NCBI RefSeq assembly: GCF_003173715.1
Contig: NZ_CP029550.1
Span: 3,626,501-3,690,500 of the forward strand
DNA length: 64,000 nt
Direction: 5' to 3'
Source: Methylobacterium durans
GTDB lineage: Bacteria; Pseudomonadota; Alphaproteobacteria; Rhizobiales; Beijerinckiaceae
In this document: positions 1-64,000 of the stretch, piece after piece
Position numbering within the stretch: position 1 is the stretch's first letter
How the letters are laid out: each line of letters starts with the position of its first letter
The notes under the pieces: model-generated
Seen by the model: only the letters and a program-made list of their open reading frames with translations
Told to the model about the DNA's origin: nothing
Database searches by the model: none
Made by a program: the position numbers and the translations under genes

Positions 1-1
1 G

Positions 2-256
2 CGCGTCGCGCACGAATTGTCGCGGATCGCGCGCGCCGCCGAGTACGGTGCTGCGATCGGCCTCGAGATCCATGCCGGGCACGGGCTGACCGTCGACAGC
101 GTCGGGCCGATCGCGCGGCTGCCCCAGCTCGCCGAGCTCAACATCGGCCACGCCATCATCGCGGAGGCCATCTTCGTCGGGCTTCCTCAGGCGGTGCGCG
201 ACATGCGTGCGGCGATGGATCGGGCGCGGCAGAAGGGGCCGGAGGTCGCGGCGTGA
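2..256 (+). CDS. pdxJ: Pyridoxine 5'-phosphate synthase, C-terminal part (gene cut by window edge)
   Basis: Only the last 84 codons are present; the frame is open to the left edge. PdxJ condenses 1-deoxy-D-xylulose 5-phosphate with 3-amino-2-oxopropyl phosphate in the last ring-forming step of vitamin B6 synthesis in the cytosol. The visible part holds the C-terminal TIM-barrel strands, with the family segments [11 protein letters not shown] (phosphate/substrate binding) and [17 protein letters not shown]. The stop overlaps the next gene in a GTGA arrangement, so pdxJ and acpS are translationally coupled, an order common in alphaproteobacteria. The identification rests on these two motifs and on the neighbour. 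Confidence 0.9.
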
Positions 257-666
257 TCCTCGGCATCGGCTCGGACCTCTGCGACATCCGCCGCATCGAG
301 AGGTCTCTGGAGCGCTTCGGCGACCGCTTCACGCACCGCGTCTTCACCGAGGGCGAACGCGCCAAGAGCGATGCGCGCGCGGCCCGCGCCCCATCCTACG
401 CGCGACGCTTCGCGGCCAAGGAGGCCTGCGCCAAGGCACTCGGCACGGGCTTGAGCCTCGGCGTGTTCTGGCGGGACATGGAGGTCGTGAACCTGCCGGG
501 TGGCCGCCCGACCCTGCGCCTCAGCGGCGGCGCGCTCGCGCGGCTGTCGGAGATGACGCCGCCCGGCCACGAGGCGCGAGTGCATGTCAGTCTCACCGAC
601 GATCCGCCGCTCGCGCAGGCCTTCGTGGTCATCGAGGCGGTGCCGTGCGGCACCTTCCGGGATTAG
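253..666 (+). CDS. acpS: Holo-[acyl-carrier-protein] synthase
   Basis: AcpS transfers the 4'-phosphopantetheine arm of CoA to a serine of apo-ACP, activating fatty-acid synthesis. The 137-residue protein has the usual length for the family. The N-terminal [16 protein letters not shown] carries the Mg-binding Asp, and [15 protein letters not shown] carries the conserved Glu-Ala and the Lys-Ala CoA-binding block. The GTG start overlaps the pdxJ stop. Downstream comes lepB after about 90 bp. The phosphopantetheinyl transferase assignment is firm; that the substrate is ACP is inferred from family and size. Confidence 0.95.
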
Positions 667-683
667 CCGGCGGACTTCACGCG

Positions 684-711
684 TTGCGGGCTGTCCCGGC
701 TTAGTCTAGAC
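684..711 (+). promoter_or_regulatory. Putative promoter of lepB operon
   Basis: TTGCGG, 16 bp, then CTAGAC, ending 44 bp before the lepB start. The same TTGC-spacer-CTAR layout recurs before rpsB, rseP, bamA and tpiA. It is assigned by pattern only. Confidence 0.35.
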
Positions 712-755
712 CCCCGCACACAGCGGACAGGATCGCGGCAGGCTCCCCGCTTTGC

Positions 756-1613
756 ATGCCGATGGACCGGGCCGGGGGCCGAGTCGAAGGACTGGGCGAA
801 TCGATGGAACGCGCACGCGTGGATCACGAGACGAAGCACGAGATTCGGGCGGCCGAGACCGGTTCGACTGGAACCTGGGCCAGCATCCGCGAGACCCTGA
901 AGGTCGGCATCCAGGCGCTGCTCATCGCCCTCGTGGTGCGCACGCTGCTGTTCCAGCCCTTCAACATTCCCTCGGGATCGCTGGTGCCAACCCTCCTGAT
1001 CGGCGACTACCTGTTCGTGTCCAAGTATTCCTACGGCTACTCGAAGTACTCGCTGCCCTTGAGTGAGTTCATTCCGGTCAAGTCGGAAGGTCGCGTCTGG
1101 GCGGCCGAGCCGAAGCGCGGTGACATCGCCGTCTTCAAGCTGCCGAAGGACAACGCCACGGACTACATCAAGCGCGTGATCGGCCTTCCGGGCGACAAGA
1201 TCCAGGTCATCGACGGCGTGCTCAACATCAACGGCAAGCCGGTCAAGCGGGAGCGCATCGCCGATTACGAGACGATCGATCCCTACGGCCAGGCGACCAA
1301 GGTTCCGCAATACATGGAGACGCTGCCGAACGGCGTCGTCCACCGGGTCATCGAGCGCGACGGCGACAACGGCTTCTGGGACAAGACCGAGCTCTACACG
1401 GTGCCGCCCGGCCACTTCTTCATGATGGGCGACAACCGCGACAACTCGACCGATTCGCGCGATCTCGCCAATGTCGGCTACGTGCCCTTCGAGAACTTCG
1501 TCGGCCGCGCCGAGATGATCTTCTTCTCGATCGACGAGGGCACGCCGGCCTGGCAGGTCTGGAACTGGCCCGCCAAGGTCCGTTGGAACCGCATCTTCAA
1601 CACCATTCACTGA
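756..1613 (+). CDS. lepB: Signal peptidase I
   Basis: LepB is the inner-membrane Ser/Lys protease that removes signal peptides from exported proteins. With the start at 756 the protein has 285 residues; an in-frame ATG at 804 is an alternative. A hydrophobic segment at about residues 50-66 anchors the protein. The nucleophile block reads IPSGSLVPT (Ser75), with Leu where most homologues have Met. The general base is Lys139 in DYIKRVIGLPGDK, and the box MMGDNRDNSTDSR is intact. It lies directly upstream of rnc and era, the standard lepB-rnc-era operon; the next gene begins 10 bp downstream. Confidence 0.96.
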   Translation: MPMDRAGGRVEGLGESMERARVDHETKHEIRAAETGSTGTWASIRETLKVGIQALLIALVVRTLLFQPFNIPSGSLVPTLLIGDYLFVSKYSYGYSKYSLPLSEFIPVKSEGRVWAAEPKRGDIAVFKLPKDNATDYIKRVIGLPGDKIQVIDGVLNINGKPVKRERIADYETIDPYGQATKVPQYMETLPNGVVHRVIERDGDNGFWDKTELYTVPPGHFFMMGDNRDNSTDSRDLANVGYVPFENFVGRAEMIFFSIDEGTPAWQVWNWPAKVRWNRIFNTIH

Positions 1614-1623
1614 CGGTGGCGCC

Positions 1624-2385
1624 TTGAACGACGCCGCGCGTCCCTCCAGCCGCGCGCGGCGCGCGCACAAGCCGAAGCCGCCCCTCAGCGCGCTGGAGGA
1701 TCGCCTCGGCCACACCTTCGCCGACCCGAATCTCCTGAGCCTCGCGCTCACCCATGTCAGCAAGGCGACCGGGCGTGCAGGCAGCTATCAGCGCCTCGAG
1801 TTCCTGGGCGACCGGGTGCTCGGCCTCGCCGTCGCGGAGCTGCTCTATCAGAACTTTCCCGAGGCCGACGAGGGCGACCTCTCGCGACGCCTCGCGGGGC
1901 TGGTGCGCCGGGAGACCTGCGCCACCGTCGCGGCCGCCTGGGATGTCGGCCCGCACCTCGTCCTCGGTCCGGGTGAGGTGATGGGCGGCGGGCGCCGGAA
2001 CCAGACGATCCTCGCCGATGTCTGCGAGGCGATCCTCGGAGCCGTCTACCTCGATGCCGGGTTCGGTCGTGCGAAGGATCTCGTCGCGACGGCCTTTCGC
2101 CCTGGCGAGAAGACGGATGCGCCGCGCGGGCGCGACGCCAAGTCGGCCCTGCAGGAATGGGCGATGGGCCGCGGCCTCGCCGTCCCCGTCTACGAGGTGG
2201 TGGAACGTTCCGGGCCCGACCACGCCCCGCGTTTCCGCATCGCCGCCCGCGTCGTGGGCGTCGAGCCGGGCTACGGCGAGGGCACGTCCAAACGTCTCGC
2301 CGAGCAGGAGGCGGCCCGAAGCGTCCTCGCCCGCGAGGGCATCGGGGAGGCTGCCGCCGAAACCAACGCGACCGAGACCGGTTGA
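1624..2385 (+). CDS. rnc: Ribonuclease III
   Basis: RNase III cleaves double-stranded RNA during rRNA maturation and mRNA turnover. The protein has 253 residues. The RNase III domain contains YQRLEFLGDRVLGL (signature with catalytic Glu and Asp) and ADVCEAILGAVYLDAG (second acidic pair), followed by a C-terminal double-stranded RNA-binding domain at about 155-235 (KSALQEWAMGRG to EQEAARSVL). The start is a TTG codon placed 10 bp after the lepB stop; no closer ATG keeps the N-terminal helix, so the TTG start is preferred. Operon with lepB and era. Confidence 0.95.
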   Translation: MNDAARPSSRARRAHKPKPPLSALEDRLGHTFADPNLLSLALTHVSKATGRAGSYQRLEFLGDRVLGLAVAELLYQNFPEADEGDLSRRLAGLVRRETCATVAAAWDVGPHLVLGPGEVMGGGRRNQTILADVCEAILGAVYLDAGFGRAKDLVATAFRPGEKTDAPRGRDAKSALQEWAMGRGLAVPVYEVVERSGPDHAPRFRIAARVVGVEPGYGEGTSKRLAEQEAARSVLAREGIGEAAAETNATETG

Positions 2386-2418
2386 TGGGGCACCTCGCCC
2401 CGCTGAGGAACTGACCCG

Positions 2419-3408
2419 ATGGCCCGAGCGCCGCAGGACGACACCCCTGAAGACGACACGCCCGAACAGGGACAGGACGGCCCGCACATCCCGCCGCTGC
2501 CCGCGATGCCGGCCGACGCGCGGGCGGGCTTCGTCGCGCTGATCGGCGTGCCGAACGCCGGCAAGTCGACGCTGCTCAACAGCCTCGTCGGCACCAAGGT
2601 GTCGATCGTCTCGCGCAAGGTCCAGACGACGCGCGCCCTCGTGCGCGGCATCGCCATCGAGGGCAGCGCGCAGATCGTGCTCGTCGACACGCCCGGGATC
2701 TTCGCGCCGAAGCGCCGTCTCGACCGGGCGATGGTGCATTCGGCCTGGAGCGGTGCGGCCGACGCCGACGCGATCTGCCTGCTCGTCGATGCCCGCAAGG
2801 GCGTGGACGAGGAGGTCGAGGCGATCCTCGCCCGGCTACCCGAGGTGCGGCGCCCGCGCATCCTCATCCTGAACAAGATCGACCTGATCCCGCGCGAGAA
2901 GCTCCTCGACCTCGCGGCGGGCCTCAACGGACGGATGTCGTTCGCCGAAACCTTCATGATCTCGGCGCTCAACGGCGACGGTGTCGCCGACCTGAAGCGG
3001 AGCCTCGCCGCGATGATGCCGCCCGGCCCCTGGCTCTACCCGGAGGATCAGGTCTCGGACGCGCCGATCCGCATGCTGGCCGCCGAGATCACACGCGAGA
3101 AGATCTACGACCGGCTCCACGAGGAACTGCCCTACCGCTCGACCGTCGAGACCGACCAGTGGCAGGTGCGCGCGGACGGCTCGGTGCGCATCGAGCAGAC
3201 GATCTTCGTGGAGCGGGAGAGCCAGCGCTCCATCGTGCTCGGCAAGGGCGGCCAGACCATCAAGGCGATCGGTCAGGCGGCCCGCCTGGAGATCGCCGAA
3301 GTGGCCGAGGCGAAGGTCCACCTGTTCCTTCACGTCAAGGTTCGCGAGAACTGGGCGGACGACCCGGCCCGGTACCGCGAGATGGGGCTCGAATTCCCCA
3401 AGGCCTGA
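2419..3408 (+). CDS. era: GTPase Era
   Basis: Era is a Ras-like GTPase that binds the 3' end of 16S rRNA and supports 30S assembly. The 329 residues comprise an extended acidic N-terminus (about 35 residues, longer than in E. coli), the G domain with G1 GVPNAGKST, G3 DTPGI and G4 NKID, and a C-terminal KH domain with IVLGKGGQTIKAIG. Third gene of the lepB-rnc-era run. recO, often the next gene, is absent; an rRNA-methyltransferase-like gene follows instead. Confidence 0.96.
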   Translation: MARAPQDDTPEDDTPEQGQDGPHIPPLPAMPADARAGFVALIGVPNAGKSTLLNSLVGTKVSIVSRKVQTTRALVRGIAIEGSAQIVLVDTPGIFAPKRRLDRAMVHSAWSGAADADAICLLVDARKGVDEEVEAILARLPEVRRPRILILNKIDLIPREKLLDLAAGLNGRMSFAETFMISALNGDGVADLKRSLAAMMPPGPWLYPEDQVSDAPIRMLAAEITREKIYDRLHEELPYRSTVETDQWQVRADGSVRIEQTIFVERESQRSIVLGKGGQTIKAIGQAARLEIAEVAEAKVHLFLHVKVRENWADDPARYREMGLEFPKA

Positions 3409-3490
3409 CGCGCCCCGCGACGTCTGCACGCAGGGCCGCCGGCCCGGCTCCCGATCGAACCGACCCGCCTCGGACCTACCTTCGTCCCCG

Positions 3491-4411
3491 ATGCCTTCCT
3501 CCGCGATGTCCGCCGCCGTTTACGGCCTGCCCCCCGCCGGCCTCGCCGAGGTGCCGGGCAATGCCGTCCAGCTCTCGCCCCTGATCCCCGGTTCGGCCCG
3601 GCTCGAGGATTGCGCCGAGGCGAGCCTCGACAGCATCGCGATGCTGGCGCCCCCCGGCACGGTCGAGCGGCGGTTCGTGCTCGCGCACGCGCTCCGCGCG
3701 CTCAGGCCTGGCGGGCGCCTCACGGCGCTCGCGCCGAAGGACAAGGGCGGCTCACGCCTCGCCCGCGAGCTGCGCGATCTCGGCTGCGCGCCAGGCGACG
3801 AGCCGCGGCGCCACCACCGCATCTGCACGCTCGATCGACCCGAGGCAGCGCTGCCGCTCGCCGAGGCCATCTCGGCTGGCGCACCCCGCCACATCGAGAA
3901 TATCGCCCTCTGCACGCAGCCCGGCATCTTCTCCTGGGATCGGCTCGATCCGGGCACCGCGCTCCTCCTCGGCGTGCTGCCGCCCGTCTCGGGTGCCGGT
4001 GCCGATCTCGGCTGCGGGCTCGGGATCCTCGCGCGCGCTCTGCTCGCCGCGCCGGCCGTCACGAAGCTGGTGCTCATCGACATCGACCGGCGCGCCATCG
4101 AGATGGCCCGCCGCAACGTCGGGGACCCGCGCGCCGAGTTCCGTTGGGCCGATCTCCGCACGGCCGATTCCGGCCTCGCCCGGCTCGACTTCGTCGTCAT
4201 GAATCCGCCCTTCCACGATGGCGGTGCCGAGGACCAAGCCCTCGGGCAGACCTTCATTCGGCGTGCCGCCGAGAGCCTGCGCCCCGGTGGGACGCTCTGG
4301 CTGACGGCCAATGCCCATCTGCCCTACGAGGCGGTTCTCAGGGCCTCGTTCCGCAGCGTCGCGCAGCGGGCGGCCGCCAATGGCTACAAGGTCTACGAGG
4401 CCCGCGCATGA
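3491..4411 (+). CDS. Class I SAM-dependent methyltransferase, RsmC/RlmG-like
   Basis: The 306-residue protein has a variable N-terminal half and a C-terminal Rossmann-type methyltransferase domain. Motif I reads GADLGCGLGILARAL (about 172-186). The catalytic NPPF tetrapeptide in VVMNPPFHDGG is typical of enzymes that methylate exocyclic amino groups of nucleic-acid bases. This fits 16S or 23S rRNA guanine-N2 methyltransferases (RsmC, RlmG), but the exact target cannot be read from the sequence. The stop overlaps the next gene, a 16S rRNA pseudouridine synthase, as ATGA, which supports an rRNA-modification role. An in-frame ATG at 3506 is an alternative start. Confidence 0.85.
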   Translation: MPSSAMSAAVYGLPPAGLAEVPGNAVQLSPLIPGSARLEDCAEASLDSIAMLAPPGTVERRFVLAHALRALRPGGRLTALAPKDKGGSRLARELRDLGCAPGDEPRRHHRICTLDRPEAALPLAEAISAGAPRHIENIALCTQPGIFSWDRLDPGTALLLGVLPPVSGAGADLGCGLGILARALLAAPAVTKLVLIDIDRRAIEMARRNVGDPRAEFRWADLRTADSGLARLDFVVMNPPFHDGGAEDQALGQTFIRRAAESLRPGGTLWLTANAHLPYEAVLRASFRSVAQRAAANGYKVYEARA

Positions 4412-5172
4412 GCGCCGCCAAGACCACGAACCTGCGGCTCGACAAGCTCCTGGCGAATCTCGGCTACGGTTCGCGGCGCGAGATCGCGGGCCTCGCCCGC
4501 GGCGGCCGTATCCGGCTCGACGGCGCGGTGCTGCACGATGCGGACCGGCGGATCGCCGTCACGCCGGACCTGCCAGAACGGATGACGGTCGACGGGGACA
4601 GGCTCGACCCGCCGCCGGGCCTGCTGCTCCTGCTGCACAAGCCGGTCGGCGTCACCTGCTCGCACAAGGAGGCCGGCCCGCTGATCTACGGCCTCCTCCC
4701 GACCCGCTGGCGTCGCCGGGATCCGGCCCTCTCCACGGTCGGGCGGCTCGATAAGGAAACCTCGGGCCTGATTCTGCTGACGGATGACGGGGCGCTCCTG
4801 CACCGGATCATCTCGCCGAAGGCGAGCGTCCCGAAGCGCTATCAAGTCACCCTCGAGCGGCCCCTGCGCGGCGATGAGGCCGAGGTTTTCGCCTCCGGCA
4901 CGCTGATGCTGGAGGGCGAGGACAGGCCGCTCCTGCCCGTGGCGACGGAGGTGCACGACGCGACGCGCGCGGCCGTGACCCTGACCGAGGGCCGCTATCA
5001 TCAGGTCCGGCGGATGTTCGCCGCGATCGGCAACCACGTGACGGCCCTGCATCGCGACCGGATCGGCGCCCTCGACCTGCCCGAGGATCTGGCGCCCGGC
5101 GCGTTCCGCTCGGCGAGCGCGGAGGATGTCGAGCGGATCTTCGGTGCCGCGCCCGGCTCCGCGCCGGCCTGA
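4408..5172 (+). CDS. rsuA: Pseudouridine synthase, RsuA/RluB/E/F family
   Basis: Isomerises a uridine in rRNA; family members include RsuA (16S U516). The 254-residue protein starts with an S4 RNA-binding domain (LRLDKLLANLGYGSRREI). The catalytic domain contains HKPVGVTCSH and VGRLDKETSGLILLTDDG with the catalytic Asp, then EGRYHQVRRMFAAIGNHV, the RsuA-family signature. The ATG overlaps the preceding methyltransferase stop, so translation is coupled. A gene of the opposite strand ends 40 bp downstream. RsuA is the best guess within the family; RluB/E/F are not excluded. Confidence 0.88.
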   Translation: MSAAKTTNLRLDKLLANLGYGSRREIAGLARGGRIRLDGAVLHDADRRIAVTPDLPERMTVDGDRLDPPPGLLLLLHKPVGVTCSHKEAGPLIYGLLPTRWRRRDPALSTVGRLDKETSGLILLTDDGALLHRIISPKASVPKRYQVTLERPLRGDEAEVFASGTLMLEGEDRPLLPVATEVHDATRAAVTLTEGRYHQVRRMFAAIGNHVTALHRDRIGALDLPEDLAPGAFRSASAEDVERIFGAAPGSAPA

Positions 5173-5212
5173 CGCGGGCGACCCGTCAGCGACGCTCGCC
5201 ATCACGCGTCGC

Positions 5213-8153
5213 TCAAGCGCGCCTGTCGGCCAGGGCCTCGAGGCCGTTGAAGACGCGATGCAACTCGGTCTCGGCCGGGTCCATCACGTCGTCGAGCGTG
5301 TCCGGGGCGCGCGCGGCCGCGTCGAGCATCGCGCCCGTGATCCAGGCGCCCAGCCGTCGGTAGGATTCGAAGTCGCTCTCCGTGAAGAACTGGTTGAGGG
5401 TCGGGTCGTGGGGAAGGTCTTGCGCCGGCCGGCGCAGGCCGAGATCTCGATCGGGAGGGGATCGGAGAGCCAGGGCTTCAGGTAAAGGAGCCGCCCCTCC
5501 GCCCTCGGCTGCCCGTCGCGCGCCGGATAAGTAATGCGGGCGAAGGCGCCCTCCGCCCGCAAGCGCTTCTGATCCACCCTGATCGGCTTCGGGAAGTCGA
5601 TCGAGACCCCGAGATCGATGGTCGCGTACTGGATCGCGCGCCCGAGATCCTCGTAGGCGTAGGTCTGGTCCTGGCCCGCATCGACGACGAGGATCAGCGC
5701 GCAGCGCCGGCGCAGCATCTCGTAGAGGCCCAGATTGTCGAATTGGCCGCCATCGGACAGGTAGACGAAGGCACCGTCGTCCCGCGAGCTGCCGATCAGC
5801 TCGGACAGGAGGGCCGGCACGGCGTTGCGTGGGCCGCCACGGATCAGCTCGCCCTTCCGGAGCCCGATGCCGGGATTGGGAAGCCACGCCCCGAGCCGCA
5901 TGTTGAAGAGCGTCATCACGAAGGCGGTCAGGGCCGAGGAATGGTAGCCCATGTTGGGGCTCGCGGCGGCGCCCGAGATCGTCATCGCGGTTCCGAGGGT
6001 GATGCCCTTCGGCTCGTCGTGGATGCCGGTCTGGCGCTCGTCGCCCGCGTAGCTCTCGGTCGGGACGTAGGCGCCGGTCGCGGCGCCGTCGTCCGTGGAG
6101 CGGCGCAGCCGGGCCGAGCCGCAATGGAGCGGCGTGATCGTGAAGGAATCGGCCTTGCGCTCGGCCTGGGCCGGGTCGTAGCCCCGGGTCCGGTTGAGGG
6201 CGACGTTGATGACCGGGAACAGGCGCGGCGGCGAGCGGCGCGTGAAGGCGTCGGCCACCCGGAGGTTGTCGAGGGGATCGAAGCCGGTGAAGCGGTCCGG
6301 GTGCTTGGCGCCGCTCCGGCGTGCCGAGCCGAGGAAGCCGCGGATCAGGCGGCTCCGGTAGACGGCGTGCATCGAGAACCGGTTGAGGTTGATCAGCCCG
6401 CTGAGGAGCCAGGCGAGGCCTGCCGCAGCGATCACGAACGCGACACTCGCCGCGGTGATCGCGATCATCGTGGGCGCGGGGGAAAAACGCGAGGCGGCCC
6501 AACCGATTGCGACGGCGGTGGCGTGCCCGATCAGCACCAGAAGAGCGGTGCCGAACACGATGATCCCCGCATTGGTCAGGACCGAGAGCGGGACGAGCCG
6601 CGGCTTCTGCGCCTCGCCGCGCGCGGTGAAGGCCGTCATCGCGCTGCGGCCGATCCAGGCGACGAGGCCGCCCGAGGCGACGCCGCCGCCCGCGAGCGCG
6701 GCGATGGCCGAGCCGCCCCAATCCGACAGGTGCGATCCGCCGATCACCACGACGATGCCCGCAAGGCAGAGGCCGAGCACGACGATCAGCTTCGTCCCGT
6801 TGAGCCGGGCGAGCCATTCCCGGTCGAGGTCGCCCCGCAGGGCGTTGCGCCGCAGGGCCACGAACACCGTGGTGCGCAGGGTCTCGGCCAGCGCGATCCA
6901 GAGGGGCCGAGCAGCACCAGCCAGAAGATGTCGAGATCCTGGGCGAACCAGATGCCCCACCAGAGCAGGGCCGCCGAGGCGAGCGCGCTGACGATCCAGG
7001 CGAGAAGACCCCTCCGGAACAGCGTGACGTGCCAAACCCGTGCCAGCGCCTCGTCCCGCGCGTCGCGCGCCCCGTAGCGGCGGCTGGATTCCCAGAGGAA
7101 GGCGAGCCCGTAGGCGAGCAGGCAGATCGCGACGCTGAGCCCCGGCACGAGCAGGATCTGCGTCTCCGTCGCACCCGTTCGCCGCGGCGGCGCGGGGCAG
7201 GCGGCCGGCGTCGCCGGGTGGCAGGCGGTCCCGACGGCGGCGCCCGCGGGAGGACGCGCCTCCGCCGAGGCCGCCGCCGGCGGACACGGCTTCGCCGCCG
7301 GCTCGCAGGCGGGCGGCGGCCCCGTCCGGAACACTTGGTGGAGGTCCGCGATGTGGTGGTCGCTGAGGATGCGCGGCGCCGCCGCCATCGGCATCGCGAA
7401 GCACCAGACGAGGATCGGCACGATGATCCGGATCCGGATCTGGCCCGCGTCCGGTCCGAACGGGTGGGCCCGGTCGTCCCGCCTGATCCAAGAGGCTGGG
7501 AGGTCGGGATGACTGTGGCTCGGCACGCCGAGGATCGACCAGTACACGGCCGAGAGCAGGCACGCGCCCCCGACCGCCAGGAGCACGAACTCGGCGAGGT
7601 CGTGCCGGTGCGTCACGAGGGACGCCGTCGCGACGGCGTAGAGGAGCAGGGACGCGGCCACTGCGACGAAGACGGGCAGCAGCACGAACCAGTTGATCAG
7701 CGTGTTCCGCAGCCAGAGCAGGACACCCGTCAGGGTGTCGAGCGAGAGGAGGCCGGGCTCGGGCGCCAGGAAGCTCGTGTAGCGGCGCAGGGCGTGGACC
7801 GGCCCGCCGGGCCGGTCGCTGCCGGGACCGCTGATCGCGTCCTCGGCGGCCGTGACGCTGGCCCAGCGCGTCTGGCCCCCCGCCTCGTCGAGCTGTCCGG
7901 AGACCACCCGGGTCAGCCACGCGGCGATGTAGCCGCCGCCGGAGACCGTCGAGAGGTAGTGGAAATGGCCGAGGAGCCGGCGCGCGGCGAGGGCCTGTAG
8001 CACGCCGAGGCCGAAGGCGGCGCTGCGCACGCCCCCGCCCGACAGGCAGAGGGCGGCTGGCTGCGCCCCGTCCGGGAGTTCGAGGGCGTCCCGCTCGGCG
8101 GCGAGGGCCTCGTCGGTCGAGAGCGGCGCGACGGGATCGTGAGCGTGCGACAT
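5213..8153 (-). pseudogene. Large patatin-like phospholipase with membrane-spanning insert; two frame breaks, probably sequence errors
   Basis: After adding one base to the G run at 6903-6906 and one at 5411-5414, a single frame of about 980 codons runs from the ATG at 8153 to 5213. The N-terminus has the patatin glycine loop CLSGGGVRSAAFGLG (about 37-50) and a nucleophile elbow STVSGGGY (Ser71, with Thr in place of the first Gly of GxSxG). About nine hydrophobic segments follow between residues 120 and 430. The second catalytic element, LSDGGQFDNLG, lies near residue 800, so the Ser-Asp dyad is split by a membrane region. Patatins hydrolyse acyl esters of membrane lipids; the substrate here is unknown. 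A lipoprotein gene sits 10 bp upstream on the same strand. Confidence 0.8.
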
Positions 8154-8163
8154 CGCCGGCCCC

Positions 8164-8799
8164 TCAGGACCGGGTCAGGGCGAAGCTCAGGCCCTGGTTC
8201 AGCACGCGCCGGCAGAAGCGGTCGTCGAGGATCGGGTTGCGGGCGGCCGGCAGGCGGGTCTCGTCATACTTGCTGATGCAGGTGACGAGCATCGCGGCGA
8301 GGGCGGCCCGCTTGTCGGCGCCGGGGCCGATTGCGCCGTCCGGCTTGCTGACGAGGGCGACGAGGAGCGTGCCGTACTGGCTGAGGATCATCGCGTAGGC
8401 GTCGTGCCCGATCACGCCGTTGGAATAGGCTTGGCAGGCGGCGTAGAGCCCGTCGCGGAGCGCCAGCACGCCGGCGGTCCGGCCCTCCAGCGTCGTGACC
8501 TTCTCGGTCTGCGCGAAGCCGCCCGCGATGCTGCCGCTGCCCTTCTCGGCGATGGTCACGCTGGCATTGGCGTTGGCGTTGCGCCCGAATTCCACGGCGT
8601 AGTCGGGGCTCGGCTCCGTGCAGACGATGGGCCGGACGAGGCCGTCGGGCCCGGGTCTCGGGCGCTCGCTGACGAGGCGGAGATTGCCGGTCGTGGCGAG
8701 GGTGTTCGAGGTGCCGTACTGGAGTTGCGTCACCTTCAGGCTCGGCGAGTCGCAGGCCGCGAGCAGGCACAGGAACAGGATCGCTGCCGGAACGCGCAT
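8164..8799 (-). CDS. Predicted lipoprotein, partner of the patatin-like gene
   Basis: The 211-residue protein has a short hydrophobic signal and a lipobox LLAACDS (Cys16), so it should be lipid-anchored on the periplasmic side. The rest is predicted soluble, with the phrase NANANASVTIAEKGSGS and four further cysteines (in IVCTEP, AACQAYS, LVTCISK and DRFCRR), which may form disulphides. I recognise no family. It starts at the ATG at 8799 and ends 10 bp before the patatin-like gene on the same strand, so the two are probably co-transcribed and may work together at the envelope. Confidence 0.75.
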   Translation of the reverse strand: MRVPAAILFLCLLAACDSPSLKVTQLQYGTSNTLATTGNLRLVSERPRPGPDGLVRPIVCTEPSPDYAVEFGRNANANASVTIAEKGSGSIAGGFAQTEKVTTLEGRTAGVLALRDGLYAACQAYSNGVIGHDAYAMILSQYGTLLVALVSKPDGAIGPGADKRAALAAMLVTCISKYDETRLPAARNPILDDRFCRRVLNQGLSFALTRS

Positions 8800-8916
8800 G
8801 GAGGCCCCCTTCGTTCTCGCGGCTCGTTCGGCGCGCGTTATCCCGCCGCCCGTCTTTCGGGCGTGACTGGTCGAGGCGGGCCGATGCTCGGCACCGCCAA
8901 CTGCGAATAATCGCTA

Positions 8917-8946
8917 AGATTGATTTAATGCACCTGAGATTGATTT
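8917..8946. repeat. Direct repeat AGATTGATTT x2, 20-bp period
   Basis: Two identical decamers exactly 20 bp apart, about two helical turns, in the only AT-rich patch of this region. The phasing suits a dimeric regulator, but no function is known. Confidence 0.5.
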
Positions 8947-9063
8947 TGGGAAGTGCAAAAGCGGCACGGAGGCAGGGTTTCCCGTCGCTGCCCGCGTTCG
9001 TGTCCGGTTCCGTCCGCGCAGGAACTCCATGCAGACCCGTGGGACCGCCCCTTTCCGTCCGCC

Positions 9064-9091
9064 TTGCCTTCGGAGAGGCGCTCTGCTAAGG
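9064..9091 (+). promoter_or_regulatory. Putative rpsB promoter
   Basis: TTGCCT, 16 bp, CTAAGG; the element ends 117 bp before the rpsB start. Same layout as the elements before lepB and tpiA. Confidence 0.35.
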
Positions 9092-9208
9092 CCGCGCCCA
9101 TTCCACACGCGGAGCCGGCCTCATGCCTGAATGAGGCGTTTCCGGTGGCCGGACCCTTGCGGCCGGTCGCTTCCTCCGCGGCGGTATCAACCGGAGAGCA
9201 CACCGATC

Positions 9209-10279
9209 ATGGCCGTCGATTTCTCTATGCGTCAGCTCCTCGAAGCCGGCGCTCATTTCGGGCACCAGTCCCACCGCTGGAACCCGAAGATGCAGCCCTA
9301 CATCTTCGGCACCCGCAACAACATCCACATCATCGATCTCGCCCAGACCGTCCCGGCGATGCACCACGCGCTGCAGGCGGTGAGCGACACCGTCGCCAAG
9401 GGCGGCCGCGTGCTGTTCGTCGGCACGAAGCGCCAGGCGTCGGACACGATCGCCGAGGCCGCCAAGCGCTCCGCCCAGTACTACGTCAACTCCCGCTGGC
9501 TCGGCGGCATGCTGACCAACTGGAAGACCATCTCGGGCTCGATCCAGCGCCTGCGCAAGGTTGACGAGACGCTCGAGGGCGGCGGCCAGGGCCTGACCAA
9601 GAAGGAGCGCCTGATGCTGTCCCGCGAGAAGGACAAGCTCGAGAAGGCGCTCGGCGGCATCAAGGACATGGGCGGCGTGCCCGACCTCCTGTTCGTGATC
9701 GACACGAACAAGGAGCAGCTCGCCATCAAGGAGGCCCAGCGCCTCGGCATCCCGGTCGCCGCCATCGTCGACACGAACTGCAACCCGGACGGCATCACCT
9801 ACGTGGTCCCGGCCAATGACGACGCCGGCCGCGCCATCGCCCTCTACTGCGATCTCGTCGCCCGCGCCGCCATCGACGGCATCTCGCGCGCGCAGGGCTC
9901 GTCGGGCATCGATCTCGGCGCCTCCGAGGCTCCGGTCGCCGAGGAGCTGCCCCCGGCCAACGACGATCGCGGCCCCGCGGTCGACGCCGAGGCGCTGAGC
10001 GCGGCCGACGTCGAGGCGCTCGCCGAGTCGACGGAGCATTTCGAGCTCCTCGCCGCCCCGCGCGGCGCGCCGGACGACCTGACCAAGCTCAACGGCGCCG
10101 GTCCGCAGATCGTGCAGAAGCTCAACGATGCCGGCATCTACCATTACTGGCAGATCGCCGCGATGAGCCCCGAGGACGTCGCCCGCGTGGACGGCGACCT
10201 GAAGCTCAACGGCCGCTTCGGCCGCGACGGCTGGGTCGAGCAGGCCCGCGCCTTCGTCGAGGCCGCCGCCGCCGCCTGA
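9209..10279 (+). CDS. rpsB: 30S ribosomal protein S2 with C-terminal extension
   Basis: S2 sits at the head-body junction of the 30S subunit. The start at 9209 gives [20 protein letters not shown], the canonical N-terminus, preceded by GGAGAG. The core with [11 protein letters not shown] and [11 protein letters not shown] is conventional and ends near residue 235. About 120 further residues form an acidic linker and a helix-hairpin-helix-like module ([20 protein letters not shown]), giving 356 residues against about 240 in E. coli. Such tails are known from alphaproteobacterial S2 proteins. Two hairpins lie between rpsB and tsf. Confidence 0.97.
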
Positions 10280-10286
10280 GCACGCC

Positions 10287-10310
10287 GCGCGGCCCGTGAT
10301 CGGGCCGCGC
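10287..10310 (+). terminator. GC hairpin after rpsB
   Basis: Perfect 9-bp stem GCGCGGCCC/GGGCCGCGC with a 6-base loop, 7 bp after the rpsB stop. There is no T run, so attenuation or mRNA stabilisation is as likely as termination. Confidence 0.5.
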
Positions 10311-10334
10311 CGGACGGCATGCGACACCCTTCGG

Positions 10335-10363
10335 GCCCGGTGCTCAGCCCCTGAGCGCCGGGC
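10335..10363 (+). terminator. Second hairpin before tsf, attenuator-like
   Basis: A 13-bp stem with one G-T wobble and a CCC loop, followed by a T-rich stretch (TCATTCTCAT). It lies 37 bp before the tsf start and may reduce read-through from rpsB into tsf. Confidence 0.55.
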
Positions 10364-10400
10364 TCATTCTCATCTGAACACGTCACAGGAAGGACCGGCC

Positions 10401-11327
10401 ATGGCCAACATCACCGCCGCGATGGTGAAGGAGCTCCGCGAGAAGACCGGCGCGGGCATGATGGATTGCAAGGGCGCCCTCAACGAGACGGACGGCGACC
10501 TCGAGGCCGCCGTGGACTGGCTGCGCAAGAAGGGCCTCGCCAAGGCCGCCAAGAAAGCCGGCCGCACCGCCGCCGAGGGCCTCGTCGCCGTCGAATCCTC
10601 GGGCCACCACGCCGCCATCGTCGAGGTGAATTCCGAGACCGACTTCGTCGCCCGCAACGACAACTTCCAGGCCTTCGTCCGCGAGGCGGCCAAGCTCGCC
10701 CTCAACACGGACGGCACGCTGGAGGGTCTGCAGGCCGCCCCGTTCCCGGGCGAGTCGACCACGGTCGGCGAGCGGCTCCAGAGCCTGATCGCCACGATCG
10801 GCGAGAACATGAACCTGCGCCGCGTCGCCAAGCTCGACGTGACGAAGGGCGTCATCGCGAGCTACGTCCACAACCAGGTCACCGAGGGCCTCGGCAAGAT
10901 CGGCGTGCTGGTCGCGCTCGAATCCGAGGGCGACGTGGACGGGCTGTCGACCCTCGGCCGCCAGATCGCCATGCACGTCGCGGCGACGAACCCGGTCGCC
11001 CTCGACGCCTCGGGCGTCGACGCGGCGACGCTGGAGCGCGAGAGCAACATCCTGCGCGAGAAGAACGCCGGCAAGCCGGACCACGTCCTCCAGAAGATCG
11101 TCGAGAGCGGCCTGAAGACCTACTACAAGGAGGTCACCCTCCTGGAGCAGCCCTTCGTGCACGACGGCTCGAAGTCGGTCGCGCAGGTGCTGAAGGAGGC
11201 CGAGGGCAAGGTCGGCGCGCCGGTCAAGCTCACGGGCTTCGTCCGCTACGCCCTCGGCGAGGGCATCGAGAAGGAAGAGGGCCCGGACTTCGCCACCGAG
11301 GTCGCCCAGCAGGCCGGCCGCGCCTGA
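10401..11327 (+). CDS. tsf: Elongation factor Ts
   Basis: EF-Ts is the guanine-nucleotide exchange factor for EF-Tu. The 308-residue protein begins [20 protein letters not shown] and has the N-terminal UBA-like helix bundle with [10 protein letters not shown]. The core contains [17 protein letters not shown], the EF-Tu-contacting TDFV motif. The start is an ATG with AGGAAGGA upstream. Placement after rpsB is the near-universal bacterial order, and pyrH and frr follow. A strong hairpin 44 bp after the stop may end the rpsB-tsf unit. Confidence 0.97.
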
Positions 11328-11370
11328 TCGCCTCTTCCTCCCTCCGGAGACGGGGGAGGGGCACCTTACC

Positions 11371-11399
11371 GGGCGCGCGCCCCTCGACGGCGCGCGCCC
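11371..11399 (+). terminator. Strong hairpin after tsf
   Basis: Perfect 11-bp stem GGGCGCGCGCC/GGCGCGCGCCC, 7-base loop, with only a short TTAA after it. A probable terminator or processing stem between tsf and pyrH. Confidence 0.6.
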
Positions 11400-11474
11400 G
11401 CTTAAGTAGAAGCCCCCTCGGTTCGCGTGCAGGCCGGCGCGGTCTCGGACAGCCGGCGACGAGGGGATGGGCTG

Positions 11475-12197
11475 ATGCCGGAGACGACGCCGTTTCGCCG
11501 CGTGCTCGTGAAGCTCTCCGGCGAGGCGTTGGCCGCCCCGGACGGCTACTGGCTGCACCCCCCGACGCTCGCCGGCCTCGCCGAGGACATCGCCCGCACC
11601 ATCGAGGCCGGCATTGAGGTCGCGCTCGTCGTCGGCGGCGGCAACATGATCCGCGGCGCCCGCATCTCGGCCGCCGGCTTCATCGACCGCGCCACCGGCG
11701 ATTCCCTCGGCATGATGGCCACCGTGATGAACTCGCTGGCGCTGGAGACAGCACTGAACGCGACGGGCGTGACCGCCCGCACCATGTCGGCGGTCTCGAT
11801 GCCGACGATCTGCGAGACCTACGCCCGGCAGCCGGCCCTGCACCACCTCGACAAGGGGCAGGTCGTGGTGCTGGCGGGCGGCACCGGCAACCCGTACTTC
11901 ACCACCGACACCGCGGCGGTGCTCCGGGCAGCGGAGCTGCGCTGCGACGCCGTGCTCAAGGCGACGCAGGTCGACGGGGTCTACTCGGCCGACCCGAAGC
12001 ACGATCCCACCGCGACGCGCTACGACCGCATCACCCACGACGAGGCCATCGCCCGCGACCTCAAGGTGATGGACACCGCCGCCTTCGCGCTCGCCCGCGA
12101 GAGCCGCCTCTCGATCGTGGTCGGCTCCGTGCACGCCCCGAGCTCGATCACCGCGATCCTCACCGGGCAGTCGCCCTCGACGCACGTCGTCCCCTGA
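11475..12197 (+). CDS. pyrH: Uridylate kinase
   Basis: UMP kinase phosphorylates UMP to UDP for pyrimidine nucleotide supply. The 240-residue protein belongs to the amino-acid-kinase fold: N-terminal RVLVKLSGEAL, then VVGGGNMIRG (phosphate-binding glycine loop), and YSADPKHDPTA near the ATP site. The ATG at 11475 leaves a normal N-terminus, with GAGGGG upstream as the ribosome-binding site. Conserved position between tsf and frr. Confidence 0.96.
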   Translation: MPETTPFRRVLVKLSGEALAAPDGYWLHPPTLAGLAEDIARTIEAGIEVALVVGGGNMIRGARISAAGFIDRATGDSLGMMATVMNSLALETALNATGVTARTMSAVSMPTICETYARQPALHHLDKGQVVVLAGGTGNPYFTTDTAAVLRAAELRCDAVLKATQVDGVYSADPKHDPTATRYDRITHDEAIARDLKVMDTAAFALARESRLSIVVGSVHAPSSITAILTGQSPSTHVVP

Positions 12198-12343
12198 CGG
12201 CCGCCGCGCCCGCGGACGGCTCCGTTTTCCTTACGCGATAGGCATTTGCGGCGCTGCCGATTTTCGTTCATTGAAGCCCCGAACGGGCGGGCCCACGGGC
12301 GCCGCCCCGGCATGCAATCGGGACGCGTCGGGAACCGCAGGAC

Positions 12344-12907
12344 ATGGCCACACCGGACTTCGATCTGAACGACCTCAAGCGCCGCATGCAGGGCGCCGTG
12401 ACCTCGCTCTCGAAGGATCTCGGCTCGCTGCGCACCGGCCGCGCGACGCCGAGCCTCCTCGATCCGATCCAGGTCGACGCCTACGGGGCGATGATGCCGA
12501 TGGCGCAGGTGGCGACCGTGAGCGTGCCGGAGCCGCGCCTCCTCAGCATCTCGGTCTGGGACCGCAGCATGATCACGGCCGTCGAGAAGGCGATCCGCGA
12601 ATCCGATCTCGGCCTCAACCCGCAGACGGAAGGGCAGACCATCCGCCTGCGCATCCCCGAGATGAACGAGCAGCGCCGCAAGGAGATGGTCAAGGTCGCC
12701 CACAAATACACCGAGGAGGCCCGCGTCGCCGTGCGCCACGTGCGCCGCGACGGGCTCGACCATCTCAAGAAGCTCCTCAAGGACAGCGCCATCAGCGAGG
12801 ACGACGAGAAGCGTCAGGCGGCGGAGGTCCAGAAGGCCACCGACCACCACATCGCCGAGATCGACGGGGTGCTGGCCTCGAAGGAGAAGGAGATCATGCA
12901 GGTCTGA
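12344..12907 (+). CDS. frr: Ribosome recycling factor
   Basis: RRF splits post-termination ribosomes together with EF-G. The 187 residues match the family length (185-187). The sequence shows the three-helix bundle with [20 protein letters not shown] and the Arg-rich ending of the first helix. The C-terminal helix contains [19 protein letters not shown], a strong RRF signature. It lies between pyrH and uppS. Confidence 0.97.
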
Positions 12908-13082
12908 GCCGGGCCTGCGACGGGCGAGGGGGCGTTCCGCACCTTCGCGGGCCGCGTCCTTCGCGGGGCATGACCTGAAAATGCCCCAAGGATGCGCCAG
13001 AGTGGCTCTCGGTGCGGTATCGGCGCGAGCGATGGAGAGACGCGTGGAGCAGGCGGAGCGCGCGCGTCAGGCCGAGGCGGGC

Positions 13083-13859
13083 ATGACGGGCGACGGCCAG
13101 ACGGCGGCACGACCGGGCCAGGGGGCCGTCGCGTCGGCCGCGTCCTGCCCCGCGCCGGGGCACGTCGCCATCATCATGGACGGGAACGGGCGCTGGGCCG
13201 CCCGCCGCGGCCTGCCCCGCGTCGAGGGGCACCGGCGCGGCGTCGAGGCCGTGCGGCGCGCCGTGCGCTCGGCCATCGACCTCGGCATCCGCTACCTGAC
13301 CATCTACAGCTTCTCCTCCGAGAACTGGCGGCGCCCGCCCGCCGAGGTCTCCGACCTCATGGGCCTCCTGAAGCTGTTCGTGCGCCGCGACCTCGCCGAC
13401 CTCCATTCCAGCAACGTCCGCATCCGCATCATCGGCGAGCGCGAGGGCCTGAGCCCCGACATCGCCGCCGTCCTGCGCGAGGCCGAGGAGCGCACCCGGG
13501 CCAATACCGGGCTCACCCTCGTCGTCGCCTTCAATTACGGCGGGCGGCAGGAGATCCTGGGCGCCGTGCGGCGCCTGGCCGCCGCCGTCGCCGAGGGCCG
13601 CCTCGCGCCGGAGGCGATCGACGCCTCGCGGATCGCCGACGCCCTCGACACCGCCGGCATCCCGGACCCGGACCTCGTGATCCGCACCTCCGGCGAGCAG
13701 CGCCTCTCGAATTTCCTGACCTGGCAGACCGCCTATTCCGAATACGTGATCGTGCCGGAATTCTGGCCGGACTTCGACCACGCGGCCTTCGCGGCCGCCA
13801 TCGACGAGTTCCACCGGCGCGACCGCCGCTTCGGCGGCCTCAGCCAGAAGGCCGGATGA
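13083..13859 (+). CDS. uppS: Isoprenyl transferase (undecaprenyl diphosphate synthase)
   Basis: Adds isopentenyl units in cis to make the C55 carrier for peptidoglycan and surface glycans. The catalytic Asp is in [13 protein letters not shown] (Asp33 with this start). Later signatures include [11 protein letters not shown] and [15 protein letters not shown], with Ser in place of the usual first Gly. ATG codons at 12981 and 13032 would add 34 or 17 residues; 13083 gives an N-terminus close to the family norm and 258 residues. The stop overlaps cdsA as ATGA, coupling lipid-carrier and phospholipid synthesis genes. Confidence 0.93.
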
Positions 13860-14730
13860 TGAGCGCGTCCGGCGAGGTCTCACCGGGCCCGATCCCGGGC
13901 CGCGCGCGCCTGGGCGGGCGCGAACTCGTGCTCCGGGTCGTCTCCGGCGTGATCCTGGCCGGCATCGTCGTCGCGGCGCTCGTCGAGGGCGGCTGGCCCT
14001 TCGCCCTCGTCTGGCTGGTGGCCGGCATCGTCGGCGCGGCCGAGTGGATCGGCATGAGCCGCACCCGGCCGGGCGGCTTCCTGATCCTCCTCATCGGGGC
14101 GACGCTCGGCGGGCTCGCGCTCTGCGCGCAGTCGGGCACGTCGCCGCTGGCCGCGCTCGCCGTCGTCGTGAGCGGCGCGGCGGCCGTGCTCGTCGTCGCG
14201 GGCGGCGGCTGGGGCGGCTGCGCGCCGTCGCGGGCCTCGCGGCGGCGGCCGTGATCGTGCTGGTGCCCTCGGCCCTCAGGGACGATCCGGAGATCGGCAT
14301 CGTCGGACCGGCCTGGATGTTCGCCGTCGTCTGGTCGACGGACATCGCCGCCTACTTCACCGGCCGCTCCTTGGGCGGCCCCAAGCTGATGCCCCGGATC
14401 TCGCCGAAGAAGACGTGGTCGGGCGCGATCGGCGGCCTCCTCGCCGCCGTCGCCGCCGGCACCGGCTTGATGGCGCTCGCCCGCGTCTACGGCTGGAGCA
14501 GCCTCGCCGAGGCGCCGCTGGAGCAGGTCGCCCTCGCGAGCGCCGTCGCCTCGATTCTCAGCCAGGCCGGCGATCTCGTCGAATCCGGCCTGAAGCGGGT
14601 CTACGGGGTGAAGGATTCCGGCCGCTCGATCCCCGGCCACGGCGGCGTCATGGACCGGCTCGACGGCTTCTTCGCCGTCGCGATCCTCGTCGGCGCCTAC
14701 CTCGTCCTGCGCCACCTCGCGGCGGCCTGA
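13856..14730 (+). pseudogene. cdsA: Phosphatidate cytidylyltransferase; frame broken once, probably a sequence error
   Basis: CdsA makes CDP-diacylglycerol from phosphatidate and CTP, the branch point of phospholipid synthesis. The first part (from ATG at 13856) runs as [10 protein letters not shown] with hydrophobic segments. The frame is lost at the G run 14211-14214, and the remainder continues in another frame to 14730. One added G joins them into about 291 codons, the normal length. The second part contains SPKKTWSGAIGG and SILSQAGDLVESGLKRVYGVKDSG, the CdsA signature. CdsA is normally essential and the gene lies between uppS and dxr as usual, so true inactivation is unlikely unless a second copy exists. 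Confidence 0.92.
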
Positions 14731-14743
14731 AGGAGCTTCCCCC

Positions 14744-15922
14744 GTGTCTCTCACCGTCACCGTCCTCGGGGCCACCGGCTCGATCGGCCGCTCCACCGCC
14801 GATCTCCTCGCCCAGCATGACGGCCGCTTCCGGGTCGGCGCCCTCGTCGGCGGGAAGGACGCGGCCGCGCTCGCCAAGCTCGCCCGCGAGATGCGCGCCG
14901 ATTTCGCCGCGCTCGCCGACGAGAGCGCGGGCCCCGCGCTCCGCGAGGCGCTCTCCGGCTCCGGCATCGCCTGCGGCGCGGGCGAGGGCGCCGTGCTGGA
15001 GGCGGCGTCCCGCGAGGCCGACATCGTGGTCGCGGCGGTGAGCGGCGCCGCGGGCCTGAAGCCGACCCACGCGGCGCTGCGCCTCGGCCGCACCATCGCG
15101 CTCGCCAACAAGGAGAGCCTCGTCTGCGCGGGCCACGCCTTCATGCGCGACGCCGCCCGCTACGGGGCGCGCCTCCTGCCGGTCGATTCCGAGCACAACG
15201 CGCTGGCCCAGGCGCTCGGCGACGGCCGCGTCTCGGACGTCGCCAAGATGACCATCACCGCCTCCGGCGGCCCGTTCCGGACTTGGACGCGCGAGCGCAT
15301 CCAGGCGGCCTCACCGGCCGAGGCCGCGGCCCACCCGACTTGGTCGATGGGCATGAAGATCAACATCGATTCCGCCTCCCTGATGAACAAGGGGCTGGAG
15401 CTGATCGAGGCGCACCATCTCTTCGCGATCGAGGCGGAGCGGCTCGACGTGATCGTGCACCCGCAATCGATCGTGCACGGCCTCGTCTACTGGCGCGACG
15501 GGGCCGTGACCGCCGGGCTCGCCATGCCCGACATGCGGGTGCCGATCGCCCATTGCCTCGGCCTCGGCGACCGGCTCGCGATCCAGCGCGGGCGGAACCT
15601 CGACCTCGCGGCGGCCGGCAGCCTCACCTTCGAGCCCGCCGACGAGGCCCGCTTCCCCTGCTTGGCGATCGCCCGCGCGGCGCTGGCGGACGGTGCGGCC
15701 GCGCCGACCGTGATGAACGCGGCGAACGAGATCGCGGTCGCGGCCTTCATCCGCGGCGAGATCGCCTTCTACGGCATCGCTGATCTGGTGGAGCGGGCCT
15801 GCGAGCACTTCGCCGGAACCTACCGGGCGGCGCCCGCCGACGTCGACGAGGCGCTGGCCATCGACGCGCATGTGCGCGCCTGGAGCACAGAGGCCCTGCC
15901 GCAGATGCGCGCCGCGGGCTGA
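14744..15922 (+). CDS. dxr: 1-deoxy-D-xylulose 5-phosphate reductoisomerase
   Basis: DXR (IspC) makes 2-C-methyl-D-erythritol 4-phosphate with NADPH, the first committed step of the non-mevalonate isoprenoid pathway. The 392-residue protein starts at a GTG with AAGGAG 8 bp upstream. The NADPH-binding loop is LGATGSIGRSTADLL. The metal-binding region is LLPVDSEHNALAQAL, followed by ITASGGPFRTW and MGMKINIDSASLMNKGLELIEA. It follows cdsA by 13 bp. Downstream it converges on tetR with only 7 bp between stops; rseP, the usual neighbour, comes after the efflux cassette. Confidence 0.96.
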   Translation: MSLTVTVLGATGSIGRSTADLLAQHDGRFRVGALVGGKDAAALAKLAREMRADFAALADESAGPALREALSGSGIACGAGEGAVLEAASREADIVVAAVSGAAGLKPTHAALRLGRTIALANKESLVCAGHAFMRDAARYGARLLPVDSEHNALAQALGDGRVSDVAKMTITASGGPFRTWTRERIQAASPAEAAAHPTWSMGMKINIDSASLMNKGLELIEAHHLFAIEAERLDVIVHPQSIVHGLVYWRDGAVTAGLAMPDMRVPIAHCLGLGDRLAIQRGRNLDLAAAGSLTFEPADEARFPCLAIARAALADGAAAPTVMNAANEIAVAAFIRGEIAFYGIADLVERACEHFAGTYRAAPADVDEALAIDAHVRAWSTEALPQMRAAG

Positions 15923-15929
15923 GCCCGGC

Positions 15930-16574
15930 TCACGCCTCCGGCCCGTAGGCCGCGAAGAACACCCGTACCGCCTCCTCGACCCGGTAGCGCATCTCGGCCT
16001 CCGTCACCGGGCCGCCGGCGCAGAACAGGAGGCGGGTCAGCAGCCCCGCCTGCGTCAGGTGCAGGAAGTGCTTGGCCGCGAGGTCGGGATCGGCGATCCG
16101 GAGCCGCCCGGCTGCGACCTGCGTCTTCAGATAGGCGGCGAGCCGCGCGACGCCCTGCGCCGGCCCCGCCTCGAAGAAGGCCTGGCCGAAGCGGGGAAAC
16201 TTCTCGCAGGCGCCGATCACCATGCGGATCACCTGCACGTGCTCGGGCCGGATCATCTCGGTGAGGTAGGTGAGGCCGAGGCGCGTCAGCACCGCCCGCA
16301 CGTCCGGATCGTCCCCGTCGAGGCGGAACAGGGCCTCGGCCAGACAGCGCTTCTCCTCCAGCGTCAGCGCCTCGAACAGGGCCTCCTTGCTGTCGAAGTA
16401 GACGTAGAGCGTACCCTTCGAGACGCCGGCCGCCCGGGCGATCTCGCCCATGCTCGCCCCGTCGAAACCCGAGCCGAGGAACACGGCACGCGCCCCGTCG
16501 AGGATCTGCCGCCGCTTGTCGCCCTCCGCGAGGGGGCGATTGGCTGGCTCCAGAATCGCCGCATCACTCGTCAT
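15930..16574 (-). CDS. TetR/AcrR-family transcriptional repressor of the efflux cassette
   Basis: A 214-residue regulator when started at the ATG at 16574; an ATG at 16604 would add 10 residues. The N-terminal TetR DNA-binding domain shows ILDGARAVFLGSGFDGASM, then the helix-turn-helix in GEIARAAGVSKGTLYVYFDSKEALF-type sequence (about 42-66). The C-terminal ligand-binding half is variable, as usual. The gene is divergent from an emrA/emrB pair, and two palindromes in the shared 216-bp gap look like its operators. Role as local repressor is inferred from this layout. Confidence 0.9.
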   Translation of the reverse strand: MTSDAAILEPANRPLAEGDKRRQILDGARAVFLGSGFDGASMGEIARAAGVSKGTLYVYFDSKEALFEALTLEEKRCLAEALFRLDGDDPDVRAVLTRLGLTYLTEMIRPEHVQVIRMVIGACEKFPRFGQAFFEAGPAQGVARLAAYLKTQVAAGRLRIADPDLAAKHFLHLTQAGLLTRLLFCAGGPVTEAEMRYRVEEAVRVFFAAYGPEA

Positions 16575-16684
16575 CGTCGTCCCACTCACGCACCGATCCG
16601 GCATTCTGGCGGATTCGCTTCGGCAGGCGAAATCCAGGCGGCACGCCGCGACGTCGAACGCCCTCGGGACGTTCGCGCATGCAT

Positions 16685-16703
16685 TGACCGAACCGTTCAG
16701 TCA
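16685..16703. promoter_or_regulatory. Operator palindrome 1 (TetR-type)
   Basis: TGACCGAAC-C-GTTCAGTCA: 9+1+9 inverted repeat with one mismatch, 111 bp upstream of the tetR start. Nearly identical to the second palindrome 67 bp away. Confidence 0.7.
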
Positions 16704-16751
16704 GCATAGATATGTCGTGCCGCTCCGCTCGGGTCAACCTGTATGGAGCAT

Positions 16752-16770
16752 TGACCGAACGGTTCGGTCA
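16752..16770. promoter_or_regulatory. Operator palindrome 2 (TetR-type), perfect
   Basis: TGACCGAAC-G-GTTCGGTCA: perfect 9+1+9 inverted repeat ending 20 bp before the emrA-like start. The size and symmetry fit TetR-family operators. Confidence 0.75.
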
Positions 16771-16790
16771 GAAGTTGCGACGGATAGCCG

Positions 16791-18017
16791 ATGTCCCTGC
16801 GCGAAGACGGATCCGCGAGGAACGAGCCGAACGCGGCCGCACCCGACGAGCCGAGGAGCGAGGTCCGCGGGCCGGAGGTCTCCGGCCGCGTTCCGGCCTT
16901 GGCCGCGGCGCCCGCTCCGGTCGCCGTGGCTCCGGCCGAGCCGCGTCGCCGCAAGCCGCTGCGGAAGCTCGTCCTCCTCCTGCTGCTCGCTGCGGCGCTG
17001 GGGGGCGGCGGCTACAAGGCCTACGCGTGGTGGACGCTCGGCCGCTTCTTCGTCTCGACGGACGACGCCTACGTGCAGGCCGACATCTCGGTCCTCGCGG
17101 CCAAGGTGCCCGGCTACCTCGCCGCCGTCCCGGTCCGGAACGGGCAATCCGTCCGCAAGGGCGAGGTGATCGCAGCGCTCGACGACGGCGATTACCGCCT
17201 CGCGCTCGAGGCCGCCCACGACAAGCTCCTGACCCAGCAGGCGACGATCGGCCGGATCGGTCACCAGATCGAGGCGGCGCAGGCGCAGATCGCGCAAGGG
17301 CTCGCCCAGATCGAGGCCGCGAAGGCCGACGCGGTCCGCGCGGCCGCCGATTACGGGCGCCAGCAGGCGCTGGAGAAATCGGATTTCGTGGCGAAGTCCC
17401 GCATCGAGCAGGCCCGCGCCGACCGCGACCGCACGGAGGCGGCCGTGAAGGGCGCCGAGGCCTCCCTCGCCGCCTCGAGGGCCAATGTCGAGGTGCTGCG
17501 CGCGCAGGGCCGCGAGGCGGAGAGCCTCGCGGTGGAATTGAGGAACGCCGAGGAGCGGGCGGCCCGCGACCTCGCCTTCACGACGATCCGCGCGCCCTTC
17601 GACGGCGTCGTCGGCAACAAGGCCGTCGAGGCGGGCGCCTACGTCGCGCCGGGCTCCCGCATCGCCGCCCTGGTGCCGCTCGAGAGCGTGCGCATCGACG
17701 CGAACTTCAAGGAGACGCAGCTCGCCCGCATGCGCCCCGGCCAGCCCGTCCACATCGCGGTCGACGCCTATCCGGACCGGGACATCGTCGGTGAGGTCGA
17801 GTTCCTGTCCCCGGCCTCGGGCTCCGTCTTCAGCCTGCTGCCGCCCGACAACGCCACCGGCAACTTCACCAAGATCGTGCAGCGCCTGCCCGTGCGCGTC
17901 CGCGTGCCGGAGGAGATCGCCCGGGAGGGCCTGCTGCGTCCGGGCCTCTCCGTCACGGTGCGGGTCGATACCCGCGAGGCGGGGCAGGGGCGCGTGCGCA
18001 CCGCGGGCCACGAGTAG
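16791..18017 (+). CDS. emrA: HlyD/EmrA-family membrane fusion protein
   Basis: Periplasmic adaptor of a multidrug efflux pump, linking an inner-membrane MFS transporter to an outer-membrane channel. The 408-residue protein has a cytoplasmic N-terminus rich in Ala/Pro, one membrane segment at about 59-79 (KLVLLLLLAAALGGGGYKAY), a split lipoyl domain (FVSTDDAYVQADI near the start, FTTIRAPFDGVVG later) and a long alpha-helical hairpin between (about 140-260). The beta-barrel part contains VRIDANFKETQLARMRPGQ, typical of EmrA. Co-oriented with the MFS gene 21 bp downstream. The drug substrate is unknown. Confidence 0.9.
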   Translation: MSLREDGSARNEPNAAAPDEPRSEVRGPEVSGRVPALAAAPAPVAVAPAEPRRRKPLRKLVLLLLLAAALGGGGYKAYAWWTLGRFFVSTDDAYVQADISVLAAKVPGYLAAVPVRNGQSVRKGEVIAALDDGDYRLALEAAHDKLLTQQATIGRIGHQIEAAQAQIAQGLAQIEAAKADAVRAAADYGRQQALEKSDFVAKSRIEQARADRDRTEAAVKGAEASLAASRANVEVLRAQGREAESLAVELRNAEERAARDLAFTTIRAPFDGVVGNKAVEAGAYVAPGSRIAALVPLESVRIDANFKETQLARMRPGQPVHIAVDAYPDRDIVGEVEFLSPASGSVFSLLPPDNATGNFTKIVQRLPVRVRVPEEIAREGLLRPGLSVTVRVDTREAGQGRVRTAGHE

Positions 18018-18038
18018 GGTCCGGACGAAGGATCCGCC

Positions 18039-19616
18039 ATGGCCGCGCCCGCAGCCCCGATCGCCGCCGCCCCCGCCGAGCCGCCGCTCGACCGGCGCCG
18101 CATGGTGGCGTTCCTCTGCATGGTGTTCGGGATGTTCATGGCGATCCTGGACATCCAGATCGTCTCCGCCTCCCTCGCCGAGATCCAGGCGGGGCTCTCG
18201 GCCTCGGCCGATGAGATCCCGTGGGTGCAGACGAGCTACCTGATCGCCGAAGTGATCATGATCCCGCTCTCGGGGTTCCTGTCGCGGGTGATCTCGACGC
18301 GCTGGATGTTCACGATCGCCGCCGGCGGCTTCACCCTGATGAGCCTGATGTGCTCGACCTCGACCACGATCAACGAGATGATCGTCTGGCGGGCCCTGCA
18401 GGGCTTCATCGGCGGCGGCATGATCCCGACCGTCTTCGCCTCGGCCTTCACGATCTTCCCGCCCTCGAAGCGCCCGATCGTCTCGCCGATGATCGGCCTC
18501 GTGGCGACGCTCGCCCCGACGATCGGTCCGACGGTGGGCGGCTACCTGACCGACCTGTTCTCCTGGCACTGGCTGTTTCTGATCAACATCGTGCCGGGCA
18601 TCTTCGTCACGGTCTCGACCTACTACCTCGTCGATTTCGACCGCCCGAACCTCGACCTGTTCAAGCATTTCGACTGGTTCGGCCTCGCCTTCATGGCGGG
18701 GTTCCTCGGCTGCCTCGAATACGTGCTGGAGGAGGGCCCGAACCACGACTGGCTCGCCGACGAGGCGGTTTTCACCTGCGCGATCGTCTGCGCCGTCTCG
18801 GGGCTCGCCTTCTTCTGGCGCGCCTTCACGGCCCGCGAGCCGATCGTGGACCTGAGGGCCTTCGGCGACCGCAACTTCGCGGCGGGCTGCATCTTCAGCT
18901 TCGTGATGGGCATCGGCCTCTACGGGCTGACCTACCTCTACCCCGTCTATCTCGGGCGCGTGCGCGGCTACTCGGCGCTCCAGATCGGCGAGACCATGTT
19001 CATCTCCGGCCTCGCCATGTTCGCGACCGCGCCGATCGCCGGGCGGTTCTCGGGGCGTGCCGACCCGCGGGTGCTGATGGCGATCGGCTTCGCGGGCTTC
19101 GCCGCCGGCACCTGGATCGTGACCGGGCTCACCAAGGACTGGGATTTCTGGGAGCTGCTGCTGCCGCAGGTGCTGCGCGGCTGCTCGCTGATGCTGTGCA
19201 TGATCCCGATCAACAACATCGCCCTCGGCACGCTGCCGCCGGCGCGGATGAAGAACGCGTCGGGCCTCTACAACCTCACGCGCAATCTCGGCGGCGCGGT
19301 TGGTCTCGCCCTCATCAACACGCTCCTGAACGACCGCTGGGACCTTCACCTCGCGCGGCTGCACGAGCGCTTCACCTGGACGAACGCGGCCGTGCTGGAG
19401 CGCCTCGACACGATGCGCCGCCAGTTCGAGGCGCTTGGCGGCGACGCCAACGCGCAGGCGCTGAAGGCCCTGTCGAACACGGTGCGGGTGCAGGGCCTGC
19501 TGATGAGCTTCTCGGACGTGTTCCTCGTCCTGACGATGCTGTTCCTCGCCATGGCCTGCGCGACCCCGCTGATCCGGCGCCCGCGCGCCGCGGGCCCGGC
19601 CGGCGCCGGCCACTGA
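18039..19616 (+). CDS. emrB: MFS efflux transporter, DHA2 (EmrB/QacA) family
   Basis: A 525-residue inner-membrane drug/proton antiporter with about 14 hydrophobic segments. It contains the antiporter motif LAPTIGPTVGGYLTD and the N-terminal segment MVFGMFMAILDIQIVSASLAEI typical of the family, where ILD-Q replaces the more usual LDxTIVN. AAGGA precedes the ATG. It should work with the adjacent EmrA-like adaptor; no outer-membrane channel is encoded nearby, so TolC must come from elsewhere. Expression is probably repressed by the divergent TetR protein. Confidence 0.92.
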   Translation: MAAPAAPIAAAPAEPPLDRRRMVAFLCMVFGMFMAILDIQIVSASLAEIQAGLSASADEIPWVQTSYLIAEVIMIPLSGFLSRVISTRWMFTIAAGGFTLMSLMCSTSTTINEMIVWRALQGFIGGGMIPTVFASAFTIFPPSKRPIVSPMIGLVATLAPTIGPTVGGYLTDLFSWHWLFLINIVPGIFVTVSTYYLVDFDRPNLDLFKHFDWFGLAFMAGFLGCLEYVLEEGPNHDWLADEAVFTCAIVCAVSGLAFFWRAFTAREPIVDLRAFGDRNFAAGCIFSFVMGIGLYGLTYLYPVYLGRVRGYSALQIGETMFISGLAMFATAPIAGRFSGRADPRVLMAIGFAGFAAGTWIVTGLTKDWDFWELLLPQVLRGCSLMLCMIPINNIALGTLPPARMKNASGLYNLTRNLGGAVGLALINTLLNDRWDLHLARLHERFTWTNAAVLERLDTMRRQFEALGGDANAQALKALSNTVRVQGLLMSFSDVFLVLTMLFLAMACATPLIRRPRAAGPAGAGH

Positions 19617-19643
19617 CCGGCCGCGACCTCTGCCGGCGCCGGC
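19598..19643. repeat. Two GCCGGCGCCGGC palindromes at the end of emrB
   Basis: The same palindromic dodecamer occurs at 19599-19610 (in the last emrB codons) and 19632-19643. Together they could form a stem that acts as a weak terminator for emrAB, but there is no T run. Confidence 0.35.
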
Positions 19644-19748
19644 CATCGAAGCGCCGCGAATAGCGGGGAAAACGGGCGCCGCCGGAGCGGGTGGGTCGCC
19701 CGCGAGCAGGACGCGTGCGACGTTGCTGCCGCCTCACGCGGGTTTGCG

Positions 19749-19778
19749 TTGGCTTGGCGGCCTCCCGATCTGCTAGAC
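19749..19778 (+). promoter_or_regulatory. Putative rseP promoter
   Basis: TTGGCT, 18 bp, CTAGAC, ending 52 bp before the rseP start. It would give rseP-bamA transcription independent of the efflux cassette upstream. Confidence 0.35.
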
Positions 19779-19830
19779 GGTTGCAAGGCGCAAGGACACG
19801 GCCCCTGAACCGGGCCCCGAGGAACGACGC

Positions 19831-20988
19831 ATGGACTTTCTGAACGCCATGGGCGGCACCGCCGCGGGCTTCTTCGGCGCGGTGATCCCCTTCCTGATCG
19901 TGCTGACCATCGTGGTCTTCGTGCACGAGATGGGTCACTTCCTGGTCGGGCGCTGGTGCGGCGTCGGCGTCAACGCCTTCTCGATCGGGTTCGGGCCGGA
20001 GATCTTCGGCTTCAACGACCGGCACGGCACCCGCTGGAAGCTCTGCGCCATCCCGCTCGGCGGCTACGTGAAATTCTACGGCGACGCCAACGGCGCCAGC
20101 ATCCCGGACCCGGAGGCGGTGGCGCGCATGAGCCCGCGCGAGCGGGCGATCAGCTTCCCGACCCAGCCCGTGGCCAAGCGCGCGGCGATCGTCGCGGCGG
20201 GCCCGATCGCGAACTTCATCCTGGCCATCGCGCTGTTCGGCGGCGCCATCTGGCTCAGCGGCCGCTACGAGCTGCCGCCGCGCGTCGAGGCGGTGATGCC
20301 CAACAGCGCCGCGGCGCGGGCCGGCTTCGAGCCGGGCGACGTCATCAAGGCGATCGACGGCAAGCCGGTCGGCAATTTCATCGCCATGCAGCGCACGGTC
20401 TCGGCGAGCGCGGACTCGACGCTCACCTTCACGGTGGAGCGCGCCGGCAGCGAGACGCAGGTCGTCGCGACGCCGGAGGTCTACGAGGAGCGCACGCCCT
20501 TCGGCCGCCATCGCCTCGGCCGCCTCGGCATCCAGGGTCCGAAGGGCAGCGAGGCCAAGCTCGTCCAGTACGGCCCGGTCCAGTCGCTCGTGCTCGGCGT
20601 GCAGGAGACCTACTTCGTGGTCGATCGCACCTTCGACTATCTTGGCAAGCTGGTGACGGGACGCGAATCCGCCGACCAGCTCTCGGGCCCGATCGGCATC
20701 GCCCGGGTCTCCGGCGAGGTGGCCAAGGCGGGCGGCGTCGGCGGCCTCGTCGGGCTCGTCGCCCTGCTGTCGGTCTCGATCGGCCTCCTCAACCTGTTCC
20801 CGGTACCGCTCCTCGATGGCGGCCACCTCATGTTCTACGCCTTCGAGGCCGTGCGCGGCCGGCCGCTCAGCGAGCGCGCCCAGGAGATCGGCTTCCGGAT
20901 CGGTCTCGCCCTGGTGCTGATGCTGATGCTGTTCGCCGCCTGGAACGACATCCTCAATCTCGGCGCCTCCTGGGGCCGCGGGACCTGA
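19831..20988 (+). CDS. rseP: Site-2 intramembrane metalloprotease RseP
   Basis: RseP cuts transmembrane segments of anti-sigma factors and remnant signal peptides. The 385-residue protein has the zinc motif HEMGH (His32, Glu33, His36) inside the first membrane helix, and a C-terminal LLNLFPVPLLDGGHLMFY matching the NPxPxLDG motif. A single PDZ domain lies between, at about 145-235 (PPRVEAVMPNSAAARAGFEPG). Start ATG with GAGGA upstream. It precedes bamA as in most alphaproteobacteria; its usual upstream neighbour dxr is displaced by the tetR/emrAB cassette. Confidence 0.94.
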   Translation: MDFLNAMGGTAAGFFGAVIPFLIVLTIVVFVHEMGHFLVGRWCGVGVNAFSIGFGPEIFGFNDRHGTRWKLCAIPLGGYVKFYGDANGASIPDPEAVARMSPRERAISFPTQPVAKRAAIVAAGPIANFILAIALFGGAIWLSGRYELPPRVEAVMPNSAAARAGFEPGDVIKAIDGKPVGNFIAMQRTVSASADSTLTFTVERAGSETQVVATPEVYEERTPFGRHRLGRLGIQGPKGSEAKLVQYGPVQSLVLGVQETYFVVDRTFDYLGKLVTGRESADQLSGPIGIARVSGEVAKAGGVGGLVGLVALLSVSIGLLNLFPVPLLDGGHLMFYAFEAVRGRPLSERAQEIGFRIGLALVLMLMLFAAWNDILNLGASWGRGT

Positions 20989-21015
20989 GAGCGGCCCGAA
21001 CCTGTAGCCCGCCTG

Positions 21016-21041
21016 GGGCCCGCCCGCCGTGGCGGGCCCTT
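21016..21041 (+). terminator. Hairpin terminator after rseP
   Basis: Perfect 9-bp stem GGGCCCGCC/GGCGGGCCC with a 6-base loop, followed by TT only, 28 bp after the rseP stop. Confidence 0.55.
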
Positions 21042-21327
21042 CGCGCGTTCGGGGTGCTGAATGCATTCCCAGCCGGCGGCCGTCGCAGGCATGCCGCCCC
21101 GAGGGCCGATTTCGGCCATATTCGGCCGCGCGACGCCGGCGCGGGCGACCGCCCGAAAGGTTAACGGATCGTTGACCCGATCGCGCACCGTTTTGAAATG
21201 TCTCGGAAATTCGCGGATTTACGCGGCATTCACCCTGATTTGCGATCCTCGAAAAACTTCCCGCATCGTTAAGTGGCGCGAAGGCCACGACCTCCCAAAA
21301 TCCCAAGGAGCGGGTTCCTCGGAGCGT

Positions 21328-21354
21328 TTGCTTCGGTAGGGAATCCCGCTAGAA
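21328..21354 (+). promoter_or_regulatory. Putative bamA promoter
   Basis: TTGCTT, 15 bp, CTAGAA, ending 93 bp before the chosen bamA start. Same pattern as the promoters proposed for rpsB, lepB and tpiA. Confidence 0.3.
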
Positions 21355-21447
21355 GCTGGGCTGGGACCAGATGGCAGGACGGTCGGGTAACGGCTGCCTG
21401 TCTGCGGGTGCGAACCCGTGCCGATAAAAACACAGACGGGCGATTAC

Positions 21448-24024
21448 ATGATGTCGATGACGGGGAAGCGCCGGCGGAAGTCGGTGGAACGGGCCATCGT
21501 CCTAGTCGCCGCCGCCGCAACCGGCGTCGCGCTGGCCGGGGCCGCGCAGGCGCAGCAGATCGTCGTCCAGGGTAACAGCCGCGTCGATTCCGACACGATC
21601 CGCTCCTACGTCACCGGAACCGCATCCGGCTCCGCCGAGGAAGCCCGCCGCAACCTCCTGGCGAGCGGCATGTTCTCGGATGTCCGGGTCTCGCAGAGCG
21701 GCGGCCGCACGGTCGTGACGGTGCGCGAGAACAACCTGATCAACCGCGTCGTCTTCGAGGGCAACAAGAAGGTCGAGAAGGCCACGCTCGAGGGCGTCGT
21801 CGAGGCGAAGGCCCGCGGCCCGTTCAGCGTCAACACGATCAACGCCGACATCCAGCGCATCCGCGAGGTCTACCGCCGGGCCGGCCGCGGCGGCGCCAAG
21901 GTGAGCTACCGCACGGTCGACCTGCCCAACGGCCGCGTCGACGTGATCTACACGGTCGACGAGGGCGACAAGACCGGCATCGTCGCGATCAACTTCGTCG
22001 GCAACAGCGCCTATTCCGAGGGTAAGCTCAAGGATCTGATGAGCTCCTCGGAGATGAACCTCCTGAGCTTCGTCAAGACCTCCGACGTCTACGATCCGGA
22101 CCGCATCACGGCCGATCTCGACGTGGTGCGCCGCTACTACCTCAAGAACGGCTACGCCGATTTCCGCATCGTCAACGCCGATGCGCGCTACGTCGAGGCG
22201 CCCGAGGGCGAGAAGTCCGGCTGGGTCATCACCGTGACGGTGGAGGAGGGCGCGCAGTACCGCGTCGGCGCCGTGGCGATCGATTCCCGCCTGCCGGGCC
22301 TCGACACGGCCGGCCTCGAGGGCGAGATCCGCGCCTCGGTCGGCGACGTCTACAACGCCGAGGACGTGGAGAAGACGCTGACCGGCGTCACCACGCAGAT
22401 CGCGCGCCAGGGCTATCCCTTCGCCCAGGTCCGCCCGACCGGCCAGCGCGACCGCGCCACCCAGCAGGTCTCCCTCGGCTTCGTCGTCGAGGACGGCCCG
22501 CGCGTCTACGTCGAGCGCATCAACATCCGCGGCAACACCCGCACCCGCGACTACGTCATCCGCCGCGAGCTCGATATCGGCGAGGGCGACGCCTATAACC
22601 GCGTCCTCACCGACCGGGCGGAGCGCCGCCTGAACGGCCTCGGCTTCTTCAAGAAGGTCCGCTTATCGAACGAGCCCGGCTCCGCGCCCGACCGCGTCGT
22701 CATCAACATCGACGTCGAGGATCAGCCCACCGGCTCGTTCTCCGTGGCGGGCGGCTACTCCACGCAGGACGGCATCATCGGCGAGGTCTCGGTCTCCGAG
22801 TCGAACTTCCTCGGCCGCGGCCAGTACGTCCGCGTCGCCGGCACCGGCGGCCAATATTCCCGCGGTTTCGACTTCTCGTTCACCGAGCCGTACTTCCTCG
22901 GCTACCGTCTCGCCGCAGGCTTCGACGCCTTCTACAAGTACAGCGACCTGACCCGCTACTCGCGCTACGAGACGACCGTCTACGGCGGCCAGCTCCGCAT
23001 CGGCCTGCCGATCACGGAAGAGTTCGGCGTCACGATGCGCTACTCGCTCTACAACACCGAGCTGACGATCCCGAACTCGATCAAGCGGCCCTACAACGAC
23101 TGCTCGAACCCGATCCCGGGCTTCACCAACGTCTACCCGGCCGGGACCGTGCTGAACGGCCAGAATGTCGGCGGCCTCGCGCAGTACAACTTCGCCACCA
23201 TCAACCAGGGCAACTGCGCCCTGAACGGCGAGGCCTCGATCGCGCTCAAGGGCTCGACCGGCAGCACGCTGACCTCGCTCGCCGGCCTGACGCTCGCCTA
23301 CTCGACCCTCGACAACGTCGGCTCGCCCCGCAACGGCATCTACGCCGAGCTGAAGCCCGACGTGGCCGGCCTCGGCGGCGATTCCAAGTTCTTCCGCGTG
23401 ACCGGCGAGGCCCGGTACTACAAGGAGATCTGGGAGGACGTCGTCGGCTTCATCCGGTTCCAGGGCGGCCACATCTCGGCGCTCGACGGAAACCCGCTCC
23501 GCATCACCGACCAGTTCTTCCTCGGCCCGTCGCTGGTCCGCGGCTTCGCCCCGAACGGCATCGGCCCGCGCGACGTCGGCATCGCCGACAGCCGCTCGAA
23601 CGCGATCGGCGGCTCCACCTACGTGGGCGGCACCGTCGAGGTGCAGTTCCCGATCTGGGGTATCCCGCGCGATCTCGGCATCAAGGGCGCCGTCTTCGCC
23701 GATGCCGGAACGCTGTTCGGCTATCACGGCCGCCGCACCTTCAACGTCAACGGCGACGCCTTCATCAACGGTCTCGCGCCGGGCGGCGTCTGCAACTTCA
23801 ACGCGCTCACCATCGGCGTCGAGCCGGAATGCGTGAACGTCCGCGACAACACCAAGATCCGCTCGTCGGTCGGTGCCTCGATCCTGTGGAACTCGCCGCT
23901 CGGACCGATCCGCTTCGACTACGCCTACGCGCTCACCAAGGACGAGGGCATCCTGACCCAGTTCGGCCGCGTCGGTAAGGATCAGATCCAGGCGTTCCGC
24001 TTCTCGGGCGGCTCGCGCTTCTAA
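21448..24024 (+). CDS. bamA: Outer membrane protein assembly factor BamA
   Basis: BamA is the barrel core of the machine that folds outer-membrane proteins. The start at 21448 gives [11 protein letters not shown] and a signal peptide ending near GAAQAQQ; a GTG at 21418 would add 10 residues. After it come five POTRA repeats (about 35-430), with phrases such as [20 protein letters not shown] and [29 protein letters not shown] split across repeats. The C-terminal 16-strand barrel has [17 protein letters not shown] (the VRGF loop-6 motif). The protein ends in Phe, the usual outer-membrane insertion signal. 858 residues. Confidence 0.96.
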
Positions 24025-24074
24025 GACAAAGGGTCGCGCGCCGCCCGGGAATCCCGGGTGGCGCGTTGTTCGTC

Positions 24075-25136
24075 ATGTCCGATCCCGTCTTCTTCACCGC
24101 GAACGATTCGCTGAGCCTCGGCGCCATCGCCGAGGCGGCCGGCCTCTCCCTGCCGGAGGGCGCCGATCCGGACCTCGCCGTGACCGGCGCGGCGCCGCTG
24201 GAAAGCGCCGGCCCCACCGACCTCGCCTACATGGACAATGCCCGCTACGGCGACGCGCTCGCCGCGACGCGGGCGGGCATCTGCCTCGTCTCGCCGAGAT
24301 TCTCCGCGCGGGTGCCCGCAGGCACGGTCGCTCTCGTCACCCGCGATCCCTACCGCATCTACGCGAGCCTGCTCGCCCGGCTCCATCCCGACGCGATGCG
24401 TCCGGGCTCGCTCTTCGGCAGCCGCGGCGTCTCACCGGGCGCCCATGTCCACCCCGACGCGCGCCTCGAGGAGGACGTGCGGGTGGATCCCGGCGCGGTG
24501 ATCGGGCCCGGCGCCGAGGTCGGCTCGGGCAGCGTGATCGGGCCCGGCGCCGCGATCGGCCCGAACGTCCGGGTCGGGCGCGGCTGCAGCATCGGCGCCG
24601 GCGCGACCCTCACCCACGCTCTCGTCGGCAACCGCGTCATCGTCCATCCCGGCGCCCGCATCGGCCAGGACGGGTTCGGCTTCGCCATGGGCGCGAGCCA
24701 CATCAAGGTGCCGCAGGTCGGCCGCGTCATCGTGCAGGACGATGTCGAGATCGGCGCCAACACCACGATCGACCGGGGCGCGAGCCGCGACACGGTGATC
24801 GGGGAGGGGACGAAGATCGACAACCTCGTCCAGATCGCCCACAACGTCGTGATCGGGCGGCACTGCGTCATCGTCTCCGGCGTCGGTATCTCGGGCTCGA
24901 CGACGCTGGAGGATTACGTGGTGCTCGGCGGCCAGGTCGGCGTCGTCGGCCACCTGCGGATCGGCCGCGGCTCGCAGATCGCCGGCTCCTCGAACGTCAA
25001 CAAGGATGTGCCCCCGGGCAGCCGGTGGGGCGGCACGCCGGCCAAGCCCGTCCGCGCGTGGTTTCGCGAGCTCACGACGCTCGCCCGGCTCGCCGAGCGC
25101 TCGGGGCGGGATGAGCGGGACGAATCCGCCGATTGA
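24075..25136 (+). CDS. lpxD: UDP-3-O-(3-hydroxyacyl)glucosamine N-acyltransferase
   Basis: LpxD adds the N-linked 3-hydroxyacyl chain in the third step of lipid A synthesis. The 353-residue protein has an N-terminal uridine-binding domain (about 1-100), then a left-handed beta helix of hexapeptide repeats (for example [20 protein letters not shown]), and a C-terminal helical tail. The conserved [15 protein letters not shown] contains the acyltransferase His region. ATG at 24075 ([11 protein letters not shown]) gives the usual N-terminus. It follows bamA by 50 bp. fabZ, its usual downstream neighbour, comes only after an inserted histidine kinase gene. Confidence 0.95.
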
Positions 25137-25344
25137 GGCGGGCGCGGAGGCGATTGCGCACGAAATCGCGAACGCCTCGGTTTTGAGTGATCGCGGTGAC
25201 GCGCCGGGAAGGCGGCCCGGGGCATGGCTCGGGCAGCGCCCGCGTGGGCGCGAGTGGCTTGTGCGCCATCTATCCGCGACTGCGTGCATGGCTAAGGTCA
25301 GACAGCTCGGTTGAGCACCGATTCGGCGGGGGCCACACGACATC

Positions 25345-27591
25345 ATGGGCCAGAGGCAGGCGTCGGAGACGCGCAGGACGGCGCCCTCCGCGGAAGCGTC
25401 CTCCGGCGGCACCGCGATCCGGGCCGGCCGAGCGCTCCTCGTCGTCTCGATCCTGCTCCCCGCCTTCCTGCTCGCGCTGGCGGGCTGGCACAATCGCGGC
25501 GAGGTGCTGCGCGAGGCGGACGGTCGCGTCGAGCGGACGCTCCGGGTCCTGCACGAGCACGCGATCAAGGTCTTCGAGACGCAGAAGCTCATCATCGACC
25601 GCATCAACGGGCGGCTGCGCTTCATCGACTGGTCGTCGGAGGAGGATCGGCTCGACCTGCACCGCTTCCTCGCGGATCTCCAGAAGAGCTACGAGCAGGT
25701 CGCGACGCTGACGATCGTCGACGCGGAGGGGCGCCTGCGCGCGAGCAGCCGATCCCACCCGGCCGACGCGAGCGTCAGCTACGTGGACCGCGACTGGTTC
25801 CAGGCGCTCCGCGCGACCGACCAGAGCGAGATCCACGTCTCGCGCTCGGTCATCGGCCGGCAATCCGGCCAGCCCGTCTTCAACGTCTCGCGCCGGGTCT
25901 ACAGCCCGGACGGCAGCTTCCAGGGCGCCATCGCCCTCTCGGTCGATCGCAGCTACTTCGAGACCTTCTACCGGGAGGTCGACCCCGACCTCGCCCACAA
26001 CGTCGTCCTCGTGCGCTCCGATGGCGAGATCCTCGCGCGGGAGCCGACGACGGGGCTGATGACCCTGCCGCCGAGCGCGCCGATGATGCAGGCGATCGGC
26101 CGCGGCGACGACGGGCCGTACCGGGCCGTCTCGGCCGTGGACCGCGTGACCCGCATCTTCTCCTACCGGCGCGTGGCGCCCTATCCGGTCTATATCGGCT
26201 TCGGCGTCAGCGAGGCGGGCGTGCTGGAGGCCTGGAAGGCGCACATGATCGGATACACGCTCGTGGCCGCGCTCGCGGCCGCGGGCCTGTTCGGCGTCTC
26301 GCTCCTCGCGTTGCGCCAGATGCGCCGGCAGGACCTCGCGACACGGCGCTGGCGGGAAGCGGCCGATGCTCTCACGGCCGAGGCGACCGAGCGTCGCCGG
26401 GCCGAGGAGCAGCTTCGCCAAGCGCAGAAGATGGAGGCGGTGGGCCGCCTGACGGGCGGCGTCGCGCACGATTTCAACAACCTGCTGACCGTGGTGATCG
26501 GCAACCTGGAGATGGCCCAGCGGCGCGGGGCCGACGCGGATGCGCGCCTCCTGCGCGGGATCGACAACGCGATGGAGGGCGCGCGCCGGGCGGCCACCCT
26601 GACCCATCGCCTCCTCGCCTTCTCGCGCCAATCGCCCCTCAACCCGGAGACGGTCGACGCGAACCGCCTGGTCGCCGGCATGTCCGACCTGTTCCGCCGG
26701 ACGCTCGGCGAGCAGGTCGCGGTCGAGACGGTGCTCGCGGGCGGCCTCTGGCTCACCCAGGCCGACGCGAACCAGATGGAGAGCGCGATCCTCAACCTCG
26801 CGGTCAACGCCCGCGACGCCATGCCGGAGGGCGGCAAGCTCACCATCGAGACGGGCAACGCCTTTCTCGACGAGGCCTATTCCGCCCACCACGACGAATT
26901 GCGCCCGGGCCAGTACGTCATGGTCGCCGTCTGCGACACCGGGACCGGGATGCCGCCCGAGGTGACGAGCCGCGTCTTCGAGCCATTCTTCACGACGAAG
27001 CCGCCCGGCAAGGGCTCGGGCCTCGGCCTCGCTCAGGTCTACGGCTTCATGCGCCAGACCGGTGGCCACGTCGCGATCTATTCCGAGGTCGGGCAGGGCA
27101 CGGCGATCAAGCTCTATTTCCCCCGGCTGGCCCGCGGCTCCGCCGAACCCCTCGGCGATCTGCGCTCGCCGATGGAGACCCCGACGCTCATTCCGGGGGT
27201 GCTGGAGCGTGCGCCCCAGCCCGGCCTGACCGTGCTCGCGGTCGAGGACGACCCGATGGTGCGGGCCTTCACGGTCGCGGCCCTGGAAGAGGCCGGCTAC
27301 CGCGTGCTTCAGGCCGCGGAGGGGCCGCAGGCGCTGCGCCTGATCGAGACGGAGCCCGAGATCGCGCTCCTCTTCACCGACGTCGTGCTGACCGGCCCCC
27401 TCGACGGCCGCAAGGTCGCGGACGAGGCCCTGTGCCGGCGGCCCGGCCTCAAGGTGCTTTTCACCACCGGATACACCCGCAACGCCATCATTCATCACGG
27501 GCGGCTCGACGAGGGCGTCGACCTCATCGTCAAGCCGTTCACGGCGGCGAGCCTCGGCCGCAAGGTGCGCGCCGTACTGACCGAAGCCTGA
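25345..27591 (+). CDS. Hybrid sensor histidine kinase with C-terminal receiver
   Basis: A 748-residue membrane sensor. Membrane segments at about 30-48 and 302-323 flank a periplasmic Cache/PDC-like domain (with [16 protein letters not shown] and [13 protein letters not shown]). The kinase part has [15 protein letters not shown] with the phospho-acceptor His375, then the N box [14 protein letters not shown] and G boxes CDTGTGM and [14 protein letters not shown]. The C-terminal receiver has EDDP and the acceptor Asp679 in LLFTDVVL, plus Lys in VKPF. The signal and output partner are unknown. It stands alone between lpxD and fabZ in an otherwise conserved lipid A cluster. Confidence 0.93.
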
Positions 27592-27736
27592 GCCCGGGCC
27601 GGCGCGCGCGTCGAGGCGGCCCGCTCACCTCGGGTCTTGCGTCCGCCGCACTTTCTGACGAAGAGGCTCTCAGCTTCGATGGACGAGCGCGCGGCCCGCA
27701 GCGCGGCGCCGGAAACGAGATGAGGTGCAGGACCCG

Positions 27737-28201
27737 ATGAGCGAGACGGCGCGTGAACTCGGCTCGGCCGATATTCAGAAGGTTCTGGAGCTTCTCCCCC
27801 ACCGCTACCCGTTCCTGATGATCGACCGGATCATCGAGATCGACCGCGACGAGAGCTGCATCGGCATCAAGAACGTCACGATCAACGAGCCGCAATTCAC
27901 CGGGCACTTCCCGAACCTGCCCGTCTTCCCGGGCGTGCTGCTGATCGAGGGCATGGCGCAGACCGCGGGAGCCATCTGCTGCCGTCACATCATGACGGAC
28001 GAGGTGCGCACCAAGCAGGTCTTCTTCATGACGATCGACAAGTGCAAGTTCCGCAAGCCGGTCGTGCCCGGCGACACGGTGCGCTATCACATGCGGAAGC
28101 TGAATCAGCGGCGCACCATGTGGTGGTTTCGCGGCGAGGCGCGCGTCGGCGACACCCTCGTGGCCGAGGCCGAGATCGGCGCCATGCTGGTGACGGAGTG
28201 A
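27737..28201 (+). CDS. fabZ: 3-hydroxyacyl-[acyl-carrier-protein] dehydratase FabZ
   Basis: FabZ removes water from 3-hydroxyacyl-ACP in fatty-acid elongation and competes with LpxA for its substrate. The 154 residues form one hot-dog fold. The catalytic pair is His57 in [13 protein letters not shown] and Glu71 in LLIEGMAQ, with the family spacing of 14. The ATG at 27737 gives MSETARE; a GTG at 27725 would add four residues. lpxA starts 2 bp after the stop, as is common where lipid A and fatty-acid synthesis are balanced. Confidence 0.96.
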
Positions 28202-28203
28202 GC

Positions 28204-29010
28204 GTGGACATGATCCACCCGAGCGCCATCGTCGAGGACGGAGCCCGGATCGGCGACGGCGTCAGGATCGGCCCGTTCTGCCATGTCGGGCCTCAGGCCG
28301 TGCTGGGCGAGGGCTGCGAGCTCGTCAGCCACGTCGTGGTGGCGGGCGACACCGCGATCGGCCCCCGCACCCGGATCTATCCCTTCGCCTCGATCGGCCA
28401 TCCGCCGCAGGACCTCAAGTACCGGGGCGAGGCCTCGACCCTCCGGATCGGCGCGGAATGCCTGATCCGAGAGGGCGTCACCATGAACCCCGGCACGGCC
28501 GGGGGTGGCCTGGAGACGGTGGTCGGCGACCGATGCACCTTCCTCGCCCATGCCCACGTCGGCCACGATTGCCGGGTCGGCGACGGCGTCGTCTTCTCGA
28601 ACAACGTGATGCTCGCCGGCCACTGCACCGTCGGCGACTACGCGATCCTCGGCGGCGGCGCGGCGGTGATCCAGTTCGCCCGCGTCGGCGCGCACGCCTT
28701 CGTCGGCGGCCTCTCGGGACTGGAGAACGACTGCATCCCCTACGGCATGGTGCTCGGCAACCGCGCCTACCTGTCGGGCCTCAACATCATCGGCCTGCAG
28801 CGGCGGGGCTTCGCCCGCGAGGACATCCACGCCCTGCGCCGGGCCTACCGGGCCCTGTTCGCGCCGGAAGGCACGCTGATGGAGCGCGTCGAGGACGTCG
28901 CCACCGAGTTCGAGAAGCACGCGGCCGTGAACGAGATCCTCGCCTTCATCCGCGCGGGCGGCAGGCGCTCGATCTGCACGCCCCGCGAGACGCCCGCGAG
29001 CGTGGCCTGA
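28204..29010 (+). CDS. lpxA: UDP-N-acetylglucosamine acyltransferase
   Basis: LpxA catalyses the first step of lipid A synthesis, moving a 3-hydroxyacyl chain from ACP to UDP-GlcNAc. The 268-residue protein starts at a GTG 2 bp after fabZ, well spaced from GGAG; an ATG two codons later is the alternative. It begins MDMIHPSAIVEDGARIGDG and continues as a left-handed beta helix. The catalytic His lies in LAHAHVGHDCRVGDG, and NVMLAGHCTVGDYAILGG follows. The C-terminal helical domain is normal. Confidence 0.95.
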   Translation: MDMIHPSAIVEDGARIGDGVRIGPFCHVGPQAVLGEGCELVSHVVVAGDTAIGPRTRIYPFASIGHPPQDLKYRGEASTLRIGAECLIREGVTMNPGTAGGGLETVVGDRCTFLAHAHVGHDCRVGDGVVFSNNVMLAGHCTVGDYAILGGGAAVIQFARVGAHAFVGGLSGLENDCIPYGMVLGNRAYLSGLNIIGLQRRGFAREDIHALRRAYRALFAPEGTLMERVEDVATEFEKHAAVNEILAFIRAGGRRSICTPRETPASVA

Positions 29011-29018
29011 GCGCGGCG

Positions 29019-29900
29019 ATGGCCGCCGAGCGCCCGCAGGCTGCCGAAGCGGCGGCGCAGGCGGGCTCCCTCGTCCTCGTCGCGGGCGCGGGCCGGCTGC
29101 CGGAGCTCGTGGCCGATTCGCTGGAGCGGGCGGCGCGTCCCTTCAAGGTGCTCGGCGTGCGCGGCTTCACCGACCGGCGCCTGCGGGCCCGGGCCGACGC
29201 CACGGTCGATCTCCTCGACATCGCCGGCACCCTGCGGATCCTGAAAGAATGGGGGCCGGCCGCGATCGTGCCGGCCGGCGGCGTCACGCGGCCGAGCCCC
29301 GCCGCGATCTTCAACGCGGCGGCGGTCGTGCGCAACCGCGACGCGCTCCGCGCCATCGCGGGCGGCGGCGACGACCGCCTGCTTCGCGCGGTGCTGGCGC
29401 TGCTGGAGGAGAACGGCCACCGGGTGCTCGGCGTGCACGAGGTCGCGCCGGACCTCCTCAGCCCCGCGGGGCGGCTCGGCCAGTTCGGGCCGGACGAGGG
29501 CGCGCGCGCCTCGATCCTCACTGGCCGCGCGCTCCTCGACGCGCTCTCGCCCTTCGACGTCGGCCAGGCGGCCGTGGTCGCGGCGGACCGCGTCGTCGCG
29601 GTGGAGGGGCCGGAGGGGACGGACCGGATGCTCGCGCGGGCCCGCGCCGTCCTCCGCAAGCCGTTCGGCTTCGGCCGGCCCTCGCCCGCCACCGTCCTCG
29701 TCAAGCTCGCCAAGGTGGGCCAGGATTTGCGGATCGACCTGCCGGCCGTCGGGCCGCGCACGGTCCGCAACGCTGCCTCCGCGGGCTGCGCCGGCCTCGC
29801 CATCCAGGCGGGCCGCACCCTCGTCATCGACCGAGCCGAGACGGTCGCGGCCGCCGACCGTCTCGGGATGTTCCTCGTCGGCCTGGACGGCGCCCGGTGA
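29019..29900 (+). CDS. lpxI: UDP-2,3-diacylglucosamine pyrophosphatase LpxI
   Basis: LpxI hydrolyses UDP-2,3-diacylglucosamine to lipid X, replacing the unrelated LpxH in many alphaproteobacteria. The 293-residue protein has the two-domain LpxI (DUF1009) layout: N-terminal LVLVAGAGRLPELVADSLER and a C-terminal domain with VVAVEGPEGTDRML and VGPRTVRNAASAGCAGLAI, in which the family's catalytic Asp lies in LRIDLPAVG. It lies between lpxA and lpxB and overlaps lpxB as GTGA. I see no lpxH in the window. Confidence 0.94.
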   Translation: MAAERPQAAEAAAQAGSLVLVAGAGRLPELVADSLERAARPFKVLGVRGFTDRRLRARADATVDLLDIAGTLRILKEWGPAAIVPAGGVTRPSPAAIFNAAAVVRNRDALRAIAGGGDDRLLRAVLALLEENGHRVLGVHEVAPDLLSPAGRLGQFGPDEGARASILTGRALLDALSPFDVGQAAVVAADRVVAVEGPEGTDRMLARARAVLRKPFGFGRPSPATVLVKLAKVGQDLRIDLPAVGPRTVRNAASAGCAGLAIQAGRTLVIDRAETVAAADRLGMFLVGLDGAR

Positions 29901-31054
29901 AGGTCTGGTTGGTCGCGGGTGAGGATTCGGGCGATCAGCTCGGTGCCAAGCTGATGCGGGCGCTGCGCGCCCGCGCGCCGGAGCCGATCCGGTTCGGCGG
30001 CGTCGGCGGCGAGGCGATGGAGGCGGAGGGCTTCGCCTCGCTCTTCCCGATCGACGACGTCGCGGTGATGGGATACCTGCCCGTCCTCGCCCGCGCCCGC
30101 ACGCTGCTCCGCCGCATCCGCGAGACCGTGGACGACGTGGTGGCGGGTGCGCCCGACGTGCTCGTCATCATCGACAGCCCCGGCTTCACCCACGCGGTGG
30201 CGCGGCGCGTCCGCCAGCGCCTGCCGGATCTGCCGATCGTCGACTACGTCTCGCCGAGCGTCTGGGCGTGGCGTCCGTGGCGGGCCGCCAAGATGCGCCC
30301 CTTCATCGATCACGTGCTCGCCCTCCTGCCCTTCGAGCCCGAGGCGCATCGCCGCCTCGGCGGCCCGGCCTGCACCTATGTCGGCCACCCCTTGATCGAG
30401 CGCCTGAGCGAGCTGCGCCCCGGGCCGGAGGAGCGGGACCAGCGGGCGCGCGAGCCCTGGCGGCTCGCCGTGCTGCCGGGCTCGCGCCGCTCCGAGATCG
30501 AGCGGCTGATGCCGGTCTTCGGCCGGACGCTGGCGCTGATCGCCGAGCGGGCCGGCCCGATCGAGGCGCTGCTGCCTGCGGTGAGCCGCCATCGCGCCCT
30601 GATCGAGCGCCTCGCCACCGGGTGGGACGTGCCGGTGCGGCTCGTGCACGGGGAGGCGGGCAAGCACGCGGTCTTCCGGCAGGCCCGCGCGGCGCTCGCG
30701 GCCTCCGGCACGGTCACCCTCGAACTCGCGCTCGCGGGCGTCCCGATGGTGGTGGCCTACAAGGTCTCGCGCATCGAGGAGGTGATCGCCCGCCGCCTGA
30801 TTCAGGTGCCGACGATCGTGCTGCCGAACCTGATCCTCGGCGAGAATGCGATGCCCGAATTCGTGCAGGCGGATTGCACCCCCGCGGCGCTGGCCGACGC
30901 TCTCGTGCCGCTGGTGCGCGGCGGTCCCGAGCGCGAGCGCCAGATCGGGGCGCTGGAGCGCCTCGACGGTCTGATGGGCCTGCCCGACGGCCTCGCTCCG
31001 AGCCACGAGGCCGCCCGCCTCGTCCTCGCCGTCCGGGCCGGTCGGGCCGCCTGA
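29897..31054 (+). CDS. lpxB: Lipid-A-disaccharide synthase
   Basis: LpxB condenses lipid X with UDP-2,3-diacylglucosamine to form the beta-1,6-linked lipid A disaccharide; a membrane-associated GT19 glycosyltransferase. The 385-residue protein begins at a GTG overlapping the lpxI stop: MKVWLVAGEDSGDQLGAKLM. Other signatures are IDSPGFTHAVARRVR, DYVSPSVWAWRPWRA, YVGHPLIE and LPGSRRSEIERLMPVF. It is the last gene of the fabZ-lpxA-lpxI-lpxB unit and converges on gltA. Confidence 0.96.
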   Translation: MKVWLVAGEDSGDQLGAKLMRALRARAPEPIRFGGVGGEAMEAEGFASLFPIDDVAVMGYLPVLARARTLLRRIRETVDDVVAGAPDVLVIIDSPGFTHAVARRVRQRLPDLPIVDYVSPSVWAWRPWRAAKMRPFIDHVLALLPFEPEAHRRLGGPACTYVGHPLIERLSELRPGPEERDQRAREPWRLAVLPGSRRSEIERLMPVFGRTLALIAERAGPIEALLPAVSRHRALIERLATGWDVPVRLVHGEAGKHAVFRQARAALAASGTVTLELALAGVPMVVAYKVSRIEEVIARRLIQVPTIVLPNLILGENAMPEFVQADCTPAALADALVPLVRGGPERERQIGALERLDGLMGLPDGLAPSHEAARLVLAVRAGRAA

Positions 31055-31093
31055 CGCGATCCTCCGGTTGGAGCGGCGCGCCGGAGCCCTGGC

Positions 31094-31119
31094 AAGAGAA
31101 AGGGGCGCCGAAGCGCCCC
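31094..31119 (-). terminator. Rho-independent terminator of gltA
   Basis: On the minus strand: stem GGGGCGC/GCGCCCC with a tetraloop at 31102-31119, followed by TTTCTCTT. It lies 26 bp past the gltA stop and may also serve lpxB from the other side. Confidence 0.75.
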
Positions 31120-31144
31120 CGTTCGCCGCATTCGCGTCCCTGGC

Positions 31145-32434
31145 TCAGCCGCGGCTGTTGATCGGCACGTATTCGCGCTGGTCCGGCCCGATATAGAGCT
31201 GGCGCGGCCGGCCGATCTTCTGGGACGGGTCCTCGATCATCTCGGCCCATTGCGCGATCCAGCCGACGGTGCGGGCCAGCGCGAACAGGACCGTGAACAT
31301 GTCGGTCGGGAAGCCCATCGCCTTCAGGGTGATGCCCGAGTAGAAATCGATGTTCGGATAGAGCTTCTTCTCGATGAAGTAATCGTCCTTGAGGGCGATC
31401 TGCTCCAGCTCCATCGCCACTTCGAGCAGCGGATCGTCCTTCAGGCCGAGTTCGCCGAGAACCTCGTGGGTGGTCTTCTGCATGATCCGCGCGCGGGGAT
31501 CGTAGTTCTTGTAGACCCGGTGCCCGAAGCCCATCAGGCGGAACGGGTCGTTCTTGTCCTTCGCCTTGTCGACGTACTGCTTCACGCGGTCCGGCGTGCC
31601 GATCTCCATCAGCATCTTGAGGGCCGCCTCGTTGGCGCCGCCATGCGCAGGCCCCCACAGGCAGGCGATGCCGGCCGCGATGCAGGCGAAGGGGTTCGCG
31701 CCCGAGGAGCCGGCGAGGCGCACCGTCGAGGTCGAGGCATTCTGCTCGTGATCGGCGTGGAGAATGAAGATCCGGTCCAGCGCTCGGGCGAAGATCGGGT
31801 TGATCTGGTATTCCTCGCACGGCACCGCGAAGCACATCCGCAGGAAATTCGAGGTGTAATCGAGTTCGTTCTTCGGATACACGAACGGCTGGCCGATCGA
31901 GTACTTGTAGGCCATCGCCGCGAGCGTCGGCATCTTGGCGATCATGCGCATGGAGGCGACCATGCGCTGCTGCTCGTCCGAGATGTCGGTCGAGTCGTGG
32001 TAGAAGGCCGAGAGCGCGCCGACACAGGCCACCATCACCGCCATCGGGTGGGCGTCGCGGCGGAAGCCCTGGAAGAAGCGGTTCATCTGGTCGTGCACCA
32101 TGGTGTGGCGCGTGACGCGGTAATCGAAATCGGCCTTCTGCGAAGGCGTCGGCAATTCGCCGAACAGCATCAGGTAGCAGGTTTCGAGGAAGTCGCCGTG
32201 CTCGGCCAGTTGCTCGATCGGGTAACCCCGGTAGAGCAGCACGCCCGCGTCGCCGTCGATGTAGGTGATCTTCGACTCGCAGGAGGCGGTCGAGGTGAAG
32301 CCCGGATCGAAGGTGAAGACGCCGGTCTTCGCGTGAAGCTTGCCGATATCGATGACGCTGGGCCCGATCGTCCCGGTCTTGACCGGCAACTCGATCTGCT
32401 TGTCGTCCACGGTGATCGTGCTGGATGCGCTCAT
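31145..32434 (-). CDS. gltA: Citrate synthase (type II)
   Basis: Condenses oxaloacetate and acetyl-CoA at the entry of the citric acid cycle. The 429-residue protein starts at ATG 32434 ([19 protein letters not shown]); an upstream ATG at 32536 adds a non-conserved stretch. Catalytic blocks are [20 protein letters not shown] (active-site His and Asn), [16 protein letters not shown] and [15 protein letters not shown] (second His). [20 protein letters not shown] is the C-terminal signature. Downstream of gltX on the same strand with a 213-bp gap, so it probably has its own promoter, and followed by a clear terminator. Confidence 0.97.
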
Positions 32435-32647
32435 GGAGGCGTGGACCTTTCCTGGCAACGTGGCGCCGTCCCGGGCGGCGGCTGAGCCGGAGGCCCGGGT
32501 CCGGTGCGGAACGGCAGCATTGCTGCAGTTGCTCACAGGACCATCGGGTTAGCGGATCAGCCGAGCGCCATCAACGGGGCGGGTGACATCCGCCGGGGAA
32601 CGGCAAGCGAAATCCGGGCCGGAGCCCCTATGCCGCAGGCGCGGCGC

Positions 32648-34075
32648 TCAGGCTCCCGGGAGCTGGTCGCGCAGGCGCCCGAGGCTCTCGTCGCGGCCGA
32701 GCACGGCCATGACGTCGAAGAGCGGCGGCGAGGTCGTGCGGCCCGTGAGGGCGGCCCGCAGGGGTTGCGCGACCTGTCCGAGCTTCAGGCCCTGGATCTC
32801 CGCGAAGGCCCGGACGGCGCCCTCGGTCGAGGCCGCACTCCACTCGGCGAGCGCTTCCAGCGCCGGCAGCACGGCGGCGAGACGCGCGCGGCCGTCGTCG
32901 CCGAGCAGAGCCTTCGCTTTGTCATCGAGGACGAGCGGGCGCTGCGCGTAGAGGTAGTAAGCGCTGTCGAGGAGATCGACGAGCGTCTTGGCCCGCTCCT
33001 TCAGCCCCGGCATCGCCGCGGCGAGGCGTCGGCGCAGCTCCGGCGCGAGCGGCGTCGAGAGGCCGCGCGCAGCCCCGATGCTCGGCACGATGGTCTCGAT
33101 GGCATCGACGAGGGCTGCGTCTTCAGAGCCGCGGATGTAGAGGCCGTTCAAGTTCTCGAGCTTGGCGAAGTCGAAGCGCGCGGGCGAGCGGCCGATCGCC
33201 TTGAGGTCGAAGGCCGCGATCATCTCCTCCGTCGAGAACACCTCCTGGTCGCCGTGGCTCCATCCGAGCCGGACGAGGTAGTTGCGGAGCGCCGCCGGCA
33301 GGTACCCGAGGTCGCGGTAGGCATCGACGCCGAGCGCCCCGTGGCGCTTGGAGAGCTTCGCCCCATCCGCCCCGTGGATCAGCGGGATATGCGCCATGCT
33401 CGGCATGTCCCAGCCGAGCGCCTGGTAGATCTGCCCCTGGCGCGCGGCGTTGGTGAGGTGGTCGTCGCCGCGGATCACCTGGGTCACGCCCATGTCATGG
33501 TCGTCGACGACGACGGCGAGCATGTAGGTCGGGTTGCCGTCCGAGCGCAGCAGGACGAGATCGTCGAGATCCCGGTTCTGCCAGACGACGCGGCCCTGCA
33601 CCGCGTCCTCCACTACGGTCTCGCCCTCGGTCGGCGCGCGCAGGCGGATCACCGGCTTCACGCCCTCCGGGGCCTCCGAGGGATCGCGGTCGCGCCAGCG
33701 CCCGTCGTAGCGCAGCGGACGCCCCTCGGCCCGGGCGTTCTCGCGCATCTGCGTGAGTTCCTCGGGCGTGGCGTAGCAGCGATAGGCGCGGCCGGACGCG
33801 AGCAGGCTCTCGGCGACCTCCCGATGCCGCGCGGCGCGGGCGTACTGGTAGATGACGTCGCCGTCCCAATCGAGGCCAAGCCAGCGCATCCCGTCGAGGA
33901 TCGCGTCGATCGCCCCTTGCGTCGATCGCTCGCGGTCCGTGTCCTCGATGCGCAGCAGCATCCGGCCGCCGTGCCGGCGCGCGTAGAGCCAGTTGAACAG
34001 GGCGGTGCGGGCGCCGCCGATATGCAGGTAGCCCGTGGGCGAGGGTGCGAAACGCGTGACGACGGCAGAGGACAT
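32648..34075 (-). CDS. gltX: Glutamyl-tRNA synthetase
   Basis: Charges tRNA-Glu (and possibly tRNA-Gln for later amidation). With the ATG at 34075 it has 475 residues and begins [28 protein letters not shown] in normal family fashion; the long open frame upstream to 34405 has no family sequence. The HIGH-type motif is HIGGAR and the KMSKS-type loop is [10 protein letters not shown]. The C-terminal part forms the all-helical anticodon-binding domain. Divergent from comEC; gltA follows downstream. Confidence 0.96.
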
Positions 34076-34220
34076 CGGGCCGGCTGATGTTCGAGTGGAC
34101 GGGCGGGCGACGTTCGGGCGGGAAGGATCGACCGGCCCGGCCGCGGGCCTGTAGCATGCGCGGACGGACGCGTTAAGAAATCGTCGCACGGGGCGGACTT
34201 TCCAATCCCGCGCGCGGACG

Positions 34221-36485
34221 GTGCGGCAAGCGATGGCGCAGGGGGCGGCAGGGAAGGGGACCCTCGCGATCCGCGCGGCCGGCCGCCTGCCCCCTCTCGG
34301 CCTCTGGGTGTCGGCAACGCGCGGCTGGCTCGCGGCGGAACTGGCGCAGGAGGCCGGGCAGCGGCGCTTGTTCCCCTGGCTCGCGGTCGCCTTCGGCGGG
34401 GGCATCCTCGCCTATTTCTCTCTCACGGGCGGTGAGCCGGCGCTCTGGGCTGCCCCGATCGCCGCGGCTCTGTGCCTCGCGCTGACGCCCCTCCTCGGAG
34501 CGCGGCCCGCCGGACTCGCCCTGGTGCTCGCCCTCGCCGCCGCGCTCCTGGGCTTCGGGGCGGCGGCGTGGCGCGTGGCGCGGGTCTCGGGCCCGATCCT
34601 GGCGCGGACGAGCATTGCGCCGCTGACCGGGCTGATCGAGGCCCTCGACGAGCGGGAGGAGGGGGCGCGGCTGATCGTCCGTCTGGCGAGCTTCGGGAGC
34701 CTGCCGCCCGAGGCGCGGCCCCTGCGCGTGCGCGTGACCTACCGGACGCAGCAGGCGCTCAAGCCCGGCGATTTCATCGCGGCCAAGGCCCGCCTGCTGC
34801 CGCCCCCGGAACCGGCCCGCCCGGGCGGCTACGATTTCGGGCGCGACGCCTTCTTCCGCGGCATCGGCGCCGTGGGTTCCCTTCTCGGGGCGATCGAGGT
34901 GCGGCCGGCGCCCGAGCCGGTGCCGCCGGCCCTGCGCCTCTCGGCCGCCATCGACGGGGCGCGCAACGCGCTGACGCGGCGCATCACCGACGCGAATGGC
35001 GGGCAGGCGGGCGCCGTCGCGGCGGCGCTGGTGACGGGCAAGCGCGGGCTCATCGCGCCCGAGACGAACGACGTGCTGCGGGCCGCCGGGATCTACCATG
35101 TCGTCTCGATCTCCGGCCTCCACATGGTGCTGGCCGCCGGGGTCGTGTTCTGGCTGGTGCGCTCCGCGCTGGCGCTCGTCCCGCATCTCGCCCTGCTGTG
35201 GCCGATCAAGAAGATCGCCGCCGGTTTCGCGATGACGGGCGTCACCGCCTATTGCGCGTTCTCCGGCTGGGACGTCGCCGCCGAGCGGGCTCTCATCATG
35301 ACCCTGATCATGCTCGGCGCCATCCTGGTCGATCGGCCGGCGTTGAACATGCGCAACCTCGCGCTGGCGGCCTTCGTGGCGCTCGCGCGCGAGCCGGAGG
35401 CCCTGCTCGGCCCGAGCTTCCAGATGTCGTTCGGGGCAGTGGCGGGGCTGACCGCCTGCGCGCGCTTCATCGATGGCCGGTTGTTGCGGCGTGCAGGCGA
35501 CGGCCTTGCGGGGCGTGCGATCGGCCTCGCATCGACGGCCGTCTTCGGTACTCTGCTCACCACGCTGGTGGCGCAGATCGCGACGGCGCCCTTCGCCACC
35601 TTCCATTTCCAGACGATCCAGCCCTTCGGCCTCGTCGGCAACGCGCTGACCTTGCCCCTCGTCTCGCTGGCCGTGATGCCAGCCGCCGTGCTCGGCATCC
35701 TCGCCTACCCGTTTGCCCTCGATCAGCCGGTCTGGTGGCTGATGGGGCAGGCGGTCCGCGGGATGCTCGCGATCTCCGGCTGGATCGGTGGCTTCGGGCA
35801 GGCCACGATCGTGGTGCCGGCCTTCGGGGTCGGCGGCCTGGCTCTGCTGACCCTCGGCCTCCTCGTCGCGGTCCTGCCCGTCTCGCGCCTGCGCCGGATC
35901 GCGATCGTCCCGGTCGCGCTCGGGCTCCTCACGGCGGCAGCGCCCGAGCGCCACGACATCTTCATCGACCGGGAGGGCCGGGGAGCGGCGGTTCGGGGGG
36001 GCAGCGGCCGCCTCATTGCCCTCGGCCGGCCCTCGTCCTTCGTCCTCGAACAGTGGCTGAAGGCGGACGGCGACGCGCGCAGAGCCTCCGAGGCCGGGGA
36101 AGGGGCAACCTGCGACCGGCTCGGCTGCACCTTGAGGGCGTTCGACGGGCGGCAGGTCGCGCTCGCGCGTGACAAGCGGGCGCTGCCCGAGGATTGCGCG
36201 CGGGCGGACATCCTCATCACCCCGCACAGCGCCCCGGCGGGCTGCGCGGCCGGCCTCGTCATCGATCGCGCCGCGCTCGCGCGCTCGGGCGCCGTGGCGA
36301 TCCGCCTGGACGCATCGGGCCCAGTGGTCTCCGGCGCCCGTGAGACCGCACGCTCGCTGCCGTGGCGGCCCCTCGCGTCACGTCCGGCTCAGCCGAGCCC
36401 CGCCGTCCTGCGGCAACGTCCCGATGAGGCCGCCTCCGAGGAAGCGGACGCGGCGCCGGAGTCCGGAGCCGAATCCCTTCAGTAG
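34221..36485 (+). CDS. comEC: ComEC/Rec2-family membrane protein with reduced C-terminal domain
   Basis: ComEC forms the inner-membrane channel for DNA uptake in competent bacteria. The 754-residue protein has an N-terminal DUF4131 region (about 55-220), then the multi-spanning competence domain with [32 protein letters not shown] and [16 protein letters not shown]-terminal part shows only remnants of the metallo-beta-lactamase-like domain ([16 protein letters not shown]) without a His cluster. The start is a GTG, with an ATG at 34233 possible. It overlaps lexA by 7 bp tail to tail. Whether it imports DNA is not shown. Confidence 0.88.
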
Positions 36486-37204
36486 CGACGCACGAGGCTG
36501 ACGAGGCGGCCCTGGATGCGGACCCGGTCGGGCCCGAGCACGCGGGTCTCGTAGGCCGGGTTCGCGGCTTCGAGTGCGATGGAGGAGCCGCGGCGGCGCA
36601 GGCGCTTCAGCGTCGCCTCCTCGTCGTCGATCAGCGCCACGATGATGTCGCCGGTATTGGCCGTGTCCTGCTTGCGGATCACGACGAGGTCGCCGTCGAG
36701 GATGCCGGCCTCGACCATCGAATCGCCGCGCACTTCGAGCGCGTAATGCTCGCCGCCCGCCAGGAAGTCCGGCGAGAGCGTGATGGACGCGCTCTGGTTC
36801 TGGATCGCCGAGATCGGCGTGCCGGCCGCGATCCGCCCCATCACGGGGATGGTCAGGGCGCGCCCGTTCTCGTCGGTCGCCTGCGTCATCGGCATCTTGG
36901 CGGCCGGTGCCCGCGCGCGCCCGCCCTCGACGACGCTCGGCGTGAAGCGGCGCACCTCGCTGCCCGTGCCGGTGGCGGCCTGACCCAGGCTCTCCGGCAT
37001 GCGGATCACCTCGATCGCCCGGGCCCGGTTCGGCAGACGGCGGAGGAACCCGCGCTCCTCGAGTGCGGTGATGAGCCGATGGATGCCGGATTTCGATTTG
37101 AGGTCGAGGGCATCCTTCATCTCGTCGAAGGACGGGGGGACGCCGCTCTCGCGCATCCGCTGCTGGATGAAACGGAGCAGATCCAGCTGTTTACGCGTCA
37201 GCAT
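36479..37204 (-). CDS. lexA: LexA repressor
   Basis: LexA represses the SOS regulon and cleaves itself when RecA is activated. The 241-residue protein has an N-terminal winged helix ([17 protein letters not shown], then [20 protein letters not shown]), a linker longer than in E. coli, and the S24 peptidase domain. The cleavage site is Ala127-Gly128 in GRIAAGTPI; the dyad is Ser162 ([10 protein letters not shown]) and Lys200 (EATLKRL). An alphaproteobacterial SOS box lies 69 bp upstream of the start, so it should be autoregulated. Downstream of the trp-moa genes on the same strand. Confidence 0.97.
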
Positions 37205-37272
37205 GGGGCAGACTCATCTCTCGGAGGCGACGCGGCGTGCGGTCGCGGAAACAAAGCGCGAACAGGTTAAAC

Positions 37273-37287
37273 GTTCCGCAAGTGTTC
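37273..37287. promoter_or_regulatory. LexA-binding SOS box
   Basis: GTTC-CGCAAGT-GTTC matches the alphaproteobacterial SOS consensus GTTC-N7-GTTC exactly. It lies between moeA and lexA, 69 bp upstream of the lexA start. Confidence 0.85.
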
Positions 37288-37317
37288 CGCAAGCGCAGCT
37301 TGGCGATACTGATGAGA

Positions 37318-38547
37318 TCAGAGAATGCCCCGGTCGAGCCGGATGATGCGGCAGGATTCGCCGGCCTCGGCCGCGGGCGCGTGCGGCGGGCGGACGAGGA
37401 GCGCCTCGGCCTGACCGAGAACCGAGAGCATCGACGAATCCTGTCGCGTCTCGGGATGTGCGACGGGGAGCCGGTCGGGCGCGGTGTCGAGGCGCGCCCG
37501 CATGTAGTCGGCCCGGCCGTCGTTTCGCGGAAGCGCGCGCCCGAGGATCGCCGGCTCGCTGCGGTCGGCGCCGGCCCGCGGATCGCCGAGGAGCGCGCGG
37601 ATCGCCGGCACCACGAAGAGCATCCCGCAGACGATGGCCGAGACCGGGTTGCCGGGCAGCCCGATCACCAGCATCTCGCCGAGCCGGCCGTGCATCAGCG
37701 GCTTGCCGGGTCGCAGCGCGACGCGCCAGAAGCCGAGCTCCAGCCCCTCGCGGGCGAGCGCCGATTGGACAAGATCGTGATCGCCGACGGAGGCGCCGCC
37801 GAGCGTCACGAAGAGGTCGGCGCGGGCCTCCCGCGCGCGGCGGATCGCGTCCTCCAGCGCCGGCAGGCTATCGCCCGCGATGCCGAGGTCGATCGGCTCG
37901 GCGCCCGCGGCGCGGGCGAGCGCGGCGAGCGCGAGCGCGTTCGAGGCGACGATCTGGTCCCAGGCCGCCGGCGCCCCCGGCGCCACCAGCTCGTCGCCGG
38001 TGGCGAGGATGGCGACGCGGGGTCGACGGCGCACCGAAACCTCCCCGTGACCCGCCGCCGCCGCCAGCGCGAGGCGGCGCGCGTCGAGGCTGTCGCCGGC
38101 CTGGAGCAGCGCTTCGCCCGCGCGGAAATCGAGCCCGGCGGGGCGCACGAAGCGGCCGGCCGCCACGCGCTCCCGCGCGATCACGCTGTCGCCCTCGGCC
38201 TCCGCATCCTCCTGGATCAGGATCGCGTCCGCGCCCTCCGGCACGGGCGCGCCCGTGAAGATGCGCACGGCCTCCCCCGGACCGATCCGGCCGGCATGAC
38301 CGTGGCCCGCCGCGCTCGTGCCGACGAGACGCAGCCGGGCCGGGACGCTGTCGAGGTCGGCGGCGCGCACGGCGTAGCCGTCCATCGCGGAGGCCGGGAA
38401 GGGCGGCTGGGTGCGCTGCGCCGCCACCGGCTCCGCGAGGGTTCGCCCGGCGGCGGCCGCGATCCCGGCGCGCTCGGCCTCGACGGGCCGGGCCACGCTC
38501 GCGAGGATGCGTTCCAGCGCCTCCGCGACGGGCAGGAGCCCGCTCAC
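37318..38547 (-). CDS. moeA: Molybdopterin molybdenumtransferase
   Basis: MoeA inserts molybdate into adenylated molybdopterin, the last common step of molybdenum-cofactor synthesis. The 409-residue protein starts with a GTG ([17 protein letters not shown]) that overlaps the moaC stop. Signatures include [56 protein letters not shown] (the MPT-binding GGxSxGDxD block) and [12 protein letters not shown]. Transcribed after trpC and moaC; lexA follows 113 bp later behind its own SOS box. Confidence 0.96.
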
Positions 38548-39035
38548 GCGCCGGCCTCCGCGTCCGCGCGGTAGCTGCCCGATCGGCCGCCGTCCTTGGC
38601 CAGCAGCCGGATGCCCTCGATACGCATGCCGCGGTCGACCGCCTTCACCATGTCGTAGACCGTCAGGCAGGCGACCGAGACCGCGGTCAGCGCCTCCATC
38701 TCGACGCCGGTCGGGCCCTGCACGCGCACCTCCGCGGTGAGGCGAAGGCCGGGGAGCGCGTCGTCGGCCTCGCAGGTCACGTGGACCTTCGAGAGCAGGA
38801 GCGGGTGGCAGAGCGGGATCAACTCGTGCGTGCGCTTGGCCGCCATGATGCCGGCAAGCCGCGCGGTGCCGATGACATCGCCCTTCTTGGCATCGCCCTC
38901 GCGGATGAGCCTGAGCGTCTCGGGCAGCATCACCACGGCCCCTTCGGCGAGCGCCGTGCGGGTGGTCGCGGCCTTGTCGGTGACGTCGACCATGTTGGCC
39001 GCGCCGGTGGCGTCGAGATGGGTGAGGCCGGTCAT
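38544..39035 (-). CDS. moaC: Cyclic pyranopterin monophosphate synthase
   Basis: MoaC turns 3',8-cyclo-GTP into cyclic pyranopterin monophosphate in molybdenum-cofactor synthesis. The 163 residues are near the family size. Motifs: [41 protein letters not shown] block (split here: [12 protein letters not shown] and [14 protein letters not shown]), and [19 protein letters not shown] with the catalytic-lysine region [11 protein letters not shown]. It overlaps moeA and follows trpC by 13 bp, so cofactor and tryptophan genes share a transcript, as in many alphaproteobacteria. Confidence 0.96.
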
Positions 39036-39048
39036 GGGCTGGTCCGGA

Positions 39049-39879
39049 TCACGCCGTCTCGCCGAACAGGAGGTCGCGGGTCGCCCGGGTCAGGTCCGCC
39101 TGCCGCATCAGGCTCTCGCCTACGAGCACCGTGTGGAGGCCGTTCTCCGCGAGGCGGACGACGTCCGCGTGGCCGGCGATGCCGCTCTCGGCCACGGGGA
39201 TGCGATCCTTCGGGATTCCGGGCGCGAGGCGGATCGCGGTGTCGAACGAGACCTCGAAAGTCTTCAGGTTGCGGTTGTTGATGCCGATGAGGCGCGTGCC
39301 GAGGGGGATCGCCCGCTCCAGCTCCTCGGCATCGTGCACCTCCACCAGCACGTCCATGCCGAGGTCGTGCGCCGTCTCGACGATCGTCGAAGCCTCCTCG
39401 TCGTCGAGGCAGGCCATGATCGCGAGCACGCAATCGGCGCCCCAGGCCCGCGCCTCGAGCACCTGATAGGGCTCGAACATGAAGTCCTTGCGCAGCACCG
39501 GCAGGGTACAGGCGGCCCGCGCCTCCACGAGATAGTCGGGGCGGCCCTGGAACGAGGGCTCGTCGGTGAGCACCGAGAGGCAGGTCGCGCCGCCGGCTTC
39601 GTAGGCGGCCGCGAGCGTCGCCGGGTCGAAATCGGCCCGGATCAGCCCCTTCGAGGGCGAGGCCTTCTTCACCTCCGCGATGAGGGCGGAACGTCCGGCC
39701 GCGATGTGGGCGCCGATCGCGTCCGCGAAGCCCCGCGGCGGGGTCTGAGCGGCGGCGCGCGCCTCCAGTTCCGATTCGGAGACGCGCAGCTTCGCCTCGG
39801 CGATCTCCCGCCGCTTGTAGGCCTCGATCCGGGCCAGGACGGTCTGTCCCGTCGCGCCCGTGGTTGCGGTCTCGGACAT
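39049..39879 (-). CDS. trpC: Indole-3-glycerol phosphate synthase
   Basis: Closes the indole ring from carboxyphenylaminodeoxyribulose phosphate in tryptophan synthesis. The ATG at 39879 is chosen over that at 39885 because GAGGG is well spaced from it; this gives 276 residues. The TIM barrel contains [17 protein letters not shown] (catalytic Lys), [27 protein letters not shown] and [13 protein letters not shown]. It is a stand-alone TrpC, not fused to TrpF. It lies downstream of trpD and upstream of moaC. Confidence 0.96.
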
Positions 39880-39888
39880 CGGCATCCC

Positions 39889-40902
39889 TCAGGCGTTCGA
39901 AACCTCGACGAGGCGGGCGAGCGTGGCCCGTGCCGCCCCGCTGGCGATGGCCGCGTCGGCGCGCGCGACGCCCTCGGCGAGCGTCGAGGCGGCCCCCGCG
40001 ACCACGAGGCCGGCCCCAGCATTGAGAACGGCGATGTCCCGGTAGGCGTTGCGGGCGCCGTCGAGGACGGTGCCGAGCGCGCGGGCATTGTGGTCGGGAT
40101 CGCCCCCGCGCAGATCCTCCAGGGTCGCGAGCGGCAGCCCGACCTCGCGGGGATCGATGCGGAAGCGCGTGATGTGCCCGTCCTCCAGGGCCACTACCGC
40201 GGTCGGACCCGTCACGGTGATCTCGTCGAGCCCGTCCGAGCCGTGCACGGTCCAGACCCGGCGGCTGCCGAGGGCCGAGAGCACCTGGGTCAGCGGCTCC
40301 GCCCAGTCCGGCGTCGAGACCCCGAGAAGCTGGCGGGTGACGCCCGCCGGGTTCGAGAGGGGGCCGAGCAGGTTGAAGATGGTGCGGACCGGCAATTGCG
40401 AGCGCACGGGCGCGACGTGGCGCATGGCGCCGTGGTGCGTCTGCGCGAACATGAAGCAGAGGCCGGCCTGATCGAGGCAGCGGCCGAGGCCCTCCGGATC
40501 GAGGCCGAGCTTCACGCCGAGGGAGGCCAGCACGTCCGCGGCGCCCGAGCGCGAGGTGGCGGCCCGGTTGCCGTGCTTGGCGACCGGCACGCCGCAGGCG
40601 GCCGTGACGATCGCCGCCAGCGTCGAGACGTTGTAGCTGCCCGAATGGTCGCCGCCGGTGCCGACGATGTCGACGGCGCCCGCGACGGAGGACACCGGGA
40701 CCATCCGGGCCCGCATCGCCTCGACGGCGCCCGTGATCTCCTCGACCGTCTCGCCGCGGACTTTCAGGGCGACGAGGAAGGCCGCCGCCTGCACCGGCGT
40801 CACCTCGCCGGAGAGGAGATCGTCGAAGGCGGCGCGCGCCTCGTCGCGGCTCAAGGACTGCCCGGAAGCGGCCTTGGCCAGGGGATGCTTGAAGGATTCC
40901 AT
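39889..40902 (-). CDS. trpD: Anthranilate phosphoribosyltransferase
   Basis: Transfers phosphoribose from PRPP to anthranilate, the second tryptophan-specific step. Start ATG at 40902 gives MESFKHPLAKAASGQSLSR and 337 residues; an upstream GTG/ATG extension to 40992 carries no conserved sequence. The PRPP site is IVGTGGDHSGSYNVSTL, with HGNRAATSRSGAADVLASLG and RTIFNLLGPLSNPAGV following. It lies 61 bp after trpG and 9 bp before the chosen trpC start. Confidence 0.96.
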   Translation of the reverse strand: MESFKHPLAKAASGQSLSRDEARAAFDDLLSGEVTPVQAAAFLVALKVRGETVEEITGAVEAMRARMVPVSSVAGAVDIVGTGGDHSGSYNVSTLAAIVTAACGVPVAKHGNRAATSRSGAADVLASLGVKLGLDPEGLGRCLDQAGLCFMFAQTHHGAMRHVAPVRSQLPVRTIFNLLGPLSNPAGVTRQLLGVSTPDWAEPLTQVLSALGSRRVWTVHGSDGLDEITVTGPTAVVALEDGHITRFRIDPREVGLPLATLEDLRGGDPDHNARALGTVLDGARNAYRDIAVLNAGAGLVVAGAASTLAEGVARADAAIASGAARATLARLVEVSNA

Positions 40903-40963
40903 GCGCCGGACGCGGTCTGTCGATGCCGGCGCGCCGCGCGTCGGCGCGTCCCGGTCTGCAGCG

Positions 40964-41593
40964 TCAATGCACGTCGTTCGCGTGCTTGTCACGCTCCGCG
41001 TTCCAGGCCGCGGCTATCTCCAGGAAGTTGCGCAGGATCTGCGTCCCGTGCTGCGAGAGGATGCTCTCGGGGTGGAACTGCACGCCGTGGACCGGCCGTG
41101 TCCGGTGCTCCAGCCCCATGATCAGCCCATCGGCCTCGGCCGTCACGGCGAGATCGTCGGGGCAGCCGGCCCGATCGACGACGAGGGAGTGGTAGCGCGT
41201 GGCCTGGAGCGGCCCGTTGATGCCGCGGAAGACGCCGCCTGCCCCGTGCTCGATCGTAGAGACCTTGCCGTGCATCGGCGCGGGCGCGCGCACGACATCG
41301 CCGCCGAAGGCCTGCCCGATCGCCTGCAGGCCGAGGCAGACGCCGAAGATCGGCGTCTCGGCGGAGAGTTCGCGGATCACGTCAAGGCAGATGCCCGCCT
41401 CGTTCGGCGTGCAGGGGCCCGGCGACAGGATCACCGCGTCGGCCTTGCGCGCCCGGACCTCCGCGACGCCGAGCGCGTCGTTGCGCACCACCGAGATCGA
41501 GCCGCAGAGCGGCCCGATCAGGTGCACGAGGTTCCAGGTGAACGAATCGTAATTGTCGATCACGAGGACGTCGGATTGCGCGGCCGGCTTCAT
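40964..41593 (-). CDS. trpG: Anthranilate synthase component II (glutamine amidotransferase)
   Basis: Supplies ammonia from glutamine to TrpE; homologues can also serve as PabA in folate synthesis. With ATG 41593 the protein has 209 residues and begins MKPAAQSDVLVIDNYDSF; an ATG at 41629 would add 12 residues. The class I triad is Cys86 in FGVCLGLQAIGQAFGG and His/Glu in GVQFHPESIL. It heads the trpG-trpD-trpC-moaC-moeA transcript. A chemoreceptor gene separates it from trpE, its usual direct neighbour. Confidence 0.95.
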   Translation of the reverse strand: MKPAAQSDVLVIDNYDSFTWNLVHLIGPLCGSISVVRNDALGVAEVRARKADAVILSPGPCTPNEAGICLDVIRELSAETPIFGVCLGLQAIGQAFGGDVVRAPAPMHGKVSTIEHGAGGVFRGINGPLQATRYHSLVVDRAGCPDDLAVTAEADGLIMGLEHRTRPVHGVQFHPESILSQHGTQILRNFLEIAAAWNAERDKHANDVH

Positions 41594-41690
41594 GGCTCCG
41601 GGATTGGGGCCTGAGGCCGCGCCGGTCAAGTGTGGTCGCTGCGCGGCCTCGCGGTTGCAGCGTTATGCCCGGCGGCGATCATTTGAGCAT

Positions 41691-41702
41691 ATTGCGCGCA
41701 AT
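41691..41702. promoter_or_regulatory. Palindrome in the trpG/chemoreceptor intergenic region
   Basis: ATTGCGCGCAAT, a perfect 12-bp palindrome, in the most AT-rich stretch of this neighbourhood (about 41680-41830). It lies between divergent trpG and the chemoreceptor gene and could bind a regulator; no known box is matched. Confidence 0.35.
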
Positions 41703-41864
41703 TTAGGTTCTGACAGACAGAAGATGATCAAAAACAGACAATAAATCATGCTGCAATGCAATCAATACTGATCAGCGTGTCGGCTAATACGGAAATTTAA
41801 GCCTCTCTAAACCAACATCGTTCCAAATCGGTAGCAGGACGTTGGGGCATCAGGAGAGGCGGAC

Positions 41865-43555
41865 ATGCGGGGCTTGGACAATGTGAAGCTGTTGGGCAAG
41901 ATCGCGATCCCACTCGCCATCTCGCTGGTCGTCACGCTCGGCCTCGTCGTGTTCGCGTGGCACGCGCTCGCCGGCCTGGCCCAGCAGATCGATGGCCTCA
42001 TCGACGTCCAAGTGGCGCGGCAGGAGAACATCCTCCGCGTCGCGGCGGACGTCACGGAGACAGCGCTCCAGAACCGCAACATCATCATCGAGAGCGACTC
42101 CGGGAGGATCGCGAGCTACAAGTCGCGCCAGGACAAGGCCAAGATCTCGGCCCTCGCCGCGATGGACAAGCTGACTGCGCTCGCGAACACGCCTGAGCGC
42201 CGGGCGACGAACCAGGAAATTCGCGCGCTCATCGACGGATATTTCATCATCCTCGATCGCTCGACGGCGCTCGGCCTCAAGGGGATGACAAGGCTGCCAT
42301 GGCCGTCGCGCAGAACGAGGCCGCTCCGATCCGGCGAACCATCACCGAGCGCGTCGCCACGCGGATGGAGGCCATCGAGCGGGAACTCGCCGAATCCCGG
42401 GAGAGGGCGGAGCGGACCGCGACCCGTTCGTCCCTGCAACTCGTGGCCGCGGCGGGGGGCGGCCTCGTCGTGGTCCTCGGCCTCGCCGCCGCCATCGCGA
42501 TCGGTGCGATCGTACGTCCCCTCGGCCGCGTGACCGGAGCGATGGCTGCGCTCGCGGCCGGCGATCTCGACGTCGCCGTCGCGGGGGCCGAACGTCGGGA
42601 CGAGATCGGCGCCCTGGCCCGCGCGCTCGCCGTCTTCAGGAAGAACGCGGTCGAGGCCCGGCGCCTCGCCGCGATCCAGGCCGATGAGGATGCCGCGAAG
42701 ATGCGCCGTGCCGAGCGCCTCGACGGGCTGACCCGGGCTTTCGAGCGGGAGGCGGGCAATCTGACCGACAGCCTCACCGCGGCCGCGACCGAGATGGAGG
42801 CCACCGCCGATGCCATGACGGGCATCGCCGAGCAGACGAACCGGCAGGCGGTCGCCGTAGACGCCGCGGCCAACCAGACTTCCGGCAACGTCCAGACCGT
42901 TGCGTCCGCCACCGAGGAGCTCGCGACATCGATCCAGGAGATCACGCATCAGGTCGCCCGCTCGGCGGAGATCGCCGGCACGGCGGTCGCTGCTGCGCGC
43001 GAGACCGATGCGACGATCCACGCCCTGGCGGAGACCGCCGAGAAGATCGGGGCGGTTATCGCGATGATCTCCGACATCGCGGGTCAGACCAACCTGCTCG
43101 CCCTGAACGCGACGATCGAGGCGGCGCGAGCGGGCGAGGCTGGGCGCGGCTTCGCGGTGGTCGCGACCGAGGTGAAGGAACTCGCGGCCCAGACGAGCCG
43201 GGCGACCAGCGAGATCGCCGGGCAGATCGACGCGATTCAGGGCGCGACCCGCGGCGCCGTTGACGCGGTACGCGGCATCGGGACCACCATCGACGGCATG
43301 GCGGACATCGCGACGCAGGTCGCCGCGGCGATGGAGGAGCAGGGGGCCGCCACGCGGGAGATCGCCCGCAACGTGCAGGAGGCGGCGCGCGGCACGGAGC
43401 AGGTCACGGGCCGTATCGGCGACGTGCGGAAGGGGGCGGGGGAGACCGGCTCGGCGGCAACGCAGGTCCTGGGCGCCGCTCGCGAACTCGCGATCCACTC
43501 GGCAACCCTGGGTCAGTCAGTCCGCAGCTTCCTCGCCGACGTGAAGGCGGCCTGA
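41865..43555 (+). pseudogene. Methyl-accepting chemotaxis protein; frame broken once, probably a sequence error
   Basis: The first part starts at ATG 41865 (MRGLDNVKLLGKIAIPL) and carries a first membrane helix at about 12-33 and a four-helix-bundle-like periplasmic domain. The frame is lost at the G run 42281-42284; one added G gives [16 protein letters not shown] and a continuous frame of about 563 codons. The second part has membrane helix 2, a HAMP domain ([14 protein letters not shown]) and a signalling domain with the tip [20 protein letters not shown]. No C-terminal CheR pentapeptide is seen. It is oriented against the trp genes around it. The ligand is unknown. Confidence 0.9.
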
Positions 43556-43588
43556 TCCGAACGCGCGACGGCCATGGTGGGCCGGCCC

Positions 43589-45109
43589 CTACTGCCCGCG
43601 CTTCGCTTGGGCCGCGAAGCGGACCGCGTCCTCGGCGGCACGGAACAGGGCCTTCGCCTTGTTGACGCATTCCTGCTGCTCGGCGGCCGGATCGGAATCG
43701 TAGACGATGCCGGCTCCCGCCTGGACGTGCATCCGACCGTCCTTCACGATCGCCGTGCGGAGCACGATGCAGGTATCCATCTCGCCGCGGGCCCCGAAAT
43801 AGCCGATGCAGCCGCCGTAGGGTCCGCGCTTCTCCCGCTCCAGCTCGTCGATGATCTCCATCGCCCGCACCTTCGGCGCGCCCGACACCGTTCCGGCGGG
43901 GAATCCCGCCGCCAGCGCGTCGAGGTTGTCGCGGGCGGGGTCGATCTCGCCCTCGACATTCGAGACGATGTGCATAACCTGGCTGTAATATTCGAGGAAG
44001 AACGAGCCGGTCACGGTAACGCTGCCGATCCGCGAGACGCGTCCGACGTCGTTGCGGCCGAGGTCGAGCAGCATCAGGTGCTCGGAGCGCTCCTTCGGGT
44101 CGGCCAGGAGTTCCTCGGCGAGCGCCTTGTCCTCGGCGGGCGTGGCGCCGCGGCGGCGGGTGCCCGCGATCGGCCGGATCGTCACCTTGCCGTCCCGCAC
44201 CCGCACCAGGATCTCGGGGCTCGAGCAGACGACCTGGAAACCCTCGAAATCGAGGTAGCAGAGGAACGGCGCCGGGTTGGTCCGCCGCAGCGAGCGGTAG
44301 AGGGCGAAGGCCGGCAGCGTGAACGGCGCCTCGAAGCGCTGCGAGAGCACGACCTGGAAGATGTCGCCCGCGACGATGTACTCCTTCGCCCGAGCGACCA
44401 TCCCCGCGTAATCCGCGGGCGGGGTGTTTGAGACGGGCTCGGGCGGCGGCACGTTGCTGAGATCGGCGCGCGCCTCGATCGGAAGCGGACCTTCGAGGGC
44501 GCCGGCGACCTGCTCAAGCCGTGCCTGCGCCGCCTCGTAGGCCGCCCGGGCGGAGATCCCACCCGTAGGCCGCACCGGGCTGACGACGGTGATGAGGTCG
44601 CGCACCGCGTCGAACACCACCATCACGCGTGGGCGCACCAGCACCGCGTCCGGCACGCCGAGCGGGTCCGGGTTCGGCTCGGGCAAAGCCTCCATGGCGC
44701 GCACCATATCGTAGCCGAGATAGCCGAACAGGCCCGCCGCCATGGGCGGCAGGTCGATGCCGGCCTCCTCGCCGATCGCGCTCTCGCCGATGAGCGCGCG
44801 CAGGCTGTCGAGCGGCGCCCGGTCGTCGGGGCTGAATGCCGACAGATCCGGGCCGCGGGCGATCTCGGGCCGGCCGTCCCGGCAGCGCCAGATCAGGTCC
44901 GGATCGAGCCCGATCATCGAGTAGCGCCCGCGCACGGCGCCGCCCTCGACGGATTCCAGCAGGAAGGCCGCGCCCGCGTGACGGGCCCGGAGCTTCAGGA
45001 AGGCCGCGACCGGCGTCTCGAGGTCGGCGACCAGCGTCAGGTTGAGGAGGGCCGGGCGGCCGGCCTCGTAGCCGGCCGCGAAGGCCTCGTAGGGATCGTC
45101 GGAGGCCAT
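43589..45109 (-). CDS. trpE: Anthranilate synthase component I
   Basis: Converts chorismate and ammonia to anthranilate. The 506-residue protein has the N-terminal regulatory domain with the feedback-inhibition LLES motif (FLLESVEGG) and a C-terminal chorismate-binding domain. That domain shows RPIAGTRRRG, HLMLLDLGRNDVGRVS, FPAGTVSGAPKVRAMEIIDE and YGGCIGYFG. It is not fused to TrpG. It follows ppiD by only 7 bp, so no room exists for a leader-peptide attenuator in front of it. Confidence 0.96.
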   Translation of the reverse strand: MASDDPYEAFAAGYEAGRPALLNLTLVADLETPVAAFLKLRARHAGAAFLLESVEGGAVRGRYSMIGLDPDLIWRCRDGRPEIARGPDLSAFSPDDRAPLDSLRALIGESAIGEEAGIDLPPMAAGLFGYLGYDMVRAMEALPEPNPDPLGVPDAVLVRPRVMVVFDAVRDLITVVSPVRPTGGISARAAYEAAQARLEQVAGALEGPLPIEARADLSNVPPPEPVSNTPPADYAGMVARAKEYIVAGDIFQVVLSQRFEAPFTLPAFALYRSLRRTNPAPFLCYLDFEGFQVVCSSPEILVRVRDGKVTIRPIAGTRRRGATPAEDKALAEELLADPKERSEHLMLLDLGRNDVGRVSRIGSVTVTGSFFLEYYSQVMHIVSNVEGEIDPARDNLDALAAGFPAGTVSGAPKVRAMEIIDELEREKRGPYGGCIGYFGARGEMDTCIVLRTAIVKDGRMHVQAGAGIVYDSDPAAEQQECVNKAKALFRAAEDAVRFAAQAKRGQ

Positions 45110-45116
45110 CGCCGCC

Positions 45117-47018
45117 TCAGTACTCGCCGCCGATCGCGCGCCGGAACGCCGCTTGGTTGATGCTGACGCCGGCCTTCTTCTGGACCTCGGCGATGTACTC
45201 GCCGAGCACGTCGTCGGCGAGGGCCGTGCGGAAGTTCGACTCGATCGTCTTGTCGCTCGGGCTGCCGGGCACGTAGGCGGGCATCGTCGCCGAGGTGACC
45301 TTGAACAGGATGCGCGCCTCGCCGGACGGGGCGGAGGCGGCCTTGTCGACGTAGGTCGCGAAGATGCGGTTGATGACGTCCGCGTCGAGGTTGTCCTTCG
45401 ACTGGTTGCGGGCGAGATCCTCGACCATCTCGACGTTGACGCCGACCGAGCCTGCGACCGCCTCGAGCGTCTCGCCCTTTTCGAGGCGTTCCTGAAGTTC
45501 CCGCGCCTTCACGCCGAGGCGGTGCGTCACCTCGGCGGCCCGCCAGCCGGCGACGGCCTGCTCGCGCACCTCGTCCAGCGGCTTGTCGTGGGCGGGGTCG
45601 ATCTTGGTCACGTCGAACCAGACGTAGCCGCCGGACTTCGTGCGCAGCGGTTCGTTGTCGCCGCCGATCTCGGCGCGGAACACGGCCGGCAAGGTGGTGT
45701 CCGGATCGGGGATTCCAGCGACCGGCTGGCCGGCCGGGTCCTTGCCCTGCGCATCGATCGCCTCGGCCGCGACGAGGGGCAGACCCCGCTCCTTGGCGAT
45801 GTCGGCGAGCGGCTTCGCGTTCGCGCGCTGATCCTCGATGGCGTCGTGGGTCGCGTCGATGCCGCTGCGGGCGCGCTGCTCGGCGATGGCCTTGCGGATC
45901 TCGGGCTCGACCTCCGCCAGCGGCTTGCGGTTCTCCGGCTCGATGCCGGTGACGCGCAGCAGCACGGTGCCGAAGCGGCCCTTCACCGGCTGGCTGACCG
46001 CACCCTGCTGGAGGGCGAAGGCGGCCTCGGCCACCGCCGGATCGAACAGCTCGGCTTTCGTCAGGGTGCCGAGCGAGAGGTTCTTCGGGTCCGCGCCGCG
46101 CTCGATCGCCACCGCCTCGAAGGGCTTCTCGCCGCTCTCGATCGGCTTGCGCGCGGCCTCGGCCGCCGCCTCGTCGGGAAAGACGATCTGCTGGATGGTG
46201 CGGCGCTCGGGCGAGCCGAACCGGTCCTTCTGGGTGTCATAGACCTTGCGCACCTCCTCCTCGGTCACCGCCTCGGGCTTGGCCAGCGTGTCCGGGCTGA
46301 GGACGAGGAGGTTGGCGCTGCGCCGCTCGGGCGCCCGGAAGTTCGCCTTGTTGGCCCCGTAGTAGCCTTCGAGCTCCGCCTCGGTCGGCGCCGGGATCTC
46401 GCCCGCGACCGAGGGCGCGAGGCGCAGGTAGGCGGCGGCACGACGCTCGGTGGAATAGCGGTGCACGGCCTCCCGCATCGCCTGCGGCACGTGGATGTCG
46501 GCCGCGACGGCCTCGGCGAGCTGCAGGCGGGCGATGACCGAGCGCTGCTCGCGCACGAACAGGCCCTCGTTGAGGCCGGCGCGCTGCAGCGTCTGGTAGA
46601 ACAGCGAGGGGTCGAACTTGCCCTCGGCGTTCTGGAACGACTTCTCCTCGTGGATCGCGCGCAGCACCGCCGCATCCGGCACGGCGAGGCCGAGATCGCG
46701 GGTCTTCTGGTCGAGGGAGGCTTCCGTCACGAGCTGCGACATCACCTGCCGGTCGAGGCCGAGCGCCCGCGCCTGGTCGGGCGTCAGGTTGCGGCGCAGC
46801 TGCTGCTGATAGCGCTGGAGCTGGTTCTGGTAGGCCGCCCGCACGGCCTCGGCCGAGATCTGGGTCTTGCCCACGGTGGCGACGGTGCTGCTCGATCCGC
46901 CGCGGAAGAACTCCTCGACGCCGAAGATCGCGACGCCCGCGATCAGCAGCGTGAACACGATCGTCAGGACGATCTTGCCGAGCCAGTGCTGGCTGGCACT
47001 GCGCATGTTCTGGAGCAT
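45117..47018 (-). CDS. ppiD: Peptidylprolyl isomerase PpiD/SurA-type periplasmic chaperone
   Basis: A membrane-anchored periplasmic folding factor that handles proteins leaving the SecYEG channel. With ATG 47018 it has 633 residues and begins MLQNMRSASQHWLGK. One membrane helix lies at about 16-34 (IVLTIVFTLLIAGVAIFGV). A SurA_N-like helical domain follows (LQRYQQQLRRNLTPDQARAL), then a parvulin-like domain near 260-370 (RRTIQQIVFPDEAAAEAARK, LGTLTKAELFDPAVAEAAF), and a long C-terminal domain. Divergent from tpiA and upstream of trpE, a conserved alphaproteobacterial order. Confidence 0.92.
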   Translation of the reverse strand: MLQNMRSASQHWLGKIVLTIVFTLLIAGVAIFGVEEFFRGGSSSTVATVGKTQISAEAVRAAYQNQLQRYQQQLRRNLTPDQARALGLDRQVMSQLVTEASLDQKTRDLGLAVPDAAVLRAIHEEKSFQNAEGKFDPSLFYQTLQRAGLNEGLFVREQRSVIARLQLAEAVAADIHVPQAMREAVHRYSTERRAAAYLRLAPSVAGEIPAPTEAELEGYYGANKANFRAPERRSANLLVLSPDTLAKPEAVTEEEVRKVYDTQKDRFGSPERRTIQQIVFPDEAAAEAARKPIESGEKPFEAVAIERGADPKNLSLGTLTKAELFDPAVAEAAFALQQGAVSQPVKGRFGTVLLRVTGIEPENRKPLAEVEPEIRKAIAEQRARSGIDATHDAIEDQRANAKPLADIAKERGLPLVAAEAIDAQGKDPAGQPVAGIPDPDTTLPAVFRAEIGGDNEPLRTKSGGYVWFDVTKIDPAHDKPLDEVREQAVAGWRAAEVTHRLGVKARELQERLEKGETLEAVAGSVGVNVEMVEDLARNQSKDNLDADVINRIFATYVDKAASAPSGEARILFKVTSATMPAYVPGSPSDKTIESNFRTALADDVLGEYIAEVQKKAGVSINQAAFRRAIGGEY

Positions 47019-47143
47019 CGGACGCGGGCCTGTCTGTCGTCGTTCCCGCGCGGGCGGTGCTCGCGGCGGGCGTGCCGGTGTTGTAGAAATTGCGGTCGCC
47101 CGCGATAGACCATCCGCGAGCATCAGCAAAGGGTGCCGGCGGT

Positions 47144-47171
47144 TTGCACGCCCAAGCTTGCTCTGCTAGGC
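47144..47171 (+). promoter_or_regulatory. Putative tpiA promoter
   Basis: TTGCAC, 16 bp, CTAGGC, ending 33 bp before the tpiA start. Same layout as the elements before lepB and rpsB. Confidence 0.4.
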
Positions 47172-47204
47172 CCCGGCGGGTGTTGCGTAGCGCGAAGGAC
47201 AGCG

Positions 47205-47966
47205 ATGACACGGCAGGGACGGCGCCCTCTGGTTGCAGGCAACTGGAAGATGAACGGAACCCGCAGTTCGATTGCTGTGGTTGAATCCGTCCGTCACGGG
47301 CTGACGCCCGACCTCGCGGAGCGGATCGACCTCCTGATCTGCCCGCCCTCGACGCTGATCGCGTCCTGCGTCGCCGCGGCCGAGGGCTCCAACATCGCCA
47401 TCGGCGGCCAGAACCTTCACGCCAAGCCCAGCGGCGCCTTCACGGGGTCGATCTCGGCCGAGATGCTCGCCGACCTCGGCGCGACCTATGTGATCGTGGG
47501 CCATTCCGAGCGGCGCGCCTATCACCACGAGACGGATGACGGCGTCCACGCCAAGGCGCTCGGCGCCCGGCGGGCGGGCCTCTGCGGCATCATCTGCGTG
47601 GGCGAGACCAAGGACGAGCGCGAGGAGGGCCGCACCCTCGACATCGTGCGGGCGCAGCTCGCCATCGGCGTGCCGAAGGGGGCAACCGGGGTCGACACGG
47701 TGATCGCCTACGAGCCGGTTTGGGCGATCGGCACCGGCCTCACGCCGACGCCGGCCGACATCGCCGAGGTGCACGCGTCGCTGCGTGAGATGCTGGAGCA
47801 GCTCGTCGGCCCGGAGGCAGGTCGCATCCGCATCCTGTACGGCGGCTCCGTGAAGCCCAGCAACGCCCGCGAATTGATGTCCGTCGAGAACGTCGACGGG
47901 GCCCTCGTCGGCGGCGCGAGCCTCGTCGCCGAGGATTTCCTCGGGATCGCCGCAGCCTACGCCTGA
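47205..47966 (+). CDS. tpiA: Triosephosphate isomerase
   Basis: Interconverts dihydroxyacetone phosphate and glyceraldehyde 3-phosphate. ATG 47205 gives 253 residues beginning [18 protein letters not shown] with the substrate Lys15. The catalytic His is in [13 protein letters not shown] and the catalytic Glu in [16 protein letters not shown]. The phosphate loop is [12 protein letters not shown]. It is divergent from ppiD and followed by a hairpin and secG. Confidence 0.97.
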
Positions 47967-47971
47967 ACCCG

Positions 47972-47991
47972 AACCGCGCGGTTGCGCGGTT
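47972..47991 (+). terminator. Hairpin after tpiA
   Basis: Perfect 8-bp stem AACCGCGC/GCGCGGTT with a GGTT loop, 5 bp after the tpiA stop, without a T run. A possible terminator or mRNA-end stem. Confidence 0.5.
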
Positions 47992-48117
47992 GGCGACAGG
48001 TCATATCTGGTGTAATGGCCCGCGGGTTATGCGGCCGGTGTCTCGGGATGCCGGCTCCGCCTGCGTTTCCGATGCCCGTCGGGTCGCCGGGCCGCGCACG
48101 CCGCTTCTGGAATTTCG

Positions 48118-48552
48118 ATGCAGACCGTCCTGATCGTCGTACATCTTCTCATCGTGCTCGCGCTCATCGCGGTGGTGCTGCTGCAGCGCTCCGAGGGCGG
48201 CCTCGGCCTCGGCGGCGGGGGCAGCGGAGGCGTCTCCGGCTTCATGACCGGGCGCGGGCAGGCGAATGCCCTGACGCGGGCGACCGCGATCCTCGCCGCC
48301 CTGTTTTTCGCCACCAGCATGACGCTCGCCGTTCTCTCGCACCGGAGCGCGGCCCCGAAATCGATCCTGGAGGGTGCGGGAACGAGCCAGCCGGCGCCAT
48401 CGGCCCCGAACGCCGACAACCTGCTCGACACGCTCCGCCGCCAGGGCGGGAGCGAAGGCGGCACGCAGGCTCCGGCGGCGCCCGCGCCCGCGGCCCCCGC
48501 CGCACCTGCGCCGGCCCCCTCGGGTCCGCCGGACGCGCCGCAATCGCGCTGA
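48118..48552 (+). CDS. secG: Preprotein translocase subunit SecG
   Basis: A small partner of SecY and SecE that assists protein export. The 144-residue protein has two membrane helices (about 2-22 and 61-80) joined by the typical Gly-rich loop (QRSEGGLGLGGGGSGGVSG). The C-terminal tail of about 60 residues is rich in Ala and Pro (PAAPAPAAPAAPAPAPSGP), longer than in E. coli and common in alphaproteobacteria. The order tpiA-secG-pyrG is conserved. Confidence 0.94.
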   Translation: MQTVLIVVHLLIVLALIAVVLLQRSEGGLGLGGGGSGGVSGFMTGRGQANALTRATAILAALFFATSMTLAVLSHRSAAPKSILEGAGTSQPAPSAPNADNLLDTLRRQGGSEGGTQAPAAPAPAAPAAPAPAPSGPPDAPQSR

Positions 48553-48720
48553 TCGGCGGCGGGCCGCACGGTCCGGCGCCGGTGCCCGATCCTCGGATCG
48601 CCCCGGCGTCGCCTCCGAATTTCCTCGCCCCTTCAAGGCCGTAACCTCGCGTTGCGCGTTCCACAAGGATCGCGCGGCGCGAGCATTTTGCGGTTTGGCA
48701 AATCACCGAGCATTCGTTAA

Positions 48721-50361
<1,641 letters not shown>

Positions 50362-50374
50362 GGATCGCGGCGGG

Positions 50375-50773
50375 ATGGTCTCGATCTCCGGACTTCCCGC
50401 CTTCCTGGCCTATTTCGCCGCGGCGCTCGGCCTCGTCGGGCTCTATCTCGCGGTCTACCTCACCGCGACGCCCCACAGGGAGATCGCGCTCATCCGGGCC
50501 GACAACAACGCGGCCGCGATCGCCCTCGGCGCGAGCCTGATCGGCTACGCCCTGCCGCTCTCGATGGCGATCTACAACGCGCAGACGCTGCTCGACTGCA
50601 TCATCTGGGGCCTCGTCGCCCTCGTCGTGCAGATCCTGATCTACTGGCTCGTCCGGCTCCTGGTGCCGGACCTCTCGGCGCGCATCGCGCGGGGAGAGGT
50701 CGCGGGCGCCATCCTCCTCGCGGCGGCATCGATCGCCGGCGGTCTCATCGACGCCGCCGCGATGACCTACTGA
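50375..50773 (+). CDS. DUF350 (YjfL/UPF0719-like) membrane protein
   Basis: A 132-residue protein with four membrane helices arranged as two similar halves (LAYFAAALGLVGLYLAVYL, IALGASLIGYALPLSMAIY, IWGLVALVVQILIYWLV, AILLAAASIAGGLIDAAAM). This is the DUF350 layout. It is followed at 14 bp by a DUF1190 gene and then by a YjfC/YgiC-type ATP-grasp gene. The same grouping is known from the E. coli yjfI-yjfC cluster. Biochemical function is not established; an envelope role is inferred. Confidence 0.8.
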   Translation: MVSISGLPAFLAYFAAALGLVGLYLAVYLTATPHREIALIRADNNAAAIALGASLIGYALPLSMAIYNAQTLLDCIIWGLVALVVQILIYWLVRLLVPDLSARIARGEVAGAILLAAASIAGGLIDAAAMTY

Positions 50774-50787
50774 GGAGGTTCCGGGCG

Positions 50788-51393
50788 ATGGCGCGGCAGG
50801 GCGGCATCCTCACCGATCGGCCCGAGGGCTGGCCGGGACCCAAGCGGTCGCAGACGATCTCCCTCTTGCTCCTGTGCGGGGCCGGTGCCGCGGCGATCGG
50901 GCTCGGCGCCCTCGATCCCTCGCAGCGCGAGGAGGACGTGCTGGTCTACCCGAGCGCCGAGGCCTGCGCCGCCGGGCGGATCCGCACGGATGCGGATTGC
51001 CGGCGCGACTACGCCACCGCCCGCGCGGCCTACCCCTCCGCCGCCCCGCGCTACAGCAGCGAGCCGGCCTGCGAGAGCCACCACGGCAGGGGCCACTGCC
51101 TCGCCGACACCGCGGCCGGGCTGGCGCCGGGCGGCCGCTACCTGCCCGTCATGGCCGGTTACGTGATCGGGCGGCGGGCCGAGCAGGATCTGCCGCCGCA
51201 GCCCGTCTTCGACCACGCGCCGGAGGCCGCCGGGCATGGCGGCGGAGGCGGCTACTGCACCGGCTCGGGCGGCCGCATCGCGACGGGCAGCGGCGGCCGC
51301 AGCGCCAGCGCGCGCGTCTCCTCGGCCGCGGTTCGCCCGGTCTCGTTTGGCGGCTTCGGCGCGACCGGCCGCGCCCATTCCAGCGGCGGCTGA
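50788..51393 (+). CDS. DUF1190 (YgiB/YjfM-like) protein
   Basis: A 201-residue protein with a strong GAGGAGG ribosome-binding site. An N-terminal basic stretch (GPKRSQTISLLLLCGAGAAA) holds a hydrophobic anchor or signal. The body contains paired cysteines in EACAAGRIRTDADCRRDYA and EPACESHHGRGHCLAD, as in YgiB/YjfM, and ends in a low-complexity Gly/Ser tail (GGGGGYCTGSGGRIATGSGG). Family members are exported and accompany the ATP-grasp enzyme encoded next. The stop overlaps that gene as TGATG. Function unknown. Confidence 0.8.
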   Translation: MARQGGILTDRPEGWPGPKRSQTISLLLLCGAGAAAIGLGALDPSQREEDVLVYPSAEACAAGRIRTDADCRRDYATARAAYPSAAPRYSSEPACESHHGRGHCLADTAAGLAPGGRYLPVMAGYVIGRRAEQDLPPQPVFDHAPEAAGHGGGGGYCTGSGGRIATGSGGRSASARVSSAAVRPVSFGGFGATGRAHSSGG

Positions 51394-52552
51394 TGCGCCG
51401 CCTCCGCCTCGGCGAGCGGCCCGACTGGCGCGAGACCGCCGCGGCAGCGGGCTTCCACTTCCACAGCATCGGCGGCGCGCCCTATTGGGACGAGAGCCAT
51501 GCCTACGCATTCAGCCTCGCGGAGATCGAGCAGGACATCGAGGCGGCGAGCGCGGACCTCCACGCGCTCTGCCTCGCCTTCGTGGACCGGGCGGTCGACG
51601 ACGAGCGCGTCCTCGTCTCGCTCGGTCTCCCCGAAACAGCCTGGGATGCCGTCCGCGCGAGCTGGCGCCGACGGGACCCGAGCCTCTACGGCCGCCTCGA
51701 TCTGAGCTACGGCGGCGCGGGCCCCGCGAAGCTCCTCGAATACAATGCCGACACGCCGACGGCCCTCTACGAGAGCGCCGTCTTCCAATGGCTGTGGCTG
51801 GAGCAGATGCTCGCCGCCGGCCGCCTGCCAGCGGGGGCGGATCAGTTCAACATCCTCCACGAACGGCTGATCGGGCGCCTGCGCGCCGTGGTTCCAGGCG
51901 GCCATCTCGCGCTCGCCTGTGACGTGGACGCCCCGAGGATCGGGCCACGGTCGCCTATCTCGAGGATTGCGCCCGGCAGGCGGACCTCGCCACGCGCTTC
52001 CTCGATCTCTCCGAGATCGGCCTCGATGGGGATGGCCGCTTCGTCGATCCGGACAATCAGGCGATTCCCGCTCTGTTCAAGCTGTATCCGTGGGAATGGG
52101 CGTTCCGGGACCCGTTCGGGTCACACGTCGGGGATGCCGGGACCCGTTTTCTGGAGCCGCCCTGGAAGGCCGTCCTGTCGAGCAAGGGGCTGCTGCCGCA
52201 CCTTCACGCGATGGCGCCGCACCATCCGAACCTGCTGCCCGCCTATTTCGAGAGCGACCCAGCCCGGGCCGCGCTCGGGGGCAGCTTCGCGCGCAAGCCG
52301 ATCCTCTCCCGCGAGGGCGCCAATATCGAGATCCGGCGCGACGGCGCGCTCATCGCGGCCTGCGGCGGCCCTTACGGCGCGGAAGGGTCGGTCCACCAGG
52401 GCCTCGCCGAATTGCCGGACTTCGATGGGCGATACCCCGTGATCGGGTCCTGGATCGTCGGCGACGAGCCCGCCGGCCTCTGCATCCGCGAGAGCGCGGG
52501 GCTCATCACGACGGACGGGGCCCTGTTCGTGCCCCATCTGATCCTGCCCTGA
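51393..52552 (+). pseudogene. Glutathionylspermidine synthase-like ATP-grasp enzyme (YjfC/YgiC family); one frame break, probably a sequence error
   Basis: The frame from ATG 51393 (MRRLRLGERPDWRETAAAAG) is lost at the C run 51931-51934. One added C restores a frame of about 386 codons ending at 52552, essentially the length of E. coli YgiC and YjfC. Before the break: GFHFHSIGGAPYWDESHAY, LSYGGAGPAKLLEYNADTPT. After it: NQAIPALFKLYPWEWAF, SFARKPILSREGANIEI, IGSWIVGDEPAGLCIRES. The fold resembles the C-terminal synthetase of GspS, which forms an amide bond with ATP; the substrate of this family is unproven. Overlaps DUF1190, and the trio is probably one operon. Confidence 0.85.
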
Positions 52553-52635
52553 AGGGCCGCTGCGACGCTCGGTCCGGAGCGCAGACGCGGCGCGGTGCTT
52601 CCGGGCGCGGCGAGGGGACCCTATCTATCGAGACC

Positions 52636-53088
52636 GTGACCGAGATCCTGTTCTACCACATGCAGCGCCAGCCCCTGGAGAAGGTGCTGCCGAACCTCCT
52701 GGAGCGCTCGCTGGAGCGTCGTTGGCGCGCCGCCGTCCAGGCCGCGAGCGAGGAGCGGCTCCAGGCGCTCGACGACCAGCTCTGGACCTTCAGCGACGAC
52801 AGCTTCCTGCCCCACGCTACCGACCGCGACACCGACGCGGCGAGCCAGCCCGTTGTGCTGACGCTGCGCGACACCAACCCCAACGCCGCCTCGATCCGCT
52901 TCCTCGTCGAGGGAGCCGACCTGCCCGCGGATGCCGGCAGCTACGAGCGGATCTGCATCCTGTTCGACGGAACCGATCAGGACGCGCTGCTCCGCGCCCG
53001 CGAGCAGTGGAAGCAGGCGAAGGAAGGCGGCCACGCGGTCGCCTACTGGCAGCAGGACGAGAGCGGGCGCTGGCAGAAGAAGGCCTGA
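52636..53088 (+). CDS. holC: DNA polymerase III subunit chi
   Basis: Chi links the clamp loader to single-stranded DNA-binding protein. The GTG at 52636 gives 150 residues beginning MTEILFYHMQRQPLEKVLP, matching the family start. Later blocks are LQALDDQLWTFSDDSFLPH, QPVVLTLRDTNPN and YERICILFDGTDQDALLRAR. The C-terminus (AVAYWQQDESGRWQKKA) is typical. pepA, its frequent neighbour, is not here; a carboxypeptidase gene follows after 47 bp. Confidence 0.93.
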   Translation: MTEILFYHMQRQPLEKVLPNLLERSLERRWRAAVQAASEERLQALDDQLWTFSDDSFLPHATDRDTDAASQPVVLTLRDTNPNAASIRFLVEGADLPADAGSYERICILFDGTDQDALLRAREQWKQAKEGGHAVAYWQQDESGRWQKKA

Positions 53089-53135
53089 GTCCGAGTGTGA
53101 CAGACCGCGCTCCGCCGCGGCATGGGAGGAACGCC

Positions 53136-54725
53136 GTGACGCGCTTCGCAGCCTGGGCCGCCGCACTGGCCCTCGTCCTTTCCGGGCCGAGCCCGCTCGC
53201 AGCCCAGGGCGGCCCGCAGGGTGCTCCTCCGCAGCGGCAGGCCGAGCAGCGCGGCCCCGAGGGCCGCAAGCTCCCGGCCGATTCGACCACCGAGCACAGC
53301 GTGACCCTCCCGGACGGGCGCAGCCTCACCTTCACGGCGGTCGCCGGCAGCCTGCCCCTCGTCGACGAGGCGGGCAAGCTCCAGGCCGAGATCGCCTACA
53401 TCGCCTTCACGTGCCCCGCGCGTCAGGGCGAGGCGGAGCGTCCGGTCACCTTCGCCCTGAACGGCGGCCCCGGCGCGGCCTCCGCCTACCTCAACATCGG
53501 CGCGATCGGACCCTGGCGTCTGCCTGCGGACGGGGCGAGCATCAGCCCCTCGCAGCCGGTCGGCCTCGTGCCGAACGACGGGACCTGGCTCGACTTCACC
53601 GACCTCGTCTTCATCGATCCGGTCGGCACCGGCTATAGCCGCGCCGCGGACGGCGACGCCAAGAAGTACTGGAGCATCGATTCCGACGCTTCCGTGCTCG
53701 CCGCCGCCATCGCCCGCTACCTGCGGGCGAACGATCGCATGGGCGCGCCGAAATTCTTCGTCGGCGAGAGCTACGGCGGCTTCCGCGGGCCGCTGATCGC
53801 CGCGAAGCTCCAGGAGGATGTCGGGATCGGCCTGTCCGGGATGGTCCTGCTCTCGCCGGTCCTCGATTTCGGCTGGCTGCAGCCGCCCCGCACCAATCCC
53901 TGGGGCCACGTCACGCGGCTGCCCTCCTTCGCCGCGGCGGCTCTGGAGCGGCGCGGCACGGTGCCGGACCGCGCCAACCTCGCGGAGGCCGAGAGCTACG
54001 CGACGGGCGCCTATCTCGCCGACCTGCTGAAGGGTCCGACGGATTCCGAGGCTGTGTCGCGGCTCACGGACAAGGTCGCCGCGCTCACCGGGCTCGACGC
54101 CGGCTTCGTGCGGGCGCAGGCGGGCCGCCTGACCGCGCACAGCGTGCAGCGGGAGATCGACCGGGCGACCGGGCGCGTCGCCAGCGCCTACGACACCGGC
54201 GTCACGGGCTGGGACCCGGAACCGAACGCACCGCATTCGGGCTTCGAGGACCCGCTGCTGACCGCGATCCAGGCGCCGCTGACGAGCGCGATGATCGACC
54301 TCTATGCCAAGCAGCTGAACTGGCGGGTGCCGAACATGCGCTACGAGCTCCTCAACGGCGCGGTCAACCGCGGCTGGACCTGGGGCGGCGGCCGCAGCGC
54401 GCCGGAGGCGGTCGGGGCGCTCCGCGGTGTCCTGGCGCTCGACGGCAACCTGCGCGTCCTCGTCGCCCACGGCTTCACCGACCTCGTCACGCCGTACTTC
54501 ACCTCGAAGCTGATCATCGACCAGATGCCGAGCTACGGCCGGGCCAAGCGGCTCAGCCTCGCCGTTTATCCCGGCGGCCACATGTTCTACTCCCGGCCGG
54601 ACGCCCGCGCCGCCTTCCGGCAGGACGTGGCCAATCTCTACGCCGAGGCCCTGCGCGCACGGGCGAGTGCGCCGCAGCCGCAGGGGGCCCCGGCCGCCAG
54701 CGAGACGCACAAGGACATGCCGTGA
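53136..54725 (+). CDS. Exported S10-family serine carboxypeptidase
   Basis: A 529-residue secreted peptidase. The GTG at 53136 follows GGGAGGA and opens a signal peptide (MTRFAAWAAALALVLSGP, cleavage near PLAAQG). The alpha/beta-hydrolase core has the oxyanion region VTFALNGGPGAASAYLN, the nucleophile in FVGESYGGFRGP (about Ser212), the acid in ARLVAHGFTDLVTPYF-type sequence (VLVAHGFTDLVTPYF), and the His in YPGGHMFYSRPDA. S10 peptidases remove C-terminal residues at acidic pH; here the site is probably periplasmic. The next gene overlaps its stop by 4 bp. Confidence 0.9.
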   Translation: MTRFAAWAAALALVLSGPSPLAAQGGPQGAPPQRQAEQRGPEGRKLPADSTTEHSVTLPDGRSLTFTAVAGSLPLVDEAGKLQAEIAYIAFTCPARQGEAERPVTFALNGGPGAASAYLNIGAIGPWRLPADGASISPSQPVGLVPNDGTWLDFTDLVFIDPVGTGYSRAADGDAKKYWSIDSDASVLAAAIARYLRANDRMGAPKFFVGESYGGFRGPLIAAKLQEDVGIGLSGMVLLSPVLDFGWLQPPRTNPWGHVTRLPSFAAAALERRGTVPDRANLAEAESYATGAYLADLLKGPTDSEAVSRLTDKVAALTGLDAGFVRAQAGRLTAHSVQREIDRATGRVASAYDTGVTGWDPEPNAPHSGFEDPLLTAIQAPLTSAMIDLYAKQLNWRVPNMRYELLNGAVNRGWTWGGGRSAPEAVGALRGVLALDGNLRVLVAHGFTDLVTPYFTSKLIIDQMPSYGRAKRLSLAVYPGGHMFYSRPDARAAFRQDVANLYAEALRARASAPQPQGAPAASETHKDMP

Positions 54726-54775
54726 CGCGAAGATTTGCCGTGACACGAAGACTTGCCGTGACGCCCAGATTCTCC
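54722..54775 (+). repeat. Three tandem 18-bp units, each beginning with GTG
   Basis: Units start at 54722, 54740 and 54758 and all begin GTGAC. Units 1 and 2 differ at two positions; unit 3 has diverged further. The array forms the start of the next gene and the last codons of the previous one. Confidence 0.85.
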
Positions 54776-55141
54776 GCGCAGAGAACGCGAGCCCTGCCGA
54801 TCCTCCTGATTGCAGCCGCGCTCACCGCCTGCCAGAGCACCGAGCGCGCCGCGCCCCCGCCTCCGCCGAGTGCGCCGGCGCCGGCACCGGCGGCGCCCAC
54901 CTTCAGCGGGCCGGTGCTCGGGCCCGACGGCCAGTGCAGCGGAGTCGCGCAAGGGGCAGCGGCCGCGATCGAGCCCGGCATCGGCGAGTGTGACCTCGTC
55001 CGCCTCAAGGGCAAGCCGCCGACGGACGTGCTCGTCGGGGAGGGGCGCTCGGGCCGCGAGGTCCAGGTGCTCTACAACGAGCCCGGCGCGAAGGAGCTGT
55101 ACTTCTTCGTCAACAACCGCCTCGACCGGATCGTGCGCTGA
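54722..55141 (+). CDS. Small predicted lipoprotein
   Basis: The longest form has 139 residues. Three in-frame GTG codons (54722, 54740, 54758) begin near-identical 18-bp units. The third start gives a signal of about 24 residues before the lipobox ALTACQS, the normal length; the first gives 36. A Pro/Ala-rich linker (APPPPPSAPAPAPAAP) precedes a small domain with LVRLKGKPPTDVLVGEGRSG and a C-terminal beta-rich part (VQVLYNEPGAKELYFFVNNR). This resembles small outer-membrane lipoproteins of the SmpA/BamE type, but I cannot assign a family. It overlaps the carboxypeptidase stop. Confidence 0.75.
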   Translation: MTRRFAVTRRLAVTPRFSAQRTRALPILLIAAALTACQSTERAAPPPPPSAPAPAPAAPTFSGPVLGPDGQCSGVAQGAAAAIEPGIGECDLVRLKGKPPTDVLVGEGRSGREVQVLYNEPGAKELYFFVNNRLDRIVR

Positions 55142-55201
55142 GACGCGCCCCGGGCGCACCCGCGTCGGCGGTGCCGCGCGTCGGGTTTCGCCGCCGCGGG
55201 A

Positions 55202-57000
55202 TCAGCGCACGCGCCAGACCTTCAGGAAGGTCCCGGGGACGTCCAAGGGTTCGAGCCATGCGGGCGGCGCCTCGCCCTCGGCAAGCCGGGTCGCGAAGGC
55301 CTTCTCCGGTCCGATGTCGAGGGCCGGCTGTCCGGGGCAGGCGACGAGATAGGTGATGCCGCGCGCGGCCACGTGGCGGCGCAGGTCCGCCTCGCTGCCG
55401 CCGAGGCCCTCGATGCCGGCGACGAGGCCGGAGATCGCCCGGTGGTAGGGCGCGGCGACGATCGCGTGGGGCGTGTGCAGGAGGATCGCCGGGCCCATCC
55501 GGATCAGCGCGAGCATTGTTCCCGGCGGCAGGTCGGCGAGCGGCGTCACCGCCTCGGGCGTCAGGCAGCGCAGGGCCGTCCCGGCGCGGTCTTCCATTTC
55601 GAGGGGCCGCAGGAGCGCGGCGGCGTGGAAAGGCAGCGTCCAGACGGTGCTGATCAGCGAGAGGGCGAGGGCCGCGGCGCCGAGCCGGCGCGCGGGGGGA
55701 TCGCGGATGGACCCGCCAGCGCGATTGCCCGCGCGAAGACCGGCGCGGCGACGAGGGGCAGGATGCCCATCGGGATGTAGGTGCCCCGGAACTGGACGAT
55801 GCCGATGGCGAGGCCGGGCCACAGGAACAGGGCCGCGACGGCGAAGTAGCGGCGATGCTCCGGCGCGCCGCGGTGCGCCCGGACGGTGGCAACGACGCTG
55901 GCGACCAGCAGCGACGGATAGAAAGCGAAGATCTCCCAGCGCTGCTGCGCGACGAAGCTGCGGAGCGAGATCATCTCGTTGACGGTGTCGAGCCACTTCT
56001 CCTTCACGAGACGCGGCATGCCGGTGAAGGGACCCCCGAGGCAGGCCGGGTAGAACGCGGCGAAGCCCGCGACGACGAGAATGCCGAGCATCCCGGCGAA
56101 GGCGAGACGCGCCCGCGGTGTCGCGAGACGTCTGTCCGTGGCGGCGCAGGTGAGCGCGGTGAGGCCGCCCCCGGCCGCGAGCCAGAGCCAGGGCGGCGAG
56201 AGCGCGTCGCAGGCCGCGACCGGCCAGAGATGCGGCGCGGTCTGGAGCGCGTAGAGAAAGGGCGCCGCTACGGCGAGACTGGCGCCGAAGCCGAGGAAGG
56301 CCGGAAGGCGCTCGCGGCCGCGCCGCACCCAGTCGATCATCAGGAACAGGGCGCCGACCGCGATGAAGGGAAGCGCCTCCAGGCCGACCGCGAGGGAGAG
56401 AGCGGTGACGAGGCCCGCAACGGTTCCCGCGCGTCCCCCGCCCCGGATCACGCAGAGGGCGAGGCCGAGCATCGCGAAGAGCTGGACATTGTGGTGATCG
56501 ACCCGGCCCGGGGCAAATTGCAGCGTCAGGCCGAAGGTCTGCAGCGCCGCCACGATGGCGAGCATCGCTGTCTGCGGGCCGAAATCCGTGCGCACGCCCC
56601 GGTGGAGAACGACGGCGTAGAGCGTGAGCAGGACGGGCGGCCAGAACGCCGCCGTCAGCCCGAGCGCCAGCGCCTGTCCGGTAAGCGGGGTCAGCAGCAA
56701 GAGAAGCGCCGCCATCGGCGCATCGACGAGGCGCGACCAGTGGCTCGGCACGCCCTCCGGCGGCACGAACCGGTACTGCGTGTTGTCGAACCAGCCCTGG
56801 CCCATCACGAGGTCGCGCACCTCGGCGAGGCGCATGGCGTCATCGGTGTCGCGCACGGAGAGGTGGTCGACCGTCGCGAGGATCTCGGCCGGCGTCACGA
56901 GCGTCAGCGCCGAGACGGCGACGAGGAGCCAGAGCAGCAGGTTCGGGCTCAGCCGCGCGGGCCGCGCGCCGGCAAGGTCCGGAGCGGCGGCGCTCAGCAT
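55202..57000 (-). pseudogene. Polytopic GT-C-like membrane protein; one frame break, probably a sequence error
   Basis: From ATG 57000 the frame runs to the G run at 55694-55699; one added base joins it to the frame ending at 55202, giving about 599 codons. Around 12 hydrophobic segments are visible. The first large loop has HLSVRDTDDAMRLAEVRDL, where Asp-Asp resembles the metal-binding motif of GT-C glycosyltransferases that use polyprenyl-phosphate sugars. TQYRFVPPEGVPSHWSRLVD follows. The C-terminal part after the break contains a soluble domain (DLPPGTMLALIRMGPAIL) ending TFLKVWRVR. A glycosyltransferase role is inferred from topology and from the glycan-type genes to the right. Confidence 0.7.
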
Positions 57001-57212
57001 GGCGCGCGCCGGGCACAGGTCTCGATCGCTGCCATGACGGCCCTCTCGACGGCGTTCGTGGGATCGGGGGAAGCCTAGCGCGGCCGGGTTAAGCTGCGGT
57101 CAATCCTGCGGAACGCGCGCGGGCGCCGCGCGCTTGAGCGCTTCCTTAACCATCCGGCCTGCAAGCTCTCCAGCGAACTGCGCCGTGTCGGCGCTAGGGC
57201 CGAGGGGCCCCG

Positions 57213-58730
57213 ATGCCGGAGCAGCGAATGAGCTACCACACCGAGACGCTGGTCATCGGCGCCGGTCCCGCCGGGCTCACGGCCGGATATCTGCTGTCGA
57301 AGCACGGGCGCGACGTGCTCGTCCTCGAACGCGACCCGCATCAGGTCGGCGGCATCAGCCGCACCGTCTCGCACAATGGCTACCTGTTCGACATCGGCGG
57401 CCACCGTTTCTTCTCCAAGGCGAAGGCCGTGGTCGATCTCTGGGACGAGATCCTGCCCGACGATTTCATCGAGCGCCCGCGCCTGTCGCGGATCTACTAC
57501 AAGGGCAAATACTACGCCTACCCGCTCAAGGCGTTCGAGGCGCTGAGAAATCTCGGCCTCCTCCAGAGCGCGGCCTGTGTCGCGTCCTACCTCTACGCGC
57601 GGGCGCGCCCGATCCGGGAGCCGCGGAGCTTCCACGAGTGGGTCCGCAACCAGTTCGGCGAGCGCCTGTTCTCGATCTTCTTCAAGACCTACACCGAGAA
57701 GGTGTGGGGCATGTCCTGCGACGCGATCTCGGCCGACTGGGCGGCGCAGCGAATCAAGGGCCTCGACCTCGGCGCGGCGATCCGCGACGCGCTGATCCGC
57801 TCGCTCGGCTTGAAGCCGCGTGCAAAGCCGGGCGAGCCGGTGATCAAGACGCTGATCGAGTCGTTCCGCTATCCGCGCCGCGGCCCCGGCATGATGTGGG
57901 AGGCGGCCGCGGCCAAGATCGCCGCCCAGGGCGGGCGGGTGCTGCTCGACCGCGGCGTCGACGGCCTCAGCTACGACGCGGCGACCGGCGTGTGGACGGT
58001 CTCGGTCCAGCGCGGGGACGGCTCGCGGGAGACCTACACGGCACGCCACGCGATCTCGTCGGCGCCCGTGCGGGAACTGGTCGAGGCGATCAAGCCGCGC
58101 CCGATGAGCACCTTCCAGGCCCGCGCCCTGCAATATCGCGACTTCCTCACGGTGGCGCTGATCGCGCGCAGCCGCGCCGATTTCCCGGACAACTGGATCT
58201 ACATTCACGACCCGTCGGTTCTCGTCGGGCGCGTGCAGAACTTCCGCTCCTGGTCGCCCGAGATGGTGCCGGACGCCGACCACACCTGCCTCGGGCTCGA
58301 GTATTTCTGCTTCGAGGGCGACGGGCTCTGGACGTCCTCGGACGCCGACCTCGTGGCGCTCGCCAAGCGCGAGATCGGCAAGATCGGCCTGATCGCGCCC
58401 GAGGACGTCGTGGACGCCTGCGTGGTGCGCCAGCCGAAGGCTTACCCGGTCTACGACGAGGATTACCGCCAGAACGTCGCGATGGTGCGCCTGGAGCTGG
58501 AGCGGGATTTCCCGACCCTGCACCTCGTCGGCCGCAACGGCATGCACAAGTACAACAACCAGGACCACGCGATGATGACGGCGATGCTGACCGTCGAGAA
58601 CATCCTCGCCGGCCACCGTCGACACGACATCTGGAGCGTCAACGAGGACGCGGAATACACCGAGGCCGGCGTGTCCGGGGCCGAGGAGGCGCTCGGCAGC
58701 GAGCGCCTCGTGCCCCGCAGGGTCGCCTGA
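57213..58730 (+). CDS. NAD(P)/FAD-dependent oxidoreductase, UDP-galactopyranose-mutase-like
   Basis: A 505-residue flavoprotein. The N-terminal dinucleotide-binding loop is LVIGAGPAGLTAGYLLSKHG followed by the ribose-binding VLVLERDPHQVGGISRTV. FDIGGHRFFSK resembles UGM and protoporphyrinogen-oxidase relatives. A middle block FKTYTEKVWGMSCDAI and the C-terminal VGRNGMHKYNNQDHAMMTAM complete the FAD site. Such enzymes occur in surface-polysaccharide loci, where they may alter nucleotide or lipid-linked sugars; the substrate is unknown. An in-frame ATG at 57228 with GGAG upstream is an alternative start. It is the only plus-strand gene in this cluster until 63684. Confidence 0.82.
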   Translation: MPEQRMSYHTETLVIGAGPAGLTAGYLLSKHGRDVLVLERDPHQVGGISRTVSHNGYLFDIGGHRFFSKAKAVVDLWDEILPDDFIERPRLSRIYYKGKYYAYPLKAFEALRNLGLLQSAACVASYLYARARPIREPRSFHEWVRNQFGERLFSIFFKTYTEKVWGMSCDAISADWAAQRIKGLDLGAAIRDALIRSLGLKPRAKPGEPVIKTLIESFRYPRRGPGMMWEAAAAKIAAQGGRVLLDRGVDGLSYDAATGVWTVSVQRGDGSRETYTARHAISSAPVRELVEAIKPRPMSTFQARALQYRDFLTVALIARSRADFPDNWIYIHDPSVLVGRVQNFRSWSPEMVPDADHTCLGLEYFCFEGDGLWTSSDADLVALAKREIGKIGLIAPEDVVDACVVRQPKAYPVYDEDYRQNVAMVRLELERDFPTLHLVGRNGMHKYNNQDHAMMTAMLTVENILAGHRRHDIWSVNEDAEYTEAGVSGAEEALGSERLVPRRVA

Positions 58731-58746
58731 GGGGCGACCGGAACCC

Positions 58747-59888
58747 TCAGCTGCGGCGCAGGAGGCGCTTCGCCTCGATCCGCGCCGCCTCCTCGAAGCG
58801 CGCGAGGCGCAGGCGGCGCTCCAGCGGGAGGCCGCCGCAGCCGGGGGGAGGGCGATCACGTCCGCCACGCTCTCCCGGTCCCGGTACAAGCTCTCGAGGG
58901 CCGAGCCCGACAGGGTCGCCGAATCGAGCCTGTCCGCGAAACCCGTGTCGTGCATCGCGCGCACGATCCGCTCCTCGAGGAGGAGGCCGGGCGCGAGCGC
59001 CCGCCGATCCTCGTCGAAGGCGGTCTTGAGGAGCGTGGCGGTCCTTCCCGCCACCAGGGCGAGGCTGATCGCGACCGGCTGCCCGTCGAGGCTCAGGGTG
59101 TCGGCGCGGGGCTGCACGGGTCCTGCGCCCTCCGCGAAGAGAGCGCGGGCCAGCGCTGCCGTCGCCGGGCTGCAGGCCATCGCCGTGCCGGCCGAACCCT
59201 TCCAGCCGGATCGTTCGAGCCGCAGGAACGCCTCGACCGACCGGGTCAGGGCCTCGCCGCCGGTCGCCGTCTCGAACGCGACCACGCCGAGATCCGCCAT
59301 GCGGCGCTCACGTCGCCGCAGGTCCTTCAGGCGCGACCGGTGCGGATGCCCGTCGAGGAAGGCTTGGTAGGTCGGGCGCCGCTCCAAGACCGGTCGATCG
59401 AAGCACGAGACCGTGCCGATGGCCCAGCCCGCGTCCCGCAGGGCTGCCAGGAGGGCTGCGCCGCCGGGTGAACCCGTCGGCAGCAGCGGCCAGCGCCACG
59501 CCTGGCTGCCCGTGGCGGCGGCAAGCCCGTCGCTGAGAGCGGCCAGGATCTCGGCTGGATCGCCGTCCGCGGCGACGAGCGGCGCCGTGGCGGTGACGAA
59601 GGCCGAGAGGAAGGGGCGCGCGGTGCGTGCGCCGAGGCCGGAGAGGTCGCGGCGCAGCGCGAAGGGCAGGGCGGCTTCGAGCCGGTTCCCCCGCCAGACC
59701 GTGACGACGCGCGCGGATTCTGGGGCGAGGCCCGCCGCCCGGTGCGCTGCGAGGACGTGGCGGCTGAAATGCGGGTGCGACCGCTGCGCGCGCCGCACGA
59801 GCGCGTCCCATGCGGCTGCCGAGCGGTCGAGTTCGGCAAGGCTGATGATCTCGGTGCGGAGCGCGCCGGTTCGGGGCAGAGGGATCAT
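58747..59888 (-). pseudogene. GNAT-family (CelD/BcsL-type) acyltransferase; C-terminus shifted, probably a sequence error
   Basis: From ATG 59888 (MIPLPRTGALRTEIISL) the frame is normal for about 350 codons. At the G run 58843-58848 one base appears missing; adding it gives GCGGLPLERRLRLARFEEAA and a stop at 58747, about 380 codons in all. As written, the frame runs on through unrelated sequence. The protein has the Acetyltransf_6 layout: RSRLKDLRRRERRMADLG, FLRLERSGWKGSAGTA and AISLALVAGRTATLLKTAFDED. Relatives act in exopolysaccharide or cellulose loci. The ATG overlaps the stop of the flippase gene. Confidence 0.8.
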
Positions 59889-61348
59889 GATCGCGTCGTT
59901 CCTCGAAGCCCCGCCCAGACCGGCGTCGCGAGCCCGTGCACGGCGCGCGCGGCGAGCGCCAGGGCGAAGCCGCGCAGCACCGTGGCGGCCGCCATCGCGA
60001 GAGCCGCGCCCGCCACGCCCAACGGGGGGATGAGAAGGAAGCTCGCGCCCGCGGCGACGGCGAGCATGCCGAGCGTGATCGCGGCGCAGAGCCGCTCGCC
60101 GCCGAGCATGGTCAAGAGATCTTCGCCCGGGCCGAACAGGCTCGCCGCGACGCTCCCGGCGACGAGGATCGCGAGCGGCGTCAGGCTCGCCGCGAAGTCG
60201 GGCCCGAACAGGCCGAGGAGGAGCGGTCCCACCGTGACGAGCCCCAGGCCGACGACGGACGTCGCCGCGAAGGTGGCGCGCGCCTGCGTGCCGACGAGGC
60301 CCGCGAGCGCCGCCCGGTCCCCGAGGGCGTGCGCGGCGCTGAAGCGCTGGGCGGTGGCCGCCGAGGCCGCGAAATGCACGAACAGCACGAATTGCTGGAT
60401 GCGCGTCGCCGCGAAGTAGAGGCCGACCGCTTCCGGCGGCATCAGGACAGCGAGGATGACCACGTCGATGAAGCCGAAGGCGGCTCCGGCGAGGTCTGTC
60501 GCCGCGATCGGCAGGCAGGCGCCGAGCCAGGCGCGCCATCGGAACCGACGCGGGCCGGGCGGGACGACGCCCCGCAGCCGGCGCAGGAGCAGGACCGCCT
60601 GCACGAAGGCGGACAGGCCGGTCGCCACCAGCGTGCACGCGAGCGCGACCCACGCCTCCGCCGGCGCCCCGGCCAGGATCGCGACGATCATCGCGCCCAT
60701 CACGAGGCCCTGCCGCAGCAGGTAGGTCGGCCCGATCGCCAGCACCGCCCAGTTCTGGCTGCGGGCGATCCCTTCGCATAGATCCTGCAGGGCGAAGAGC
60801 GGCAGGACGAGCGCCGCGATGAGGATGGGCAGGGCGTACGCACCGCCGATCGGCGAGTCCGCGAGGGCGACGAGCCCGAGGCCGAGCACGGCGAGTGAGA
60901 GGCCGACGAAGGCGGTCACCGCGGACGCGGCGACGAGGAAGCCGCGCGTCTCGGCAAGCTCCCCGCGCGCCTGCGCCGCCGGCAGGAAGCGGCAGGCGCC
61001 CTGCGAGAGGCCGAGGGTCGCCGCGTGGCCGAGGATCGCCACCCAGACCCAGACGGTCGCGAAGACGCCGTACTCGGCGCCGCCCATCAGGCGTGCCATC
61101 AGCACCTGCGCGCCGTAGGCGAGGCCAGCCGCGAGGATGCGGATCGCGAAGACGTCGAGCGCTGCGCGGGCCGGCCCCGCCCGGACGGAGCGGAGGCGAT
61201 CGAGGGCGAGACGCGGGAGTCGCGCGGGGGCGGTGCTCACCGCGCCCGTGCGGGAGGGGGAGCGCGGCGGGACGACGGGCCCGAACCGGGCATCCGCCCC
61301 GCCGCCGGCCGCGCCGACCTCCCGGCTTGTTCTGAGACCCGCAGCCAT
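59885..61348 (-). CDS. Polysaccharide flippase (Wzx/MurJ-like MATE superfamily)
   Basis: A 487-residue protein with about 12-14 hydrophobic segments. The first core segment reads FAIRILAAGLAYGAQVLMAR and continues with LMGGAEYGVFATVWVWVAIL, typical of Wzx-type exporters where GxxEYG follows helix 1. It probably flips an undecaprenyl-linked glycan across the inner membrane. The N-terminal 60 residues before helix 1 are low-complexity; a GTG at 61240 could be the true start. Overlaps the acyltransferase gene as ATGA, so the two are coupled. Confidence 0.85.
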   Translation of the reverse strand: MAAGLRTSREVGAAGGGADARFGPVVPPRSPSRTGAVSTAPARLPRLALDRLRSVRAGPARAALDVFAIRILAAGLAYGAQVLMARLMGGAEYGVFATVWVWVAILGHAATLGLSQGACRFLPAAQARGELAETRGFLVAASAVTAFVGLSLAVLGLGLVALADSPIGGAYALPILIAALVLPLFALQDLCEGIARSQNWAVLAIGPTYLLRQGLVMGAMIVAILAGAPAEAWVALACTLVATGLSAFVQAVLLLRRLRGVVPPGPRRFRWRAWLGACLPIAATDLAGAAFGFIDVVILAVLMPPEAVGLYFAATRIQQFVLFVHFAASAATAQRFSAAHALGDRAALAGLVGTQARATFAATSVVGLGLVTVGPLLLGLFGPDFAASLTPLAILVAGSVAASLFGPGEDLLTMLGGERLCAAITLGMLAVAAGASFLLIPPLGVAGAALAMAAATVLRGFALALAARAVHGLATPVWAGLRGTTRS

Positions 61349-61444
61349 GCCGACACCCCGAGCAGCGCGAGGGCGGCGAGCCCGACAGGACCGCTTAAAG
61401 GATCCCCTCTTGCGGGCGGGTTAAGAGAACCCCTCGGGGAGGCC

Positions 61445-62374
61445 TCAATGGGCGTCGGGGGTGGGATTCACCTGTGGACCGGGGATTCCATCCTTGACGC
61501 CGGGCAGCAGGCTCTTGCCGAGGACGGGCCCGGCGGTGCCGGTCGTGTCGGGCTGGAGGAGCGAGAGCGTGATCGCGCGGGTGACGTGCTCGGCCATGCA
61601 GCGCAGGCCGAGATCGTTCAACCGGAACTGGCGGCCGAGCATGTGGTCCTCGCCCTTGTCGGTGCGGCCGGAGAGGAAGCGCATGGCGGCGTAGCGCTGC
61701 ACCAGCGGCACGCCCTCGCGGGCCGCCACCTCCTGCACCTTGCGGACGATGCTGAGGTAGTACTCGTCCTGCGCGAGGCTGGCGGTGTAGACGGGATCGA
61801 CCAGAACGACGTCGATGTCGTGGGATTTGATCCACTTCACCGTGTCGTCGAGGGCGTCGGCGAAGGAGTCGAGCTCCACACGGGCCAACGCGTCGTGCGT
61901 ACCCACCTGCCAGACCACGAGATCGGGCTCCACGTCCGCCACCATGCTGCGCAGCCGCTCGGCGGCGCCGGAGGCGATCTCGCCCTGGAGGCCGCGGGCT
62001 TCCACGACGACGTCGACGTCGGGCAGAGAGCGCTCCAGCGCCGTCTCGAGCTTCACGGGATAGCTCGCCGAGGCGCCGGGACCGGCCGAGTTCGAGCCGA
62101 CCGCGAGCACCCGCACGGGCCGCTTCTCCTTGAGCGCTGCCTTCACCGACTGGAGCTTGGCCAGCGTGTAGAGCTTCGAGCCCGGAACCCGGCACTCGGG
62201 CGAGAGGCTCGGGTCGAGGGGCTCGCCGGCCGGCGCCGCGGCGGCGGTCGGCGGCGAGACGACGGTGGGTGCCGGGCGCGGCGGCTCCGGCGGCGCTTCC
62301 GGCGCCTGCGCAAGGGCGGACCCGATCTGCAAAAGCGCCACGAGCGGGAGCAGGACCGGCCGGAGGCCGCGCAT
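61445..62374 (-). CDS. SGNH/GDSL-hydrolase-like exported protein
   Basis: A 309-residue protein with a signal peptide (MRGLRPVLLPLVALLQIGSA, cleavage near ALAQAP) and a Pro-rich linker (APEAPPEPPRPAPTVVSPP). The hydrolase-like domain starts with VRVLAVGSNSAGPGASASYP, containing the candidate nucleophile Ser, then LVVWQVGTHDALARVELDS with the Asn-type block replaced by Thr-His. The C-terminal block reads RQFRLNDLGLRCMAEHV; where I would expect a catalytic His, Arg stands. It ends 8 bp after opgC on the same strand, suggesting a pair that adds and removes, or binds, acyl groups on a glycan. Activity is uncertain. Confidence 0.72.
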   Translation of the reverse strand: MRGLRPVLLPLVALLQIGSALAQAPEAPPEPPRPAPTVVSPPTAAAAPAGEPLDPSLSPECRVPGSKLYTLAKLQSVKAALKEKRPVRVLAVGSNSAGPGASASYPVKLETALERSLPDVDVVVEARGLQGEIASGAAERLRSMVADVEPDLVVWQVGTHDALARVELDSFADALDDTVKWIKSHDIDVVLVDPVYTASLAQDEYYLSIVRKVQEVAAREGVPLVQRYAAMRFLSGRTDKGEDHMLGRQFRLNDLGLRCMAEHVTRAITLSLLQPDTTGTAGPVLGKSLLPGVKDGIPGPQVNPTPDAH

Positions 62375-62382
62375 CGTCGTTC

Positions 62383-63585
62383 TCACGTCTGGATCCGCGG
62401 TCTGCGGGAACGCCACTCGACGAACCATGCGGTGAAACCCAGTGCGAACAAACCGAAAGCGACGATGGACAGGTCGATCAGGAGGCCACCACCTGTCCAG
62501 AACCGCAAGAGCTGTCCGGCCAGACTGAATACCGAGCCCATGGAGAACACCGCAAGCGAGTTCCGGCCGAGGCTCGTGAAATACTGAACGACCATCCCGA
62601 TCCGCGGCGCCAGGACAGGATAGACCGCCTGGAATGCGAGCAGCACGCCGAGGAAATGGATTAGCCGCGCGGGCGAGAGATAGGTCTTGTCGAAGTCGAA
62701 AATGAGGCGCGGCTCGGGCACGAGGAGCGGGTCCGGCCGCAGCTCGAGCACCGAGAGGACGATGCCGAGCAGCACGAGAGCGATCCCGAGGGGCATCAGC
62801 CGGCGCGAGAGGCGGCGCAGGGTGTCCGATTGCCGGTTCCAGTCCTCCAGCACGAAGCCGAGCACGAGCAGGAGCTGCCAGCAGAGCGGATCGAAGAACC
62901 AGTCGCCCTGGCCGGGCCAGGAGGGCAGGTTCCATTCCTCCACGAGGCTCGTGAGGTAGAGGCCGGCGGAGAGGACGAGCGCCGCGACGCGGCTCACCCG
63001 CGCCAGCAGGATGAAGAATGGCGCGATGCCGAGCAGCACGACGTAGAGCGGCAGGATGTTGAAGAAGCCGAGCTGATGCGTGAGCAGCACCACACCGACG
63101 ATCGTTTGGATCGGATCGGCGAAGAAGGTGCCGGCATTGTGCCATTCGAGGATGAGCGGGTTGTCGAGGAGGAGGGCGGTCCCCGCGATCATGGCGAGCG
63201 CGATCGCCATGACGGTGATCTGTGCCCGGTAGACCTCGATCGTGCGCGACATCAACCGCAGCACCGAGCGCGACGCCGGCTCGGGACGGCCGTCTCGGCT
63301 CCGGGTGGCGATGCCGATCGACCAGCCGGCCAGGAACACGAACAGCTCGGCCGCGTCGGAGATGCCGTACTGCGAATAGGTGTAGCGCTCGAAGGTGTTG
63401 CCCGGGATGTGATTGATGAAGATCGTCACGAGGGCGAGGCCCCGCCAGAAGTCGATGGCGTTTGCATCCCGCATCGCGGTGGCGGCTCCGGGCTGGAATG
63501 AGGCGGCGGCTGGGCCCTGCGCAGCCGGATCGATCCGCGGGCCGGCTCTGATAGGACCATGCTGCGCGTTCTGCAAAGTGGACAT
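62383..63585 (-). CDS. opgC: OpgC-family membrane acyltransferase
   Basis: A 400-residue integral-membrane protein with about 10 helices. The start at ATG 63585 (MSTLQNAQHG) is preferred; 63474 (MRDANAIDFWRG) and 63615 are alternatives. The first core block AIDFWRGLALVTIFINHIPG has the conserved RG and His of the acyltransferase-3/OpgC superfamily. FLAGWSIGIATRSR and FNILPLYVVLLGIAPFF follow. OpgC succinylates osmoregulated periplasmic glucans; in this locus the acceptor could equally be another glycan. The SGNH-like gene follows directly. Confidence 0.85.
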   Translation of the reverse strand: MSTLQNAQHGPIRAGPRIDPAAQGPAAASFQPGAATAMRDANAIDFWRGLALVTIFINHIPGNTFERYTYSQYGISDAAELFVFLAGWSIGIATRSRDGRPEPASRSVLRLMSRTIEVYRAQITVMAIALAMIAGTALLLDNPLILEWHNAGTFFADPIQTIVGVVLLTHQLGFFNILPLYVVLLGIAPFFILLARVSRVAALVLSAGLYLTSLVEEWNLPSWPGQGDWFFDPLCWQLLLVLGFVLEDWNRQSDTLRRLSRRLMPLGIALVLLGIVLSVLELRPDPLLVPEPRLIFDFDKTYLSPARLIHFLGVLLAFQAVYPVLAPRIGMVVQYFTSLGRNSLAVFSMGSVFSLAGQLLRFWTGGGLLIDLSIVAFGLFALGFTAWFVEWRSRRPRIQT

Positions 63586-63683
63586 CCGGTGGAGACGCGG
63601 CGTCGCAGCGCGCAACCGGCGGGCGACGGGGCGGTTGCCCGAGCGACGCCCGTGACGCGGGTGCCATTCCGAACGAGGTTTTG

Positions 63684-64000
63684 ATGGATCAGCCGCTGGT
63701 GCAGGCTCGCGAGAACGCGTCGCGACCGCACGTCCCCGCCCTCGGTCCCTCCGACCCCGTCGCGCGCGCCGTCGTCACGACGCCGTCCGGGCACCGCGTC
63801 GCCTATGTCGAGGCGGGCGAGGGGCCGGACCTCGTCCTGATCCACGGCGCGCTGATGGTGCTGGACGACATGTGGCTCGGGCCGATGTCCGTGCTCGCCC
63901 GCCATTTCCGCGTGATCGCCTTCGACCGACCCGGCCACGGCGGGAGCTCGCGGGCGCGCCTCGCCGACGCGACGCCCTGGCGCCAGGCCGAGATCCTCGG
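63684..64000 (+). CDS. Alpha/beta hydrolase, N-terminal part (gene cut by window edge)
   Basis: The first 105 codons are present from ATG 63684 (MDQPLVQARENASR). The oxyanion region is DLVLIHGALMVLDDMW and strand 4 reads FRVIAFDRPGHGGSSR, both typical of the alpha/beta-hydrolase fold. The nucleophile lies beyond the window. It is divergent from opgC with about 100 bp between starts. Whether it belongs to the glycan locus cannot be judged. Confidence 0.85.
   Translation, partial: MDQPLVQARENASRPHVPALGPSDPVARAVVTTPSGHRVAYVEAGEGPDLVLIHGALMVLDDMWLGPMSVLARHFRVIAFDRPGHGGSSRARLADATPWRQAEIL

Follow-up and report, generated by a model that had tools for sequence, protein, structure and literature searches.

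Seven breaks in protein-coding frames within a 64,000-nucleotide stretch of the Methylobacterium durans chromosome (the window, meaning the whole stretch analyzed) are, with a probability that we put at about 0.95, errors of the assembly and not of the organism. Judged from sequence comparison, they would reflect a read type that systematically drops one base in G/C-rich tracts, combined with a consensus that was left uncorrected. We favor this reading because of the direction bias of the breaks, the absence of the losses from relatives, the G/C-tract context, the splitting of two single-copy central-metabolism genes, and selection that is not clearly relaxed. Counting against it, controls between the relatives carry some breaks too. 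The genome (6.79 Mb, single contig, coding fraction of the chromosome 81%) was compared with two close relatives, G021 and G083, and a third genome, G022, served as a further source of one gene copy.

Frame breaks in the window

All seven breaks are present in the letters. Each is a one-base loss, as an earlier note on this DNA had claimed, and the intact copies in relatives show it as a net loss. Agreement in direction across seven of seven breaks has a chance probability of 0.016. Five breaks (6903, 14211, 42281, 51931, and 55694) appear as two-frame tblastn matches of relatives' intact open reading frames, with 2, 1, 1, 1, and 19 supporting frames, respectively; some of the 19 perhaps come from one and the same genome. 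The breaks at 5410 and 58845 are shown by gene alignments. In three-way alignments, the base missing from the window is present in both G021 and G083 at six of the seven sites, although local divergence keeps G021 from identifying that base at 42281 and does so for both genomes at 55694. The stretch around the seventh site, 51931, is absent from both genomes, and there the loss was seen against all three of the other relatives aligned.

Table 1. Affected genes, intact neighbors, and frame breaks in the window
Feature	Position	Strand	Remarks
Patatin-like phospholipase gene	5213..8153	-	Pfam Patatin in N-terminal piece; three frames
frr	12344..12907	+	intact
uppS	12981..13859	+	intact
cdsA, phosphatidate cytidylyltransferase	13856..14730	+	PF01148 matches both pieces; two frames; between uppS and dxr
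dxr	14744..15922	+	intact
Methyl-accepting chemotaxis protein gene	41865..43555	+	Pfam MCPsignal and HAMP; two frames; relative 579 aa
Glutathionylspermidine synthase-like gene	51390..52552	+	start approximate; two frames; Pfam GSP_synth
~599-codon gene	55202..57000	-	two frames; relatives 597 and 599 aa; two-frame match to 19 open reading frames of relatives
GNAT-domain acetyltransferase-like gene	58746..59888	-	ends approximate; break near C-terminus; relative 380 aa
Frame break 1	5410..5413		one base fewer than both relatives; run interrupted in both
Frame break 2	6903..6906		run one unit below both relatives
Frame break 3	14211..14214		within cdsA; kind of loss not assignable, the two relatives disagreeing at the site
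Frame break 4	42281..42284		run one unit below G083 copy; G021 too diverged
Frame break 5	51931..51934		run interrupted by another base in 3/3 relatives aligned
Frame break 6	55694..55699		place too variable to name lost base
Frame break 7	58843..58848		run interrupted by another base in both relatives

Two of the losses divide the patatin-like gene, the one at 6903..6906 being a two-frame match with both relatives and the one near 5410 being seen against G083. The cdsA gene owes its identity to its place in an frr-uppS-cdsA-dxr block, and its start was placed after G083, where uppS and cdsA overlap. In the glutathionylspermidine synthase-like gene, the first frame follows the Pfam GSP_synth profile only as far as position 160 of 371, and the G022 copy spans all of it. 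No Pfam family was found for the ~599-codon gene. The gene lengths that the earlier note obtained by repair are plausible for five of the six genes, whose intact relatives have 988 or 1038 (patatin-like, with a C-terminal end that varies between relatives), 291 (cdsA), 579, 599, and 380 residues.

A candidate eighth break at 47021 was dropped, the relative's PpiD/SurA-like protein beginning just downstream, as was 34086, where G083 matches the window and only G021 deviates. Strict events that probably do not break genes of the M. durans genome include 34086, 47021 and 47078 (both just upstream of a start codon), and 53090 at a gene end. A weak two-frame tblastn match (identity 53-65%) also lies near 39000.

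Direction of gaps beyond the window

Scanning entire gene alignments for gaps at first returned many spurious ones where the ends had diverged, so stricter criteria were adopted. Under these, 230 G021 genes (257,856 bp) placed on the M. durans genome yielded 31 events (24 one-base losses, 2 gains, and 5 others), and 135 G083 genes (160,077 bp) yielded 18 (11 one-base losses, 3 gains, and 4 others). The two close relatives set against each other showed few breaks and no loss bias: 131 G021 genes on G083 (150,159 bp) gave 7 events (3 losses, 1 gain, and 3 others), and 132 G083 genes on G021 (150,036 bp) gave 6 (0 losses, 1 gain, and 5 others). Reversing the comparison turned the sign, with 18 gains versus 3 losses (of 23) for M. 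durans genes on G021 and 9 gains versus 1 loss (of 13) on G083. Outside the window, the strict, unpolarized events make up 37 unique frame-affecting places, which divide into 23 single one-base losses, 3 single gains, and 11 others. A looser first tblastn comparison had found 6 of 128 G083 genes broken on G021 versus 10 of 157 and 10 of 134 genes broken on the M. durans genome.

Three-way alignments assign such gaps to a lineage. The polarized set held 379 alignments covering 158,919 bases of the M. durans genome; a gene could enter up to three times, each event was counted once, and genes longer than 7,500 bases, gene ends, and clustered gaps were left out. Private, isolated, frame-affecting gaps numbered 15 in M. 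durans (13 one-base losses, 1 one-base gain, and 1 other), 10 in G021 (1 loss, 6 one-base gains, and 3 others), and 3 in G083 (1 loss, 0 gains, and 2 others). The ratio of losses to gains, 13:1 in M. durans versus 2:6 in the relatives, differs with a Fisher p of 0.002; three of the 13 losses are sites of the earlier note and one (47021) is non-genic, so the independent part is 9:1. Outside genes, natural indels dominate. A region near 5.3 Mb added little, its counterparts lying on many separate contigs in the relatives.

Kinds of loss and their probable source

Nearly all losses lie within G/C tracts. Alignment rows read by eye allowed 27 losses to be classed: 10 removed a lone base, 7 shortened runs of at least three, 2 affected runs of two, 5 were ambiguous, and 3 were left unresolved. 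Within the window, a lone base between runs was lost at three of the seven sites (5410, 51931, and 58845), a run was shorter at two, and two were not assignable. At those three sites, the run exists in the assembly because the separating base is missing.

Context shaped the frequency of loss. This count drew on 28 losses, minus five that were not resolvable, four strict events having been set aside beforehand (34086, 47021, and two with several gaps). Taken as relative rates only, losses per 10,000 opportunities were 2, 12, and 88 in G/C runs of 3, 4, and 5; 0.7, 4, 26, and 26 where a lone base separates like runs whose joined length is 3, 4, 5, and 6; and 0.2 for other lone G/C bases. No losses occurred among 70 G/C runs of at least six or among 257 places with a joined length of at least seven; these counts are small, and the zeros are the opposite of a simple length model, which expects most losses at the longest runs.

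The earlier note had attributed every break to simple undercalling of homopolymers, each to be repaired by adding one base to the run. Undercalling fits part of the data, since at two window sites and in 7 of the 27 losses a run of at least three has unambiguously become shorter. As the sole cause it is already contradicted and is improbable, because three window sites and 10 of the 27 losses remove a lone base and the run appears only afterwards. The one-base loss therefore stands at each site, while a shortened run at all of them does not. Comparison with close relatives, which the note had proposed, likewise returned the missing base in both at six of the seven sites but no longer run at 5410, 51931, or 58845. 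Six runs do lie where the note placed them; the first is at 5410-5413, not 5411-5414.

Under the assembly-error reading, reads that tend to skip a base where G and C are dense, with the consensus left uncorrected, would have removed single bases at about 1 per 11-15 kb of compared genes. The removal would take two forms: a G or C run may lose one unit, or a lone base separating or bordering G/C runs may be dropped, merging the runs. As with long-read indel errors, the losses are confined to one assembly, are strongly biased to one-base deletions, and affect genes regardless of importance. Passages of the Homopolish paper describe uncorrected systematic errors in nanopore-only bacterial assemblies, mainly homopolymer indels, that shift frames, with 151-5298 pseudogenes reported for R9.4 data processed with Racon-Medaka (PMC8011154). 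The M. durans losses resemble these in being systematic, frame-shifting indels, with the platform here only presumed, and differ from the homopolymer indels of those passages in that a large share are lone bases between runs. In the Kastor paper, indel errors of long-read assemblies are mostly false deletions, chiefly after runs of four to five; A/T runs lead, deleted non-repeated bases are of small incidence, and completeness scores overrate quality (PMC12007338). M. durans departs from this account: G/C tracts hold nearly all the losses, and clear cases of a dropped lone base are no fewer than clear cases of a shortened run.

The probable cause is basecalling of pore-based reads that received no short-read polishing, and another long-read platform is a lesser possibility. 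Flow-based chemistry does not obviously yield lone-base loss, which pore-based calling could presumably produce. We regard as unlikely the idea that lone-base losses mark a putative modified cytosine before a G tract that the basecaller skips; if it were true, the error map would become an unintended map of DNA modification in the strain.

Single-copy genes, selection, and consequences

Real decay, which would make these genes pseudogenes of the strain itself, is very unlikely. It could accommodate the chemotaxis receptor and the patatin-like protein, which may be dispensable, and the relatives own a few frame differences themselves. Against it stand the 13 polarized losses versus one gain, and the breaks in cdsA and nadA, each the sole copy found in the genome. 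In M. durans, cdsA gives two partial PF01148 matches in two different frames, and no other PF01148 match occurs in the genome at E up to 0.001. All 40 other Methylobacterium genomes searched have one full-length, stop-free match above the cut-off, running from profile position 2-3 to 257-263 of 264. Outside the window, nadA is split into two partial matches, neither above the cut-off, and no other copy was found in the M. durans genome. Cells normally require cdsA to live, and we assume from general knowledge that the strain needs both genes. As a qualification, a report on streptococci describes cdsA as dispensable in some of them (PMC5404519).

Against G021, synonymous and non-synonymous differences downstream of breaks (1394:677) show no relaxation relative to those elsewhere (12590:6162); against G083, the corresponding ratios (352:182 and 7647:3402, with no significance test) lean slightly toward relaxation, which favors decay. 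A very young pseudogene would show no relaxed selection. Nonsense codons numbered 13 in 71,368 codons against G021 genes and 3 in 44,905 against G083 genes, with no excess relative to the controls (12 in 41,722 and 4 in 41,666); random decay, the earlier note had remarked, should give nonsense changes. Taken together, the splitting of two genes for which no second copy was found, the lack of a nonsense excess, and selection without clear relaxation make real mutation unlikely.

Less likely still is a mutator lineage, for example one without mismatch repair, that truly lost bases in runs. One-base losses do cluster in runs, at a rate that climbs with run length up to five. Slippage, however, is expected to give gains as well and to spare lone bases between runs, whereas here losses far outnumber gains, include such lone bases, and break cdsA and nadA. 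Programmed frameshifting or transcript slippage that lets the cell read through the breaks is scarcely credible. The sequence on either side does look to be under largely intact selection, but many unrelated genes would need the mechanism at short runs, slippage generally needs longer ones, and relatives keep these genes in a single frame.

Systematic technical loss of single bases, which the earlier note had also proposed, is borne out by a bias that recurs beyond the window, by the split cdsA and nadA, and by the intact relatives; homopolymer undercalling is probably a part of its cause. The artifact is ordinary in kind, but it is useful as a warning. Tools that assume errors only shorten homopolymers would mishandle the lone-base losses. 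By extrapolation, if the density in the compared genes held over all chromosomal genes (81% coding), about 270-510 false losses would be spread over the genome despite its listed completeness of 99.93%. The caution urged earlier about pseudogene calls is warranted, as the direction-biased artifact extends past the window, and claims of gene loss, pseudogenes, or metabolic capacity drawn from the M. durans genome are unsafe.

Frame breaks in the window and their counterparts in relatives

The window occupies positions 3,626,501-3,690,500 on a single contig of 6,788,375 bases (listed completeness, 99.93%). Methylobacterium species were the top named relatives of one window protein, and a 4.4-kb stretch was matched in 100 of 111 genus-group genomes, this genome counted (E up to 1e-200); on this basis the source is regarded as a Methylobacterium. 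Most of the window aligns collinearly, at 81-90% identity, with two close relatives, G021 and G083, neither of which contains the part at ~50.4-52.5 kb. The corresponding segment (~50475-52517), which carries the glutathionylspermidine synthase-like gene, is also absent at the collinear place in G006 and is matched in G022. Window 34721-36188 has a match in G083 and none in the G021 contig.

All seven G/C runs at which the earlier note placed frame breaks are present, one of them displaced by one base. In three-way alignments, one base common to G021 and G083 is missing from the window at 5410, 6902, 14210, 42280, 55695, and 58845. At 51931, inside the stretch missing from both, a one-base loss was seen relative to all three other relatives aligned. 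Intact ORFs of relatives matched two adjoining window frames at 6903, 14211, 42281, 51931, and 55694; gene alignments reveal the other two breaks, at 5410 and 58845. A weak two-frame match to one relative's ORF (53-65% identity) occurs near 39047. A loss of the same kind, private to this genome and outside a gene, lies at 47021, a short way upstream of where a PpiD/SurA-like gene begins.

Frequency and direction of losses

We sampled 632,643 bases of this genome including the window (9% of the genome), together with 457,270 bases of G021 and 207,092 bases of G083; counterparts exist for parts only. Under a strict method, frame-affecting gaps numbered 31 in 230 G021 genes and 18 in 135 G083 genes placed on this genome, versus 7 in 131 and 6 in 132 when the two relatives were compared with each other as controls. 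One-base losses in this genome numbered 24 (G021 genes) and 11 (G083 genes), against 3 and 0 in controls; one-base gains numbered 2 and 3, against 1 and 1. The surplus over controls is made up of one-base losses. Of 37 unique places outside the window, all unpolarised, 23 showed a one-base loss alone, 3 a one-base gain alone, and 11 gaps that were larger or multiple. Three-way polarisation assigned 13 losses, 1 gain, and 1 other event privately to this genome (the losses including 47021 and three sites from the earlier note), 1 loss, 6 gains, and 3 others to G021, and 1 loss, no gains, and 2 others to G083.

Decay or artefact

Broken genes in the window, and nadA
Gene	Location	Observation
Patatin-like protein	window	broken by loss
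Chemotaxis receptor	window	broken by loss
Glutathionylspermidine synthase-like	window	broken by loss
599-codon gene, no Pfam family found	window	broken by loss
GNAT-domain protein	window	broken by loss
cdsA	window 13856-14730	between uppS and dxr; cytidylyltransferase family matched in two pieces
nadA	G000 (this genome) 429725-430605	split; second frame-affecting gap nearer gene start

The most telling of the window's broken genes is cdsA, identified by its position and its two-piece family match. The CdsA product, CDP-diacylglycerol, is required for the main membrane lipids. The title of PMC5404519 likewise states this need and names exceptions. A genome-wide search at E up to 0.001 found no second cytidylyltransferase-family match, whereas each of the 40 other genus genomes searched has one over-cut-off match, near full-length and in a single frame (4 of the 40 have an additional weak match below cut-off). 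No other nadA copy was found in this genome. Broken genes outside the window also include zwf, a motB-like gene, a Kdo hydroxylase gene, and parts of a multidrug efflux cluster. Four one-base-loss frame breaks fall inside 10 kb (~2,322,800-2,332,400 of this genome), in zwf and genes of that cluster.

Genuine decay was weighed using codon differences. Relative to G021, synonymous:non-synonymous differences were 1394:677 downstream of breaks and 12590:6162 elsewhere, the same synonymous share; relative to G083, they were 352:182 and 7647:3402, the downstream share being slightly lower. The frequency of in-frame stops in this genome did not exceed that in controls. A very young pseudogene would likewise show no relaxation, and the main weight therefore falls on the direction bias and on the splitting of cdsA and nadA. 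As far as sequence can show, the breaks are a technical artefact; the earlier note's conclusion to this effect is borne out by two split genes for which no other copy was found and by the bias toward losses.

Which base is lost

We classed 27 one-base losses by the single-base removal from a relative that best yields this genome's letters. Read by hand, 10 were clear lone-base removals, 7 clear shortenings of runs of at least three, 2 removals from runs of two, 5 ambiguous (one re-classed because the second relative has a longer run), and 3 unresolved. The script's tally was 18, 7, and 2, since it places every ambiguous case under lone. Per opportunity, loss becomes steeply more frequent as runs lengthen to five bases. 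For a lone base between like runs, at a joined length of five or six, the loss rate exceeds that per unit in true runs of four but stays below that in true runs of five. Opportunities were counted across all called G021 genes, with some events from G083 and ambiguous events split between classes, so only rate ratios are meaningful.

The proposed mechanism, undercalled homopolymers, is right in part: it fits the run shortening at 6903 and 42281 but not the lone-base losses supported at 5410, 51931, and 58845; sites 14211 and 55694 were assigned to neither class. Given those three lone-base losses, the pattern pointed out in the earlier note, with every break inside a run, is in part created by the error itself.

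Systematic false homopolymer deletions in long-read assemblies, and the false pseudogenes that result, are well described (PMC8011154 and PMC12007338). The latter reports deleted non-repeated bases at small incidence and gives corrections that split a run half score. Compared with the errors described there, the difference here lies in the frequency of the lone-base form.
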